Source: Ruminococcus sp.
Lineage (GTDB): Bacteria; Bacillota; Clostridia; Oscillospirales; Ruminococcaceae
Direction of reading: 5' to 3'
Assembly: GCA_017437285.1 (NCBI GenBank)
Contig: JAFSBM010000156.1
Coordinates: 1 to 57,211 of the forward strand
Length of the DNA stretch: 57,211 nt
The notes beneath the pieces were generated by a model. It made no database searches. It was not told the DNA's origin and was given only the letters and a program-made list of their open reading frames with translations. Positions 1 to 57,211 of the stretch are shown here, piece by piece (the first letter of the stretch is position 1; each line of letters begins with the position of its first letter). Position numbers and translations under genes: made by a program.

Positions 1-167
1 CCTCTCTGGGCTCTCCTTTCCCTTTCCCCTTTTTCCCTCCCATTGCCGACTTTTGATGAGAGGGGATTTTTGTATAAGAAAAAGGCAAGTCTTTTTCTTC
101 GTGTCAAATGGTCTTTTCAAATGATTTTCATTTAAGTCCTCTACCATTTGATTTTAAAAATTTCTTT
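1..167 (-). repeat. dispersed palindromic element, copy 1 (cut by window edge)
   Basis: The reverse complement of this stretch matches about 6474-6641 with roughly 90 percent identity by eye, including the polypurine block and the flanking motif AAATTTTTAAAATCAAATGG. The other copy continues into a 99-bp imperfect hairpin (6633-6731); here the matching hairpin would lie beyond the left edge. No protein is supported. Confidence 0.75.
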
Positions 168-303
168 TTATGCTAACAGCTAATAGCTAAAAGCTTTTAT
201 ACAAAAAAGACGGCAGAAATAATTCCACCGTCTACTTTCTAACATCTAACCTCTAAACAGCTAATGGCTAAAGGCTAACGGCTAACAGCTTTAAAAAAAG
301 CTA
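168..303 (+). repeat. heptad array with central bidirectional hairpin
   Basis: Tandem 7-mers of the form GCTAANN flank a hairpin at 209-232 (arms GACGGCAGAA / TTCCACCGTC, imperfect). The hairpin is preceded by A-runs and followed by TCTAANN heptads and then GCTAANN heptads. The array runs into the stop codon of the minus-strand gene at 304. It is a non-coding intergenic repeat that may terminate transcription in both directions. Confidence 0.75.
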
Positions 304-918
304 TTAGCTTTTTTTATTAAACTCATTATAAGCCTTAACAATCAAATCCGCACAAAGTTCATCGCCCAACTCACTATTGAGGCACAGGCAGTAAATGTCC
401 TTATCAAGCCAATTCTTGCCTGTATTCACATTGAAAAAAGTTTCACGGCGTTTGTCAGTTTTCTTCATAAAGCTTTCAGCCTTATTCTCCTTGATACCGT
501 ACTTTTCAACGGCACGTTTCACACGGTATTCCTGGGGAGCGTAGATAAAGACGCTGAAACAGCCCTTTTCTTCAAGAATATAGCTTCCGCATCTGCCGAC
601 AAGAACAAAGCTGTCCTCTTTATCTGCAAGCTCATTTATAATTTTGCTCTCCATAATGAAAACCTTATCCGACAACGGCAGGTTATCCTCTAAAGAACGG
701 TTTGGATTTGCCGTCATAAGAAGCGAATACAAAAAGCTTGTGGGAACAGTTTCTTCTGCACTTTCAATCTGTTCCTTGTCAAATCCGCATCTGTCAGCTG
801 TCATTTCAAGAATTTGTCTGTTATAGCAGTTTATTCCAAGTTTTTCGGCTACAATTCTGCCGATTTCACTTCCTCCGCTGCCGTATGTTCGTTCAATTGT
901 TATAATAGGTTTTTTCAA
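304..918 (-). CDS. cytidylate kinase-like protein
   Basis: This 204-residue protein belongs to the cytidylate-kinase-like (AAA_26) family of P-loop proteins. What is seen: the N-terminus ITIERTYGSGGSEIGR carries the glycine-rich loop GSGGSEIG (about residues 13-20). This loop lacks the GK[ST] of true CMP kinases, which is typical of the family. The conserved VLVGRCGSYIL follows near residue 105. Members are predicted nucleotide-binding proteins whose substrate is not established, so a CMP kinase role should not be assumed. A sigma-A-like promoter lies upstream on the minus strand. The stop codon TAA (304-306) sits inside a GCTAATA heptad, so the last residues KKS probably reflect repeat insertion. 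Confidence 0.8.
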   Translation of the reverse strand: MKKPIITIERTYGSGGSEIGRIVAEKLGINCYNRQILEMTADRCGFDKEQIESAEETVPTSFLYSLLMTANPNRSLEDNLPLSDKVFIMESKIINELADKEDSFVLVGRCGSYILEEKGCFSVFIYAPQEYRVKRAVEKYGIKENKAESFMKKTDKRRETFFNVNTGKNWLDKDIYCLCLNSELGDELCADLIVKAYNEFNKKS

Positions 919-993
919 TTTCTATTCCTCGCTTCCTGTAATAAATTTATTTTATATTTATATTATAATGTATAAAAACTCTACGGTAAAAAT

Positions 994-1022
994 ATTATAC
1001 CACGAAATCGGAAACTATTCAA
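994..1022 (-). promoter_or_regulatory. sigma-A promoter of the kinase-like gene
   Basis: On the minus strand TTGAAT (1017-1022) and TATAAT (994-999) are separated by exactly 17 bp, and the gene starts 76 bp downstream. It diverges from the pckG promoter. Confidence 0.6.
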
Positions 1023-1143
1023 CATTAAAATGTTAAAACAGAGAAATTTCTATTTTATATACAACAAATGTTGATATAATATATGCACTTTGACTAATAC
1101 TTTAAAAATTTGGTGATGTGTTAGAAAAATATCAATTTTGATA

Positions 1144-1172
1144 TTGACAGGTTGACAAAAATAAGATATAAT
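1144..1172 (+). promoter_or_regulatory. sigma-A promoter of pckG
   Basis: Perfect TTGACA (1144-1149) and TATAAT (1167-1172) with a 17-bp spacer. Transcription would start near 1180, giving a leader of about 170 nt that contains the 19-bp repeats. Confidence 0.75.
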
Positions 1173-1184
1173 AGTAAATGAGGG

Positions 1185-1298
1185 TACGAGTATTTCAAGC
1201 AGATACGAGTATTTCAAGCAAGTACAAGTATTTCGGACGGCTGTGAATAGTTCGGACAAATACGAGTATTTCGGACTGATACAAGTATTATATGCGGA
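1185..1298 (+). repeat. 19-bp tandem repeats in the pckG leader
   Basis: Six consecutive 19-bp units begin at 1185, 1204, 1223, 1242, 1261 and 1280. Consensus TACGAGTATTTCRRRCNNN. The fourth is the most diverged and the last breaks down after TACAAGTATT. The units lie between promoter and start codon, so they would be transcribed. No ORF uses them. They could be protein-binding or RNA-structural repeats, or an expanded satellite. Confidence 0.85.
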
Positions 1299-1348
1299 TA
1301 TGCCGATACTCACTCTGATAAGAGATTATTTTTAGGAGGTATAATACA

Positions 1349-3163
1349 ATGGCACTTACTACAAATGCAAATGTTCTCAAGTGGGTTGACGAGATGATCG
1401 CTCTCTGTAAGCCTGACAAGGTAGTATGGATCGACGGTTCACAGGAGCAGCTCGATGAGCTTACAAAGGAGGTTACTTCACTTCCCGACGGTGACCCCAA
1501 CAAGATGTACTGGCTCAATCAGGAAAAACTCCCAGGCTGTCTTTACCACAGAACAGCTGAAAATGACGTTGCTCGTGTAGAGGACAGAACATTTATCTGT
1601 ACAAAGACAAAAGAGGGTGCAGGCCCTACAAATAACTGGATGGACCCACAGGAAATGTACGCTAAGCTCACACCTATGTATGACGGCGTAATGAAGGGAC
1701 AGACAATGTACATCATTCCCTATTCAATGGGACCTGTTGCTTCACCTATTTCCAAAATCGGTGTTGAAATCACAGACTCTATCTACGTTGTTCTCAATAT
1801 GAACATCATGACAAGAATGGGTAAGGCTGCTTTCGATAGACTTGGCGATTCCAACGACTTCGTAAGATGCCTCCACTCCAAGGCTGACGTTGACCCCGAA
1901 AAGAGATACATCGTTCAGTTCCCAGAGGATAACACAATCTGGTCAATCAACTCTGCATACGGCGGAAACGTAATTCTTTCCAAGAAGTGCTTCGCTCTCC
2001 GTATCGCTTCATTCCAGGGTAAGAACGAAGGCTGGATGGCTGAGCATATGCTTATCCTCGGCGTTCAGAAGCCTGACGGTGATACAAAGTATGTTTGTGC
2101 TGCTTTCCCATCTGCTTGCGGAAAGACTAACCTTGCTATGCTTATTCCACCCGAGGGATACCTCAAGGACGGTTACAAGGTATTCACAGTAGGTGACGAT
2201 ATTGCTTGGCTCAAGCCAGGCGAGGACGGCAGACTCTACGCTATCAACCCTGAGAACGGTTTCTTCGGTGTTGCTCCCGGAACAAATGCTAAGTCCAACT
2301 ACAACGCACTTGCTTCTACAATGAAGAACGCTATCTTCACAAACGTAGCTCTCAACAATGCTGATAACACAGTATGGTGGGAAGGTCTTGACAAGAATCC
2401 TCCTGAGGACGCTACAGAGTGGACAGGAATCAAGACAAACGGCAAGGAGTGGACAGCTGAGGGCAAGAAGCTTGCTCATCCAAACTCACGTTTCACAGCT
2501 CCTGCTGCTAACTGCCCATGCATTTCACCTGAGTTCGACAGTGCTGCAGGCGTTCCGATTTCTGCTATCGTATTCGGCGGTCGTCGTGCATCTACAACTC
2601 CTCTCGTATATCAGTCATTCGATTGGACACACGGTACATACGTTGGTTCTGCTGTATCTTCTGAAACAACAGCAGCAGCTGCTGGTGCAGTAGGCGTACT
2701 CCGTCACGATCCTATGGCTATGAAGCCATTCATCGGCTACAACGTAGGCGATTACTGGGCTCATTGGCTCGAAATGGGCGAGAAGCTCGGCGATAAGGCT
2801 CCTAAGATTTTCAATGTTAACTGGTTCAAGAAGGACGAGGAGGGTAACTTCCTCTGGCCCGGATTTGGCGACAATATGCGTGTTCTCGACTGGATCATCA
2901 AGAGATGTGACGGCGAGGTTGAGGCTGACGAAACAGCTATCGGATACCTCCCCAAGAAGGGCGATATCAATGTAACAGGCATTGAGGACGAGGTTACATC
3001 TGAAGTTATGGATAAGCTTCTTGCAGTTGATACAGACCTCTGGAAGGCTGAAATCGCTGAAATGAGAAGATACTACAACGATGATATTGCAGCTAAGGGC
3101 GGCAACATTCCTGCTGAACTCTACGCAGTACTTGACAAGATTGAGGCTAACCTCAACAAGTAA
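1349..3163 (+). CDS. pckG: phosphoenolpyruvate carboxykinase (GTP)
   Basis: A 604-residue cytosolic enzyme that interconverts oxaloacetate + GTP with PEP + CO2 + GDP. The GTP-type signature is visible: the kinase loop AAFPSACGKTNLAML around residues 252-266 and the upstream YGGNVILSKKCFALRIAS. Length is as expected for the GTP family (about 600), unlike the ATP family (about 530). The start follows AGGAGG with normal spacing. In anaerobic Ruminococcus-type fermenters the enzyme may run in the carboxylating direction towards oxaloacetate and succinate (inference). It is monocistronic by appearance: own promoter, repeat-bearing leader, and a heptad/hairpin region right after the stop. Confidence 0.96.
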   Translation: MALTTNANVLKWVDEMIALCKPDKVVWIDGSQEQLDELTKEVTSLPDGDPNKMYWLNQEKLPGCLYHRTAENDVARVEDRTFICTKTKEGAGPTNNWMDPQEMYAKLTPMYDGVMKGQTMYIIPYSMGPVASPISKIGVEITDSIYVVLNMNIMTRMGKAAFDRLGDSNDFVRCLHSKADVDPEKRYIVQFPEDNTIWSINSAYGGNVILSKKCFALRIASFQGKNEGWMAEHMLILGVQKPDGDTKYVCAAFPSACGKTNLAMLIPPEGYLKDGYKVFTVGDDIAWLKPGEDGRLYAINPENGFFGVAPGTNAKSNYNALASTMKNAIFTNVALNNADNTVWWEGLDKNPPEDATEWTGIKTNGKEWTAEGKKLAHPNSRFTAPAANCPCISPEFDSAAGVPISAIVFGGRRASTTPLVYQSFDWTHGTYVGSAVSSETTAAAAGAVGVLRHDPMAMKPFIGYNVGDYWAHWLEMGEKLGDKAPKIFNVNWFKKDEEGNFLWPGFGDNMRVLDWIIKRCDGEVEADETAIGYLPKKGDINVTGIEDEVTSEVMDKLLAVDTDLWKAEIAEMRRYYNDDIAAKGGNIPAELYAVLDKIEANLNK

Positions 3164-3457
3164 TTGTATATTATAGCTATTAGCTTTTAGCCGTTAGCCA
3201 TTAGCTTTTTGGAACGGCAGGTTAATTAAGAATTAAGAATTATGGGCGGTAGATTTGTTTCTGCCGTCCTTTCTTTTGTATAAAAGCTTTTATCCGTTAG
3301 CCATTAGCTTTTAGCTGTTTAGAGGTTAGATGTTAGAAAGTAGACGGTGGAATTTTTTCTGCCGCACCCATTAGCTAATGGCTAACGGCTAAAGGCTAAA
3401 GGCTTAAAAAAAAGCTAATAGCTAACAGCTAACGGCTAAAGGCTCGAAAGGATAAAT
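3164..3457 (+). repeat. composite heptad/terminator region between pckG and pnuC
   Basis: The gap holds GCYNTTA heptads (from about 3177), a short GAATTAA run, and a hairpin GGCGGTAGA (3245-3253) with CTGCCGTCC (3261-3269) followed by T-rich DNA. A second heptad block follows, then TTAGATG-type heptads, a second GACGGTGG hairpin (about 3343-3365), and GCTAANN heptads that end just before the pnuC ribosome binding site. No gene is visible. Confidence 0.75.
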
Positions 3458-4150
3458 ATGAATAAATATTTTACAAAATCCGAACTTATGTTATGGCTCG
3501 GTTCGGTGGCGGCAATAATAACCGCCTTTCTGATATTCGACAGAAAAAGCTATATGACGCTTATCGCCTCTCTCATCGGGGTAACTTCCCTTATTTTCAA
3601 TGCCAAGGGCAACCCATTCGGTCAGCTGCTTATGGTAATTTTCAGCCTGCTTTACGGCATAATTTCCTACAAATTCGCCTATTACGGCGAAATGGTGACA
3701 TATTTAGGAATGACTATGCCTATGGCGGTGGTTGCCCTTATTTCGTGGCTGAAAAATCCTTATAACGGCAATAAATCAGAAGTTGCAGTAAATCGGCTTA
3801 AACTGGGAGAATACCTGTTTTCCGCACTTCTCACGGCTGCGGTAACTTTTATTTTTTACTTCATTCTGAAATTCCTCGGCACGGCTAATATGTTTTTCAG
3901 CACCCTTTCCGTTGCCACAAGTTTTATTGCGGTTTATCTCACATTTCGCCGCAGTCCCTATTATGCCATAGGCTATTCCGCCAATGACATTGTGCTGATA
4001 ATTATGTGGATTATGGCGGCAAAAGGCGATAAATCGGGAATTTCCGTTGCTGTATGCTTTGGGGCATTTTTACTCAATGACATCTACGGCTTTATCAGCT
4101 GGAGAAAAATGGAAAAAAGACAGACGAATTTTCAGGGGGGTAGCTGTTAG
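3458..4150 (+). CDS. PnuC-like nicotinamide riboside/mononucleotide transporter
   Basis: A 230-residue integral membrane protein with about seven hydrophobic segments. It resembles the PnuC family: an N-terminal LWLGSVAAIITAFLIFDRKS, a middle YGEMVTYLGMTMPM segment, and the C-terminal SANDIVLIIMWIMAAKGDKS with LNDIYGFISW. PnuC proteins facilitate uptake of NAD precursors, so this may complement nadA further right. The ribosome site AAAGGA directly follows a GCTAANN array. The stop codon TAG at 4148-4150 is inside a GCTGTTA heptad, so the C-terminal residues SC are repeat-encoded. Substrate is inferred from the family only. Confidence 0.8.
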   Translation: MNKYFTKSELMLWLGSVAAIITAFLIFDRKSYMTLIASLIGVTSLIFNAKGNPFGQLLMVIFSLLYGIISYKFAYYGEMVTYLGMTMPMAVVALISWLKNPYNGNKSEVAVNRLKLGEYLFSALLTAAVTFIFYFILKFLGTANMFFSTLSVATSFIAVYLTFRRSPYYAIGYSANDIVLIIMWIMAAKGDKSGISVAVCFGAFLLNDIYGFISWRKMEKRQTNFQGGSC

Positions 4151-4270
4151 CCGTTAGCCGTTAGCCATTAGCTATTATGGGCGGTAGTCTTTACGATTAC
4201 CGTCTTTTTTGTATAAAAGCTTTTAGCCGTTAGCCATTAGCTTTTAGCTTTTTTAAAAGCCGTCAGCTAT
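4139..4270 (+). repeat. heptad array with terminator hairpin
   Basis: GCYNTTA heptads run from the pnuC stop codon to about 4175. A hairpin follows with arms CGGTA / TACCG (about 4182-4203), then six Ts and a second heptad block. The array overlaps the end of pnuC and precedes the T-box promoter. Confidence 0.75.
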
Positions 4271-4343
4271 CAGCGTTTCTGCCAAACCGCACAATTTTAC
4301 ACCACAATTTTCAGCAAAATCCACCAAATATTTAAAAATCCCC

Positions 4344-4371
4344 TTGACAAACATTTTTTTAGTGATATAAT
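4344..4371 (+). promoter_or_regulatory. sigma-A promoter of the leuA T-box transcript
   Basis: TTGACA (4344-4349) and TATAAT (4366-4371) with a 16-bp spacer, just upstream of the T-box leader. Confidence 0.75.
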
Positions 4372-4389
4372 AAAACTGTAATAAAATTC

Positions 4390-4664
4390 AAATGCAATGA
4401 AGGGAAATAAAGCCTTTATTTGTTCCACAGAGAGTCGTTAAACGGTGAGAATACGGCAAACGGAAAAGGTTATAGCTCATCCCTGAGCAGTCGGGTGAAA
4501 CGGCGGTATACTGCCGAATTAGCTCCGAACGGGTTCTCCCGTTACAGAGATATGCGTTAGCGGACGCAAAATGAGTGGGTGTATTTTTACACCAAGAAGA
4601 GTGGTACCACGGAATATAGAATTTCGTCTCTTCCATGCCTGTTGTGCATGGGAGAGATTTTTTA
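4390..4664 (+). ncRNA. T-box leader, probably tRNA-Leu specific
   Basis: The hallmark T-box sequence AAGAGTGGTACCACGG lies at about 4597-4612. It is followed by an intrinsic terminator (4627-4657, loop CTGTT, then six Ts). Stem I features precede it: the GAGAGTCG motif and GGTGAGA. The likely specifier is CTC (Leu) at 4476-4478 in TATAGCTCATCCCTGAG, although the overlapping ATC (Ile) is not strictly excluded. Uncharged tRNA binding would stabilise the antiterminator and switch on leuA, the first leucine-specific enzyme. Confidence 0.92.
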
Positions 4665-4711
4665 TTTCTCCCCACAGCAGACTCCGCAAAAAATCTTAGG
4701 AGAGAATTATT

Positions 4712-6373
4712 ATGATGAATGTTTCAAAGTACACACGACAGTTTTTCAGTATCCCCAATCCCCCTATGAAATGGGCAGAAAAAACTCACATTGACAATGC
4801 CCCCATATGGTGCAGCGTTGACCTCCGTGACGGAAATCAGGCACTTATCACGCCTATGAGCCTTGAAGAAAAACTGGAGTTTTTCAAGCTCCTCGTTGAC
4901 ATCGGATTCAAGGAAATTGAAATCGGTTTCCCTGCCGCTTCCGATACGGAATATGAATTCTGCCGCACTCTCATTGAGCAGAATATGATTCCCGATGATG
5001 TGGCAATTCAGGTTCTCACACAGTCAAGAGAGCATATTATCGAAAAGACTTTTGAGGCACTCCGTGGCTGTAAAAACGCTATCGTCCACCTCTACAACTC
5101 CACCAGCGTGGCACAGCGTGAGCAGGTTTTCCGCAAGTCAAAGGAGGAAATCATAAATATCGCAGTTACAGGTGCAAAACTGTGCAAGGAATACCGTGAG
5201 AAGTACGAGGGAAATTTCCGCTTTGAATACTCCCCCGAAAGTTTCACGGGAACTGAGCCTGAATTTGCCCTTGAAATAACAAATGCTGTCCTCGATATAT
5301 GGCAGCCTACCCCCGAAGATAAAGTTATCATAAATCTCCCTGTTACGGTGCAGGTTTCAATGCCCCACGTCTATGCAAATCAGGTTGAATATATATGCGA
5401 TAACGTGAAATATCGTGAAAATGTCATTATCTCAACTCACCCCCACAATGACCGTGGCTGTGCTGTTGCCGATGCGGAAATGGCACTCCTTGCAGGTGCA
5501 GACAGAGTTGAGGGTACACTTTTCGGAAACGGCGAGCGTACAGGAAATGTTGACATTATCACTCTTGCTATGAATATGTATTCACAGGGCATTGACCCAC
5601 AGCTGGATTTATCCGATATTCCGTCAATTACAGAGCTTTATACCCGTGTGACACGTATGAATGTATATGAGCGTTCACCATATTCGGGAAAGCTTGTATT
5701 TGCAGCATTCAGCGGCTCACATCAGGACGCTATTGCAAAGGGTATGAAGTGGCGTGAGGAAGGTCACACGGACTTCTGGACAGTTCCCTATTTGCCAATC
5801 GACCCCAAGGACGTGGGAAAGGAGTACTCCGCAGATGTTATCCGTATCAACAGCCAGTCGGGCAAGGGCGGTATCGGATACATTCTCGAAACACGCTACG
5901 GATATAATCTCCCCAAGAAAATGCGTGAAGTTGTGGGATATATGGTCAAGGGAATTTCCGACCGCAGCCACAAGGAACTTATGCCCGATGAAGTTTTCGG
6001 CATATTCAAGGAAAGCTTTATAAATATTGCAGCTCCGCTGAATGTTACTGAAACTCACTACAAGCAATGCAATGAGGGAATTGAAACTACAGTATCGCTG
6101 AATTTCAACGGCAAGAGGGCAGCTGTAACCGATACAGGTAACGGACGACTAGACGCTGTAAGCAACGCTATACGCTCATATACGGAGCTTGATTTCAGCG
6201 TCAACACCTATACCGAACACGCTTTACAAATCGGCTCAACCTCCGAGGCTGTTTCATATGTGGAAATCACCGATACACAGGGCAGCAGCTACTGGGGAAC
6301 TGGTATCGACAACGATATTATCGTTTCATCTATCAAGGCTCTTGTCAGTGCTGTAAATAATATGATGAAATAA
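4712..6373 (+). CDS. leuA: 2-isopropylmalate synthase (long, type 2)
   Basis: Condenses acetyl-CoA with 2-oxoisovalerate, the committed step to leucine. The 553-residue protein shows the alpha-IPMS signature LRDGNQAL (about residues 38-45), the metal-binding THPHNDRG (about 243-250), GNGERTGNVD, and a C-terminal regulatory domain (about 420-553) that in this family binds leucine. The length and the N-terminal SIPNPPMKWAEKTHI are those of the longer LeuA type 2 rather than the E. coli type. Start chosen at the first of two ATGs, 8 bp after AGGAG. Control is by the upstream T-box. The gene is followed by heptad arrays, so it appears to be transcribed alone. Confidence 0.96.
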   Translation: MMNVSKYTRQFFSIPNPPMKWAEKTHIDNAPIWCSVDLRDGNQALITPMSLEEKLEFFKLLVDIGFKEIEIGFPAASDTEYEFCRTLIEQNMIPDDVAIQVLTQSREHIIEKTFEALRGCKNAIVHLYNSTSVAQREQVFRKSKEEIINIAVTGAKLCKEYREKYEGNFRFEYSPESFTGTEPEFALEITNAVLDIWQPTPEDKVIINLPVTVQVSMPHVYANQVEYICDNVKYRENVIISTHPHNDRGCAVADAEMALLAGADRVEGTLFGNGERTGNVDIITLAMNMYSQGIDPQLDLSDIPSITELYTRVTRMNVYERSPYSGKLVFAAFSGSHQDAIAKGMKWREEGHTDFWTVPYLPIDPKDVGKEYSADVIRINSQSGKGGIGYILETRYGYNLPKKMREVVGYMVKGISDRSHKELMPDEVFGIFKESFINIAAPLNVTETHYKQCNEGIETTVSLNFNGKRAAVTDTGNGRLDAVSNAIRSYTELDFSVNTYTEHALQIGSTSEAVSYVEITDTQGSSYWGTGIDNDIIVSSIKALVSAVNNMMK

Positions 6374-6376
6374 AAA

Positions 6377-6473
6377 AGCTTTTAGCTTTTTTAAAAGCTG
6401 TTAGCTGTTAGCTATTAGCCGTTAGCCATATTAAAGCCTTTAGCCGTTAGCCTTTAGCTGTTAGCCGTTAGCA
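6377..6473 (+). repeat. GCYNTTA heptad array
   Basis: At least ten 7-mers (GCTTTTA, GCTGTTA, GCTATTA, GCCGTTA, GCCTTTA) in exact register, interrupted once near 6426. The array runs from the leuA stop into the dispersed palindromic element. TAG occurs in every unit. Confidence 0.85.
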
Positions 6474-6731
6474 TAAAAAGAAATTTTTAAAATCAAATGG
6501 CAGAGGACTTAAATGAAACTCATTTGAAAAGACTAATTGACACGAATGAAAAGGCTCGCCTTTTTCTTATTCAAATCCTCTCTCATCAAAAGTCAGCAAA
6601 GGGAGGGAAAAAGGGGAAAGGGAAAGGAGAGCCCAGAGAGGAAAACCGTAGGGGAAAAAGGGAGGGAAATGCTGACTTTTGTGCCAGTTTTCTTTTTCCC
6701 TCCCTTTTGCCCCGTAGGTGTTCCTCTCTGG
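6474..6731 (+). repeat. dispersed palindromic element, copy 2, with 99-bp hairpin
   Basis: The segment 6474-6641 is an inverted copy of the window start. It ends in a long imperfect palindrome whose outer arms are CCAGAGAGG (6633-6641) and CCTCTCTGG (6723-6731), and whose inner polypurine AAAAAGGGAGGGAAA faces TTTTTCCCTCCCTTTT. An open frame of about 80 codons here is low-complexity Lys/Gly/Arg sequence over the hairpin and is not called a gene. Confidence 0.7.
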
Positions 6732-6742
6732 TGATAAATTAC

Positions 6743-6822
6743 TAATGCGTAATTCGTAATGCGTAATGCGTAATTATTTATAAAAGCCATTAGCTTTTAG
6801 CCTTTAGCCGTTAGCTTTTTGA
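6743..6822 (+). repeat. CGTAATN and GCYNTTA heptads
   Basis: Units TAATGCG/TAATTCG repeat in 7-bp register at about 6743-6775, followed by GCCATTA/GCTTTTA/GCCTTTA/GCCGTTA units at about 6785-6820. Between here and the ilvB promoter there is only AT-rich sequence. Confidence 0.75.
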
Positions 6823-6922
6823 AACAAACAATTTTCAATCGTCAAATTCACCAATTCATCACCGAAATTTGCCCTGTCATTTCACATAATTTACAAATCA
6901 CAAAAAAATACCACTCTCCTTA

Positions 6923-6951
6923 TTGATTTTATATAAATAAAGTGGTACAAT
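6923..6951 (+). promoter_or_regulatory. sigma-A promoter of the ilvBN transcript
   Basis: TTGATT (6923-6928) and TACAAT (6946-6951) with a 17-bp spacer. The predicted start lies about 25-30 bp upstream of the leader peptide. Confidence 0.65.
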
Positions 6952-6985
6952 AGAAGTGTACAAAATCACTAAGGAGCATGAATTT

Positions 6986-7093
6986 ATGAGAACGGTTTAT
7001 ATTTCTTCCGAAATCATAATTATTACAGGCGTGGTCATTAGCATTACAGGTCACCGCCCGTGTTCATTCTGCCCGAAAAGCAAAATTGCTTGA
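6986..7093 (+). CDS. ilv leader peptide
   Basis: A 35-codon ORF with a good ribosome site (AAGGAG, 9 bp upstream). The peptide starts MRTVYISSEIIIITGVVISI and contains eight Ile and three Val, including a run of four Ile then Val-Val, but no Leu. It precedes a rho-independent terminator by about 36 bp and ilvB by 91 bp. This is the architecture of a translation-coupled attenuator in which ribosome stalling at Ile/Val codons allows readthrough. A still shorter ORF (ATG AAT TTA TGA, 6978-6989) overlaps its start. No homologue is claimed; the call rests on composition and position. Confidence 0.8.
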   Translation: MRTVYISSEIIIITGVVISITGHRPCSFCPKSKIA

Positions 7094-7129
7094 TTATGTG
7101 ATTTAGTCCTTAAAAGCAATGCAGCTTAT

Positions 7130-7157
7130 GCCTCCGGCGGAATGTCGGAGGCTTTTT
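7130..7157 (+). terminator. attenuator terminator of ilvBN
   Basis: Arms GCCTCCG (7130-7136) and CGGAGGC (7146-7152) enclose a 9-nt loop, followed by five Ts. The segment GGCGGAATG (7136-7144) can instead pair over 9 bp (one G-U) with CATTCTGCC (7065-7073) inside the leader peptide. That would break the terminator and act as an antiterminator. Confidence 0.8.
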
Positions 7158-7184
7158 GTATAATTAATAAAAGGAATGATACTT

Positions 7185-8927
7185 ATGAAAATATCAGGTG
7201 CAAAAATCGTTGTTGAAACGCTGATAGAACAGGGAGTTGATACCGTTTTCGGCTATCCGGGCGGTCAGGTACTAAGCCTGTTTGATGAGCTTTATCAATG
7301 CAGCGACAGAATTAACCACATTCTCACCGCCCACGAACAGGGTGCATCTCACGCTGCTGACGGCTACGCAAGAACAACAGGCAAAGTCGGTGTATGTATC
7401 GCTACATCAGGTCCCGGTGCAACTAACCTTGTAACAGGTATTGCTACAGCTTACCTCGATTCAATCCCAATGGTTGCTATCACTGGCAACGTGCCTACAT
7501 CTATAATAGGCAGGGACAGTTTCCAAGAGGTTGACATTGTAGGCGTGACAATGCCAATCACAAAGCACAACTTCATTGTTAAGGATATCCGTGAACTTGC
7601 CGACACTCTCCGTTCCGCCTTTAAAATTGCAAAATCTGGCAGACCCGGACCTGTTCTCGTGGATATTCCAAAAGATGTTCAGGTGGCACAATGGGATTTC
7701 GAGCCAAAGAATGACCCTGTCCGCCCTTATCCCCTTAAATTTGCCTCAGAACTGAAATTAAAGCAGGCAGCTGAAATGATAAAGGCTTCAAAGCGTCCCT
7801 ACATCTACTTCGGCGGCGGTATTATTTCGGGCAAGGCATCGGCGGAAATTATTGAACTTGCTGAGAAAATTGACGCTCCAATCGGCTGTACCCTTATGGG
7901 ACTTTCCGCAATTCCAAAGGATAACCCACGTTTCCTCGGTATGAATGGTATGCACGGTCAGTTTGCGTCATCAATTGCCCTTGATGAAGCTGATTTGGTA
8001 ATTGCTCTCGGTGCAAGATTTTCCGACAGAGCAACAGGCGATAAACAGCGATTTAACAAGAATTTCAGCTTAATTCACATTGATATAGATTCAGCGGAAC
8101 TTGACAAGAATATCACTTCAAATCTGTCAATTCAAGGCGATATAAAGGACTCCCTTTACAGACTTCTCCCAATGCTTGAAACAACGGAGAGAAGCGACTG
8201 GAGCAAGCGTATTGCTGAACTCAAAGAGGAGGAAATCCGCCGACTTGATAGTGCATATGCCGCTAAAAAGGACTTTGAAAAGAAGTGCGGCGACTGCACA
8301 AAGCCTTGCAGTATGTCGGGAATTCCTGCTGAAAACCGCCTTGACCCCTACGCTATTATTGACATAATCAGCGGAAAGGCTGGGGAAAATGACATTGTTG
8401 TAACAGATGTAGGACAGCATCAGATGTGGACTGCACAGCGTTACCCATTCAAAAAGCCACGTACATTCCTCACAAGCGGTGGACTTGGCACAATGGGTTA
8501 CGGTATGGGTGCGGCTATCGGTGCGGCAGCTACAGGCAAGCGTTCAATCCTTTTCACAGGTGACGGAAGTTTCGGTATGAATTTAAACGAGCTTGCAACG
8601 GCAGCTGTACAGAATTCTCCCCTTGTTATCGTTATTATGAATAACGGCGTTCTCGGTATGGTTCGCCAATGGCAGACGCTTTTCTTCAACAAGCACTACT
8701 CAAATACAACCCTCAACCGCCCAACTGACTTCGTAAAGCTTGCTGAGGCTTTCGGCATAAAGGCTGCAAGGGCATTTACCGCTGAGGAACTGGAAAAGGC
8801 TGCTGCTGAGGCATTCTCCGAAAATCGCCCATATCTCATTGACTGTGCTGTGGACTGCAATGAATTTGTTCTTCCCATGCTCCCCCCCGGCGGCTCAATT
8901 GACGATATTATCACGGAAATAAAGTGA
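7185..8927 (+). CDS. ilvB: acetolactate synthase, large (catalytic) subunit
   Basis: TPP-dependent enzyme forming acetolactate (Val/Leu branch) or acetohydroxybutyrate (Ile branch). The 580-residue protein shows the catalytic glutamate motif TAHEQGASHAADGYAR near residue 47, the TPP-binding GDGSFGMNLNELATA near 458 with IVIMNNGVLGMVRQWQ, and a C-terminal MLPPGGSIDDI typical of the biosynthetic FAD-type subunit. The ATG at 7185 is preferred over 7176 because the AAAGGA site lies too close to the earlier codon. A CxxC-type cluster KKCGDCTKPCSM (about residue 367) sits in the linker between domains and is unusual for this family. It forms an operon with ilvN 10 bp downstream. Confidence 0.96.
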   Translation: MKISGAKIVVETLIEQGVDTVFGYPGGQVLSLFDELYQCSDRINHILTAHEQGASHAADGYARTTGKVGVCIATSGPGATNLVTGIATAYLDSIPMVAITGNVPTSIIGRDSFQEVDIVGVTMPITKHNFIVKDIRELADTLRSAFKIAKSGRPGPVLVDIPKDVQVAQWDFEPKNDPVRPYPLKFASELKLKQAAEMIKASKRPYIYFGGGIISGKASAEIIELAEKIDAPIGCTLMGLSAIPKDNPRFLGMNGMHGQFASSIALDEADLVIALGARFSDRATGDKQRFNKNFSLIHIDIDSAELDKNITSNLSIQGDIKDSLYRLLPMLETTERSDWSKRIAELKEEEIRRLDSAYAAKKDFEKKCGDCTKPCSMSGIPAENRLDPYAIIDIISGKAGENDIVVTDVGQHQMWTAQRYPFKKPRTFLTSGGLGTMGYGMGAAIGAAATGKRSILFTGDGSFGMNLNELATAAVQNSPLVIVIMNNGVLGMVRQWQTLFFNKHYSNTTLNRPTDFVKLAEAFGIKAARAFTAEELEKAAAEAFSENRPYLIDCAVDCNEFVLPMLPPGGSIDDIITEIK

Positions 8928-8937
8928 GGTGGATTGT

Positions 8938-9438
8938 ATGAATCAGTATGTTATCGGTGCGATTGTTTCAAATATAAGCGGTGTGCTTAGCCGTGTATCG
9001 GGAATGTTTACACGCCGTGGCTTCAATATCGACTGCCTTACCGTAGGTGAAACGGAATCCGCTGAATTTTCACGTATTACCGTTGTTTTCCACGGAGATG
9101 AGGACATCAAGGATAAAATCATAAAACAGCTTGAAAAGCTTCACGATGTAAAGGAAGTGGAGGTTCTTGACCCTCACGAAACAGTTATCCGTGAACTGCT
9201 TCTCATAAAGGTGCGGAATACTCCCCAAACAAGACAGGATATTATGACTGCCGTTGAGATTTTCCGTTCAAAGATTGTTGACTATTCACCAACGGCTCTT
9301 GTGTGTGAGCTGACAGGCGAAACTTCAAAAATCAACGCATTTATCGACCTTATGAAGCCCTACGGCATTATGGAAATGTGCCGCACAGGTATTGTTGCAA
9401 TTGAAAGAGGCGATAATTGTCTTACGACTGAAAGATAA
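8938..9438 (+). CDS. ilvN: acetolactate synthase, small (regulatory) subunit
   Basis: This 166-residue ACT-domain protein activates the large subunit and confers valine feedback control. The N-terminal ACT domain is evident from IVSNISGVLSRVSGMFTRRG (about residues 8-27) and FNIDCLTVG. A second ACT-like half covers about 80-160, so this is the normal length for the IlvN/IlvH type. The start was set at ATG 8938 behind GAGGTGG; a GTG at 8929 in frame lacks a ribosome site. It is translationally linked to ilvB, whose stop is 10 bp upstream, and shares the attenuator. Confidence 0.94.
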   Translation: MNQYVIGAIVSNISGVLSRVSGMFTRRGFNIDCLTVGETESAEFSRITVVFHGDEDIKDKIIKQLEKLHDVKEVEVLDPHETVIRELLLIKVRNTPQTRQDIMTAVEIFRSKIVDYSPTALVCELTGETSKINAFIDLMKPYGIMEMCRTGIVAIERGDNCLTTER

Positions 9439-9501
9439 TTTCATATGCGGCTTTTGTTGTAACCCGATATATGCGGTAAATTCAGAATTAAAGGAGATAT
9501 C

Positions 9502-9765
9502 ATGAATCAGGTTTATAATATTGGTCATTGTCCTGTGTGCAATAATTATGGTATTATGGAAATCCTTTTTGACACATCGCTCAACAAGTGTATCGCTATG
9601 TGTGATGAATGCAACCTTGAATTTTCTTCTGTAAAGGATTACCAAAATAACACCAATGGACAACGAGTTTTCTTTGATTCAATAGATTTACCAATAGTCA
9701 GATATGCAACGATAGATGAAATAAAAAACACCGAATGGTATCCTTTTATTAAAGGACACCGCTAA
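9502..9765 (+). CDS. small zinc-ribbon-like protein, unknown function
   Basis: 87 residues with a strong ribosome site (AAGGAG, 5 bp before ATG). Two knuckles, CPVC (residues 10-13) and CDEC (33-36), suggest a structural zinc ribbon. The rest is acidic and aromatic (IDEIKNTEWYPFIKGHR) with no family I recognise. It sits between ilvN and ilvC, flanked by REP-like units on the right, and resembles the orphan accessory genes further along this cluster. It could be an immunity-type or adaptor protein; function is unassigned. Confidence 0.6.
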   Translation: MNQVYNIGHCPVCNNYGIMEILFDTSLNKCIAMCDECNLEFSSVKDYQNNTNGQRVFFDSIDLPIVRYATIDEIKNTEWYPFIKGHR

Positions 9766-11218
<1,453 letters not shown>

Positions 11219-11230
11219 AAAGACTTTTTT

Positions 11231-11448
11231 ATGAAAGATAATCTGATTGTAAGCAAAAGCAAAGCAGATTTTTATGCAAAACTTCATATCGCTGAAAGAG
11301 GCAGATGAAACTGCATATTGGTTTGAATTGCTTAACGAAAGCGATTACATTAAAGGGCATCTCTAAAGCTGAACACTTTCAGGATATATATGAAGATTGC
11401 AACGAAATAATCAAAATACTTGTGTCTATTTTGAAAAATAAAAGTTAG
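11231..11448 (+). pseudogene. decayed four-helix-bundle (23S rRNA IVS-type) protein
   Basis: Only the C-terminal half of the family is recognisable, in broken frames. The first frame reads SKSKADFYAKLHIAE then stops. A shifted frame continues EADETAYWFELLNESDYIKG, then a stop. The final part KAEHFQDIYEDCNEIIKILV runs to TAG at 11446. These pieces align in order with the family pattern (SKADF..KL.IA..E...YWLELL...GY, then a last helix). The N-terminal helices are missing. The sequence GGGCATCTCTAAA at 11355-11367, where the second frame stops, matches the 13-bp tip of the MITE found at 39421 and 47299. It may be an insertion scar, or chance. Confidence 0.75.
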
Positions 11449-11476
11449 GAATTATAAATTAAGAACATAGAATAAT

Positions 11477-11507
11477 CCTTAATTCTTAATTCATAATTCT
11501 TAATTAA
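11477..11507 (+). repeat. CTTAATT heptads before ilvD
   Basis: Units CTTAATT, CTTAATT, CATAATT, CTTAATT in exact 7-bp register, ending just before the ilvD ribosome site. Confidence 0.75.
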
Positions 11508-11531
11508 ATATATTGAGGTGAAAAAGAAACT

Positions 11532-13193
11532 ATGAATGAAAATTTTTTCTGTAATGGTGTAGAAAAAGCTCCACAGCGTTCACTTTTCAACGCTCTTGGA
11601 ATGACAAAAGAGGAAATGAAACGCCCCCTCGTTGGTATCGTTTCTTCCTATAATGAAATTGTACCAGGTCATATGAATATCGACAAAATCGTTGAAGCTG
11701 TAAAGCTTGGCGTAGCTATGGGCGGCGGTACTCCTGTTGTATTCCCTGCAATTGCTGTTTGTGACGGTATTGCTATGGGACATCAGGGTATGAAATACTC
11801 CCTTGTAACCCGTGACCTTATTGCCGATTCAACTGAATGTATGGCTCTTGCACATCACTTTGACGCTCTTGTTATGGTTCCCAACTGCGACAAAAACGTG
11901 CCGGGACTTCTTATGGCGGCGGCTCGTCTTAATATCCCCACTATTTTCGTAAGCGGCGGCCCTATGCTTGCAGGTCACGTAAAGGGCAAAAAAACTTCCC
12001 TTTCCTCTATGTTTGAAGCTGTAGGCTCATACACAGCTGGCAAAATGTCAGTTGAAGATGTTGAAGAATACGAAAACAGCGCTTGCCCCACTTGCGGTTC
12101 ATGTTCTGGTATGTATACCGCAAACTCTATGAACTGTCTTACAGAAGTTCTCGGTATGGGATTAAAGGGCAACGGCACAATTCCTGCTGTTTACTCCGAC
12201 AGAATAAAGCTTGCTAAAATGGCAGGTATGCAGGTTATGGAGCTTTACAGACAGAATATCCGCCCACTTGACATCATGACAGAAAAGGCTTTCATTAACG
12301 CTCTTACTGCTGATATGGCACTTGGCTGTTCAACTAACAGTATGCTCCACCTCCCTGCTATCGCTAATGAGTGCGGTGTAAATATCAACCTCGATATTGC
12401 CAATGAAATAAGTGCAAGAACTCCCAACCTCTGCCACCTTGCCCCTGCAGGTCATACCTATATGGAGGATTTGAACGAGGCTGGCGGTGTTTATGCAGTT
12501 CTCAATGAGCTTTCAAAGAAAAATCTCCTCAATCTCGACTGTATGACAGTTACAGGAAAAACAGTTGGCGAGAATATCTCAGGCTGTATCAATAAGGATA
12601 CAGAAACTATCCGCCCCATTGACAATCCCTACAGCGAAACTGGCGGAATTGCTGTTCTCCGTGGAAATCTTGCTCCCGACGGCTGTGTAGTAAAGAGAAG
12701 TGCTGTTGCTCCCGAAATGCTTTCACACAAGGGTACTGCAAGAGTATTCAACAGCGAGGAAGAAGCTATAAAGGTTATCTACGAGGGCGGTATCAAGGCT
12801 GGCGATGTTGTTGTTATCCGCTACGAGGGTCCTGCTGGCGGTCCAGGTATGCGTGAAATGCTCTCACCTACTTCCGCTATTCAGGGAGCAGGTCTTGGTT
12901 CATCTGTTGCTCTTATCACAGACGGACGTTTCAGCGGTGCTACCCGTGGTGCGGCTATCGGTCACGTATCTCCCGAAGCTGTAAACGGCGGTACTATCGC
13001 CTATGTAAAGGACGGCGATATTATTTCTATCGACATCCCCAACTACTCAATTAATCTTGAAGTTTCAGACGAAGAACTGGCAGAGCGTAAAAAGTCTATG
13101 CCTATTCTCAGAAAAGAAAATATCACAGGCTACCTCAAACGCTATGCACAACAGGTTTCCTCTGCTGATAAGGGTGCGATAATTAATAAATAA
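11532..13193 (+). CDS. ilvD: dihydroxy-acid dehydratase
   Basis: Fe-S dehydratase that converts dihydroxy acids to 2-oxo acids, third step of Ile/Val synthesis. The 553-residue protein shows the conserved cysteine motifs [19 protein letters not shown] and [33 protein letters not shown], and the C-terminal [17 protein letters not shown] and [20 protein letters not shown]. Full family length. Start follows TTGAGGTGAAA. A heptad array begins 7 bp after the stop, so co-transcription with the accessory genes to the right is uncertain. Confidence 0.96.
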
Positions 13194-13199
13194 TTGTTG

Positions 13200-13269
13200 A
13201 GCTTTTAGCTGTTAGCCGTTAGCTTTTAGCCGTTAGCCTTTAGCTTTTAGCCGTTAGTCTTTAGCTTTG
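13200..13269 (+). repeat. long GCYNTTA heptad array
   Basis: Nine to ten consecutive units in strict 7-bp register (GCTTTTA, GCTGTTA, GCCGTTA, GCCTTTA, one GTCTTTA variant). TAG falls at 13206, 13213, 13220 and so on, i.e. in all three frames within 21 bp. Confidence 0.9.
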
Positions 13270-13292
13270 TAGGGGCGGATATTATCCGCCCG
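13270..13292. repeat. REP-like palindrome
   Basis: GGGGCGGATATTATCCGCCC, preceded by GTA. Same unit as at 14084, 14780, 19650 and 24260. Confidence 0.8.
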
Positions 13293-13317
13293 ACACACCA
13301 GAAACGGAGAATTCAAA

Positions 13318-13479
13318 ATGAGAAATATTATTGGTATCATTTGCCTTTTAATTTTAATTATCCTCAATCTGATTTCATTTATATCGTCTAAACAAAAAAA
13401 GAAAAAAGACATTGCTTATCTGATTGTATCTGTAATATGCTGTATTATAGGTATAATTTCCTTGATGCCTAATAAATAA
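13318..13479 (+). CDS. small membrane protein, copy A
   Basis: 53 residues: an N-terminal hydrophobic helix (MRNIIGIICLLILIILNLIS), a lysine-rich loop SSKQKKKKD, and a second hydrophobic helix ending IISLMPNK. It looks like a two-pass membrane hairpin. The start is preceded by GGAG 11 bp upstream. The whole unit from the REP palindrome to the stop is repeated almost identically at 14084-14290, where only a few bases differ and one residue changes (Ser to Ala). Function unknown; its place among immunity-type genes suggests an accessory or immunity role, but this is inference. Confidence 0.65.
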   Translation: MRNIIGIICLLILIILNLISFISSKQKKKKDIAYLIVSVICCIIGIISLMPNK

Positions 13480-13552
13480 ATGGTGAAAGCTGTGCGTTCC
13501 GAATTCACATACATATCTTGTCATATATGCTATAAGCAAAGGAGGAATTATA

Positions 13553-14065
13553 ATGAATCAAATTGGACACAGTTTAAAAGAAGAAATTGAAATTATAAAG
13601 CTTTTAGCCGATAAATACTCCGATGACATTGATATTGATTTATATGAACCCGAAAATATAGAAACAATCAATTCATTTGAACAAAGTACAGGAGTATCAT
13701 TGCCTGATGAACTTAAAGAATTTTATCAGCTGATTGGCGGCTTTGACAGTTTAATGGCATATATGCAGATGTGGAATCTGGAAGATATTAAAGAACGCTA
13801 TCACGAAGGTTACTGCGACTGGATAGAAGAAGGCGACAGCGATAAATATATAGTATTAGGCTCAACAGGCGGCGGTGAATATCTTCTTATGGAAAAAGCA
13901 AACGGTAATTATCTCCGCTACGGCGATGAGGGAGAGGTTATGAATATCCCCTCAATCAAGGATTTAATGTGCTGGAATATTGACAGTATGTATGAACAAG
14001 TTTCGGGTTTTGAGGAAGATGATACAATCAATAATTATCTTCAAAAAAATTCAGACCGTTTATAA
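13553..14065 (+). CDS. SMI1/KNR4 (SUKH) family protein, probable immunity protein
   Basis: 170 residues, acidic. The SUKH core is visible: INSFEQSTGVSLPDELKEFY (about residues 42-61), YQLIGGFDSL, then a central strand DKYIVLGSTGGGEYLLMEKA (102-121) and GNYLRYGDEGE. Family members commonly neutralise toxins of contact-dependent or secreted polymorphic toxin systems. No toxin gene lies nearby, so this is an orphan. Ribosome site AAAGGAGG is strong. Direct copies of a small membrane gene lie on both sides. Confidence 0.85.
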   Translation: MNQIGHSLKEEIEIIKLLADKYSDDIDIDLYEPENIETINSFEQSTGVSLPDELKEFYQLIGGFDSLMAYMQMWNLEDIKERYHEGYCDWIEEGDSDKYIVLGSTGGGEYLLMEKANGNYLRYGDEGEVMNIPSIKDLMCWNIDSMYEQVSGFEEDDTINNYLQKNSDRL

Positions 14066-14070
14066 AATAT

Positions 14071-14103
14071 ATTCCGAAATTGCGGGCGGATATTATCCGC
14101 CCG
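14071..14103. repeat. REP-like unit with CCGAAATTGC flank
   Basis: TTCCGAAATTGC followed by the palindrome GGGCGGATATTATCCGCCC (14084-14102). It begins the second copy of the duplicated small-gene cassette. Confidence 0.8.
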
Positions 14104-14128
14104 ACACACCAGAAACGGAGAATTCGAA

Positions 14129-14290
14129 ATGAGAAATATTATTGGTATCATTTGCCTTTTAATTTTAATTATCCTCAATCTGATTTCATTTATATCGGCT
14201 AAACAAAAAAAGAAAAAAGACATTGCTTATCTGATTGTATCTGTAATATGCTGTATTATAGGTATAATTTCTTTGATGCCAAATAAATGA
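14129..14290 (+). CDS. small membrane protein, copy B
   Basis: 53 residues, identical to the copy at 13318 apart from Ser-to-Ala near residue 24, with silent changes near the 3' end and TGA instead of TAA as stop. The DNA from the REP palindrome through the stop is about 97 percent identical by eye, implying a recent duplication that now brackets the SMI1-like gene. The two copies lie 811 bp apart in direct orientation. Two predicted membrane segments separated by KQKKKKD. Function unknown. Confidence 0.65.
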   Translation: MRNIIGIICLLILIILNLISFISAKQKKKKDIAYLIVSVICCIIGIISLMPNK

Positions 14291-14347
14291 TGATATGAAT
14301 AATCTTCCGAAAAGAAAACTAATATAAATTCAGAGGAGTTGTCCGCA

Positions 14348-14758
14348 ATGGAATTAAAACAAATTTTCTTACCAGATTCCAACCCTGAAAATATATATTC
14401 CACCTACGAAAATCAATTAATGCCAAGAATATTTTTCGACTCCGAAAAGGCAAAAAAAATTTTTGAAACGAATAAAAATATCATATCAAGAATTGTTGAA
14501 ACAGAAATTACAAATTATATCAACGACGATGATTTATGCAGCGATTCCGAAAATATGTTCCCTAAAAGGTCTGTGCTTACGGGAGAATGGTATATCAGCT
14601 CAATCTGCTTTGAAGATGAAATGCTTTCAGTTTCTTCCGCCCTGCTCGGTACTGATATGGGATTTAAAGATGATTATTTAGGATTGGAAATTCATCTTAA
14701 ATATGAAAGCGATACAAATGAATTTGTTTTATATGGAATAGACAGTTCTTCCATATAA
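14348..14758 (+). CDS. hypothetical protein in immunity-gene island
   Basis: 136 residues. The ATG at 14348 is chosen because GAGGAG sits 10 bp upstream; an in-frame TTG at 14339 is too close. The protein is soluble and acidic, with MELKQIFLPDSNPENIYSTYE at the N-terminus and a C-terminal GLEIHLKYESDTNEFVLYGI. That resembles the small single-domain immunity proteins, but I do not recognise a named family. Neighbours on both sides are SMI1-like. It is a candidate new immunity-type family by context only. Confidence 0.6.
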   Translation: MELKQIFLPDSNPENIYSTYENQLMPRIFFDSEKAKKIFETNKNIISRIVETEITNYINDDDLCSDSENMFPKRSVLTGEWYISSICFEDEMLSVSSALLGTDMGFKDDYLGLEIHLKYESDTNEFVLYGIDSSSI

Positions 14759-14765
14759 AATAATT

Positions 14766-14802
14766 GTTCCGAAATTGCAGGCGGATATTATCCGCCCCTA
14801 CA
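14766..14802. repeat. REP-like unit
   Basis: GTTCCGAAATTGC, the palindrome GGCGGATATTATCCGCC (14780-14796), then CCTACA. It directly precedes the next small gene. Confidence 0.8.
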
Positions 14803-14827
14803 AAAACAACATTCACAAGAGGACAAT

Positions 14828-15286
14828 ATGATTAATAAATTTATTGAATGGGCAAAAAATAATAATTGGAATGTTACTTTAAATTCTGATGTAACAGATT
14901 TACCCGATATAATAAAAAAACGATATAATATACCCGAAAAATGGTATACTTTTATCTCACAGCTAAAAGTATGTGAAAATCAGTCTGCTACAAAGTGGTT
15001 TTTAACCCCTAATGACTATTTACCCAATGAAAACGGATTTCAATGGAATGAATTCGAAATCCAAAGCATTGAATACAGCGAAAATAGCATTGACATTATT
15101 TCGTTTTGGAATAAGCATCTGCCTATATTTTTATCTGTTGACGGCGAATATTCATACTATGCAATAAATACTGAAACAGGTGAAGTTGTATCGGGTTATG
15201 AACCTGAATATGAAGATACAACAATTGCAGCAGAAGATTTCAGCATATTTATTGATAAAATTATTTCAGATGAAATAATTTTATAG
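14828..15286 (+). CDS. SUKH/SMI1-like probable immunity protein
   Basis: 152 residues. Resembles the SMI1/KNR4 fold loosely: LPDIIKKRYNIPEKWYTFIS (about residues 25-44) is the typical helical entry, WFLTPNDYLP the strand that follows, and HLPIFLSVDGEYSYYAINTE (about 98-117) the central sheet. The C-terminal AAEDFSIFIDKII is also typical. Ribosome site AGAGGA. With the gene at 13553 it makes two orphan SUKH-type genes in 1.7 kb. Assignment is by pattern, less certain than for the 13553 gene. Confidence 0.65.
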   Translation: MINKFIEWAKNNNWNVTLNSDVTDLPDIIKKRYNIPEKWYTFISQLKVCENQSATKWFLTPNDYLPNENGFQWNEFEIQSIEYSENSIDIISFWNKHLPIFLSVDGEYSYYAINTETGEVVSGYEPEYEDTTIAAEDFSIFIDKIISDEIIL

Positions 15287-15349
15287 CAAACGACAAAATC
15301 TTTTGGCGTTTGCTATTTGCCGATCCGCACGGAGCAAACTTTAGTTTGC
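15285..15349. repeat. inverted repeats after the immunity island
   Basis: Stem TAGCAAACG / CGTTTGCTA (about 15285-15316) could be a weak terminator. A second stem, GCAAACT (15334-15340) with AGTTTGC (15343-15349), follows closely. Confidence 0.5.
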
Positions 15350-15379
15350 GGATGTGCGAGGCACTTTAAATCATTAATT

Positions 15380-15414
15380 ATAGTGAATGTCAAATTATAT
15401 TTGACATTCACTAT
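15380..15414. promoter_or_regulatory. perfect 35-bp palindrome upstream of leuC
   Basis: Arms ATAGTGAATGTCAAA (15380-15394) and TTTGACATTCACTAT (15400-15414) are perfect complements around TTATA. The leuC ATG is 37 bp downstream. There is no T-run, so a terminator is unlikely; an operator for a dimeric repressor or a 5' UTR stem is more plausible. Confidence 0.65.
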
Positions 15415-15450
15415 ATAATCTCCAATTTCCCAAGAAAAGAGGTTTTTACA

Positions 15451-16719
15451 ATGGGAATGACAATGACACAGAAAATACTTGCGGCTCACGCTGGACTTGA
15501 CAGCGTTGAAACAGGACAGCTTATCCTTGCCAATCTTGACTTAGTTCTCGGCAACGATATTACTTCTCCTGTAGCTATCAAGGAATTCGCAAAGCTGAAT
15601 AAGGACGGAGTTTTTGACAAAGATAAGGTCACAATGGTAATGGACCACTTCGCTCCAAATAAGGACATAAAAGCGGCGGAGCAATGTAAAATGTGCCGTG
15701 AATTCTGCGGTGCTAACGATGTAACTCACTTCTACGATGTAGGCGAAATGGGTATTGAACACGCTCTCCTACCCGAAAAAGGTCTTGTTTCCGCAGGTTT
15801 CTGTGTTATCGGTGCTGACTCCCACACCTGTACATATGGTGCTGTAGGTGCATTCTCCACAGGTGTCGGCTCAACTGATATGGCTTGCGGTATGGCTATC
15901 GGCAAAGCGTGGTTCAAAGTTCCCCCAGCTATCCGCTTTAACCTTACAGGCAAGCTTAACAAGTACGTTTCGGGCAAAGATGTCATTCTCCATATTATCG
16001 GAAAAATCGGCGTTGACGGTGCATTGTACAAGTCAATGGAATTCGGCGGCGAGGGACTTTCCTCTCTGTCAATGGATGACCGCCTTTGTATCGCAAATAT
16101 GGCAATTGAAGCAGGTGCAAAGAACGGCATTTTCGAGGTTGACGATATTACTCTCGACTACCTCAAAGCTCACAATGCCGCTGAACCTGTAATATACAAA
16201 GCTGACGAGGACGCTGTTTATGACGAGATAATCGACATTGACCTTTCAGCAATTGAGCCTACTGTGGCATTCCCTCATCTTCCCGAAAATGCAAGAACTT
16301 TCAGCGAAATCGGCGATATTAAAATTGACCAGGTTATTATCGGCTCATGCACCAACGGCAGACTTGAAGATTTACAGCAGGCGGCTGAAATCCTCAAAGG
16401 CAGAAAATGTGCAAAGGGTGTACGTGTTATCATTATTCCTGCAACTCAGCAGATTTACCTTGACGCTATGGAGCAGGGACTCCTGAAAATCTTCATCGAA
16501 TCGGGAGCAGTTGTTTCAACTCCAACTTGTGGTCCTTGTCTTGGCGGTCATATGGGTATTCTTGCGGCAGGTGAACGTGCTGTAGCTACCACAAACCGCA
16601 ATTTCGTGGGACGTATGGGACACGTTGAATCCGAAATTTATCTTGCAAGTCCTGCAACTGCCGCTGCAAGTGCAATTACAGGAAAAATCACAAGTCCCTG
16701 GGAGGTAATGAGCAAATGA
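15451..16719 (+). CDS. leuC: 3-isopropylmalate dehydratase, large subunit
   Basis: Aconitase-family Fe-S subunit that, with LeuD, isomerises 2- to 3-isopropylmalate. The 422-residue protein is the shorter LeuC type common in Clostridia and archaea. Iron-sulfur and active-site motifs are visible: [20 protein letters not shown] (about residues 111-130), [13 protein letters not shown] (about 295) and [15 protein letters not shown] (about 356). The start was taken at the first ATG, behind AAGAGG; two further in-frame ATGs follow within five codons. The stop overlaps the leuD start. Confidence 0.95.
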
Positions 16720-17207
16720 AATATACAGGAAATGTTCTGAAATACGGCGATAACGTGGATACTGATGTTATTATCCCTGCCCGTTATCTCAACACAAGCG
16801 ACCATAAGGAGCTTGCCTCCCATTGTATGGAGGATATTGACAAGACTTTTGTAACCCGTGTTCAGCAGGGTGATATTATTACAGCAGGTCAGAATTTCGG
16901 CTGCGGTTCTTCCCGTGAACACGCTCCCATTGCTATTAAGGCAAGCGGTGTTTCCCTTGTTATAGCCAAAAGCTTTGCTCGTATCTTCTACCGCAACGCT
17001 ATAAATATCGGTCTTGCTATTGTGGAATGTCCCGAAGCTGCCGACAATATCTCCGAGGGCGATAAAGTCGAGGCTGATATGGATAACGGAATTATCCGCA
17101 ACCTCACTACAGGTCAGGAGTTCAAAGCTGCACCATTCCCCGATTTTATTCAGAAAATCATCGAAAACGGCGGTCTTATGGAGTCTATTGCTAAAGGGAG
17201 TATTTAG
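16716..17207 (+). CDS. leuD: 3-isopropylmalate dehydratase, small subunit
   Basis: 163-residue swivel subunit partnering LeuC. Motifs: [17 protein letters not shown] near residue 12 and the substrate-loop [14 protein letters not shown] (about 61-74). The ATG overlaps the leuC stop (ATGA), indicating translational coupling. The AGGT..GGAGGTAATGAGC region inside leuC serves as ribosome site. A heptad array starts just after the stop and separates leuD from leuB. Confidence 0.95.
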
Positions 17208-17275
17208 TTGAGCTATTAGCTTTTATCTGTTAGCCTTTAGCTAATGGCTTTTGGCTAACGGCTAAAGGCTCAAAA
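17207..17275 (+). repeat. heptad array between leuD and leuB
   Basis: GCTATTA, GCTTTTA, then GCCTTTA units switch orientation near 17240 to GGCTAACG/GGCTAAAG units. The array can therefore fold back into a stem. It ends directly at the leuB ribosome site AAAAAGGAG. Confidence 0.8.
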
Positions 17276-17287
17276 AGGAGAATAATT

Positions 17288-18367
17288 ATGAATTTCAATA
17301 TTGCTTTACTTAAAGGTGACGGCATAGGCCCTGAAATCGTTGACGGTGCTGTTGCCGTACTTGAGAAAATCGCCGATAAATTCGGTCATACATTTAATTT
17401 CACACCTTATCTCATTGGCGGCTGTGCTATTGATGCCTGCGGTATGCCTTTACCTCAGGAAACTGTTGACGGCTGTCTTGCTTCCGACAGCGTTCTTCTC
17501 GGTGCTGTAGGCGGTCCGAAATGGGACGACCAACCCGGCAATAACCGCCCTGAAAAGGCTCTTTTAGGTATCCGTTCCGCATTGGGACTTTACACAAATC
17601 TCCGCCCTGCGTCACTTTATCCTGCACTCCGTGGTGCATCTCCTCTTAAAGATGAAATCGTGGGTGACGGCTTTGATATTATGATTGTCCGTGAACTTAC
17701 AGGCGGTATCTACTTCGGTGACCGTGGCTACCGTCAGGGAAAATACGGCGAGGAGGCATACGACACCGAGGCTTACAGCGTAACTGAAATTGAGCGAATT
17801 GGCAGAACTGCTTTTGAATCCGCTATGAAACGCAATAAAAAGCTTTGCAGTATCGACAAGGCTAATGTCCTTGAATCCTCACGTCTTTGGAGAAAGACTA
17901 TGCACAGCCTTGCAGAGGAATATCCCGAAGTTGAATATTCCGATATGTTCGTTGACAATGCCGCTATGCAGCTTGTGAGAAATCCCCGACAGTTCGATGT
18001 TATCGTAACTTCAAATATGTTCGGTGACATTCTCTCAGACGAGGCTTCACAGATTACAGGTTCAATCGGTATGCTTGCATCTGCATCTCTGGGAGCGTCA
18101 ACAAGAGGTATGTATGAACCTATTCACGGCTCTGCTCCCGATATTGCAGGAAAAAATATTGCAAACCCAATTGCTACAATTCTTTCAGCGGCTATGATGC
18201 TCCGCTATTCATTCAATCTTAACGATGAAGCCGCAGCTATTGAAAATGCCGTAAATAAGGTCCTTGACGAGGGTTGGAGAACTGCCGACCTTATGGGCTG
18301 TGCTGAGGGTACTCCCCTTTCCTGCACGGAAATGACTGAGAAAATCTGCGAGGCACTCAATGGCTAA
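17288..18367 (+). CDS. leuB: 3-isopropylmalate dehydrogenase
   Basis: NAD-dependent oxidative decarboxylase, third leucine-specific step. The 359-residue protein shows [12 protein letters not shown] at the N-terminus, [16 protein letters not shown] (about residues 136-151), the catalytic/metal region [20 protein letters not shown] (about 242-261), and [19 protein letters not shown]. Family length. The last 8 bp overlap the start of the ATPase gene, so the two are translationally coupled. The ribosome site AAAGGAG abuts the upstream heptad array. Confidence 0.96.
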
Positions 18368-19562
18368 TATCCGTGAAAAACTGGACAATCTTCATTGCGG
18401 ACTTAATTCCCTTGCGGTATTCAGAAATATTCTGAAAAATGACGTTATATCGTCACTTTCCGCACTTCTTGAACTTCACGCCGAGGGAAAAAGCTTTGAT
18501 GTGAATATTTACTCTCAATTCGTTTCACGACTTTACTGCCATAATGTCAATCTTTCCCAATATATATTCAAGCTTGTCTGCGAGGACGAAAACTTCTATA
18601 TTTCGGGAAAATCCGAGGGCAAAACCTTTGATGAACTGATTGAATCAGCTGTGGTAAATGAACTTGAAATGCTCCGTGAAATCTCACAGCTTACCACTGA
18701 GGAACTGCAATACGGCTATTACCGCCTTTATCAGCTGCCCCAATGGAAAACAGCTGACATTGATTTTGTGGCTGAATACAGAAACCGCATTGAAAATATC
18801 GGGATTTACGGCTGCGGAGTTTTTGCCGAATCTACGATGTTTATTCTCCGCAATGGCGAAATCGTTCCCGTAAAAGCTCCCGATACACAGCGGCTTGATA
18901 TGCTTTTCGGCTATGAGCGTGAACGAAATGAGGTTATTGAAAATACCCTTGCTCTTGTAAAGGGCAGAACTGCACAGAATACTCTGCTTTACGGCGATGC
19001 AGGAACGGGAAAATCCTCAACTGTAAAGGCTGTTGTAAATGAGTTTTCACATATGGGACTGCGGCTTGTGGAAATTACAAAGGAGCAGTTACGTGAATTG
19101 CCTGAACTCATTGATAAATTAAGCGTAAATCCGCTGAAATTCATTATTTTTGTGGACGATTTAACTTTTACTTCGGGAGAAGATTGCTTCGGTGCGTTGA
19201 AAGCGGCTCTTGAGGGTTCAGTTTCCGCACGTTCCGACAATATCGCAATTTATGCCACAAGCAACCGCCGTCATCTCGTAAAGGAAAGCTTTTCCGACCG
19301 TGAGGGTGATGATGTTCACCGCAACGATACAATGCAAGAATTGCTCTCTCTGTCGGCACGTTTCGGACTTCGTGTGAATTTCAGCCGCCCCGACAAGAAG
19401 AATTACACCGCTATTGCTCTTGAACTTGCAAAGGCTAACGGCATTGATATGCCCGATGAGGAACTTTTCCTCAAAGCTGAACAATTCGCCATTTCTTCGG
19501 GAAACGGACGTTCACCGAGAACTGCACGGCAATTCATTAATCAATTAAGAATTATGAATTAA
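18360..19562 (+). CDS. DUF815-type AAA+ ATPase
   Basis: A 400-residue ATP-binding protein of the DUF815 family. Walker [11 protein letters not shown] lies near residue 212, Walker [11 protein letters not shown] near 261, and a sensor-like [20 protein letters not shown] near 299, with a C-terminal [14 protein letters not shown] lid. The N-terminal about 200 residues are helical and specific to the family. Biochemical role is not established. The 8-bp overlap with leuB is unexpected for a gene with no known link to leucine synthesis. The last six residues (QLRIMN) and the stop are encoded by GAATTAA-type heptads, so the original C-terminus may have been replaced. Confidence 0.85.
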
Positions 19563-19711
19563 GAATTAAGAATTGTTGGTATATAGCCATTTTATAGGGA
19601 CAGGTTGTGCCGTGTTCTTACAAACCGACTATATATTGTTGTTCGATGTAGGGGCGGATATTATCCGCACCTACCGATTTCTAACCTCTAACATCTAATT
19701 TCTAAAAAAGG
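19542..19711. repeat. heptads, REP unit, heptads between DUF815 gene and ilvA
   Basis: CAATTAA/GAATTAT/GAATTAA units (19542-19575) overlap the upstream stop. A REP palindrome GGGGCGGATATTATCCGCAC lies at about 19650-19669. TTCTAAC/CTCTAAC/ATCTAAT/TTCTAAA units (19679-19706) run to the ilvA ribosome site. Confidence 0.8.
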
Positions 19712-19722
19712 AGTCTTTATTT

Positions 19723-20922
19723 ATGATTACATTGGACAAAGTCTATCACGCAAAATATGTCCTTAAACAAGTTATACGGGAAACCGATGTCATACAGGCT
19801 CCCAAGATTAACCCCGATGCAAATATCTGGCTTAAAACCGAGAATTTGCAGATAACAGGCTCATTTAAGGTGCGTGGTGCGTACTATAAAATGTCCTGCC
19901 TTTCCGAGGAAGAAAAATCAAAGGGAGTTATTGCCTGCTCCGCAGGAAATCACGCACAGGGAGTTGCTCTTGCAGCAGCTAAAAACGGCATAAAATCAAT
20001 TATCTGCCTCCCCGACGGTGCTCCCATTTCCAAGGTTGAAGCTACAAAAAACTACGGTGCGGAAGTTTGCCTTGTAAAGGGCGTTTACGATGACGCATAC
20101 AAAGAGGCTCTCCGTCAGCGTGACGAAATGGGCTACACTTTCATTCACCCCTTTGACGATGAATTTGTAATTGCAGGTCAGGGAACTATCGGTCTTGAAC
20201 TTATTGAGCAGATACCCGATATGGACGCTGTTATTGTTCCAATCGGCGGCGGCGGTCTTATTTCGGGAGTTGCCTTTGCTATAAAAAGCCTTAACCCAAA
20301 TATTAAGATTTACGGCGTTCAGGCTACAGGCGCTCCAAGTATGTACAACGCTGTCCGTGACGGCAAAATTGAAACGCTTTCGGGAGTTTCAACTATCGCT
20401 GACGGTATCGCTGTAAAAGCTCCCGGCGAAACTACTTTTGAACTCGTTTCAAAATATGTTGATGAAATCGTAACTGTTACCGATGACGAAATTTCTGCCG
20501 CAATTCTTGCTCTTATGGAACAGCAGAAACTTGTTACCGAGGGTGCAGGTGCTGTTGCGGTAGCTGCGGCTATGTTCAATAAAGTGCCTGTCAAGGGCAA
20601 AAAAGTCGTATGCCTGCTTTCAGGGGGTAACATTGATGTTACTATCCTTTCAAAGGTTATCAAGCGTGGCTTGCTTATGTCAGGCAGAAATATTACCCTT
20701 ACAATTGAACTTCTCGACAAACCGGGTCAGCTTTTCGAGGTTTCACGTATTATCGCTGAACTGGGCGGAAATGTTATTTCAATTCACCATGAACGTGCCA
20801 ACGAGGGTTCAGCTGTAAACGGCTGTTATCTCCGCCTTGTTCTTGAAACAAGAAATTATGAGCATATTGAAGCTATCAAAAATGCACTTATTTCAAACGG
20901 TTTTAAATTAACTAATGATTAA
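19723..20922 (+). CDS. ilvA: threonine ammonia-lyase
   Basis: PLP enzyme making 2-oxobutanoate from threonine, entry to isoleucine. The 399-residue protein has the PLP-lysine motif TGSFKVRGAYYK (Lys49), SAGNHAQGVALAA, the glycine loop IGGGGLISG, and LSGGNID. One C-terminal ACT domain (about residues 325-399, LTIELLDKPGQLFEVSRIIA) is present, as in the shorter Firmicutes enzymes; the E. coli biosynthetic enzyme has two. Given ridA next to it and the surrounding ilv/leu genes, a biosynthetic role is likely. Confidence 0.94.
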   Translation: MITLDKVYHAKYVLKQVIRETDVIQAPKINPDANIWLKTENLQITGSFKVRGAYYKMSCLSEEEKSKGVIACSAGNHAQGVALAAAKNGIKSIICLPDGAPISKVEATKNYGAEVCLVKGVYDDAYKEALRQRDEMGYTFIHPFDDEFVIAGQGTIGLELIEQIPDMDAVIVPIGGGGLISGVAFAIKSLNPNIKIYGVQATGAPSMYNAVRDGKIETLSGVSTIADGIAVKAPGETTFELVSKYVDEIVTVTDDEISAAILALMEQQKLVTEGAGAVAVAAAMFNKVPVKGKKVVCLLSGGNIDVTILSKVIKRGLLMSGRNITLTIELLDKPGQLFEVSRIIAELGGNVISIHHERANEGSAVNGCYLRLVLETRNYEHIEAIKNALISNGFKLTND

Positions 20923-20937
20923 AAGGAGTAGAATATT

Positions 20938-21315
20938 ATGATTAAAATTCACACAGAAAAAGCACCTGCCGCTGTAGGTCCTTACTCACAGGCTATTATC
21001 TCAAAAGGTATGGTTTACACCAGCGGACAAATCGCTATAAATCCCGCAACAAACACAGTTGAGGCAACTACTATTGAGGAACAGACAGAGCAGGTTATGA
21101 GAAATCTCGGTGCTGTTCTCGATACAGCAGGTTCATCATTTGAAAAGGCTGTCAAGACTACCTGTTTTCTTGCGGATATGAACGACTTTGCCGCTTTCAA
21201 TGAAATCTACGGCAAATACTTTACAGGACTTCCTGCAAGAAGCTGTGTAGCTGTTAAGACTCTGCCGAAAAATGTTCTCGTAGAAGTTGAGGTTATTGCC
21301 GAAACAAGCCTATAA
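20938..21315 (+). CDS. ridA: RidA enamine/imine deaminase
   Basis: A 125-residue YjgF/YER057c/UK114 protein that hydrolyses the reactive enamine/imine intermediates released by PLP dehydratases such as IlvA. Visible motifs: PAAVGPYSQAIISKGMVYTS at residues 10-29, NLGAVLDTAGSSFEKAVKTT, and the C-terminal PARSCVAVKTLPKNVLVEVE containing the catalytic Arg. It starts 15 bp after ilvA (AAAAGGAG site), a functionally logical pairing in one operon. Confidence 0.95.
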   Translation: MIKIHTEKAPAAVGPYSQAIISKGMVYTSGQIAINPATNTVEATTIEEQTEQVMRNLGAVLDTAGSSFEKAVKTTCFLADMNDFAAFNEIYGKYFTGLPARSCVAVKTLPKNVLVEVEVIAETSL

Positions 21316-21331
21316 ATCGGAGGTAAAAATT

Positions 21332-22267
21332 ATGACTGTAAAAGAATTGCAGGCGAAAATTCTGGAACTTAAAAAAGAAACAAATACCGCTGTTCTCGCC
21401 CACAGCTACCAGTCCCGTGAAATCGTGGAAATTGCGGATTTCACAGGCGACAGCTATAAATTAAGCGTTGACGCTGCAAAAATCCCCAATGAAAATATTC
21501 TTTTCTGCGGCGTTCACTTTATGGCTGAAACTGCAAAAATGCTCTCCCCCGAAAAGCGTGTTTACCTTGCAAATAAGGGTGCAGGCTGTCCTATGGCGGA
21601 GCAGATGGACAGGGATATGATTGCGGAAATCAAGGCAAAAGAGCCTGACAGAACTGTTGTGGCTTATATCAACACAACCGCTTCACTTAAAACTGTCTGC
21701 GATGTCTGCGTAACTTCTTCAAGTGCGTTGAAAATCGTGAAAAATATCGACTCCGACAAAATCCTCTTTATCCCCGACTGCAACCTTGGCGGCTGGGTTA
21801 AGTCACAGCTCCCCGAAAAGGATATTATGCTGCTCAACGGCGGCTGCCCTGCTCATTCTTCTATTACAGTTGAGGAAGTTCTGGCAGCTAAGGCTGAACA
21901 TCCCGACGCTCTTTTCCTCGTTCATCCCGAATGTCGCCCCGAAGTTACTGCCCTTGCTGATTATGCAGGCTCTACAAGCGGCATTATGGATTTCGCTATG
22001 AAATCCGACGCTAAGGAATTTATTATCGGAACTGAAACTTCAATTGCAGAACATCTCCAGTATGACTGCCCCGAAAAGAAATTCTACCCCTTGACAAAAA
22101 AGCTTATCTGTACCGATATGAAGCTTACAACTCTCCCCGATGTTTATCGCTCACTTCTTGCAATTGCAGGAAAGCCTGAGGGTGAGGCTTTTGAGATACT
22201 TATGGACGAGGAGCAGATTTCCGCTGCCCGTAAATGTATCGACAAAATGATTGAACTGGGCGGCTGA
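21332..22267 (+). CDS. nadA: quinolinate synthase
   Basis: [4Fe-4S] enzyme that condenses iminoaspartate with dihydroxyacetone phosphate to quinolinate in NAD synthesis. The 311-residue protein carries three cysteines spaced like the cluster ligands of characterised NadA proteins: Cys86 (GAGCPMAEQM), Cys172 (NGGCPAH) and Cys260 (ICTDMKL). The N-terminal LAHSYQSREIVEIADFTGDS is also typical. The ATG at 21332 follows GGAGG with good spacing; an upstream in-frame start inside ridA is ignored. nadB and nadC are not in the window. It is one base from hydE. Confidence 0.93.
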   Translation: MTVKELQAKILELKKETNTAVLAHSYQSREIVEIADFTGDSYKLSVDAAKIPNENILFCGVHFMAETAKMLSPEKRVYLANKGAGCPMAEQMDRDMIAEIKAKEPDRTVVAYINTTASLKTVCDVCVTSSSALKIVKNIDSDKILFIPDCNLGGWVKSQLPEKDIMLLNGGCPAHSSITVEEVLAAKAEHPDALFLVHPECRPEVTALADYAGSTSGIMDFAMKSDAKEFIIGTETSIAEHLQYDCPEKKFYPLTKKLICTDMKLTTLPDVYRSLLAIAGKPEGEAFEILMDEEQISAARKCIDKMIELGG

Positions 22268-22268
22268 T

Positions 22269-23306
22269 ATGGTTGAACTTATCCAAAAGCTTTATGACAC
22301 TGGGAATTTGTCCGATGAAGAACTGAAAACCCTCATTGCTGACGAAAATGAGGACACGGCGGCTTATCTTGCAAGCCGTGCCGATGAAATCCGCAGAAAA
22401 TACTACGGGAACAAAGTTTTCCTCCGTGGACTTATTGAGATTTCCTCATACTGCAAAAATGACTGCTTTTACTGCGGTATCAGAAGAAGCTGCAAATCGG
22501 CGGAGCGTTACCGCCTTGACCGTCAGCAGATACTGGACTGTGCTGAAATCGGCTATAAACTGGGACTACGCACCTTTGTTATGCAGGGCGGCGAGGACGC
22601 TTTTTTCAATGACGATTTTATGTGCGGCATAATTTCTCAGCTCCGCACAAAATATCCCGACTGTGCCATTACCCTTTCCCTTGGTGAACGCTCCCTTGAA
22701 AGCTATGAGAAAATGAAAGGGGCAGGGGCTGACAGATACCTGCTCCGCCACGAAACTGCCTCAGAGGAGCTTTACAAAAAAATTCATCCCGAAGAAATGA
22801 GGCTTGACAACCGCATAAAATGTCTGTATAATTTAAAGAGAACAGGTTATCAGACAGGTTCGGGATTTATGGTTGGTGTGCCAAATCAGACCATTGACCA
22901 TATTATTGAAGATATTCGGTTTTTGCAGGAATTACAGCCGCAGATGATTGGTATAGGTCCTTTCATTCCCCATTGGGATACGCCTTTCCGCAATGAAAAA
23001 GGCGGAACTCTTGAACTTACCCTCCGTCTGCTGGGAATTCTCCGCCTTATGTTTCCGAAAGTGCTGCTCCCTGCCACTACGGCTCTTGGAAGTATCTCAG
23101 AAAATGGCAGAATTCTCGGTCTTAAAACAGGCTGCAATGTAATTATGCCGAATATTTCTCCCGAGGACGCAAGAAAAAAATATAACCTTTACGATAATAA
23201 GCTTATTTCGGGCAGCGAAACTGCTGAGGGAATTTCCCTGCTCAGACAGGAAATCGAGGCGGCAGGCTATACAGTAGCTGACGAAAGAGGCGATTACGTC
23301 AATTAA
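22269..23306 (+). CDS. hydE: HydE-type radical SAM protein
   Basis: Family of the [FeFe]-hydrogenase H-cluster maturase HydE. The 345-residue protein has the radical SAM triad CKNDCFYCG (Cys62, Cys66, Cys69) and HydE-typical MQGGEDAFF, LLRHETA, GSGFMVGVPNQT, IGPFIPHWDTPFR and LLPATTALGSISENGR. The start at 22269 is one base after the nadA stop (TGATATG), implying coupling. hydF, hydG and hydrogenase genes are not in the window, so it could be the HydE of a scattered maturation set or an orphan paralogue with another substrate. Confidence 0.88.
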   Translation: MVELIQKLYDTGNLSDEELKTLIADENEDTAAYLASRADEIRRKYYGNKVFLRGLIEISSYCKNDCFYCGIRRSCKSAERYRLDRQQILDCAEIGYKLGLRTFVMQGGEDAFFNDDFMCGIISQLRTKYPDCAITLSLGERSLESYEKMKGAGADRYLLRHETASEELYKKIHPEEMRLDNRIKCLYNLKRTGYQTGSGFMVGVPNQTIDHIIEDIRFLQELQPQMIGIGPFIPHWDTPFRNEKGGTLELTLRLLGILRLMFPKVLLPATTALGSISENGRILGLKTGCNVIMPNISPEDARKKYNLYDNKLISGSETAEGISLLRQEIEAAGYTVADERGDYVN

Positions 23307-23316
23307 GGAGTTTTTT

Positions 23317-24255
23317 ATGAGAGTACGTTTTCATCTGCCCGATTTTTCGGGACGATTCAAGCTGAATTTATTATTTGCGGATATGCTCAAACAGTATCCC
23401 CACTATTTCCGTGAGGGAGTTGAAATTGCTTCATTCTACGGTGTTTTTCCGCCCTCTATGTGGAATGGCGGCAGACCGCAGCCGGGTGTGTGCGATTCCA
23501 ATTATGTAAAGGCTGTTATCAAGGCTTTCAACGACAGAGGAATTCCCCTCCGCTTTACTTTTACCAATCCCGCATTGGAGAAAAAGCACCTCAACGACAC
23601 TTTCTGCAATATGGTGCTTAACCTTGCCAATAACGGACTTAACGAGGCTATTGTTGTATCTCCCATTTTAGAGGAATACATCCGCACTAACTTCCCAAAA
23701 TACAAGCTTACCAGTTCAACCTGCAAGAGAATTACTTCTCCCGAACTCCTTGAAGAAGAACTCGGAAAGGATTACAGCATTGTCGTTGTGGATTACGATT
23801 TCAACAACAATTTCGAGGTGCTGTCAAAGCTTCCCCGAAAAGAGGACTGCGAACTGCTTGTAAATGCCTGCTGTGAGCCGAATTGCCCACGACGTGCAGA
23901 GCATTATCACACAATCGGACTTATGCAGATTGCCTATAATGAGCATCTGAAAAAATATCCAAACAAGCCTTTCAATGCCAATGCAATTGACACAAAGGGA
24001 CTTGAAAGATGTCCTTTCGGTCAGCGTGGAGTGTACGATATACGCAACCTCCGCACACATATCTCCCCCGATGATATTTGGGGAAAGTACGTACCTATGG
24101 GATTTGAGCAATTTAAAATTGAGGGACGTTCATCAAGCAACCTCAATATTGCCGAAACCTATATGTACTATATGGCAAAACCCGAATACCGTGACGAGGC
24201 TCGTTTCACTCTCCTTAAAGCTATGGAGAACACAGGTGCATTGAAATTTTTATAA
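23317..24255 (+). CDS. cysteine-rich protein, possible U32/TIM-barrel type, unknown function
   Basis: 312 residues, 10 bp after hydE (AAGGAG site). No family was recognised with confidence. Alternating hydrophobic strands (GVEIASFYGVF, LRFTFTNPALE, EAIVVSPILEEYI, SIVVVDYDFNN) suggest a TIM-like barrel as in peptidase U32/UbiU-UbiV proteins. The cluster NACCEPNCPRR (Cys185, Cys186, Cys190) plus Cys232 in ERCPFG could ligate an Fe-S centre. The gene is tightly linked with two Fe-S enzymes (nadA, hydE), which supports a redox or Fe-S function. The U32 comparison is inference from pattern only. Confidence 0.6.
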   Translation: MRVRFHLPDFSGRFKLNLLFADMLKQYPHYFREGVEIASFYGVFPPSMWNGGRPQPGVCDSNYVKAVIKAFNDRGIPLRFTFTNPALEKKHLNDTFCNMVLNLANNGLNEAIVVSPILEEYIRTNFPKYKLTSSTCKRITSPELLEEELGKDYSIVVVDYDFNNNFEVLSKLPRKEDCELLVNACCEPNCPRRAEHYHTIGLMQIAYNEHLKKYPNKPFNANAIDTKGLERCPFGQRGVYDIRNLRTHISPDDIWGKYVPMGFEQFKIEGRSSSNLNIAETYMYYMAKPEYRDEARFTLLKAMENTGALKFL

Positions 24256-24257
24256 TA

Positions 24258-24368
24258 GTAGGGGCGGATATTATCCGCCATAACGTGTAGAAAAATGTAT
24301 ATCTTTGAACGGACACGGCACGCCGTGTCCCTACAAAACGGCTGCTCTATTGATTTCTAACTTCTAAA
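24258..24368. repeat. two REP-like palindromes and TCTAA heptads before cysE
   Basis: GGGGCGGATATTATCCGCC at 24260-24278 and GGACACGGCACGCCGTGTCC at 24311-24330 (with CTACA flank), followed by TTCTAAC/TTCTAAA at 24355-24368. Confidence 0.8.
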
Positions 24369-24383
24369 CGAAGGCGGTGTTTT

Positions 24384-25046
24384 ATGTTACGACTGATTAA
24401 AACTATAAAAAGAGATATTGCCCTCATTCGTGAAAGCGACCCTGCGGCAAGAAATGCGGTGGAAATTCTGCTGACTTACCCCACTTTAAGGGCAATTCGT
24501 TCCTACCGCCTTGCCCATTGGTTCTATGTGCGGAAATATTACACCATTGCGAGAATTATTTCACAGCGTGCAAGAAATAAAACGGGCATTGAAATTCATC
24601 CCGGTGCAACTATCGGAAAAGGTCTTTTCATTGACCACGGTATGGGCGTTGTTATCGGAGAAACTGCGGTTATCGGTGATAATTGCCTGCTGTATCAGGG
24701 AGTTACTCTCGGCGGTACAGGTAAAGACAAGGGAAAACGTCACCCCACTCTCGGCAATAACGTGCTTGTGGGTGCAGGTGCAAAGGTGCTTGGACCATTT
24801 ACTGTGGGAAATAACGTAAAAATTGCCGCCAATGCCGTTGTACTCAACGCTATTCCCGATGATTGTACAGCTGTAGGCGTTCCTGCAAGAATTGTCCGCA
24901 GAAAGGGCGAAAAAGTCAATCAGCACAAGGTTACACAGGATATTGACCAGATTCATATTCCCGACCCTGTTTCCCTTGAACTGTGCAGACTTCAGGCGGA
25001 AGTTGACAGCCTTAAAAAGGAAATTGCAAGGCTTAAAGAGAATTAA
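24384..25046 (+). CDS. cysE: serine O-acetyltransferase
   Basis: Acetylates serine from acetyl-CoA, first step of cysteine synthesis. The 220-residue protein has the left-handed beta-helix hexapeptides, the catalytic region [19 protein letters not shown] and [30 protein letters not shown], and [12 protein letters not shown]. It is the shorter EpsC-like form. A C-terminal coiled tail follows ([18 protein letters not shown]). cysK is not adjacent. Cysteine supply fits with the neighbouring Fe-S genes, but REP units separate it from them. A heptad block and strong terminator follow. Confidence 0.95.
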
Positions 25047-25117
25047 AGCTATTTGCTTTATAAAGCCTTTAGCCATTAGCTGTTAGGACGGTAGATTAAT
25101 TTCTACCGTCCTTTTTT
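25046..25117 (+). terminator. heptads plus strong terminator after cysE
   Basis: Heptads GCCTTTA/GCCATTA/GCTGTTA (about 25066-25085) lead into a perfect hairpin GGACGGTAGA (25086-25095) / TCTACCGTCC (25102-25111) and six Ts. The same module stands at 30450-30507 before the second LRR gene. Confidence 0.85.
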
Positions 25118-25255
25118 GTGTACTGATATTATTTGTATGGTAGATTGCCCCGATGTACCGTCATAAATATAATAATCAAAATAGGTATATATAGCACATC
25201 ATATACACCTATGCAAATGCTATATGTGCATATATATAAATTTGTTTGGAAAGTG

Positions 25256-25284
25256 TTGCATTTTGTTATATTATATGATATAAT
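25256..25284 (+). promoter_or_regulatory. promoter of LRR surface protein 1
   Basis: TTGCAT (25256-25261), 17-bp spacer, TATAAT (25279-25284). The 29-bp block is identical to that of the second LRR gene. The leader to the ATG is about 175 nt with no ORF; it contains a G-run just before GGGCAAACTCGCCC. Confidence 0.75.
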
Positions 25285-25465
25285 GCAATTAATAAAAGCA
25301 ACCGAACAGCTAATTAATAAACGTTAGTATATGCTTACAACTTTTTGAAAATTTTTTCAATTTTACTGCGATAATTGAGGGGGTTAAGTTGTTTAATATA
25401 TGTAAGGGGGGGCAAACTCGCCCTAATCAATCAAACAATCAATTAATTATAAGGAGGAATCACAA

Positions 25466-28400
25466 ATGGAAAAAATGAAAAAACTTGCCGCAGCGACTGC
25501 AGCACTGCTGATTAGTGCAAGCACATTAGGCTATTTGCCACAGGATTCAATCAAAATCAGTAATGTCACAGCTAATGCGGCAGAAGAAGAAATCACAAGC
25601 GTAGAAATCACTGAGGCAAATTTCCCCGATAAAAACTTCCGTGAATATGTCAAATCAAGTTTTGATAAAGACGGCGACGGTGTGCTTTCAGCTGAGGAAA
25701 TTGCAGCTGTAACAAAAATTGGTCTAAGAGGCGACGGTGTTTATAATTCAAAAACAATTGATGTTTCCGATTTGTCGGGTATTGAATACTTCACATCATT
25801 AAAACTTTTACATTGTGAAGGTAACAACCTCGCTTCACTTGATTTAAGTAATAATACTGCATTAGAGGAATTGAAGTTCTACAAAACTTCTCTTACAACT
25901 CTCGATTTAAGCAATAATACTGCATTAAAGATACTACGTTGTAATGAAAACAAAAATCTTACAACTCTCGATTTAAGCAACAACACGGCATTAACTGAAT
26001 TATATTGTTATAATAATCAGTTCACATCACTTGATTTAAGCAACAACACAGCATTAACTATCTTAAATTGTACTGATAATCAGCTCACATCACTTGATTT
26101 AAGCAAAAACACAGCGTTGACAAAGTTTACTTGTGATGAAAATCTTACAACTCTCGATTTAAGCAAAAATACAGCGTTGACAGAGTTGTCTTGTTTTGAA
26201 GATCAGATCACTTCACTTGATTTAAGTAATAATACTGCATTAAAGGAACTGGTGTGCTACACCTCTGATCTTACAGCTCTTGATTTAAGCAATAATACTG
26301 CATTAGAGGTCCTATATTTTAGTTACAACGAAAATCTTACAACTCTCGATTTAAGCAATAATACAGCATTGGAAGTATTAAGATGCGAATATAATGAGTT
26401 CACTTCACTTGATGTAAGCAATAATACCGCATTAACTACCTTATGTTGTTATAGAAATCAGCTCACTTCCCTTGATGTAAGCAACAACACAGCATTAGAG
26501 ACATTGTGGTGTGAAAAAAATCAGCTCACCTCACTCGATTTAAGCAATAATACAGAATTAAAGAGCTTGACAAATAATGACAACAAATATGAAATCATCC
26601 TCACCGACAACACATTCGACCTTTCAACTCTCCCAACAGGCTTTGACGTTTCAAAGGCTTCTGACTGGACAAACGGCACAGTTAAGGGAAATATTCTCAC
26701 AGTTAAGGACGCTTCAAAGAATGTTGCATACAAATATGACTGCGGAAATGGACATTCAGAAACATTCACTTTAATTCCACAGGTTTCAGAAGAAATCACA
26801 AGCGTAGAAATCAACGAAACTAACTTTCCCGATAAAAACTTCCGTGAATATGTCAAAGAATACTTTGATACTGACGGTGACGGCGTGCTTTCAGCTGAGG
26901 AAATTACAGCTGTAACTGAAATCGACGTACATAATAAGGGTATTTCTGACTTAACAGGTATAGAATACTTTGAAAATCTTGAATACTTAGATTGTTCGTT
27001 AAATAAACTCACAACCCTCGACTTAAACAATAATACGGCATTAATTGAATTAAATTGTTACTATAATCAGCTCACTTCACTTGATGTAAGCAGCAACACG
27101 GCATTAACCAACTTAGGTTGTCATAATAATCAGCTCACTTCTCTTAATGTAAGCAACAACACAGCATTAGAATTCTTAAATTGTTCTGATAATCAGCTCA
27201 CTTCTCTTGATTTAAGCAATAATACAGCATTAACTGATTTGTATACTTATAGCAACGAATATGAAATCACCCTTACTGGCAAAACATTTGACCTTTCAAC
27301 GCTCCCAACAGGCTTTGATGTAACAAGTGCCTATGGCTGGACAAACGGCACAGTTAAGGGAAATATTCTCACAGTTGTGGACGCTTCAAAGAATATTATA
27401 TACAAATATGACTTAGGAAATGGAAATTCAGAAACATTTACTTTAATTTCACAGAAAAAAGAAACACCTGTTGAAACTACTACTGCTCCCAAAACAACAA
27501 CCACAGCTACAACTACAAAAACTGCTCCCAAAGCTACAACTACTACAACTACGGCAAAAGAGGAAATCACAGGATTAGAAATCAACGAAACTAACTTCCC
27601 TGACTCTATTTTCAGACAGTATGTTGCAGAAGAATTTGATATAAACGGTGACAGTGTGCTTTCAGACAAAGAAATTGCAGCTGTAACCAAAATCGATGTT
27701 TATGATATGGGAATTTCTGACTTAACAGGTATAGAATATTTTGAAAATCTTGCTATCTTAGAATGTATGTTTAATAAACTCACAACTCTCGACATAAGCA
27801 AAAACACGGCATTAATTGAATTAAACTGTTACCATAATCAGCTCACTTCTCTTGATGTAAGCGACCACACGGAATTAATTAAATTATGTTTTGATACTAA
27901 TAATATCACTTCCATTGATTTAAGCAACAACACAGCATTAACTTACTTATCTTGTTGTGCTACTAAGCTTACTTCTATTGATATAAGCAACAATACTGCA
28001 TTAATTACCTTACATTGTGCTTATAATCAGTTCACTTCACTTGACGTAAGCAACAATACTGCATTAACTGGATTATATTGTTATGATGGTCAGCTTACTT
28101 CTCTTGACATAAGTAAAAATATTGCATTAGAAACGTTGTGGTGTATGAGCAATCAGCTTACTTCACTTGATGTAAGTAAAAACACGGCATTAACTTACTT
28201 ATCTTGTTCTGAGAATCAGCTTACTTCACTTGATTTAAGCAATAACACAGCATTAACTAAATTAAATTGTAATGATAATCAGCTCACTTCACTTGATTTA
28301 AGCAACAACACAGCATTAGATTTCTTAAATTGTTCTGGTAATCAGCTCACTTCTCTTGATTTAAGCAATAATACAGCATTAGAGGTATTGAGGGCTGAGG

Positions 28401-30406
28401 ACAACAAATATGAAATTGCCCTCACCGACAACACATTCGACCTTTCAACGCTCCCAACAGGCTTTGATGTAACAAAGGCTTCTGAGTGGACAAATGCCAC
28501 AGTTGAGGGAAATATTCTCACAATTGAGGATGTTACAAAGGCAGTTACATACAAATATGACTTTGGAAATGAACATTCAGAAGTATTTACATTAGTTTCA
28601 CCAAAGACAGAAACACCTGCCACAACAACTACTGCTGCAAATACAACAAATCCCACAACTACTACAACTACATTTGCCACACCCAGTTATTCCTGGCATC
28701 TGAACGTTTATCCTTATGACAAAGCAGATACAATTTACGAAATCGGCGAAGAACTTGACTACAGCACTATTTGCGTTCACGGATACGGCGGCGGCGAAGA
28801 TTTTCACGCTGATATCCCTTATATCTCCTTGGCTAATTGCAGTTCTTTTGTAACAGTTGACGCTTCTGAATTCGACAACACAAAACCGGGTACTTATACT
28901 ATCTATGTAAAATGGCATGATGCTGTTGATTCATTTGATGTAACAGTAGTTGAATCTGATAATGCAGAAACACCTGCTGCAACTGAAACCACACCTGCTG
29001 CAACTACAACAACTGCTGCTCCCAAAGCTACAACTACAACTACTGCTGCTCCCAAAACAACAGATACCACTACAACAACTACTGTTCCCAAAACAACAGC
29101 AATGTTTACTACAACTACATTTGCCCCACCCAGTTATTCCTGTAGTCTGAGCGTTTATCCTTATGACGAAGCAGATACAATTTACGAAATCGGCGAAGAA
29201 CTTGACTACAGCACTATTTGCGTCCATGGATATGGTACAATGACAAGTTTTGGCAGCACCACATATATGGATATTCCTTATATATCCTTGGATAGATGTA
29301 ATTTAACAGTTGACGCTTCTGAATTCGACAACACAAAACCGGGTACTTATACTATCTATGTTGAATGGTATAATGCTGTTGATTCATTTGAAGTAACAGT
29401 AATTGACCCTGATAATCCAACGGCAATCCCAGGAGTAGGAATCGACGAAACTAACTTCCCTGACCCTGTTTTCAGACAGTATCTTGCAAAAAATTTCGAT
29501 AAAAACAAAGACGGCAGACTTTCAGACAAAGAAATTGCAGATGTAAAAGGTCTATATTTAAGCGAGTTGGGCATTTCCGATTTGACAGGAATACAGCATT
29601 TTGAAAATCTTAAGACTTTAGGTTGTTCCGACAACGACCTCACTCAGCTTGATATAAGTGAAAACAAAGCACTTACACATTTATATTGCTCATATAATAA
29701 TCTGACAACCCTTGATACAAGTAACAACGTACTACTTTTTGCAATTGATTGTCATAATAACAAACTGACAAAACTTGATTTTAGCAACAATCCAGAATTA
29801 GAAGGAGTATGGTGCTGTGATAATCAGCTTACAAGCCTTGATGTAAGTCATAATACATTGTTATCCGATTTGGCTTGTAGCAATAATCAGCTTGCAAGTA
29901 TTGATTTAAGTAATACTATCTGTAAAGAAATTTCAGAATGGGGTCTTCTGCTTTACGGCAACAAGCACAAAATTACGATTACTGATAACACATTCGACCT
30001 TTCAACTCTCCCAACAGGCTTTGATGTTTCGAAGGCTTCTGACTGGACAAATGCTACAGTTAAGGGAAATATTCTCACAGTTGAGGATATTACAAAGGAA
30101 GTAACATACACATATGACTGCGGTTTAGGATTCTCAGATACATTCACTTTAATTCCACAGATTGAAGAAACACCTGTTGAAACTACAACTGCAACTACAA
30201 CAGTTACAACTACTACCACAACTGCTGCTCCCGAAACAACTACTGCTCCTGTAACTACTACACCCGCAACTACAACTCCCGAAGAAGACCTCCCACAGAC
30301 AGGTTTCTCAAAGCTCTACAATTGTATTCCTGTTTCAGCAGGTGCTTTGGTACTCTTAGGTATGTATGCTGTTAAAAAGAGCAAAAAAGAAGATGAAGAA
30401 GAATAA
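25466..30406 (+). CDS. LPQTG-anchored multi-module EF-hand/LRR surface protein 1
   Basis: 1646 residues, secreted and wall-anchored. A signal peptide (about 1-38, KKLAAATAALLISASTLGYL, cut near ANAA) is followed by four modules beginning near residues 45, 441, 698 and 1320. Each starts NFPD..F..Y, then an EF-hand loop such as DKDGDGVLSAEE, then 21-residue LRRs of the form LTSLDLSNNTALxxLxCxxN, and closes with a cap containing FDLSTLPTGFDV. Thr-rich linkers and two Ig-like (Big_3-like) domains (about 1074-1165 and 1223-1315, starting YSWHLNVYP / YSCSLSVYP) separate modules 3 and 4. LPQTG begins at 1609, followed by a membrane segment and KKSKKEDEEE. Likely an adhesin or polymer/protein binder; ligand unknown. 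EF-loop calcium binding is inferred. Confidence 0.9.
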   Translation: MEKMKKLAAATAALLISASTLGYLPQDSIKISNVTANAAEEEITSVEITEANFPDKNFREYVKSSFDKDGDGVLSAEEIAAVTKIGLRGDGVYNSKTIDVSDLSGIEYFTSLKLLHCEGNNLASLDLSNNTALEELKFYKTSLTTLDLSNNTALKILRCNENKNLTTLDLSNNTALTELYCYNNQFTSLDLSNNTALTILNCTDNQLTSLDLSKNTALTKFTCDENLTTLDLSKNTALTELSCFEDQITSLDLSNNTALKELVCYTSDLTALDLSNNTALEVLYFSYNENLTTLDLSNNTALEVLRCEYNEFTSLDVSNNTALTTLCCYRNQLTSLDVSNNTALETLWCEKNQLTSLDLSNNTELKSLTNNDNKYEIILTDNTFDLSTLPTGFDVSKASDWTNGTVKGNILTVKDASKNVAYKYDCGNGHSETFTLIPQVSEEITSVEINETNFPDKNFREYVKEYFDTDGDGVLSAEEITAVTEIDVHNKGISDLTGIEYFENLEYLDCSLNKLTTLDLNNNTALIELNCYYNQLTSLDVSSNTALTNLGCHNNQLTSLNVSNNTALEFLNCSDNQLTSLDLSNNTALTDLYTYSNEYEITLTGKTFDLSTLPTGFDVTSAYGWTNGTVKGNILTVVDASKNIIYKYDLGNGNSETFTLISQKKETPVETTTAPKTTTTATTTKTAPKATTTTTTAKEEITGLEINETNFPDSIFRQYVAEEFDINGDSVLSDKEIAAVTKIDVYDMGISDLTGIEYFENLAILECMFNKLTTLDISKNTALIELNCYHNQLTSLDVSDHTELIKLCFDTNNITSIDLSNNTALTYLSCCATKLTSIDISNNTALITLHCAYNQFTSLDVSNNTALTGLYCYDGQLTSLDISKNIALETLWCMSNQLTSLDVSKNTALTYLSCSENQLTSLDLSNNTALTKLNCNDNQLTSLDLSNNTALDFLNCSGNQLTSLDLSNNTALEVLRAEDNKYEIALTDNTFDLSTLPTGFDVTKASEWTNATVEGNILTIEDVTKAVTYKYDFGNEHSEVFTLVSPKTETPATTTTAANTTNPTTTTTTFATPSYSWHLNVYPYDKADTIYEIGEELDYSTICVHGYGGGEDFHADIPYISLANCSSFVTVDASEFDNTKPGTYTIYVKWHDAVDSFDVTVVESDNAETPAATETTPAATTTTAAPKATTTTTAAPKTTDTTTTTTVPKTTAMFTTTTFAPPSYSCSLSVYPYDEADTIYEIGEELDYSTICVHGYGTMTSFGSTTYMDIPYISLDRCNLTVDASEFDNTKPGTYTIYVEWYNAVDSFEVTVIDPDNPTAIPGVGIDETNFPDPVFRQYLAKNFDKNKDGRLSDKEIADVKGLYLSELGISDLTGIQHFENLKTLGCSDNDLTQLDISENKALTHLYCSYNNLTTLDTSNNVLLFAIDCHNNKLTKLDFSNNPELEGVWCCDNQLTSLDVSHNTLLSDLACSNNQLASIDLSNTICKEISEWGLLLYGNKHKITITDNTFDLSTLPTGFDVSKASDWTNATVKGNILTVEDITKEVTYTYDCGLGFSDTFTLIPQIEETPVETTTATTTVTTTTTTAAPETTTAPVTTTPATTTPEEDLPQTGFSKLYNCIPVSAGALVLLGMYAVKKSKKEDEEE

Positions 30407-30413
30407 TTAACCT

Positions 30414-30447
30414 AATTCCCCGTGGCGAAAACTACGGGGAATTTTCT
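30414..30447 (+). terminator. terminator of LRR gene 1
   Basis: Arms AATTCCCCGT (30414-30423) and ACGGGGAATT (30434-30443) then TTTTC. Nearly identical to the terminator of LRR gene 2. Confidence 0.85.
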
Positions 30448-30449
30448 TA

Positions 30450-30515
30450 TGCTTTATAAAGCCTTTAGCCATTAGCTGTTAGGACGGTAGATTAATTTCT
30501 ACCATCCATTTTTTA
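30450..30515 (+). repeat. heptads and hairpin upstream of LRR gene 2
   Basis: Near copy of 25050-25117: heptads GCCTTTA/GCCATTA/GCTGTTA, then GGACGGTAGA with TCTACCATCC (one mismatch) and a T-run. It suggests duplication of the upstream region together with the gene. Confidence 0.8.
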
Positions 30516-30642
30516 GGGTAGTTTGCCAACGAAGTCACATCATAAATATAATAATCGAAAATAGGCACGTATATGATATAGTATATATATATATATATAT
30601 TGCGTATATATAGACAAATATGCACAAATATACCTAAAAGTA

Positions 30643-30760
30643 TTGCATTTTGTTATATTATATGATATAATACAGTTAACCGAGGCACTCGGTTAAAAAT
30701 ATTTAATAATGCCTGCTGAAATATGCAGGCAAACCGCAAACGCAATTATTTGTCGTTTGC
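30643..30760 (+). promoter_or_regulatory. promoter and hairpin-rich leader of LRR gene 2
   Basis: TTGCAT (30643-30648) and TATAAT (30666-30671), 17-bp spacer. The leader then holds three perfect stems: TAACCGAG/CTCGGTTA (30677-30695), GCCTGC/GCAGGC (30711-30730) and GCAAACG/CGTTTGC (30736-30760). An AT-rich (TA)n run at about 30580-30600 lies upstream. Confidence 0.7.
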
Positions 30761-30793
30761 CAAAAAATAAAAGAGGATATGGAGGAAAAAATT

Positions 30794-33700
30794 ATGTCCA
30801 AAATGAAAAAAATTGCAGCTATGACTGCGGCTTTGCTGATTAGTGCAAGTACTATGGGTTATTTGCCACAGGATTCACTCAAAATCAGTAATGTCACAGC
30901 TAATGCGGCAGAAGAAGAAATCACAAGCGTAGAAATCAATGAGGCAAATTTCCCTGACCTAAACTTCCGTGATTATATCAAATCAACTTTTGATACTGAC
31001 TATGACGGTGTGCTTTCAGCTGAGGAAATTGCGGCTGTAACTTCAATCATTCTCTCTGAAGACGGTCTGCACGGCGAAACAATTGTGGTTTCTGATTTAA
31101 AGGGTATAGAATACTTTACAAATCTTGTAGAACTGAATTGCAATGAAAGCAATCTCACTAAAATTGATTTAAGCAAGAATAAAAAATTAGAATATCTTAG
31201 TTGTGAGTCAAATGACCTTACGACACTTGATTTAAGCAGCAACACAGCATTAGTTAGCTTATATTGTAGTAGAAATCTCCTTACTGAACTTGACCTGACA
31301 AACAATACAGTATTAGAGATATTATCATGTGGTGAAGCAGGTTTTTGGTCAAGCGGCGGAAATCTGCTTACTGAACTTGATTTAAGCAATAATACCAAAT
31401 TAAAGACGTTGATGTGTGATAACAATAGCCTTATCAAACTTGATTTGAGCAATAATAAGAATTTAACCACATTGTCCTGCGTCAATAATAAACTTACTGA
31501 ACTTGATTTAAGTAACAACCTTGAATTAGAGTCGCTGCAATGCACCAACAACCGTCTTACAACACTTAATATAAGTAATAATAAAGCGTTAAAATCTCTT
31601 TACTGTTATTCAAATCAGCTTACAACACTCGATATAAATAAAGAAGCAGCTTTAGATGAACTATATTGTTTTTACAATCAGCTTACAAGTCTTTCACTTT
31701 CTTCATATCCTCCAATTGAAGAAAACATTCCATTTACTCCTACTGAGGGGAATGTATATGAAATAACTCTTACTGACAATACATTTGACCTTTCAACTCT
31801 CCCCACAGGCTTTGATATTTCAAAAGCTTCTGAGTGGACAAATGCTACAGTTGAGGGAAATATTCTCACAGTTGAGGACGCTTCAAAGCCAATTACATAC
31901 AAATACGACTGCGGATGTGATGTGTATGAAACATTCACATTGATTTCACCTGATGACCTTGCGGAAGGAAGTGTTGTAATCAGCTCTAAGAACTTCCCTG
32001 ACTATATGTTCCGTTACAACATTTCACAGGAATTCGACACCGATAAGGACAATATACTTTCCGCCGAGGAAATTGCAGCTGTTACTGAAATTGAATGTTC
32101 AGGCGGTTTTATGGGCGTCCATGACATAACAGGAATACAGTATTTTGAAAATCTCAAAAGTTTCACTTTTTTGGATGCAGATTTTATAGAACTCGACTTG
32201 AGCCATAACAAGGCACTGGAAGAACTGCACTGTGGAAATGTTAGAAGTCTTGATTTAAGCAATAATACTGCATTAAAGATACTGACTGTCTACGATATCA
32301 GTTTTACAACCCTTGATTTAAGTAATAATACTGCATTAGAGGAACTGGCAATCCACAACTCCATTCTTCCAACTCTTGATTTAAGCAATAATACTGCATT
32401 GACATATTTAGATTGTGATGAGAATCAACTCACTTCACTTGATGTAAGCAACTGTACTGCATTAACTGATTTATCTTGTTGGGGAAATCAGCTTACTTCA
32501 CTCGATGTAAGCAACTGTTCTGCATTGACTGATTTATCTTGTGATAATAATCAACTCACTTCACTTGATTTAAGCGGCTGTTCTGCATTAACTGATTTAT
32601 CTTGTGATAATAATCAACTCACTTCACTTGATTTAAGCGGCTGTTCTGCATTAACTGATTTATCTTGTTGGGGAAATCAGCTTACTTTACTTGATGTAAG
32701 CAACTGTTCTGCATTAACTGATTTATCTTGTGATGATAATCAGCTCACTTCACTTGATGTAAGCAACTGTTCTGCATTGGAAATTTTGGGTTGTGGTGAT
32801 AATCCACTCACTTCGCTTGATGTAAGCAACAACACAGCATTAACATATTTACATTGCGGTGATAATCCACTCACTTCGCTTGATGTAAGCAACAACACAG
32901 CATTAACATATTTATATTGCGGTAATAATAAACTCACTTCACTTGATGTAAGCAACAACACAGCATTAACATCTTTACATTGCGGTTATAATAAACTCAC
33001 TTCACTTGATATAAGCAAAAATACATCATTAACTTCAATGAGGTCTGATGACAACAAATATGAAATCGTTCTCACTGACAACACATTCGACCTTTCAACT
33101 CTCCCCACAAACTTTGATGTAACAAAGGCTTCTGAGTGGACAAATGCTACAGTTAAGGGAAATATTCTCACAGTTGAGGACACTTCGGAATGGGTTACAT
33201 ACAAATATGACTGCGGAAATGGACATTCAGAAACATTCACTTTAATTCCACAGATTGAAGGAGAAATCACAGGCGTAGAAATCAACGAAACTAACTTCCC
33301 CGACTATAATTTCCGTCGTTGTATTACACAGCTCATTGACACCAATAAGAGCAATGTACTTTCCGCCAAGGAAATTGCATCTGTTACTGAACTAAATATC
33401 GAGGCGTGCGGTATTTCTGACTTAACAGGTATAGAATACTTTGAAAATCTCAAAGTATTAGCATGCGTTAATAATGATATTATAGAACTTGATTTAAGTC
33501 AGAATAAGGCACTGGAAGAATTGCAATGCGGAAATGTTAGAAGTCTTGATTTAAGCAATAATACTGCATTAAAGATACTGACTGTCTATGATGCCGGTTT
33601 TACAACCATTGATTTAAGCAATAATACAGCATTAGAGGAACTGTATGTCAGCAACAACAGCCTTACATCTCTTGATTTAAGCAATAATACAGCATTAACT

Positions 33701-34693
33701 CAATTATATTGTGGTGCTAATAAACTTACTTCCCTTGATTTAAGCAACAACACAGCATTAAAATATTTGGATTGTTATGATAATCAGCTCACTTTCCTTA
33801 ATGTAAGCAATTGTACTTCATTAACTGATTTATCTTGTTTTGGCAATAAGCTCACTTCACTTGATGTAAGCAACTGTACTGCATTAACTAATTTATCTTG
33901 TCGGGAAAATCAGCTTACTTCCCTTGATTTAAGCGGTAACACGGCATTAACTCGATTAGAGTGTGGTAAAAATCAGCTTAATTCTCTTGATGTAAGTAAT
34001 AATGCAGCATTAACCAACTTATTTTGTGAAGAAAATCAGCTCACTTCACTTGATTTAAGTAATAATACAGCATTAATTGATTTACTTTGTTATGAGAATC
34101 AACTTACTTCACTTGATTTATGCAATAACCTGGCATTAACTTACTTATTTTGTTATAGCAATAATCTCACCTCACTTGATTTAAGCAGTAATACATCATT
34201 AACTTCAATAAGGTCTGATGACAACAAATATGAAATCACCCTCACTGACAACACATTCGACCTTTCAACTCTCCCAGCAGGCTTTGATGTTTCAAAGGCT
34301 TCTGAGTGGACAAATGGTACAGTTGAGGGAAATATTCTCACAGTTAGGGACGCTTCAAAGAATATTATATACAAATATGACTTAGGAAATGGACATTCAG
34401 AAACATTCACTTTAGTTCCACAGATTGAAGAAACACCTGTTACAACAACTACAACTGCAACTACAACAGCTACAACTACTACCACAACTGCTGCTCCTGA
34501 AACAACTATAACTACAACTGCAACAACTACTGCTCCTGTAACTACTACACCCGCAACTACAACTCCCGAAGAAGACCTCCCACAGACAGGTTTCTCAAAT
34601 CTCTACAATTGTATTCCTGTTTCAGCAGGTGCATTGGTACTCTTAGGTATGTATGCTGTTAAAAAGAGCAGAAAAGAAGATGAAGAAGAATAA
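30794..34693 (+). CDS. LPQTG-anchored EF-hand/LRR surface protein 2
   Basis: 1299 residues, paralogue of the upstream protein with an almost identical signal peptide (SKMKKIAAMTAALLISASTM, then ANAAEEE). Start at 30794, since the earlier in-frame ATG at 30779 overlaps the GGAGG site. Three EF-hand/LRR modules begin near residues 46, 394 and 823; their loops are degenerate in the third (DTNKSNVLSAKE). LRRs are 21 residues with a conserved Cys. Repeats around 32.5-33.0 kb are nearly identical at DNA level. A Thr-rich stalk leads to LPQTG at 1262, a hydrophobic span and KKSRKEDEEE. No Ig-like domains. Predicted surface binding protein; ligand unknown. Confidence 0.9.
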   Translation: MSKMKKIAAMTAALLISASTMGYLPQDSLKISNVTANAAEEEITSVEINEANFPDLNFRDYIKSTFDTDYDGVLSAEEIAAVTSIILSEDGLHGETIVVSDLKGIEYFTNLVELNCNESNLTKIDLSKNKKLEYLSCESNDLTTLDLSSNTALVSLYCSRNLLTELDLTNNTVLEILSCGEAGFWSSGGNLLTELDLSNNTKLKTLMCDNNSLIKLDLSNNKNLTTLSCVNNKLTELDLSNNLELESLQCTNNRLTTLNISNNKALKSLYCYSNQLTTLDINKEAALDELYCFYNQLTSLSLSSYPPIEENIPFTPTEGNVYEITLTDNTFDLSTLPTGFDISKASEWTNATVEGNILTVEDASKPITYKYDCGCDVYETFTLISPDDLAEGSVVISSKNFPDYMFRYNISQEFDTDKDNILSAEEIAAVTEIECSGGFMGVHDITGIQYFENLKSFTFLDADFIELDLSHNKALEELHCGNVRSLDLSNNTALKILTVYDISFTTLDLSNNTALEELAIHNSILPTLDLSNNTALTYLDCDENQLTSLDVSNCTALTDLSCWGNQLTSLDVSNCSALTDLSCDNNQLTSLDLSGCSALTDLSCDNNQLTSLDLSGCSALTDLSCWGNQLTLLDVSNCSALTDLSCDDNQLTSLDVSNCSALEILGCGDNPLTSLDVSNNTALTYLHCGDNPLTSLDVSNNTALTYLYCGNNKLTSLDVSNNTALTSLHCGYNKLTSLDISKNTSLTSMRSDDNKYEIVLTDNTFDLSTLPTNFDVTKASEWTNATVKGNILTVEDTSEWVTYKYDCGNGHSETFTLIPQIEGEITGVEINETNFPDYNFRRCITQLIDTNKSNVLSAKEIASVTELNIEACGISDLTGIEYFENLKVLACVNNDIIELDLSQNKALEELQCGNVRSLDLSNNTALKILTVYDAGFTTIDLSNNTALEELYVSNNSLTSLDLSNNTALTQLYCGANKLTSLDLSNNTALKYLDCYDNQLTFLNVSNCTSLTDLSCFGNKLTSLDVSNCTALTNLSCRENQLTSLDLSGNTALTRLECGKNQLNSLDVSNNAALTNLFCEENQLTSLDLSNNTALIDLLCYENQLTSLDLCNNLALTYLFCYSNNLTSLDLSSNTSLTSIRSDDNKYEITLTDNTFDLSTLPAGFDVSKASEWTNGTVEGNILTVRDASKNIIYKYDLGNGHSETFTLVPQIEETPVTTTTTATTTATTTTTTAAPETTITTTATTTAPVTTTPATTTPEEDLPQTGFSNLYNCIPVSAGALVLLGMYAVKKSRKEDEEE

Positions 34694-34703
34694 TAATTAA
34701 CCT

Positions 34704-34738
34704 AATTCCCCGTGGCAAAAACTACGGGGAATTTTCTA
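34704..34738 (+). terminator. terminator of LRR gene 2
   Basis: AATTCCCCGT (34704-34713) with ACGGGGAATT (34724-34733) and a short T-run. Confidence 0.85.
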
Positions 34739-34755
34739 TACTTTATTCAATATAC

Positions 34756-34784
34756 TTGCATTTAATTTTATTATATGATATAAT
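34756..34784 (+). promoter_or_regulatory. promoter of LRR gene 3
   Basis: TTGCAT (34756-34761), 17-bp spacer, TATAAT (34779-34784). It shares the spacer end TTATATGATATAAT with the two upstream LRR promoters. Confidence 0.75.
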
Positions 34785-34837
34785 GTATTTAATCGTATTA
34801 CCACGATAAACTATCAAAACGAAATGGAGGAATTAAA

Positions 34838-37180
34838 ATGACAAAAATGAAAAAAATTGCAGCTATGACTGCGGCTCTGCTGATTTGTGCAGGAAATATG
34901 GGATATATGCCCGAAAGCACAATTTCAATCGGCGGCTTTACAGCTAATGCGGCAGAGGTTGCTGCGGAAAGCGTTGAAATCAACGAGGCAAATTTCCCCG
35001 ACGCAAACTTCCGTGAATTTATCAAGGAAAACTTTGATACCGACGATGACGGTGTGCTTTCAACTGAGGAAATTGCAGCTGTAACTGAAATTTACGTCAA
35101 TAAAAAGGGAATTTCTGATTTGTCCGGATTGAAATATTTTATAAAATTAAGGGAGTTATATTGCACTGATAATCAGCTCACATCACTTGATGTAAGTAAT
35201 AACACTGCATTGGAAGAAATAAAATGCAACGGCAATCAACTTACAACACTTAATGTAAGCAATAACAGAGCATTGCTGTGGGTGCATTGCAAAGATAATC
35301 AACTCACCTCACTTGACATTAGCAATAACAGCAAAATGGGAGAGTTGAGGTGTGACAACAATCAACTCACAACACTTGATGTAAGCAAAAACACAGCCTT
35401 AACCGGTTTATACTGCGACGGAAATCAAATTACCACACTTGATGTAAGCAAAAATACATCTTTATTTGATTTATCTTGCAGTTCTAATCAACTTACAACT
35501 CTTGATGTTAGTAATAATACGTCATTAAAATATTTATTTTGCTATTCTAATCAGCTTACAACCATCGATGTAAGTAATAACACGGGTTTAGAGCAATTAT
35601 CTTGTGGTTCTAATCAACTCACAGCACTCGATATAAGTAAGAACACAGCTTTAGAGTATTTATATTGCAGCTCTAACCAACTCACAACTCTCGATGTAAG
35701 CAATAACAAGAAATTGAATACCCTCTTTTGTAATGATAACCATCTTCCATTCCTTGACCTCTATGATACAGAAGCATCTATAGTTACGTGTGTCAATAAC
35801 GTATACGAAATAACCAGCTTAAATACTGTCTTTGACCTTTCAACTCTCCCGAAAGGCTTTGATGTTACAAAGACTTCTGACTGGACAAACGGCACAGTTG
35901 AGGGAAATATTCTCACAATTGAGGACACTTCAAAGGAAGTTACATACAAATATCTCTACGGATATGGAGTTTCAGAAACATTCACTTTAATTCCTACAAA
36001 ATCCGCAGAAACTCCCGAAAAGCCTCCTGTTTCATTCGGCGATGTAAACAACGACGGCACAATTGACTCCATTGACGCTTCATCAGTTCTTGCCCATTAT
36101 GCGGCTGTTTCAACAGGCGGCAGCTCTTCATTCTCCGCTGAACAGATAAAGGCTGCTGATGTTAACAAGGACGAAAAATGCGACTCTATTGACGCTTCAC
36201 TTATGCTTGCCTACTATGCACATACTTCCACAGGCGGTACAGGTACAATTGAGGACTACCTTTCAAATACAAACACCGCCGAACAGCTTAAAGCTCTCAG
36301 AGAAAAGAAAGAGTCCGAAGTTCAGCTTTTTGCGGCTGCTTATATAGGCTGCACCGATGATATGAATGAGGTTGACGCTGTTAAGTGGATAAAGGAAAAC
36401 AGCCCTGTTTTCTACGAAAATTACAGCTTTGTAGAGGATATTCCGTCAGGACAGATTGCAGGAACACCTATGGGTGAGCTTTACTGCATCGTTCCCTTTG
36501 ATGAAAATTCAACAGTTGCAATAAATCGTATTGTACAGGATGAAAACGGCAATGGTTCATATGAAAATGTTATCTACAGAAGTGAAAGCGGCGAGCCTGT
36601 ATTGCTTTTCTGCAACAACTCAGGGGTTGACGGCGATACAATGGTAACTATTACCGATTCTGACGGAAACAAGGATGTATGGTTCCCCGGACTCGATGAA
36701 AAGCTGATGATGAACTGCCCATATAATGCAAATTATGACACCTTTGTATACGATTTCTCGCAGTATCAGGAAATACTTGAAAAAGAGCATACATCACGCA
36801 AGAAAAACGGCTGGAATCTCCCAACTGCTGCCGATCTGCAATTTACTTACTGGTCAGGCGTTGATTACAGAGGCTCAGAAGTTATAGGCTCCTACCAAAT
36901 TGAATTTAGCGAAGATACAGCCTATATCAAGTGGGTTGACGGCGATGAGGAACACGAATTCAAGGACGTTGAATGGCAGCTTGAAGTTGAACAGGACGCT
37001 GCTGTTGTAACCTTTAATTTCAACGAATTTGCAGGTATTCTCCAATATAACTTCCTTTGGAATGAAAATAACAGTAAGCTTTATACAGCAGTAAACTTTA
37101 CAAATGAAGATACTTTAGACGAAAATTTAAAGCTTTACAGAATACTTGACAGATACGAATACTCTGAACCGATTTCATAA
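34838..37180 (+). CDS. dockerin-bearing EF-hand/LRR secreted protein
   Basis: 780 residues. Signal peptide as in the two upstream paralogues (KKIAAMTAALLICAGNMGYM), one EF-hand/LRR module (loop DTDDDGVLSTEE near residue 65, LRRs to about 305, cap FDLSTLPKGFDV), then a type I dockerin at about 400-467. The dockerin has two Ca-loop repeats, GDVNNDGTIDSIDASSVLAHY and ADVNKDEKCDSIDASLMLAYY. There is no LPXTG. The C-terminal 300 residues (YCIVPFDENSTVAI, WFPGLDEKLMMNCPYN, YWSGVDYRGSEVIGSYQIEF) match no family I know. The dockerin implies assembly on a cohesin scaffold, an alternative to sortase anchoring. Ribosome site TGGAGG. Confidence 0.9.
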   Translation: MTKMKKIAAMTAALLICAGNMGYMPESTISIGGFTANAAEVAAESVEINEANFPDANFREFIKENFDTDDDGVLSTEEIAAVTEIYVNKKGISDLSGLKYFIKLRELYCTDNQLTSLDVSNNTALEEIKCNGNQLTTLNVSNNRALLWVHCKDNQLTSLDISNNSKMGELRCDNNQLTTLDVSKNTALTGLYCDGNQITTLDVSKNTSLFDLSCSSNQLTTLDVSNNTSLKYLFCYSNQLTTIDVSNNTGLEQLSCGSNQLTALDISKNTALEYLYCSSNQLTTLDVSNNKKLNTLFCNDNHLPFLDLYDTEASIVTCVNNVYEITSLNTVFDLSTLPKGFDVTKTSDWTNGTVEGNILTIEDTSKEVTYKYLYGYGVSETFTLIPTKSAETPEKPPVSFGDVNNDGTIDSIDASSVLAHYAAVSTGGSSSFSAEQIKAADVNKDEKCDSIDASLMLAYYAHTSTGGTGTIEDYLSNTNTAEQLKALREKKESEVQLFAAAYIGCTDDMNEVDAVKWIKENSPVFYENYSFVEDIPSGQIAGTPMGELYCIVPFDENSTVAINRIVQDENGNGSYENVIYRSESGEPVLLFCNNSGVDGDTMVTITDSDGNKDVWFPGLDEKLMMNCPYNANYDTFVYDFSQYQEILEKEHTSRKKNGWNLPTAADLQFTYWSGVDYRGSEVIGSYQIEFSEDTAYIKWVDGDEEHEFKDVEWQLEVEQDAAVVTFNFNEFAGILQYNFLWNENNSKLYTAVNFTNEDTLDENLKLYRILDRYEYSEPIS

Positions 37181-37200
37181 AAAATTCAAGGAGAATTGAA

Positions 37201-38262
37201 ATGGAAAACAATGAAAATACAATCGGCATAATCCCCGACAGCAGCGGAAATTCGGGATATTCCGCAAAACTTCTGCGGAAATCCTCCAACGGAAATTCCC
37301 TTATACTTATAATATTTACCGCATTTATGTTCCTCGGCTCAATTATATCCGCAAATATTGCAAATGCCGTGGTAGGCAAGGATTCGGAATATTTCAAGGG
37401 AATAGTATTAATCTTATCAATGATTATTCAGCATTTTATCGGCGTACCCCTTGCACTTTTCATTTTCAGAAAAACAAAAATCGGACAGGGAACTGATACA
37501 ATAGGCTCAGTTTTCCGCAAACCTCAGCAGTCGTTCTGGTGGGTTGTACGCTGGATATTTATTGCGGTTTTCTTCTGCTATGCCGCAAGTATGGGAACAA
37601 ATATGTTCTTTATGCTCCTTGAAAAAATTACAGGTGTACAGCTTGTTCAGACGGATTTTTCAGCCGAAAACAATACCTTTTCACAAGTTGTAAATATCAT
37701 CTCCATTACCTTTATGGCTCCGCTTTTTGAGGAAATCCTCATAAGAGGCGGTATGCTCAATAATATAAAACGCTTCGGCTCATGGTCAGCTGTAATTTCA
37801 ACGGGTATTTTCTTCGGTCTGCTCCATATGAATTATCCGCAAGTGCCATTTGCCGCTGTTATGGGAATTGTTACCGCATTTATCGCATTGAAAACAAAAT
37901 CAATCATTCCAACTATTATTGTACATTTCATTGTAAACGGCATCGGCGGTGCAGCAAGCCTTATCACAGGAAAGCTGGATATTAAGGCAATGCAGTCGGG
38001 AGATTTTACCACTTTAATGGAAGACCCTAAAGTAATGGTTATATATATGTGTTTGACAGTTTTTGTTATGGGACTTATGTTTGTTGGACTTCTCCTTTTT
38101 ATACTGGAAATTATTCTTCACCGTGACAGCTTTAAGCTTGAAAAGGTAAATCCCGAAGTTTCCGAGGGTAAAAAGCTTTGCCACTACTTCTCAGCTCCTC
38201 TCACAATTCTCCTCACACTTTTCTATATCGGAATTACTATCTATAACGCTATTCCGCAATAA
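37201..38262 (+). CDS. CPBP family intramembrane metalloprotease
   Basis: 353 residues, several membrane spans. CPBP/CAAX-protease (Abi) motifs are present: FEEILIRGGMLNNI (about residues 175-188, the Glu-Glu..Arg motif), FFGLLHMNYPQ (about 206-216) and HFIVNGIGG (about 241-249). Family members are membrane proteases or, in some Gram-positives, bacteriocin-immunity proteins. It begins 20 bp after the dockerin-LRR gene and shares its transcript, so it may process or protect a secreted product (inference). A bidirectional terminator follows. Confidence 0.9.
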   Translation: MENNENTIGIIPDSSGNSGYSAKLLRKSSNGNSLILIIFTAFMFLGSIISANIANAVVGKDSEYFKGIVLILSMIIQHFIGVPLALFIFRKTKIGQGTDTIGSVFRKPQQSFWWVVRWIFIAVFFCYAASMGTNMFFMLLEKITGVQLVQTDFSAENNTFSQVVNIISITFMAPLFEEILIRGGMLNNIKRFGSWSAVISTGIFFGLLHMNYPQVPFAAVMGIVTAFIALKTKSIIPTIIVHFIVNGIGGAASLITGKLDIKAMQSGDFTTLMEDPKVMVIYMCLTVFVMGLMFVGLLLFILEIILHRDSFKLEKVNPEVSEGKKLCHYFSAPLTILLTLFYIGITIYNAIPQ

Positions 38263-38265
38263 TGC

Positions 38266-38300
38266 AAAAACTCCCCGCAGCCAAAACTGTGGGGAGTTTT
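38266..38300. terminator. bidirectional terminator
   Basis: AAAACTCCCC..CAG with CTG..GGGGAGTTTT lies between convergent genes, with A-run on one side and T-run on the other. Confidence 0.85.
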
Positions 38301-38301
38301 G

Positions 38302-39387
38302 TTATTCTATACAGTTGTCGTAAAATTCAACCATTTGCTTCATTGTTTCGCTGTCAAGCTCAAAAAATTTCATTTTGTCAACATTTTCTTTTACAAATTC
38401 AGTATGCATTTCACCTGTAAAGTAAAACTCGCCTATCTCCTTACAGTATTCATCATATTCCGCTTCGACTTCAGCCCTGTATTTATGCACATCAGCTGAA
38501 TTGAATATATGATTATGTCCTCTATCCTCAAATCGGACGAAAGTAAATCTTTCATTACCGCTGAATTTCTCATAATATTTGTCATAACTGAGTTCAATGG
38601 GAATCATATCATCATCAGCGCTGTGATAAATCAGCACATCTGCTGTTGACTGTTCAAGACCTTCAAGGGCAGTCATTGTGGCAAAATCCCCGAATTTATC
38701 CTTTTCCAAATCCTCAAAAATCGGCATAGCATAATCAATTGCATCTCCTGCCATATCTCTGCCCACATTCTCAATCATATCAAGAGAGGAATTGAAACCT
38801 GCAACGGAAATAATACCCTCAATTTCAGGGTGAAGCTTTGCCACGGAGCAAGCAGAATATCCGCCCCAGCTGTGTCCCCAGAGCATAAGGGGTAAATCTG
38901 ATAATTCATCGTCAGCTTTTATGTAGTTCAAGGCATAGTCAAGGTCAATAACTCCCTGAGGCAAGCCCTTTACACTTTCGCCCTCGCTTTCATCATTGCC
39001 TGTTGCGTCATAGGCGAAAACATTGTAGCCGTTTGATGCGAAATAATCTGCAACATCCATATAACTGCAATGACCGCCGCCGCCAAAACCGTGGGCAAGT
39101 ACAATCAGTCCCTTTGGCTCTGTATCGCCCTTTGTGTAGACATAGCCTGTAATTTTCTGTCCCTCATTTGAAGTAAACACGTGCTTTTCACGTTCAAGTC
39201 CGTCAAATTCCGCTATATCCCTGCAATATGGTTCAAACGATGTGAAACGTGTACCAAAATTCTGCTTGTATATGGTTTTTACAATCATTTTAGGTGCAAT
39301 AAGCAAAGCTGCAATAATCAATGCAAGTAAAATTCCCAGTATAATTAATGTGATTTTAAGCCCTTTTTTCATTTTTCCCTTTGCCAT
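38302..39387 (-). CDS. membrane-anchored alpha/beta hydrolase
   Basis: 361 residues. An N-terminal hydrophobic anchor (about 10-31, KITLIILGILLALIIAALLI) is followed by an alpha/beta-hydrolase fold: oxyanion region LAHGFGGGGH, nucleophile elbow GHSWGG (Ser173), acid in YHSADDDMIP (about Asp258-260) and a likely catalytic His in EDRGHNHIF (His291 or 293). It resembles serine aminopeptidase/lysophospholipase-like hydrolases; substrate unknown. The ribosome site GGAGG precedes ATG by about 9 bp. A MITE lies 33 bp upstream. Confidence 0.85.
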   Translation of the reverse strand: MAKGKMKKGLKITLIILGILLALIIAALLIAPKMIVKTIYKQNFGTRFTSFEPYCRDIAEFDGLEREKHVFTSNEGQKITGYVYTKGDTEPKGLIVLAHGFGGGGHCSYMDVADYFASNGYNVFAYDATGNDESEGESVKGLPQGVIDLDYALNYIKADDELSDLPLMLWGHSWGGYSACSVAKLHPEIEGIISVAGFNSSLDMIENVGRDMAGDAIDYAMPIFEDLEKDKFGDFATMTALEGLEQSTADVLIYHSADDDMIPIELSYDKYYEKFSGNERFTFVRFEDRGHNHIFNSADVHKYRAEVEAEYDEYCKEIGEFYFTGEMHTEFVKENVDKMKFFELDSETMKQMVEFYDNCIE

Positions 39388-39420
39388 TTGTTAAATCCTC
39401 CAACATTCGCAATGATACAT

Positions 39421-39578
39421 GGGCATCTCTAAAAACCCCTTTTGAGAAAAAACAGCTATGCACGACATCTGCTTCGTCAACCTCCCTTGGAGTGCGATAG
39501 CACGCCTGTGGAAGGTTTCCTTGCAGCTGCCGCACCTATCTGTTTTTTCTTTAATCAAACGGGTTTTTAGAGATGCCC
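39421..39578 (+). mobile_element. 158-bp MITE, copy 1
   Basis: Terminal inverted repeats GGGCATCTCTAAAAACCC (left) and its complement with one or two changes (right, ending GAGATGCCC at 39578). The length equals that of the inverted copy at 47299-47456, with about 95 percent identity by eye. Flanks ACAT / ATAT are only a partial 4-bp duplication. No transposase encoded. Confidence 0.85.
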
Positions 39579-39649
39579 ATATTATTATACCACAATTGAA
39601 AAAATATTTCAATATACAGTTTAAACAAATTATTTTTTATTTAAACAAA

Positions 39650-40648
39650 TTACTTTTTTATCGCACTTGCAATAATAACCACCGCAGGCGAAAGAACAGC
39701 CGCTATAACCCAGATTACCCAGCTGATATGCCAGTTGAAAGTGATAAAACTATAGCCGAGGTACAAAGCAGTAACGATTGACCAGTAAATTCCCATAACA
39801 GCTGCGGATTTGCCTACAGCTTTTTTTATTCTCGTTTTCTTCTCACGGTTGTATTTTTCTTCTTCTAAAAGTATCTCATAGCCGTCATTTGTTATACTTG
39901 ACCTTACAATGAGGAATACGCCTGCCGCTACAAAAATGAAAAGGAAAATTCCCCCAAAATCCTCTAAAGGCGAACCGCCGAAAAGTATATCGCAGACAAC
40001 AGCAGGAATAAATGAAAGTATGCAGAGAATTACGCCTATAATCAAATGGAATGTATTTTTTGAGTGGTCACGTTCACGCTTTTCCTTGACCATTCCGTCA
40101 ACTCCGTATTCCGTATCAATGCACTCTTTTTCCATAAACTCAAACTTTTTCATAATGCTGCCCGAATAGATAAATAATCCCACAGCTGCCGCAACTGATA
40201 AAAATATAAATATGGCACTTAATTCTGACAAAACTGTATCCTCAAAAAGGATTTCAAAAAGTATTGCCGCAACAGGCGAGAGTATGCACAATGCAACTCC
40301 TGCCGCAACATAAAGTGCTTTTTTGCTGTTCTTTTCAAGATACTCCACAGCCTCTGCCATAGACACGGGACGGAGAGGCGGCTCAGTTTCTACGTGAGCT
40401 TTTACGGATACTGTTTCAATATTCTCTGTGGAAATATTCTGCTCCAGTCCAAGTTCATCTTTTAAAAGTACATCTGTGCTTACGGAAAAAATCTCCGCCA
40501 ATTTGAGTATACGTGCAAGGTCGGGAGTTGACTGCGCCCCCTCCCATTTTGAAACAGACTGTCTGCTTACTCCTAATTTTTCAGCAAGTTCATCCTGTGT
40601 CATTCCCGATTTTTTTCTGAGTTCAATAATCTTATCCGCTAATATCAT
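39650..40648 (-). CDS. XRE-family regulator with C-terminal membrane domain
   Basis: 332 residues. An N-terminal helix-turn-helix (about 5-60, LRKKSGMTQDELAEKLGVSR then QSVSKWEGAQSTPDL) is joined by a linker to about five to six hydrophobic segments (from about 112). The last part ends VIWVIAAVLSPAVVIIASAIKK. Such HTH-membrane fusions are common in Firmicutes and are thought to sense envelope or small-molecule signals; the target is unknown. Start follows TGGAGGAACTACT. Its own promoter lies upstream. Confidence 0.88.
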   Translation of the reverse strand: MILADKIIELRKKSGMTQDELAEKLGVSRQSVSKWEGAQSTPDLARILKLAEIFSVSTDVLLKDELGLEQNISTENIETVSVKAHVETEPPLRPVSMAEAVEYLEKNSKKALYVAAGVALCILSPVAAILFEILFEDTVLSELSAIFIFLSVAAAVGLFIYSGSIMKKFEFMEKECIDTEYGVDGMVKEKRERDHSKNTFHLIIGVILCILSFIPAVVCDILFGGSPLEDFGGIFLFIFVAAGVFLIVRSSITNDGYEILLEEEKYNREKKTRIKKAVGKSAAVMGIYWSIVTALYLGYSFITFNWHISWVIWVIAAVLSPAVVIIASAIKK

Positions 40649-40725
40649 AGTAGTTCCTCCATAAATTTAAAGTTTACATTTAGCATTTGATTTCACGATA
40701 CCGGTTCCGTGTTTTCCATGATTTT

Positions 40726-40754
40726 ATTTTACCACATTTGCCCGTTGCAGTCAA
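40726..40754 (-). promoter_or_regulatory. promoter of the XRE regulator
   Basis: Minus strand TTGACT (40749-40754), 17-bp spacer, TAAAAT (40726-40731), about 78 bp before the start codon. Confidence 0.5.
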
Positions 40755-40808
40755 TAAAGTACGCTTTGAAATTTGTCAACCGGCAGTTGCAATGGCTGTA
40801 TTTCGTCA

Positions 40809-40850
40809 TTTCAAGCCTTTAGCCATTAGCTGACGGAAACTGTAAATTAT
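40809..40850 (+). repeat. heptad remnant
   Basis: AAGCCTTTAGCCATTAGCTG: three GCYNTTA units without a complete hairpin, in an otherwise featureless AT-rich gap (40649-41021). Confidence 0.65.
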
Positions 40851-40929
40851 TGCTCCACCGCAAGCAAACCATCAGATGTCAGAAAATATCAGCCTGCATA
40901 AAAAGTTGACAGCAATTTTTTAATAATAC

Positions 40930-40958
40930 TTGCTTTTATAAAACAAAAATGTTATAAT
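40930..40958 (+). promoter_or_regulatory. promoter of the SMI1-ankyrin pair
   Basis: TTGCTT (40930-40935), 17-bp spacer, TATAAT (40953-40958). Confidence 0.6.
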
Positions 40959-41021
40959 AATTTTATAATTTTTATTGACATTTTATTGTGATAAAAAATT
41001 TTAATGCACGGAGGAATAAAA

Positions 41022-41465
41022 ATGGAAATTAATTGGATTTTGTCAACACCTACTTCAAAAGCAGATTTGGATTACGCTGAAAAACAATTTAATGTAACTT
41101 TTCCAAAAGAGTATTCGGAACTAGTTTTAAATTATAATTTTGCATATGCAAAGCCAAATTGTGTTTGCGTAAACGGAAGAGAAAGAGTATTTGAAAGATT
41201 GTTGTCTATTAATGAAAGCGACAGAATGAATATATTTAATTTTTCTGAAATTGTGAGCGAAAACTGTGGTAAAAATCTGATTGCTTTCGGCTCTGACCCT
41301 TTTGGAAATTACTGGTGCTTTGATTACAACAATGGAAATGACGAGCCTGTTATAGTTTACTATGACCACGAATCAGCATTCGAATATGAAGATTATGAGC
41401 CGCAATTTGTATGCAGTTCTTTCCGTGAATTATTGGACAATATAACAGAATCGCAGGAGGAATAA
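41022..41465 (+). CDS. SMI1/KNR4 (SUKH) family protein
   Basis: 147 residues, start at 41022 because the GGAGG site overlaps the earlier in-frame ATG region. The family pattern is clear: DLDYAEKQFNVTFPKEYSEL (about residues 14-33), ERLLSINESDRMNIFN, then LIAFGSDPFGNYWCFDYNNG (about 84-103), PVIVYYDHES and the C-terminal FRELLDNI. A probable immunity protein or protein-interaction module. It forms a two-gene unit with an ankyrin protein 28 bp downstream; no toxin is seen. Confidence 0.88.
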   Translation: MEINWILSTPTSKADLDYAEKQFNVTFPKEYSELVLNYNFAYAKPNCVCVNGRERVFERLLSINESDRMNIFNFSEIVSENCGKNLIAFGSDPFGNYWCFDYNNGNDEPVIVYYDHESAFEYEDYEPQFVCSSFRELLDNITESQEE

Positions 41466-41493
41466 AAAAAGGATTGGATAAAGGAGTATTACA

Positions 41494-41856
41494 ATGGACA
41501 GACTTGGCAGAGATGAGTTGTTCTATAAAATTGTAGACGGTCACATTAAAGAAGCACTGAAAATACTTGACGAGGTTGAAAACGTCGATATCAAGGACAA
41601 AAATGGATATTCTTATTTGCATATTGCTGTACAATGCAGTTCAGTTGAGATAATAAGAAAACTTTTGTCAAAGGGTGCGGATATTAACATTGCTGATATT
41701 TTCGGTAAAACTCCGCTGATGATTGCTATCTGGTATTATAAAGGCGACAGAACAATAATAGATTTACTGCTTGAAAATGGTGCAGATAAAGAAATGTCTG
41801 CCAATTCAGGAATGTCATGCAGACAGCTGGCGGCTATAAAGGGCGTAGAACTGTAA
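41494..41856 (+). CDS. ankyrin-repeat protein
   Basis: 120 residues with about three ankyrin repeats: NGYSYLHIAVQCSSVEIIRK (about 35-54), LLSKGADINIADIFGKTPLM (about 55-74) and LLENGADKEMSANSGMSCRQ. Intracellular protein-binding scaffold by family. It follows an SMI1-like gene with its own AAAGGAG site. Ankyrin proteins also occur among immunity genes of polymorphic toxin systems, so an immunity role is possible. Confidence 0.88.
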   Translation: MDRLGRDELFYKIVDGHIKEALKILDEVENVDIKDKNGYSYLHIAVQCSSVEIIRKLLSKGADINIADIFGKTPLMIAIWYYKGDRTIIDLLLENGADKEMSANSGMSCRQLAAIKGVEL

Positions 41857-41895
41857 AAAAACCCCCGAAAGACCTGCGTCTATCGGGGATTTTTC
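41855..41895. terminator. bidirectional terminator
   Basis: AAAAAACCCCCGA with TCGGGGATTTTT between the convergent ankyrin and protease genes. It overlaps the 3' edge of the protease gene. Confidence 0.8.
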
Positions 41896-43456
41896 ATAGC
41901 TTTTCTGATAATATATCAATAGATTGCTTCATCAGAACAACATCGGCAATATCAACAGTGCCGTTGTCATTGTAATCTGCTAAAAATTTCTGAATATTTG
42001 AAAATTCAGTATCGTTCGCAATGTAATCCAGAACTAATTCAGCATCAGCCAATGTTATCTCCTGATTATCATATGATGTTACCCGACCTTTAGCAAGATT
42101 AATGCTGTCAGTCCTTGAATAAATGCCGTCGGTCAGAGAGCCGTATACCGTATCAATGGGAACAACAGGATTTCCCAGATTATCCAGAATGCGAGCAGAA
42201 ATCCTGTACACAGGATTTGATTTATCCCCTGTCACCTGAATTGTCCATTCCCGTGACATATATCTGTTCAAATCCTTATCGGCTGCCGAATCAAAAAAAT
42301 CAAACACCAGACAGCGGTATTCAGGATTTGCCAAAGGCTGCCCCTTATCACACCACCACCTTTTTGACGGTGAAAACGCTGAGGGGTCAGCTTTTATAAT
42401 CAGATTCCACGGGTCTTTCGATATATATGTCACACATCCCACAAAACAGACATTGCATTTTTTTACGTCAATGAAATAAAAATTATTTTTCCCTTCTTTG
42501 CCGAACACAGCGGTACGGGTTCCCTTATAGTCGTTCTGCCAACCTCTGCCGTGAGTGCTTACATAATTCAAAGCATCATAGGAAACCCAGATATATCCGT
42601 CATTTCCCCAGTTTTTGCCCATTGAATTGGCAATTTTGAAAGCTCCTGTCAATGTTGCTCCGTTTACAGTTACCTCAATATTATCATCATATCCCACTAC
42701 GGTCATACAATGCCCCACATTTCCACGGTCACTGCCTCTTACTATAAAATTTTCACCCGAACTGTTTTTTGCCGTTGCCCAGCCCGATGAATTTGTCCAG
42801 ATTACACCCACATGACCGTCAGCAATTTTTGATTTGATTTCCGCTATTTCTTCCATTGAATCAACGACATACAAATCTGTTGCAGCTGCTCTGTATTCAA
42901 GCACATCAATGAGTTTATCTGTATCTGATACCCATGAATAGGAATATGAAGACAGGGAACTTATATGAGGATACTCCTCAAGAGTCATAGCTCCCTGATT
43001 TTTCAGCACAAAGTAAGCGTCAGTCAGTAAAGCAAAATTATTAGCACCGCCGTTTATATAATTATACGTCCATGACGGAGAAAAAATATTCGTTTCGTCT
43101 GTTGGTGTATTTCTGTATCTGTTCACTTCATAAGTGAACTGATAATATGTTGTCGCCCAGCCTGCACAGGAGTTTATTGCCCCCTGATTGCCGATAGGAG
43201 GGAAATATATCGAAGTATCGGGATTTGTTGAGATGTCAAAACTTGACGGTATTGCTGTTCGTGATACAGTTTCAGCCTGACAGTCAATCACGTTAATTCC
43301 GCAGTCATCGGGAAGTTCATCTGCTGATTGCCATATGCCGCCGCCCACATCGGAATATATGTCATCGGCGGCAGTATAAAGCTGATTACAGCACATAGCA
43401 CAAGCAGATACAGATACAGATACAAAAACTGATAATATCCTTTTTAACACAAACAT
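41894..43456 (-). CDS. secreted papain-like (C1) protease with C-terminal dockerin
   Basis: 520 residues. A signal peptide (about 1-30) is followed by a C1A-type catalytic domain: FPPIGNQGAINSCAGWATTY with Cys97, the His region VGHCMTVVGYDD (His249), and FKIANSMGKNWGNDGYIWVS (Asn277). The C-terminus carries a dockerin: the canonical Ca-loop DYNDNGTVDIADVVLMKQS (about 495-513) and a weaker first repeat DNQEITLADAELVLDYI. Dockerins dock enzymes to cohesin scaffoldins, so this would be a cellulosome-type or surface-complex protease. Substrate unknown; protection or processing of surface proteins is possible. Confidence 0.9.
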   Translation of the reverse strand: MFVLKRILSVFVSVSVSACAMCCNQLYTAADDIYSDVGGGIWQSADELPDDCGINVIDCQAETVSRTAIPSSFDISTNPDTSIYFPPIGNQGAINSCAGWATTYYQFTYEVNRYRNTPTDETNIFSPSWTYNYINGGANNFALLTDAYFVLKNQGAMTLEEYPHISSLSSYSYSWVSDTDKLIDVLEYRAAATDLYVVDSMEEIAEIKSKIADGHVGVIWTNSSGWATAKNSSGENFIVRGSDRGNVGHCMTVVGYDDNIEVTVNGATLTGAFKIANSMGKNWGNDGYIWVSYDALNYVSTHGRGWQNDYKGTRTAVFGKEGKNNFYFIDVKKCNVCFVGCVTYISKDPWNLIIKADPSAFSPSKRWWCDKGQPLANPEYRCLVFDFFDSAADKDLNRYMSREWTIQVTGDKSNPVYRISARILDNLGNPVVPIDTVYGSLTDGIYSRTDSINLAKGRVTSYDNQEITLADAELVLDYIANDTEFSNIQKFLADYNDNGTVDIADVVLMKQSIDILSEKL

Positions 43457-43497
43457 CCCTCCGAATATACTGATATTATTCCCTGCATAATCCGCAT

Positions 43498-45390
43498 TTA
43501 CGACAACTCGAACATACCTGTATAAAGCTGATAGTATTTGCCCTTTTGAGCAATAAGGTCATCGTGTGAGCCACGCTCGATAATCTTACCATTCTCCAGC
43601 ACCATAATCGCCTTTGAGTTGCGGACAGTTGACAGACGGTGAGCAATTACAAATACTGTACGTCCCTCCATAAGAGAATCCATACCCTTTTCAATAAGGG
43701 CTTCCGTTCTTGTATCAATTGAACTTGTAGCCTCGTCAAGGATAAGCACAGGGGGATTTGCAATAGCTGCTCTTGCAATTGCAAGGAGCTGTCTTTGTCC
43801 CTGTGAAAGATTTGCTCCGTCAGCTGTAAGCATCGTATTATAGCCGTTTTCAAGATGTGTTATAAAGCCGTGAGCATTTGCAAGCTTTGCCGCTGCGTAA
43901 ACTTCTTCATCTGTAGCGTCAAGCTTGCCATAGCGGATATTGTCCATAACCGTGCCTGTGAAAAGGTGAGTATCCTGCAAAACTATTGACTGAGAGCGTC
44001 TTAAATCGCTCTTTTTTATTTTGTTGATGTTAATTCCGTCATATCTGATTTTTCCGTCGGGAACGTCATAAAAACGGTTGATAAGATTTGTGATAGTCGT
44101 CTTGCCTGCTCCCGTTGAGCCTACAAAGGCAATTTTCTGTCCCGGGTCGGCATAAAGGCTTATTCCGTTGAGTACGATTTTTTCAGGCTCATAGCCGAAA
44201 ACTACATCGTCAAATTCAACATGACCTCTTACCTCTGCATAAGTAACTGTTCCGTCAGCCTTATGTGGGTGCTTCCACGCCCATAAGCCTGTTTTTCCTG
44301 CGGATTCCGTAAGCTTTCCGTCAGCACCTCTTACAGCACTTACAAGAGTTACATATCCCTCGTCAGCTTCGGGTTCTTCGTCAATTACCGCAAAAATTCG
44401 CTCCGCACCTGCCAGAGCAGTAAGAACTGCATTCAGCTGCTGTGAAACCTGCGTAATAGGCTGTGCAAACTGTCGTGTAAACTGGAGATATGATATAAGC
44501 TTTCCTACGTCCATTCCGCCAAAGCCGTTTACAGCCATAATTCCGCCAACAATAGCAGTTGCCGCATAGTGGAGATATGACAGGTTATTCATAATCGGCA
44601 TAAGGATATTGGCAAAAGTATTCGCTTTAGTTGCCGCCTCGCAAAGTTCATTGTTCAGCTTGTCAAATTCCTCATTTGCCGCATCTTCGTGACAGAATAC
44701 CTTTACAACCTTCTGACCGTCAATAAGCTCCTCGATATAGCCGTTTGCCTTACCGACAGCTTTCTGCTGTGCAATAAAGCCCGCACCGCTGCGTGAGCCG
44801 ATTGCACCGATAACTCCTACAATTATAAAGAGCATCACAATTACAATTATTGTCAAAATCCAGCTGTACGCAATCATAAAGGCAAATACGCCTACAATTG
44901 TAATTGCGGAGCTGATAACATTTGCAATACTGTTGCTGAGCATTTCACGGAGAGTATCTGTATCATTTGTGTAAAGGGACATCAATTCGCCGTGAGTGCG
45001 TTTGTCAAAGAATTTTACTGGCAGCGACTCCATTTTGTTGAACAGGTCGTTACGAATTCTCATAAGTGTAGTTGTGGAAATCTTCATCATCATTCGCTGG
45101 GAAAGCAATGAGGACAATGCTCCCACAAGGTAAACGCAGCCCATTAATGCCAATATACCGATGAATTTGCCCTTATCCCACGTTCCCGTGTTTACGGCAT
45201 CTTCAACATTGTTTACAAGGGGTGTGAGAAGTGCATTTCCTGCAACTCCTGCAAATGCACTGAAAATAATTCCTGCTATAACAAGGAAAAACTGCACCTT
45301 AAAGCCGTACATATAGCTGAAAATTCGCTTGATTATGCCCTTTACGTCCTTGGGTTTCTGTACGGGTGCCATATTCTTCTTAGGAGGCAT
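43498..45390 (-). CDS. heterodimeric ABC exporter, catalytically complete subunit
   Basis: About 630 residues: N-terminal six-span transmembrane domain and C-terminal nucleotide-binding domain. Walker A GSTGAGKTT (about residue 420), Q-loop IVLQDTHLFTG, signature LSQGQRQLLAIARA and Walker B LILDEATSSIDTRTE with the catalytic Glu. A linker of about 60 residues (DEGYVTLVSAVRGADGKLTE) lengthens the segment before the NBD. Start chosen at MPPKKN, overlapping the upstream stop by 11 bp. It resembles the BmrD/LmrD type multidrug or peptide exporters; substrate unknown. Confidence 0.9.
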   Translation of the reverse strand: MPPKKNMAPVQKPKDVKGIIKRIFSYMYGFKVQFFLVIAGIIFSAFAGVAGNALLTPLVNNVEDAVNTGTWDKGKFIGILALMGCVYLVGALSSLLSQRMMMKISTTTLMRIRNDLFNKMESLPVKFFDKRTHGELMSLYTNDTDTLREMLSNSIANVISSAITIVGVFAFMIAYSWILTIIVIVMLFIIVGVIGAIGSRSGAGFIAQQKAVGKANGYIEELIDGQKVVKVFCHEDAANEEFDKLNNELCEAATKANTFANILMPIMNNLSYLHYAATAIVGGIMAVNGFGGMDVGKLISYLQFTRQFAQPITQVSQQLNAVLTALAGAERIFAVIDEEPEADEGYVTLVSAVRGADGKLTESAGKTGLWAWKHPHKADGTVTYAEVRGHVEFDDVVFGYEPEKIVLNGISLYADPGQKIAFVGSTGAGKTTITNLINRFYDVPDGKIRYDGININKIKKSDLRRSQSIVLQDTHLFTGTVMDNIRYGKLDATDEEVYAAAKLANAHGFITHLENGYNTMLTADGANLSQGQRQLLAIARAAIANPPVLILDEATSSIDTRTEALIEKGMDSLMEGRTVFVIAHRLSTVRNSKAIMVLENGKIIERGSHDDLIAQKGKYYQLYTGMFELS

Positions 45391-47116
45391 CAGCGTCACC
45401 GCCTTTCTGCTGTGAATCATATACCTCACGGTAAATTTCACTTGTTTTCAGAAGTTCATCGTGAGTTCCCACATCGGTGATTTTTCCGTCATCCATAACA
45501 ATAATTCTGTCTGCGTCCTTGACGGAAGAAATTCGCTGTGCAATTATAAATGTAGTGACATCTCCGAGATTTTCACGGAATGCCTTTCTGATACTTGCGT
45601 CGGTTGCGGTGTCAACTGCACTTGTGGAGTCGTCAAGAATAAGTATCTTCGGCTTTTTCAGCAATGCACGGGCAATACAAAGTCTTTGCTTTTGTCCTCC
45701 CGATACATTTACACCGCCCTGACCTAAATTCTGGTCATAGCCGTCGGGGAATGATGTGATAAAATCGTGGGCAGAAGCCTGTTTACAAGCCTCTATGATT
45801 TCCTCATCGGTAGCCTCGGCATTTCCCCATTTAAGGTTATCCTTGATAGTTCCCGAAAAGAGTACATTTTTCTGCAATACCATTGCAACCTGATTTCTCA
45901 GGGACTCCAAATCGTAATCACGGACATTTCGTCCGCCTACGAAAACTTCGCCCTCTGTTGTGTCGTAAAGTCGTGGAATAAGCTGAACAAGAGATGTTTT
46001 TGATGAACCTGTTCCGCCGATAATTCCGATAGTTTCTCCTGATTTTATGTCAAGATTGATTTTGTCAAGGGCAAGATTGTTCATATCCTTGAAATAGCTG
46101 AAAGAAACATTCTTAAAGCTTACAGAGCCGTTTTTCACCTCTGTTACGGCATTTTCGGGAGATACAATGTCAACTTCCTCGGTGAGAACCTCGTAAATAC
46201 GCTGAATTGACGCTCTTGAAATGACGAACATCATAAAGAGGAACGAAAGCATCATAAGGGACATAAGAATTTGTGTCACATATGTGATGAACTGGGTTAA
46301 ATCGCCTGTGAGCATATCGCCGCCCACAATCATATGACCGCCGAAAAAGAGAATTGCAATTGTACTTGCGTACATACACAGCTGCATAAAGGGCATTGTC
46401 ATAATAACAAGCTTTTCAGCGTTGACCTGTGCCGCACGTACCGATTCAGAACAGTCGGTGAACTTCTTTTTCTCGTAATCCTCACGGACAAATGCCTTTA
46501 CTGTGCGGATTCCTATGAGATTTTCCTGCACTCTGCCGTTCATATTGTCATAGAGTGACAGCATCTTTTTAAATCTTGGGTGAGCCTTTGTCATTACAAT
46601 TGCTATGGCAATTGCAAGAACGGGAATTGCACAAACAAAAACGAGCGAGAGTCTTGCGTTTGCCGTAAGTGCCATAATAAGGGCAAAAATCAGCATCATT
46701 GGTGCTCTTACAGCTGTTCTGATGAACATCATAAAGGACATCTGAACATTGGTTACATCAGTTGTAAGTCGTGTGGTAAGTGAGGCGGTGGAGAATTTAT
46801 CCACATTTGCAAAAGAAAACTGCTGCACCTTTTCAAAGAGTGCTTTTCGCAGATTTTTAGCAAATCCCACAGCCGCAACTGCGGAAAATCTGCCCGCAAC
46901 TGCACCGAAAGCAAGGGAAACAAGTGCCATTCCCACCATTAAAGCTCCCATTACTGCAACGTGTTTTACATCGCCTTTTTTTATACCCTCGTTGATGATT
47001 GAAGCCATAACATAGGGTATCAGCACTTCCATAGCAACCTCGCCTAAAATGGTTACAGGTGACAAAATTGCTTCCTTTTTGTATTTGCCCACATAGGACA
47101 ATAATTTTTTCAGCAT
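45380..47116 (-). CDS. heterodimeric ABC exporter, degenerate-site subunit
   Basis: About 578 residues, first gene of the pair. Transmembrane domain then NBD with a modified Walker A GGTGSSKTS (about residue 367), signature VSGGQKQRLCIARALL, and Walker B ILILDDSTSAVD where Asp replaces the catalytic Glu. That pattern is known for one half of asymmetric exporters such as BmrC/LmrC. Start at 47116 with AAAGGAG; an upstream in-frame ATG lies in front of that site. A good promoter lies upstream. It overlaps the partner gene, implying coupled synthesis of both halves. Confidence 0.9.
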   Translation of the reverse strand: MLKKLLSYVGKYKKEAILSPVTILGEVAMEVLIPYVMASIINEGIKKGDVKHVAVMGALMVGMALVSLAFGAVAGRFSAVAAVGFAKNLRKALFEKVQQFSFANVDKFSTASLTTRLTTDVTNVQMSFMMFIRTAVRAPMMLIFALIMALTANARLSLVFVCAIPVLAIAIAIVMTKAHPRFKKMLSLYDNMNGRVQENLIGIRTVKAFVREDYEKKKFTDCSESVRAAQVNAEKLVIMTMPFMQLCMYASTIAILFFGGHMIVGGDMLTGDLTQFITYVTQILMSLMMLSFLFMMFVISRASIQRIYEVLTEEVDIVSPENAVTEVKNGSVSFKNVSFSYFKDMNNLALDKINLDIKSGETIGIIGGTGSSKTSLVQLIPRLYDTTEGEVFVGGRNVRDYDLESLRNQVAMVLQKNVLFSGTIKDNLKWGNAEATDEEIIEACKQASAHDFITSFPDGYDQNLGQGGVNVSGGQKQRLCIARALLKKPKILILDDSTSAVDTATDASIRKAFRENLGDVTTFIIAQRISSVKDADRIIVMDDGKITDVGTHDELLKTSEIYREVYDSQQKGGDADAS

Positions 47117-47176
47117 TGTATCACTTCTCCTTTCCTGATACATTAGAGCAATATATAAATTTTTCCATACTATAAA

Positions 47177-47205
47177 AGTATATCACTAATGGATTTTAAT
47201 GTCAA
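47177..47205 (-). promoter_or_regulatory. promoter of the ABC exporter operon
   Basis: Minus strand TTGACA (47200-47205), 17-bp spacer, TATACT (47177-47182). It lies just outside the mobile element at 47227. Confidence 0.65.
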
Positions 47206-47226
47206 TGTTTATTTTGTGAAATTATA

Positions 47227-47546
47227 TTGCTCCCCCAACTAAACCTTACCAGCAAATACTCGACATAAAGAAAATTTCTCTGCGTCAGAAAAACTTGAGG
47301 GCATCTCTAAAAACCCGTTTGATTAAAGAAAAATCAGATAGGTGCGGCAACTGCAAGGAAACCTTCCGAAGGCGTGCTGTCGCACTCCAAGGGAGGTTGA
47401 CGAAGCAGATGACGTGCATAGCTGTTTTTTCTCAAAAGGGGTTTTTAGAGATGCCCTTGAAATGCGAAAGCATTCCTGCGTTTTTCTTCCTTGATAAATT
47501 CCCTTTCTGTCTTCATCTTTTTGGCAAGGTTTAGTTGGGGGAGCAA
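47227..47546 (+). mobile_element. TA-flanked MITE interrupted by a second MITE
   Basis: Inverted ends TTGCTCCCCCAACTAAACCTT (left, first 21 bp with one base omitted here for brevity) and its complement at 47526-47546, both bordered by TA. A TA target duplication is characteristic of IS630/Tc1-mariner elements. Subtracting the inner 158-bp element plus its 4-bp duplication leaves about 158 bp, too small for a transposase. Confidence 0.8.
47299..47456 (-). mobile_element. 158-bp MITE, copy 2 (nested)
   Basis: GGGCATCTCTAAAAACCC at the left end and its complement at the right, flanked on both sides by TTGA (47295-47298 and 47457-47460), a clear 4-bp target duplication. Inverted relative to the copy at 39421. 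The open frame across it is spurious. Confidence 0.9.
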
Positions 47547-47571
47547 TAGTCCGATTTCCTCACAAAATATC

Positions 47572-47600
47572 TTGACAAACACGGTTAAATATGATATAAT
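47572..47600 (+). promoter_or_regulatory. sigma-A promoter of small membrane protein 1
   Basis: TTGACA (47572-47577), 17-bp spacer, TATAAT (47595-47600): full consensus. Confidence 0.8.
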
Positions 47601-47651
47601 TCATTACATTATCACATTAATAAACAAATGAAACTTATTGGGGGATTTTTT

Positions 47652-47984
47652 ATGAAAACGGCTTTTAAAATCACAAACATTGTTATGCTTGCAGTTACGC
47701 TTATCTATTTGCTTGCAAGCACTGTAATAGGTTTTCTCACAGGCGATATACTGTCGCTGCTTTTCGCTCTGCTGCCCATATTGCTCACCATTCTTATGAA
47801 TATCAGCGGTATTAAAGGAAATTACAAATCCAGCGTTACGGTATCAATCGTATTATTCTTTATATATTTACTTACGCTGATTTTTGCAAATGACTTTATC
47901 ATGGCAATTATCCGCCTTGGTATAATCATTGCATATCTCTGCTTTGCTAATTATATGAACAAGAACTCGGAATACTCAGCGTAA
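47652..47984 (+). CDS. small four-span membrane protein 1
   Basis: 110 residues, start at 47652 behind GGGGGA (an earlier in-frame ATG lacks a site). Four hydrophobic segments: KITNIVMLAVTLIYLLAS, LSLLFALLPILLTILMN, VTVSIVLFFIYLLTLIFA, IMAAIIRL-like end and YLCFANYMN. No recognised family. The next gene is a paralogue (MKVAFKVINILLL versus MKTAFKITNIVML) with an almost identical promoter. Function unknown. Confidence 0.7.
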   Translation: MKTAFKITNIVMLAVTLIYLLASTVIGFLTGDILSLLFALLPILLTILMNISGIKGNYKSSVTVSIVLFFIYLLTLIFANDFIMAIIRLGIIIAYLCFANYMNKNSEYSA

Positions 47985-48034
47985 TAAGAATTAATTAATT
48001 CCCGTAATATTCATAGAATTTTTTGAATACACTC

Positions 48035-48063
48035 TTGACAAACACAGTTAAATGTGATATAAT
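48035..48063 (+). promoter_or_regulatory. sigma-A promoter of small membrane protein 2
   Basis: TTGACA (48035-48040), 17-bp spacer, TATAAT (48058-48063). The spacer differs from the previous one at only two positions. Confidence 0.8.
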
Positions 48064-48134
48064 TTACTACAGTACCACACAAAACTGCTTTATGTGGTAT
48101 GTGGGGTGCAAAATGATAAAGGGGGTTATATTTT

Positions 48135-48476
48135 ATGAAAGTAGCTTTTAAGGTGATCAACATTCTATTGCTCGTGTTTACGGTTATTCCTGCGGCAATA
48201 GGTGCTGTCAGCGGTCTTATTCTTTCCACATCTGAGCTTGGCGGATTGGCATTCTTCGGAACAATCCTTGCTCTCATTCCTGCCGCTGTCACAATTTATA
48301 TGGCGATCAAAGGCTTACGGGGTGACTACGGAACAGCGTCTAAAATTGCATTTTTCATTCTTTTCATTGACGTTATTCTTCTTTTCATCTCATCATCAAG
48401 AGCAAGCTGCATTTTCCAGATTATTTTGCTTGGTGTTTACATCTATATGGCAAAAAGTTTGCAGAAAATTTGGTAA
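48135..48476 (+). CDS. small four-span membrane protein 2
   Basis: 113 residues, paralogue of the preceding protein. Segments: FKVINILLLVFTVIPAAIG, GLAFFGTILALIPAAVTIY, IAFFILFIDVILLFISSS and IFQIILLGVYIYMA. The charged loop MAIKGLRGDYGTAS corresponds to ISGIKGNYKSS in the first copy. Ribosome site AAAGGGGG. Each copy has its own promoter, so they form two separate transcripts. Function unknown. Confidence 0.7.
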   Translation: MKVAFKVINILLLVFTVIPAAIGAVSGLILSTSELGGLAFFGTILALIPAAVTIYMAIKGLRGDYGTASKIAFFILFIDVILLFISSSRASCIFQIILLGVYIYMAKSLQKIW

Positions 48477-48483
48477 CAATCAT

Positions 48484-48515
48484 AGGCTGACGTTTATGCG
48501 TCAGCCTTTGCTTTA
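48484..48515 (+). terminator. terminator
   Basis: AGGCTGACG (48484-48492) with CGTCAGCCT (48499-48507), then TTGCTTT. Confidence 0.75.
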
Positions 48516-48618
48516 ATCTATATTATTAAATGATATAAATATTTTCACATACAGTTATAGCTTCTTATGTCAGATTTAAACAAAATTCAGAAGAAATGTA
48601 TATATCATTGAACTTCAC

Positions 48619-48647
48619 TTGACAAAATTCGCAGGATATGTTATAAT
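48619..48647 (+). promoter_or_regulatory. sigma-A promoter of citrate synthase
   Basis: TTGACA (48619-48624), 17-bp spacer, TATAAT (48642-48647). Confidence 0.8.
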
Positions 48648-48702
48648 GTATATACACACTCAAATTCAACTTAAAGTAATAACGAAAAAGGAGGACAAAA
48701 AA

Positions 48703-50049
48703 ATGGGCTACGGCTTAATAGGACTTACACCTGAAATCAAAGGGCTTGCTGATAAATCTGTTGAGGGTTATCGCATCGACCCATCACTCTACACTCTCTA
48801 CGATGTAAAACGAGGACTTCGTGACATTAACGGCAACGGAGTTATTGCAGGTCTGACAAATATCAGCACTATAAATGTTGACGAAAACGGACAGGGAAAA
48901 CTCTTTTACCGTGGAATTGATGTGGAAGATATTGTAAACGGCTTCATCAAGGCAAAGCGTTTCGGCTTCGAGGAAACCATTTATCTCCTCCTTTTCGGTA
49001 AAATGCCTACGGCAACTGAGCTTGAGGATTTCAGAAAAATTCTCGTAGACGCAAGAAATCTGCCTACAACCTTTACAAGAGATATTATTATGAAATCCCC
49101 CAGCGACAATATGATGAATATTCTGGCAAAATCCGTCCTCGCTCTCTATTCCTACGACGAAAATGCCAATGATATTACTATCCCCAACGTGTTAAGACAG
49201 TGTATTTCCCTTATTACTCTGTTCCCCATGCTGGCGGTTTACGGCTATCACACATACAGATACACACGCAACGGCGGCAGCTTCTTTATTCACGACCCCA
49301 ATCCCGACCTTTCAATTGCGGAAAATCTGCTGTATATGCTCCGTGCCGACAAGAAATATACAGAACTGGAGGCTCGTATTCTCGATATGGCTCTCGTTCT
49401 TCACGCTGAACACGGCGGCGGAAATAACTCCACTTTTACCGTTCACGTTGTTTCTTCTTCGGGAACTGACACATATTCCGCTATTGCGGCGGCTTTAGGC
49501 TCTCTCAAAGGTCCCAAGCATGGCGGTGCAAATATCAAGGTTGCACTTATGTTTGACGATATGAAGAAAAATGTCAAGGACTGGACTGACGAAAATGAAG
49601 TCAAGGAATATCTTAAAAAGCTCCTCCACAAAGAGGCTTTTGACAAGGCAGGTCTTATCTATGGTATGGGACACGCTGTATATTCCCACTCCGACCCCAG
49701 AGCAACGGTATTCAAGGGATTTGTAGAGAATCTCAGCAACGAAAAGGGACTTCACGACGAATTCAACCTTTACGCTATGGTTGAACGGCTTGCTCCACAG
49801 GTTATCGCTGAGGAAAGACGCATTTACAAGGGCGTATGTGCAAACGTGGATTTCTACAGCGGCTTTGTTTATCGTATGCTGGGAATTCCCGATGAACTTT
49901 TCACTCCCCTTTTCGCTATTTCCCGTATTGCAGGCTGGTCAGCACATCGTATTGAGGAACTTATCAACTCCAATAAGATTATCCGCCCTGCTTACAAGGC
50001 AATTTCTCCCGTAAGAGAATACACGGATATGGAAAACAGAATGGACTAA
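48703..50049 (+). CDS. gltA: citrate synthase
   Basis: Condenses oxaloacetate with acetyl-CoA. 448 residues from the ATG behind AAAGGAGG (the longer in-frame extension has no ribosome site and overlaps the promoter). Catalytic regions are visible: HAEHGGGNNSTFTVHVVSSS, GSLKGPKHGGANIKV (active-site His), and GMGHAVYSHSDPRA with the substrate Arg; the conserved Asp lies in CANVDFYSG. No aconitase or isocitrate dehydrogenase gene is near. It probably serves the glutamate branch of an incomplete TCA pathway (inference). A 2-methylcitrate synthase role cannot be excluded from sequence alone. Confidence 0.93.
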   Translation: MGYGLIGLTPEIKGLADKSVEGYRIDPSLYTLYDVKRGLRDINGNGVIAGLTNISTINVDENGQGKLFYRGIDVEDIVNGFIKAKRFGFEETIYLLLFGKMPTATELEDFRKILVDARNLPTTFTRDIIMKSPSDNMMNILAKSVLALYSYDENANDITIPNVLRQCISLITLFPMLAVYGYHTYRYTRNGGSFFIHDPNPDLSIAENLLYMLRADKKYTELEARILDMALVLHAEHGGGNNSTFTVHVVSSSGTDTYSAIAAALGSLKGPKHGGANIKVALMFDDMKKNVKDWTDENEVKEYLKKLLHKEAFDKAGLIYGMGHAVYSHSDPRATVFKGFVENLSNEKGLHDEFNLYAMVERLAPQVIAEERRIYKGVCANVDFYSGFVYRMLGIPDELFTPLFAISRIAGWSAHRIEELINSNKIIRPAYKAISPVREYTDMENRMD

Positions 50050-50093
50050 TTAATACCAATCCCTAAAACAACAGCAGACAAATCTAATGGTAT

Positions 50094-50124
50094 AAAAGCC
50101 ACCGCAGGGTGGCTTTTATTTTTT
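50094..50124 (+). terminator. terminator of gltA
   Basis: Perfect stem AAAAGCCACC (50094-50103) / GGTGGCTTTT (50108-50117) with GCAG loop, then A and six Ts. Confidence 0.9.
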
Positions 50125-50130
50125 GATTTC

Positions 50131-50286
50131 GTACCGAAATTGCAGGCGGATTATATCCGTCCCTAAGATTATGGAAAACCTGAATTTCGTACCGAAATTG
50201 CGGACACAGCACGCTGTGTCCCTACAGATTATATCAACATATAATAGCTTGCAACAACATAATTACGCATTACGAATTACGCATTG
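50131..50286. repeat. REP-like units and CATTACG heptads
   Basis: GTACCGAAATTGC with a degenerate GGCGGATTATATCCG palindrome (50145-50159), then GTACCGAAATTGC with GGACACAGCACGCTGTGTCC (50202-50221), a spacer, and CATTACG/AATTACG/CATTG units. The block from about 50160 is nearly identical to 52680-52804. Confidence 0.85.
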
Positions 50287-50374
50287 AAAAAACGGACGGC
50301 AGAAAAAATTCCACCGTCCAAAAAGCTAAAGGCTAATGGCTAAAAGCTAAAGGCTTTAAAAAAAGCTTAAAAAT
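50287..50374 (+). repeat. heptad-hairpin element absent from the paralogous locus
   Basis: Hairpin GGACGGCAGA / TTCCACCGTCC-type (about 50294-50319) then GCTAAAG/GCTAATG/GCTAAAA/GCTAAAG heptads and an A-rich tail, 88 bp in all. In the duplicated copy at 52805-52810 the same position holds only 6 bp, so this is a discrete insertion. Confidence 0.85.
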
Positions 50375-52636
50375 TCAGCTTTGTTCGCTTAACATTATTG
50401 AAACCCTGTTCTGTATCATTTCGGCACATTCCTCGGCTGTATATTCGCCGTTAATATATAGGAGAAATTCTTCATTGCAGATACTGCTTATTTGCTCGCT
50501 GCTGAATATTTTTGCGGTGCATCTGCTTACCACATTGCGGATTAATTCAGCCTCATCCTCGGTGATGTACAGGTTGTAAGGGACGATATATCCGTCAAAT
50601 CCAAGCTCACCCACGGGATTTTCCTGCCCTTCCGCAAGAGTATTTTCCGCAAGCGATTTTTCAAAGGCATTTTTCAAGGTAAAAAGCCTGCCGCTGTCAT
50701 TTTCCGAGGATTGATATTCCTCACTCATTATATAGGAAATGAACTCCCACGCACCCTCTTTGCAGTCGGAATTTTCAGTTATAGAGTAAAAATCCTGAAA
50801 TCCCACAGTTCCGCCCGAATTGGTATCGGGGAATGAGAGATAACTAAGACCGTCAATGCCAAGCTGATATGTATTGAGCATCTGAAAATCCCGTATATAG
50901 TTCATTCCCTCGGCAAAACCTATCATAGCTGTTCTGTTTTTCAGAGATGTTGCAACTTCCGCCGCCGAAGCGTCTGACGATGCAGTTTCGGCATTGCGGC
51001 AGAATTCAAGAAAACGGATAAACTCCTCGGAATTGAAACGGCATTTATCACCGTCAATCCAAGCCGCAAGATTATCGAAATATCCACCTGCACAAAATCT
51101 GCCGAAAACATTTTCGGGGGAACGTGTGTAATAGTCGTAACTCAGCTTCATTCCCGCAGGGCGGCTTTCGTAAAGGGTGAAAAATTCGTCAAAACTCCAG
51201 TCTGTGTATTCCTCACCGATAAAATTTTTATCGGCAATAATGCAGTTGATGAAAAATGTGGGACTAATCCCATAAAGGCTGTCCCTGTACTCCAGAGCTT
51301 CAACTACATTTTGGAGAATATCGGCTTTTTCAACTCCGTCATACTGCTCCATAAGCTGATACATATCGGTAATTCCGCCTAAATTCACAAGATTTTCCAT
51401 AATTGTAACATCATTGTATTTTATAATATCAGGGGCATTGCCTGTGAGAATTTCCATTTTTATATCGTCAAACTCTGCTGACTCTCTTATTTCAAGGAAA
51501 TATTTGTCGGAGCGCTTATTGAAATCATTGGCAAGAACCATATAATCCTCATTGTTATAGGTACAGGCAAGAGTTATTTTTTCCCTGTCAAGGGAGTAGT
51601 CGTCGGAACGTGGGAAAATCCTCGAAATAAAGGGCAGTCCCTTATTCGTACCGTAGATGAAAAAGTCATTGCCGCCCTTTTCCACCGTGTAAATATCGCC
51701 TACAGGGAGGTATGATGCGGAATAATCCACAACAAGTTCAACTTCGTGATTTTCCGTCACGCCATAAATTCCGTCAACGCACGAAATATAGAGCAGAAAT
51801 TCACCGTCACCTGCAAATACATTTCCGTCAGCTACAGCATTATTCAGCGAAATATCCTCAGAAAACCGATAATTTTCATCAATGAAATTCACCGTCTGAT
51901 ATTCGGCAGCAGCAATTTTCCCCTCAGCATAAACACCTGCATGCACAATCATGGAAGTATTGGGAATTTCCGTGATTTCTCCGCTTTTTTCCATAATCAT
52001 AAGACCGTTATTCGTTGTGACGAGAAACGACTCATCGTTAAATTTTTCAATGGAAATCGGCTCTGTGCCTTTAGTGTTGTAGTAGTAATCCATATCCGCA
52101 ATTTCATTTGAGTAAATTTCCTGCTGATTTTCGTCAAACTCCTTTAGGGTATAGAAATATCCCGAATGTTTGAAATGGTCCTCGGCATTGTCGGAAACTC
52201 CACTTGATTTTCTTTCGGAAATGAGAACCGTGATTTTTCCTGTTTCGTCAATGTCCGATATATACCTCAGTCCTCCACCGTTTTCGATAACGATTTTCTC
52301 CGAATAATCGGCAAAATCCAAGGAATAGACGCACAGTTTCAGATTAAAATCCATATCATTATAAAGGACGTAAAAACTGTCCTTTTCGGCGATATACTTC
52401 ATATTCTGAAAATTCCAGAAATCCTTTGGCAATGCAATCTTTTTTTCTCCGTATATTGTCTGTCTGAAATTTTCGTCAATTTCGGCAGTTTCCCCTGTAT
52501 TTTCGCTGACGGCTGCGGAGTCGCTGTATTCAGCTTTGCTTGATTCGGGTTTGCTTTCGGCAGCAGGCTTTTTCTCCTCGCATGAAACACCGCAAAGGGC
52601 GATAATTGCGGTTAAAAATGATAATAGTTTCTTCAT
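50375..52636 (-). CDS. solute-binding-type lipoprotein A
   Basis: 753 residues. A signal peptide with a probable lipobox (FLTAIIALCGVSC) anchors the protein at the membrane surface. The first about 330 residues form a region rich in beta strands of unknown type (propeller-like). The second part looks like an extracellular solute-binding protein family 1: KITLACTYNNEDYMVLANDF, APDIIKYNDVTIMENLVNLG, YGISPTFFINCIIADKNF and TDWSFDEFF. No permease or ATPase is adjacent. The lipobox has Gly at -3, which is unusual. A paralogue lies immediately upstream, sharing the C-terminal AEECAEMIQNRVSIMLSEQS. Confidence 0.8.
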   Translation of the reverse strand: MKKLLSFLTAIIALCGVSCEEKKPAAESKPESSKAEYSDSAAVSENTGETAEIDENFRQTIYGEKKIALPKDFWNFQNMKYIAEKDSFYVLYNDMDFNLKLCVYSLDFADYSEKIVIENGGGLRYISDIDETGKITVLISERKSSGVSDNAEDHFKHSGYFYTLKEFDENQQEIYSNEIADMDYYYNTKGTEPISIEKFNDESFLVTTNNGLMIMEKSGEITEIPNTSMIVHAGVYAEGKIAAAEYQTVNFIDENYRFSEDISLNNAVADGNVFAGDGEFLLYISCVDGIYGVTENHEVELVVDYSASYLPVGDIYTVEKGGNDFFIYGTNKGLPFISRIFPRSDDYSLDREKITLACTYNNEDYMVLANDFNKRSDKYFLEIRESAEFDDIKMEILTGNAPDIIKYNDVTIMENLVNLGGITDMYQLMEQYDGVEKADILQNVVEALEYRDSLYGISPTFFINCIIADKNFIGEEYTDWSFDEFFTLYESRPAGMKLSYDYYTRSPENVFGRFCAGGYFDNLAAWIDGDKCRFNSEEFIRFLEFCRNAETASSDASAAEVATSLKNRTAMIGFAEGMNYIRDFQMLNTYQLGIDGLSYLSFPDTNSGGTVGFQDFYSITENSDCKEGAWEFISYIMSEEYQSSENDSGRLFTLKNAFEKSLAENTLAEGQENPVGELGFDGYIVPYNLYITEDEAELIRNVVSRCTAKIFSSEQISSICNEEFLLYINGEYTAEECAEMIQNRVSIMLSEQS

Positions 52637-52661
52637 AAAATTCCTCCTTTGGGTAATTCAC

Positions 52662-52804
52662 GGGCGGATAATATCCGCCCCTAAGATTATGGAAAACCTG
52701 AATTTCGTACCGAAATTGCGGACACAGCACGCTGTGTCCCTACAGATTATATCAACATATAATAGCTTGCAACAACATAATTACGCATTACGAATTACGC
52801 ATTG
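52662..52804. repeat. REP-like units, duplicate of the 50.2 kb block
   Basis: GGGCGGATAATATCCGCCC (52662-52680), CCTAAGATTATGG, GTACCGAAATTGC, GGACACAGCACGCTGTGTCC (52720-52739), then the CATTACG heptads. The sequence is nearly identical to 50160-50286, showing that the lipoprotein gene was duplicated with its 3' flank. Confidence 0.85.
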
Positions 52805-52810
52805 TTTTCG

Positions 52811-54907
52811 TCAGCTTTGTTCGCTGAGCATTATGGAAACTCTGTTCTGTATGATTTCCGCACATTCTTCGGCAGAGCAAGCACCTGCGAAATATCGGGA
52901 AATTTCCTCATTGACAATGCTGTTGATACTGCTATCGTAATTTCCCGAAATTGCACTTGTGATACTGCGGACAAATGTTTCGTATTTCTCCTGTTCAGCC
53001 TTGGTCATAGGGGTAACTTCCACCTGTGAACCCGTGTCAAAATCATAGCCTGTTTCTTTCATAGGTACTTTCTGTTTGCTCGCTCCGTCGATGTAATACG
53101 GCGGTTCGAGGGCTTCTTCCATTGCAATTTCAAAGCCATTTTCTGTTACGGGAATACCACGGATATTTCCGTAATATCTGTCATCTCTGAAAAATGTGCG
53201 GATAAAACTCCACGCACCGTCCTTTGCAGGGGAATTTTCCATAATTGCAAACTGATTCGAAAGCGTCATAACAGAGCCGTTTCCGCTTTCTGAGGGGAAT
53301 CCCACAAAGGCTATGTCATCGCCGAAAATCGCCTGTTCCTGTGCATTTATATCTCTGAAAGATTCGATATACAAGGTTGAAATCAATGCTGTATCGTTGC
53401 GGCAGGAGGTTGTTTCCCACGAATATTCCTCAACACTTGGGAATTCAGCGGAAAATTCAAGTATATCCATAAAATCCTGCGAATTAAATGAACAAGTGTG
53501 AGTGCCGTAATCAACAAAATCGTTACAGTCGTCGGATAAAAAACCAAAAACAGCATCTCTGTTGTTTGCCGATTCAAACAGCGTCATTTCGGGAGAATTC
53601 GCCTCATAAACCGCTTTGAATTCTTCAAAAGTCCAGTTCTGAATATCAGTATGCTTGGATTTTGCGGCAATAGTCTTTATTGTAAATACGGGAGCTATTG
53701 AAAAAAGCTGACCGTCAGTTTCAGCTGCCGCAAGATAATTCGGCAGAAAAGCATCACGGCTGTACCTGCTGTCGCTGTCCATAAATCCGTATAAATCGGC
53801 AAATGCACCCTTTGAGGAAAGCTTTTCAATTTCGTTTGTGTCAAGGTATACCATATCAGGTATTTTTCCCGAAATAATGTCCATTTCAAGGTCATTCACA
53901 GCGTTTTCAACTCCCTCGGCACTATATTCATAGCTGTCAAGGTAATTTTTTAAATCAATCTGATACAAATTGCTCTCTGCGTTGAAATCCGCAATCATAG
54001 GCTGAATTTCGTCAATTTTAGATGCTGCCGCAAGGGTAATCGTCTGCATTTGGCTATATTCAGCAATATCACGCTCCGAAAGCTTGTACAGTTTACCCTC
54101 GGACAGACAGGCGAATTCTCCCTTTGCTATCGGAGAAATTGCACTGATTCCGCTTAATCCCGAATCGGTGAAATCAATCAGTTTTTCCGTTGTTTTGTCC
54201 GATCTCAAGCCATAATATCCGCTGTTCTCGACATAATGGCGGACATAGCCGTTTACGGATTCCATATAATTATCGGCTGATTCTTCGGTAAGCTTTTCAA
54301 TTACATTACCCTCTGTATCAACGAGAAGAAAAGTGCCGTCAATGTCTAAAATCAGCCTATTTTCCCCTGCATAACTCAAACTTCTGACACCCTTGTAAAG
54401 GCAATCCGAAAGCAAGCTGTCATCAATGACAAAATCGCATACAGAACGCACATTTCCGCTTATATCGTAGATTTTCAGCTTGTAGGTGTATGAATTTTCT
54501 TCATTTTCTTCCCCTTGTTCGGCAGTCGAAATGAAAGCAAAAATATTATTTTCCGAAACCGCAAAAGCAATGTTTTCATCTTTAGAATAATCAATTTTCA
54601 GTTTCAGGTCAGCGTAACTGTACATTGAAAAATCGCTGTCGGTTATGCAGACTTTGAGATTTCCCTCGGAATCGTTGCCGATTATGTGGAGAATTCCTGA
54701 TTTTTCGCTGTAGAAAATGCTGCTTATTCCCTGTAATTTATCGGGGAATGGCATTTCCGTTTTCTTGTAAGGCTTTGAGATGTCCACAATCTGCACTTCG
54801 CCCTTGTTGATAACGGGCGGATTATTTTCCGCAGGTTTGTCCGAATTGCAGGAAACCACGGAACATAGGGAAATAAAGGCAGTTAAAAATGATAAAATTT
54901 TCTTCAT
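52811..54907 (-). CDS. solute-binding-type lipoprotein B
   Basis: 698 residues, paralogue of the neighbouring lipoprotein. Signal peptide with a good lipobox (FISLCSVVSC, Cys about residue 20), N-terminal beta-rich region, then the solute-binding-like half: MQTITLAAASKIDEIQPMIA, IPDMVYLDTNEIEKLSSKG, FSIAPVFTIKTIAAKSK, NWTFEEFKAVYEANSPEM and a conserved SPAKDGAWSFIRTFFRDD. Its C-terminus AEECAEIIQNRVSIMLSEQS is almost identical to that of the paralogue while the rest has diverged, suggesting gene conversion at the 3' end. No transporter partner is visible. Ribosome site AAGGAGG. Confidence 0.8.
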   Translation of the reverse strand: MKKILSFLTAFISLCSVVSCNSDKPAENNPPVINKGEVQIVDISKPYKKTEMPFPDKLQGISSIFYSEKSGILHIIGNDSEGNLKVCITDSDFSMYSYADLKLKIDYSKDENIAFAVSENNIFAFISTAEQGEENEENSYTYKLKIYDISGNVRSVCDFVIDDSLLSDCLYKGVRSLSYAGENRLILDIDGTFLLVDTEGNVIEKLTEESADNYMESVNGYVRHYVENSGYYGLRSDKTTEKLIDFTDSGLSGISAISPIAKGEFACLSEGKLYKLSERDIAEYSQMQTITLAAASKIDEIQPMIADFNAESNLYQIDLKNYLDSYEYSAEGVENAVNDLEMDIISGKIPDMVYLDTNEIEKLSSKGAFADLYGFMDSDSRYSRDAFLPNYLAAAETDGQLFSIAPVFTIKTIAAKSKHTDIQNWTFEEFKAVYEANSPEMTLFESANNRDAVFGFLSDDCNDFVDYGTHTCSFNSQDFMDILEFSAEFPSVEEYSWETTSCRNDTALISTLYIESFRDINAQEQAIFGDDIAFVGFPSESGNGSVMTLSNQFAIMENSPAKDGAWSFIRTFFRDDRYYGNIRGIPVTENGFEIAMEEALEPPYYIDGASKQKVPMKETGYDFDTGSQVEVTPMTKAEQEKYETFVRSITSAISGNYDSSINSIVNEEISRYFAGACSAEECAEIIQNRVSIMLSEQS

Positions 54908-55304
54908 AAGAAGTCCTCCTTGTGATGTTTTTCAGAAGTTTTTTCAACGTCCTGTAACATAGTGTATTTAGAGGGCAAAAAAGTCAAAGTTTTTTGAAAT
55001 TTCGGCGAAATAACCTGTTAGCATTTGCTAAATTTGTGCATTTTGTTTAATCAAGCCGTTAGCTGTCAGCCGTTAGCCTTTAGCTGTTTAGAGGTTAGAG
55101 GTTAGATGTTAGAAAGTAGACGGTGGAATTATTTCTGCTGTCCATTTTTGTGCGATGATGATTTAATTCTGTGTAGGGGCGGATATTATCCGCTTTTTTA
55201 GCTATTAGCCTTTAGCTTTTCGGCAATGCGTAATTATTTTAAAGAACCTATAGCTAATAGCTAATGGCTTTTTAAAACTGACCGCTTTCAGGAAAAATCT
55301 GATA
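54908..55304. repeat. heptad/hairpin region with REP unit upstream of DUF3810 gene
   Basis: Heptads GCCGTTA/GCTGTCA/GCCTTTA near 55050-55085, TTAGAGG/TTAGATG units, then GACGGTGG with a degenerate GCTGTCC arm (55119-55143). A REP palindrome GGGGCGGATATTATCCGC at 55176-55193 and further heptads at 55199-55275 follow. No gene. Confidence 0.75.
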
Positions 55305-55305
55305 A

Positions 55306-55334
55306 TTGACTTTTAAAATCACGTGTGGTATAAT
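55306..55334 (+). promoter_or_regulatory. promoter of DUF3810-type gene
   Basis: TTGACT (55306-55311), 17-bp spacer, TATAAT (55329-55334). Confidence 0.7.
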
Positions 55335-55366
55335 TAAAGTATATCATACATATGAAAGGAGCAATT

Positions 55367-56638
55367 ATGGAAACTATCTTAAATGAAAAAGAAAAAATTG
55401 AAACTCCTGTTGAAGAAATTCCCCCGAAAAAGAAAAAATCCGCCTATTGGAAAACAACGGCTGTGATTTTTTCGGTAACAGTAATTCTTGCCTTAGCCTC
55501 TTTCATAACACCATTCTGCGACTGGTATGCCAATAACGCATATATATACTTATGCGACGGTTTGACCTATTTAACCGCATATCTTCCCTTTTGCCTTGGT
55601 GAAATGATGATGTATCTGGGGGTGGCAATGGTCATTTTCAGCGTCATATTTTTAATTCTGCTTATTTTTCTGCGAAAAAAGCCGAAATATCGCCGTTTCT
55701 GCGGCGGCTATTTCAAAACTTTCCTTATAATGCTGCTATGCGTTCTCTTTTTGTATATGCCTATGTGGCTTATCCCTTTCAGAAGTTCAGTTATGGGCGA
55801 GGGTGACACGGAAAAGCGGAGGGAATTTACATATGAGGAGATTTATGCCCTCCTTGAATATTCGGTAAATGGTCTTAATCAGGCTGCGGAGGAAATAGAA
55901 ATTGCCGAGGACGGAAAGGTTTTATTCCCCGAAATTGAGGAAACACAGCAGCTTATAAATGAGGCTTTAGTGAATATTTCCGAGGAATTTCCACGTATGA
56001 GAGGTTTTTACCCAACTGTAAAACCTGCTCTCTGCTCCGATATACTGGAGCGAATGTGGATTGGCGGATATACCTACCCTTTCACTATGGAGGCAACTCA
56101 CAACAAGTACACCTCCCCCACATATCAGCCTATTCTTGACGCTCATGAGCTTTGCCACCACAAGGGCTACTACAAGGAAAATGAGGCTGAATTTGTCAGT
56201 CAGCTTGCTCTGATTAAGAGTGATGACCCATTGCTGAGATTTTCAGCCTATGACCAGATGTATGACTATGTATTGGGAGAATTTTATGAAACTCAGGATG
56301 CAATTATTTCAGATATGATTGCTGAGGGTTCGCTTAAAGAGCCGAATTGGAAAGATAAAGACAGCGTGATTGCTTATATTGAACAGCTAAATCAGATATT
56401 TGGACCTATTCCCGAGGTAAGTGACAGAGTGCATCAGATAAACGATGCAGGTTATGTAATTGCTGAGGAGATATATGAGGAGGATTCCCACCCCATTGAC
56501 GAAATGCCTGCGGTCAACGAGGTTATTGAAGAAACTGCCGATGTCGGCTGGGAAACACAGGGAGAAATTTTGCAGGAAAACACCTATGACGGTGTGACTT
56601 TGCTCCTTTTGCAGTATTTTGACGGTGTTTTATATTGA
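55367..56638 (+). CDS. DUF3810-type membrane zinc metalloprotease
   Basis: 423 residues. A charged N-terminus (KKKK) is followed by three membrane segments (about 31-50, 72-102, 118-136), then an extracytoplasmic or cytoplasmic domain with the zincin motif HELCHHKGYYKENEAEF (His260, Glu261, His264, plus a downstream Glu in the ENEAEF helix). This fits the DUF3810 family, predicted membrane-bound zinc proteases. The start at 55367 follows AAAGGAG; the earlier ATG overlaps that site. Substrate unknown. A terminator follows. Confidence 0.85.
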   Translation: METILNEKEKIETPVEEIPPKKKKSAYWKTTAVIFSVTVILALASFITPFCDWYANNAYIYLCDGLTYLTAYLPFCLGEMMMYLGVAMVIFSVIFLILLIFLRKKPKYRRFCGGYFKTFLIMLLCVLFLYMPMWLIPFRSSVMGEGDTEKRREFTYEEIYALLEYSVNGLNQAAEEIEIAEDGKVLFPEIEETQQLINEALVNISEEFPRMRGFYPTVKPALCSDILERMWIGGYTYPFTMEATHNKYTSPTYQPILDAHELCHHKGYYKENEAEFVSQLALIKSDDPLLRFSAYDQMYDYVLGEFYETQDAIISDMIAEGSLKEPNWKDKDSVIAYIEQLNQIFGPIPEVSDRVHQINDAGYVIAEEIYEEDSHPIDEMPAVNEVIEETADVGWETQGEILQENTYDGVTLLLLQYFDGVLY

Positions 56639-56658
56639 CACAATCCCTTAAACAACCA

Positions 56659-56687
56659 CCCCGAAGTGACACACTTCGGGGATTTTT
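56659..56687 (+). terminator. terminator
   Basis: CCCCGAAGTG (56659-56668) with CACTTCGGGG (56672-56681), then ATTTTT. Confidence 0.9.
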
Positions 56688-56796
56688 ATTTCACACTTCA
56701 TTATGCAAAAGCAACTAATTGCAAATATTTATACCGAAATAATTTAGTGATATAAACAAAATTATACATATTTAAACATATTTATCGTTTGGACTA

Positions 56797-56824
56797 TTGA
56801 TTTTTCAAAAAAATGGTGTATAAT
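56797..56824 (+). promoter_or_regulatory. promoter of the truncated secreted-protein gene
   Basis: TTGATT (56797-56802), 16-bp spacer, TATAAT (56819-56824). Confidence 0.65.
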
Positions 56825-56878
56825 ATTCATATAGCGTCTTTAAGACTCTATATAAGGATTATTTTTGGAGGAATAAAA

Positions 56879-57211
56879 ATGAAGAAAATCAAAAAAATCG
56901 CAGCTATGGCTGCAGCATTGGTAATTTGCTCAGGTACAGCAGCATATTTACCGCAAGACACATTCAAAAGCGAAACATTAACAGCGTCAGCTGCTGAGGT
57001 TGTTTATTCTGGTTCTAAAATGGAAGTTTACGGTGATGAAGAAGATTTTGTTTTCCACGTAAATGACAATCTTCTTGAAAACCCAGCGGCTTATTTAGGC
57101 TATTTAAAGGCAAGAGCTTACGATGAGGACGACAGAACTCTGTTTTATGATTACTGGCTTGATAACGGTTGTTTTGAATTTGATTTATCAAATGTAGATA
57201 TGACAACAGCA
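56879..57211 (+). CDS. secreted protein, signal peptide related to the LRR family (partial, 3' end missing)
   Basis: The first 111 codons of a gene that runs off the right edge, with GGAGG 8 bp before the ATG. The signal peptide (KKIKKIAAMAAALVICSGTA, AYLPQDTFKSETLTASAAE) is clearly related to those of the three LRR proteins at 25-37 kb. The mature start differs: VVYSGSKMEVYGDEEDFVFH, with no NFPD/EF-hand module. It may be another exported dockerin or surface protein sharing a secretion leader. Domain content beyond the edge is unknown. Confidence 0.8.
   Translation, partial: MKKIKKIAAMAAALVICSGTAAYLPQDTFKSETLTASAAEVVYSGSKMEVYGDEEDFVFHVNDNLLENPAAYLGYLKARAYDEDDRTLFYDYWLDNGCFEFDLSNVDMTTA

Follow-up and report, generated by a model that had tools for sequence, protein, structure and literature searches.

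Here we propose that the 7-bp tandem arrays lying between genes in a Ruminococcus sp. genome are, with good probability, the arms of small elements resembling the intervening sequences (IVS) of 23S rRNA, or gene-less remnants and derivatives of such elements. The window analysed, a single stretch of 57,211 nucleotides, probably holds mostly gene-less, intergenic arms of IVS-like elements associated with four-helix-bundle (4HB) genes (PF05635, "23S rRNA-intervening sequence protein"; TIGR02436), which would form RNA stems. Sequence comparison establishes a period of 7, mostly inverted arms and an element-specific unit; it also finds such arms across several phyla as well as in genuine 23S rRNA intervening sequences, and it shows that sister species have gained or lost whole 7-bp units. 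If our reading is true, two old puzzles merge, namely the origin of intergenic heptanucleotide arrays and the role of the 4HB protein outside rRNA, and 4HB element arms may explain heptad repeats in several bacterial groups. A literature search found no paper linking heptad arrays to 4HB elements.

Density and unit structure of the arrays

Periodicity was scored by a sequence-free test with a minimum of 19 identities out of 28 at lag p; DNA within open reading frames (ORFs) of at least 100 aa was treated as coding and the remainder as non-coding. The 8.0 kb of non-coding DNA in the window held 23 period-7 places, whereas twenty dinucleotide shuffles averaged 0.1 and never exceeded 1, and the 49.8 kb of coding DNA held none; other periods from 4 to 13 gave at most 3 non-coding places each, and the harmonic at 14 gave 13. 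A 637-kb genome sample (41 stretches, the window among them) contained 101 period-7 places (five shuffles, 1.4; coding DNA, 3), and the pattern GCTAANNGCTAANNGCTAA (GCTAANN three times) had 260 + 448 = 708 matches in the 4.13-Mb genome, its reversed control none. These counts indicate that the arrays are neither due to chance nor confined to the window. The preliminary description, which had proposed a genome-wide, intergenic family in exact 7-bp register in a Ruminococcus relative, is thereby borne out, both against shuffled intergenic DNA and against the prospect of a window-only assembly artefact. All 22 coordinates that it gave were inspected, and the motif was located at or within about 30 bp of each; only two to three units are present at 24355, 25066, 30455 and 40810. 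Array density is uneven over the genome, since 20 later stretches contributed only 6 more arrays of at least two units (86 versus 80); in the first sample, contigs C2, C13 and C15 had been picked for arrays seen there in the genome-wide pattern search.

Clusters of at least two tandem units in the window comprise 18 of GCTAANR, 3 of CGTAATN, 4 of GAATTA[AT] and 5 of TTAGANN/TCTAANN (Table 1). The last two bases of the unit had been described as varying freely; however, in the genome sample a purine closes 248 of the 252 GCTAANN units and position 6 is never G, so that the unit is GCTAANR. Across four species, 500 of 506 GCTAANR units carry the purine at position 7, with N variable. Such strong conservation would suit sites for a host protein (a regulator, nucleoid or RNA-binding protein) to which 4HB genes are a side issue, and post-transcriptional regulator sites have been proposed for the TAACTGA repeats of Beggiatoaceae in the accessible text of MacGregor 2015 (PMC4679880). 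However, many different heptads surround the same gene family, the unit changes with each element, and some arrays directly follow stop codons, distant from any start, all of which makes this explanation unlikely.

A second possibility is that the arrays are mere microsatellites of AT-rich intergenic DNA, growing and shrinking locally by ordinary slippage, their proximity to 4HB genes in relatives being incidental. Consistent with slippage, whole 7-bp unit indels distinguish sister species, one array of this genome (G000) is the tandemly expanded counterpart of a four-unit array in sister G149, some long arrays have a 21-bp higher-order unit (TRF), and two-unit arrays are as frequent as four-unit ones, the G000 sample having 28, 16, 27 and 5 arrays of 2, 3, 4 and 5 units. 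Against it, period 7 alone is prominent, shuffles contain practically none, and the array-size distribution peaks again at four units, with 25 of 45 arrays in G008. Slippage alone would not predict inverted polarity, flank-specific pairing or 4HB association, and the inverted partner test described below already strains it; we regard it as improbable.

Table 1. Heptad arrays and associated features of the window
Position	Strand	Feature	Evidence
172..195	+	GCTAANR array	TRF, pattern clusters
238..256	+	TCTAANN (TTAGANN) array	TRF, pattern clusters
256..290	+	GCTAANR array	TRF, pattern clusters
3174..3206	-	TTAGCYN array, then TTTTTGGAACGGCAG	TRF, sequence inspection, pattern clusters
3224..3242	+	GAATTAA array	TRF, pattern clusters
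3285..3317	-	TTAGCYN array	TRF, pattern clusters
3319..3337	-	TTAGANN array	TRF, pattern clusters
3374..3444	+	GCTAANR array(s), inverted relative to upstream TTAGC arrays	TRF, pattern clusters
4141..4172	-	TTAGCYN array, at end of ORF 3458-4150	TRF, ORFs, pattern clusters
4218..4252	-	TTAGCYN array	TRF, pattern clusters
6396..6472	-	TTAGCYN arrays	TRF, pattern clusters
6743..6774	+	CGTAATN array	TRF, pattern clusters
6785..6819	-	TTAGCYN array, four units	TRF, ORFs, pattern clusters
11139..11176	+	Left GAATTAA arm of 4HB cassette, begins at upstream gene's stop codon	TRF, comparison with relatives
11246..11445	+	Decayed 4HB gene, fragments in more than one frame with stops	tblastn
11473..11505	-	Right arm (CTTAATT), inverted to left, just upstream of next gene's start region	TRF, fold
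13200..13268	-	TTAGCYN array, 9 in register	TRF, ORFs, comparison with relatives
17207..17275	.	TTAGC/GCTAA inverted pair, hairpin	Comparison with relatives, folding z -5.7
19543..19574	+	GAATTA[AT] array at gene's stop codon	TRF, pattern clusters
19679..19705	+	TCTAANN array, precedes next gene's ribosome-binding region	TRF, pattern clusters
24355..24368	+	TCTAANN, two units; absent from sister L083	Sequence inspection, pattern clusters
25066..25085	-	Short TTAGCYN array adjoining GGACGG hairpin	Sequence inspection, pattern clusters
30462..30481	-	Short TTAGCYN array adjoining GGACGG hairpin	Sequence inspection, pattern clusters
40816..40832	-	Short TTAGCYN array	Sequence inspection, pattern clusters
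50262..50285	-	CGTAATN family (ATTACGN)	TRF, pattern clusters
50321..50355	+	GCTAANR array, four units, adjoining GGACGGCAG hairpin	TRF, pattern clusters
52780..52803	-	CGTAATN family (ATTACGN), copy of 50262 site	TRF, sequence inspection, pattern clusters
55054..55088	-	TTAGCYN array	TRF, pattern clusters
55088..55113	-	TTAGANN array	TRF, pattern clusters
55196..55220	-	TTAGCYN array	TRF, pattern clusters
55250..55269	+	GCTAANR array	TRF, pattern clusters

Several of these sites have counterparts elsewhere. The array at 3174 with its TTTTTGGAACGGCAG closely resembles the arm-hairpin junction of relatives, the TTAGANN family of 238 also forms the arms of a 23S rRNA intervening sequence (L344, with near-identical copies L345-L347), and the CGTAATN unit of 6743 arms 4HB genes L239, L249, L251, L252 and L318. 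At the 13200 site relatives L083, L084 and L087 have a CGTAATN array instead, and the 17207 hairpin, between leuD-like and leuB-like genes, is replaced in sister L083 by a different insert of about 530 bp.

Inverted arms around four-helix-bundle genes

Among 50 4HB loci, the same period-7 threshold was passed upstream in 37, downstream in 40, on both flanks in 35 and on either in 42, with at most 6 loci for each of periods 4-6 and 8-13 and 14 of 507 control windows within these loci. A hold-out of 40 further loci, with thresholds unchanged, passed on both flanks in 13 and on either in 26 (controls 6/453; other periods at most 2 each, harmonic 14 excepted). Plasmid loci of the hold-out passed on both sides in 9 of 10 cases, Clostridia loci in only 4 of 30, with 17 of 30 passing on one, and 14 of the 40 failed on both flanks (L285, L286, L288, L289, L300-L303, L305, L308-L310, L313 and L323). 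By eye, 13 of 20 additional loci were without heptads (L348-L352, L356-L363) and L355 was ambiguous. Passing loci represent six phyla. Within the genus, GCTAANN arrays occur in 13 of the 14 genomes whose 4HB match is strong, versus 33 of 111 others (p 7e-6, kinship ignored), and 33 of the 46 array-bearing genomes lack such a match.

The two arms of a locus are mostly inverted, with a unit particular to each element. Own-partner arms reached an inverted score of at least 14 in 41 of 50 loci, a mark attained by 8.6% of cross pairs and, when arms were scored in direct orientation, by 10 of the 50 loci; the corresponding hold-out values are 19/40, 1.7% and 5/40. Exceptions are L215 and L218, which score in direct and not in inverted orientation, and L259 and L263, where direct exceeds inverted. 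Polarity is also consistent, TTAGC-then-GCTAA outnumbering the reverse by 11:2 in G000, 15:0 in G008, 9:0 in G062 and 6:0 in G035, and the gene-less elements of G008 and G062 consist of arms, most often of four units, enclosing hairpins. It could be argued that the arrays are a target for 4HB gene insertion and not part of the element, as G000, like most array-bearing genomes, has arrays and no detected 4HB gene. However, insertion into a target would give flanks of the same orientation, in conflict with the inverted excess, and arms bound 4HB genes within 23S rRNA too; we consider this very improbable.

Each of the four window families has members among the inverted 4HB arms (GCTAANR 8, CGTAATN 5, GAATTAW 1, TTAGANN 5; raw counts from 113 4HB loci, near-identical copies included, no chance baseline). 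They are separate arm types of one element kind, having in common the period of 7, inverted pairing across a core and the association with a 4HB gene. The shared TAA core by which they had been unified is thus the part of the preliminary description that falls away, the genome-wide intergenic 7-bp family standing: arrays around 4HB genes elsewhere include ones built of TAA-free units such as GGGAACA, AGGGTGT, GTGACAG and GCAGAAG. Selection for three-frame stop cassettes, in which a TAA per 7 bp ends translation in all frames, would accord with the TAA or TAG in all window families and with the termination of some window ORFs within an array; as a general cause it is refuted by stop-less units such as GGGAACA and AGGGTGT, and the chance that it applies is slight in the extreme.

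On sequence grounds, window positions 11139-11508 are a decayed 4HB cassette between inverted GAATTAA arrays. The L252 protein matches its centre (tblastn E 4e-10) and, queried against the whole genome, only these pieces (E 4e-5 and 9e-4); the arms pair in the predicted fold (z -6.8). No intact 4HB gene was found in G000 in searches with P0001, PF05635, PF22296 and TIGR02436, and the L252 protein recovered the decayed copy only. This genome is the richest in arrays among those searched (708), yet is without an intact 4HB match; this, and the many 4HB genes without heptads, weigh against the 4HB link.

A model of arm structure and function

A complete element would run from an upstream heptad arm, through a core comprising a 4HB gene or one or two hairpins, to the same heptads inverted, and the elements occupy gene gaps, many directly after a stop codon and ahead of the next start. 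Folding predicts that, once transcribed, the arms pair into a long, imperfect stem that encloses the core (four stretches of our choosing, z -5.7 to -6.8). On the precedent of rRNA IVS, RNase III would cut this stem, so that the element would be removed from the transcript and its insertion inside an operon tolerated. As an arm that grows or shrinks by one repeat unit could still pair, the arms would survive slippage. We infer that IVS-like 4HB elements are excised and mobile; at a guess, the putative role of the 4HB protein is to bind the arms or serve movement, and gene-less copies may move in trans or be dead. Some 4HB genes lie inside operons, for instance with cas6 and cas4 on either side, or flanked by cas10 and a cmr3-type gene, on cyanobacterial plasmids; if the model is true, such operon-borne genes may be inserted elements and not system components.

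In 19 gene-less elements, 13 of 54 free positions are paired between the two arms (expected 41%, permutation p 0.003); gene-bearing elements give 5 of 25 with one way of anchoring the arms (p 0.014) and 7 of 25 with another (p 0.11). Arm unit and protein similarity are hardly correlated across source groups (r 0.07, p 0.01), a result that lends no support to sequence-specific recognition. Solved relatives of the protein are deposited with five chains. A bolder and doubtful extension is that heptad arrays across bacteria, the cyanobacterial ones included, are largely arms of one RNA-level element class with an orphan S23p/Avd-like 4HB protein, mobile through RNA, in which a five-fold protein ring would read about five 7-nt steps per arm, much as TRAP reads triplets, the common Ruminococcus arm having four or five boxes. 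Spaced mismatches would be kept in that case, since with a single mismatch every 7 bp the RNA stem could form and the DNA avoid a perfect palindrome, in line with the low pairing of the free position in gene-less elements.

Comparison with known systems

BOX elements and MITEs are small, non-coding intergenic elements with a terminal inverted structure or a variable count of a short tandem unit. The elements described here are similar in this respect and have inverted arms, and differ in their 7-bp unit and their tie to 4HB genes; visual inspection of aligned copies revealed no target-site duplication, nor was a clean empty site found. Short tandemly repeated heptanucleotides (STRR) of cyanobacteria, intergenic 7-bp tandem arrays, have been known for decades, and their likeness to the present arrays, suggested at the outset, is upheld for intergenic arrays in exact 7-bp register: the window arrays are likewise tandem, dispersed, intergenic and in many copies. 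The Beggiatoaceae TAACTGA repeats are similar, with other heptamers mixed in and with indels between two strains that are mostly of 7 nt (MacGregor 2015, PMC4679880). The arrays here differ from both in being inverted arms of 4HB elements; the terms four helix, S23 and intervening sequence gave no hit in a search of the accessible text of PMC4679880.

For Avd of diversity-generating retroelements, P0001 gave weak profile matches to NF033474 and PF22296 (bAvd; E 6e-9 and 7e-8) below curated cut-offs, at 36.1 bits versus a cut-off of 80 on NF033474, and it differs from Avd in that its strong match is PF05635/TIGR02436; Avd-PF05635 homology is noted in the portion of PMC10053308 consulted. GTAG/CGTC-tagged REPs, described in available excerpts as small palindromes of 20-40 bp, with the GTAG type tied to RAYT transposases (PMC3733652), resemble intergenic hairpins that adjoin arms in the genus; heptad arms differ in not being palindromes. 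In G035, GTAGGGGCG palindromes adjoin arms.

The 23S rRNA IVS that carry an S23p ORF, among others in Leptospira and Coxiella, share a 4HB/S23p gene between complementary ends of a long stem, and in Coxiella heptameric repeats precede the S23p start (PMC4990558, as far as the accessible text goes). The window elements differ in being placed among protein ORFs, in the gaps or at ORF ends, and not in 23S rRNA, in being mostly gene-less and in their many copies. A 4HB ORF between the ends is present in the comparison 4HB loci and, in the window, only at 11139-11508, where it is decayed; complementary stem ends are predicted there and at 17207-17276, many other window arrays being single arms. Rfam (RF02541) identifies L322 and L344, the latter belonging to a set of four near-identical copies, as 23S rRNA genes, and these genuine intervening sequences carry heptad arms around a 4HB gene, those of L344 being of the TTAGANN family found in the window.

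Heptad arrays in the DNA between genes

The 7-bp motifs reported in the preliminary description were present at or near all 22 of the 22 places that it listed. Using a sequence-free period test (19 or more of 28 positions identical at lag p, with ORFs of at least 100 aa counted as coding), we identified 23 places with period 7 in the window's non-coding DNA (8.0 kb) and none in its coding DNA (49.8 kb). The expectation that such arrays would be rarer in shuffled sequence was borne out, with a mean of 0.1 places in 20 dinucleotide shuffles, and a 637-kb sample of the window's own genome (G000) contained 101 period-7 places compared with 1.4 in shuffles. The suggested genome-wide extent of the family also held, as three consecutive GCTAANN units gave 708 matches in the 4.13-Mb genome and the reversed control none. 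Array density along the assembly is very uneven (stretches L031-L050 compared with L063-L082); 80 GCTAA arrays were found in 356 kb, contigs picked for matches included, and just 6 more in about 281 kb. The claim that the last two bases of the unit vary freely fails for position 7, which is a purine in 248/252 units of the G000 sample, the unit being GCTAANR; purine-ending units likewise made up 107/109, 67/67 and 78/78 of those in sampled stretches of the relatives G008, G062 and G035, respectively. The triple GCTAANN pattern was present in 13 of 60 genomes (own included), all 13 belonging to the window's genus, and in 46 of 125 when the search was confined to that genus (own again included). 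The reversed control had a single match among these 125, in G122, and none in the remaining genomes searched with the array pattern.

Genes of the window share 94-96% identity with a stretch of the sister genome G149 (L083) at 10.6-19.5 kb, falling to 91% between 19.7 and 24.3 kb; the intergenic DNA is largely unlike at the places displayed, and at several gaps divergence starts directly after the stop codon and stops before the next start. At site 13197, a TTAGC array in the window is matched in position by a CGTAATN array in L083 and in two further stretches, L084 and L087. At site 17207, an inverted TTAGC/GCTAA pair in the window corresponds to short gaps in L084 and L087 and to differing, ORF-containing inserts of about 500 bp in L083 and L086. 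One array common to G000 and G149 has undergone tandem expansion in G000 and has four units in G149. The comparison revealed neither a clean empty site nor a duplication; the DNA between genes of G149 is quite unlike at most compared sites, and the direction of events therefore cannot be polarised.

Heptad arms around four-helix-bundle genes

In G008, one inverted array pair about 360 bp apart encloses an ORF that matches 23S_rRNA_IVP (PF05635, E 7e-42) and the four helix bundle protein family TIGR02436 (E 1e-41), with a sub-threshold likeness to Avd; its PDB relatives 2gsc and 2rld have five chains each. The position of this four-helix-bundle (4HB) gene between heptad arms led to the prediction that such arms surround 4HB genes elsewhere. 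The first test set comprised 12 plasmid loci, 11 cyanobacterial and one gemmatimonad (records used overall were 14/35 from the first plasmid search and 8/25 from the second). Flanks were heptad-like by eye in most of the 12, and 8/12 were period-7 positive on at least one side, the failures being L217, L218 (the gemmatimonad locus), L219 and L222. The heptad unit is particular to each plasmid locus (see table), and the flanks of Ruminococcus and viral 4HB loci are of the same heptad kind; those viewed by eye were of a wrong weak match for L238 and L241, with none for L253, and the period test used coordinates from the search with the 4HB protein P0001.

The main set consisted of 50 loci (12 plasmid, 30 Ruminococcus and 8 viral), with the viral loci L255, L256 and L264 (near-identical to L257) excluded from the period, arm-pairing and protein-unit tests. 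Period 7 was detected upstream in 37, downstream in 40, on both sides in 35 and on either side in 42 loci, compared with at most 6 for periods 4-6 and 8-13 and with 14/507 control windows elsewhere in these loci. An inverted arm match within the same locus (score at least 14) was found in 41/50, compared with 8.6% of cross pairs and 10/50 in direct orientation. Thresholds were left unchanged for a hold-out of 40 loci, consisting of 10 further plasmid loci and 30 Clostridia loci drawn from the top-scoring hits when 391 genomes were searched with TIGR02436. Period 7 was found here on both sides in 13/40 and on either side in 26/40, leaving 14/40 hold-out loci with period 7 in neither flank; other periods (14 excepted) reached at most 2, control windows 6/453, and own-locus inverted arm matches 19/40 against 1.7% of cross pairs and 5/40 in direct orientation. 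The plasmid loci were positive on both sides in 9/10 cases, and the Clostridia in 4/30 on both sides and 17/30 on at least one. Passing plasmid loci come from Cyanobacteriota, Spirochaetota, Bacteroidota, Chloroflexota, Pseudomonadota and Bacillota. Heptads were not visible in 13/20 further 4HB loci from multi-copy genomes, viewed by eye with no period scoring. The heptad-arm rule for 4HB genes is strong, though not universal.

Within the genus, GCTAANN arrays occur in 13/14 genomes with a strong 4HB match and in 33/111 others (p 7e-6, kinship ignored); a strong match is missing in 33 of the 46 array-bearing genomes. Two readings of the arms were rejected: stop-codon cassettes, because many 4HB arms are built of units without stops, and pre-existing arrays as the sites where 4HB genes inserted, because inverted arms prevail. 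Strict co-evolution of protein and unit was also set aside, with an overall r of 0.30 (reached in 0/2000 permutations) and just 0.07 across source groups. Repeated hairpin units, e.g. ATTTAGCTA...TTTAGC or tandem hairpins of about 20 nt, precede the 4HB gene in place of heptad arms at L302, L303, L305, L308-L310, L313, L351 and L361-L363, and perhaps represent a second arm architecture. Matches to 4HB proteins were also seen in two phage records. No paper linking heptad arrays with 4HB genes was found among the open-licence papers listed; cyanobacterial repeats were reportedly treated by Mazel in 1990 and Elhai in 2008.

Gene-less elements and the arrays of the window

Many arrays in G008 and G062 are inverted pairs with arms roughly 50-90 bp apart, laid out as AGCCN(TTAGCYN)n, one or two hairpins, and (GCTAANR)nGGCT. 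Four TTAGC/GCTAA boxes per array are commonest (25/45 arrays in G008, 15/27 in G062). Alignment of these genomes at 16 places revealed an array in G062 alone at 1/16; within-arm lengths differed by 7 or 14 bp at 7/15 places and by other lengths at 0/15, and point changes in the arms, counted by eye, hit the five core positions twice and N or R five times. The order TTAGC-then-GCTAA outnumbers the reverse by 11:2 in G000, 15:0 in G008, 9:0 in G062 and 6:0 in G035. Palindromes of the GTAGGGGCGGATATTATCCGCCC type occur in the window at about 13269-13292 and 19648-19672 and in stretches L324-L343, and in G035 are often joined directly to heptad arms; they are perhaps GTAG-tagged REPs of the kind described in PMC3733652.

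All four array families of the window are found as inverted arms at 4HB loci elsewhere: among 113 loci, GCTAANR was found at 8, CGTAATN at 5, GAATTAW at 1 and TTAGANN at 5, a count that includes near-identical copies and the 20 loci viewed by eye, and has no chance control. Within the window, inverted arrays enclose a decayed 4HB gene, whose pieces are the sole matches of the L252 protein, a 4HB query, in the whole G000 genome. Searches of that genome with P0001, PF05635, PF22296 (bAvd) and TIGR02436 gave no match; the three profiles had none in control genomes either, and TIGR02436 and one other matched in relatives. An intact 4HB gene was not found by these searches in G000, the genome richest in arrays among those searched.

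Features of the decayed cassette in the window, and arm units of plasmid 4HB loci
Feature	Unit	Window position	Evidence or source
Decayed 4HB gene		11246-11445	tblastn pieces, E 4e-10
Inverted arrays flanking decayed 4HB gene	GAATTAA	11139-11176 and 11473-11505	Arms close in predicted fold, z -6.8
Plasmid 4HB arm	GGGAACA/TGTTCCC		Nostoc
Plasmid 4HB arm	GTGACAG/CTGTCAC		Anabaena
Plasmid 4HB arm	AGGGTGT/ACACCCT		Calothrix
Plasmid 4HB arm	GCTAAAA (window's own family)		Calothrix; Pseudanabaena (direct orientation)

At the other window arrays, which consist of one arm or of arms plus hairpins, no 4HB gene was seen. An ORF at 50375-52636 is flanked on its two sides by stretches of about 65 bp (50220-50285 and 52738-52803) that look identical and end in the ATTACGN arrays. 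Near-identical copies of a short array with a GGACGG hairpin (25045-25105 and 30440-30500) flank a large repeat ORF (25466-30406) on both sides; across 25466-37180 there are large ORFs containing tandem repeats of 63 bp (21 residues) that look leucine-rich-repeat-like on reading.

Arm pairing, operon junctions and rRNA intervening sequences

Our analyses establish the structure, the pairing partners and the unit-wise growth of the heptad elements. Folding of four hand-picked stretches predicts long stems, with z between -5.7 and -6.8. Selection for full pairing across the arms was rejected, as the purine/pyrimidine position is paired in 85% of cases compared with 87% in permuted elements and the free position is under-paired. 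In gene-less elements the free N position is paired in 13/54 cases against 41% expected (p 0.003), and in gene-bearing elements in 5/25 (p 0.014) or 7/25 (p 0.11), in a small sample from one genus with G062 orthologues excluded from one of the counts. These mismatches look as if perfect palindromes were avoided across the arms. The deficit survives sliding the arms by one unit (10/58 and 15/60; 26 distinct gene-less elements), and since it appears in any register it may reflect the letter use of whole arms rather than a fixed register.

By analogy with intervening sequences (IVSs) of 23S rRNA, cleavage of the stem would remove the element from transcripts, which could allow elements to sit inside operons such as argG-argH, atpG-atpD and asd-dapA (names read from the flanks) or cas operons; the 4HB ring might have a role in the element, and gene-less copies could conceivably move in trans, both being guesses. 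On cyanobacterial plasmids, 4HB genes lie between cas6 and cas4 with period-7 flanks (L215, L216) and between cas10 and a cmr3-type gene (L217), where the flanks are repeat-like by eye yet failed the period-7 test; such genes may be inserted elements and not CRISPR parts. Junctions that recur, with gene names again assigned by reading flanks, lie before argH (L224-L227, L229), at asd-dapA (L239-L252) and before atpD (L230, L235, L248), the atpD junction holding 4HB genes with differing heptads; they may represent either insertion hot spots or old inheritance.

In genome G372, TTAGANN-type heptads form the arms around a 4HB gene at four near-identical loci (L344-L347), and the one tested, L344, is a 23S rRNA gene by Rfam, as is the Azospirillum plasmid locus L322. 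In the Coxiella IVS, according to PMC4990558, heptameric direct repeats lie upstream of the S23p start and RNase III cuts inside the end stem. Together with these heptamers, the 23S rRNA location of L344 and L322 indicates that heptad arms also belong to classical IVSs.
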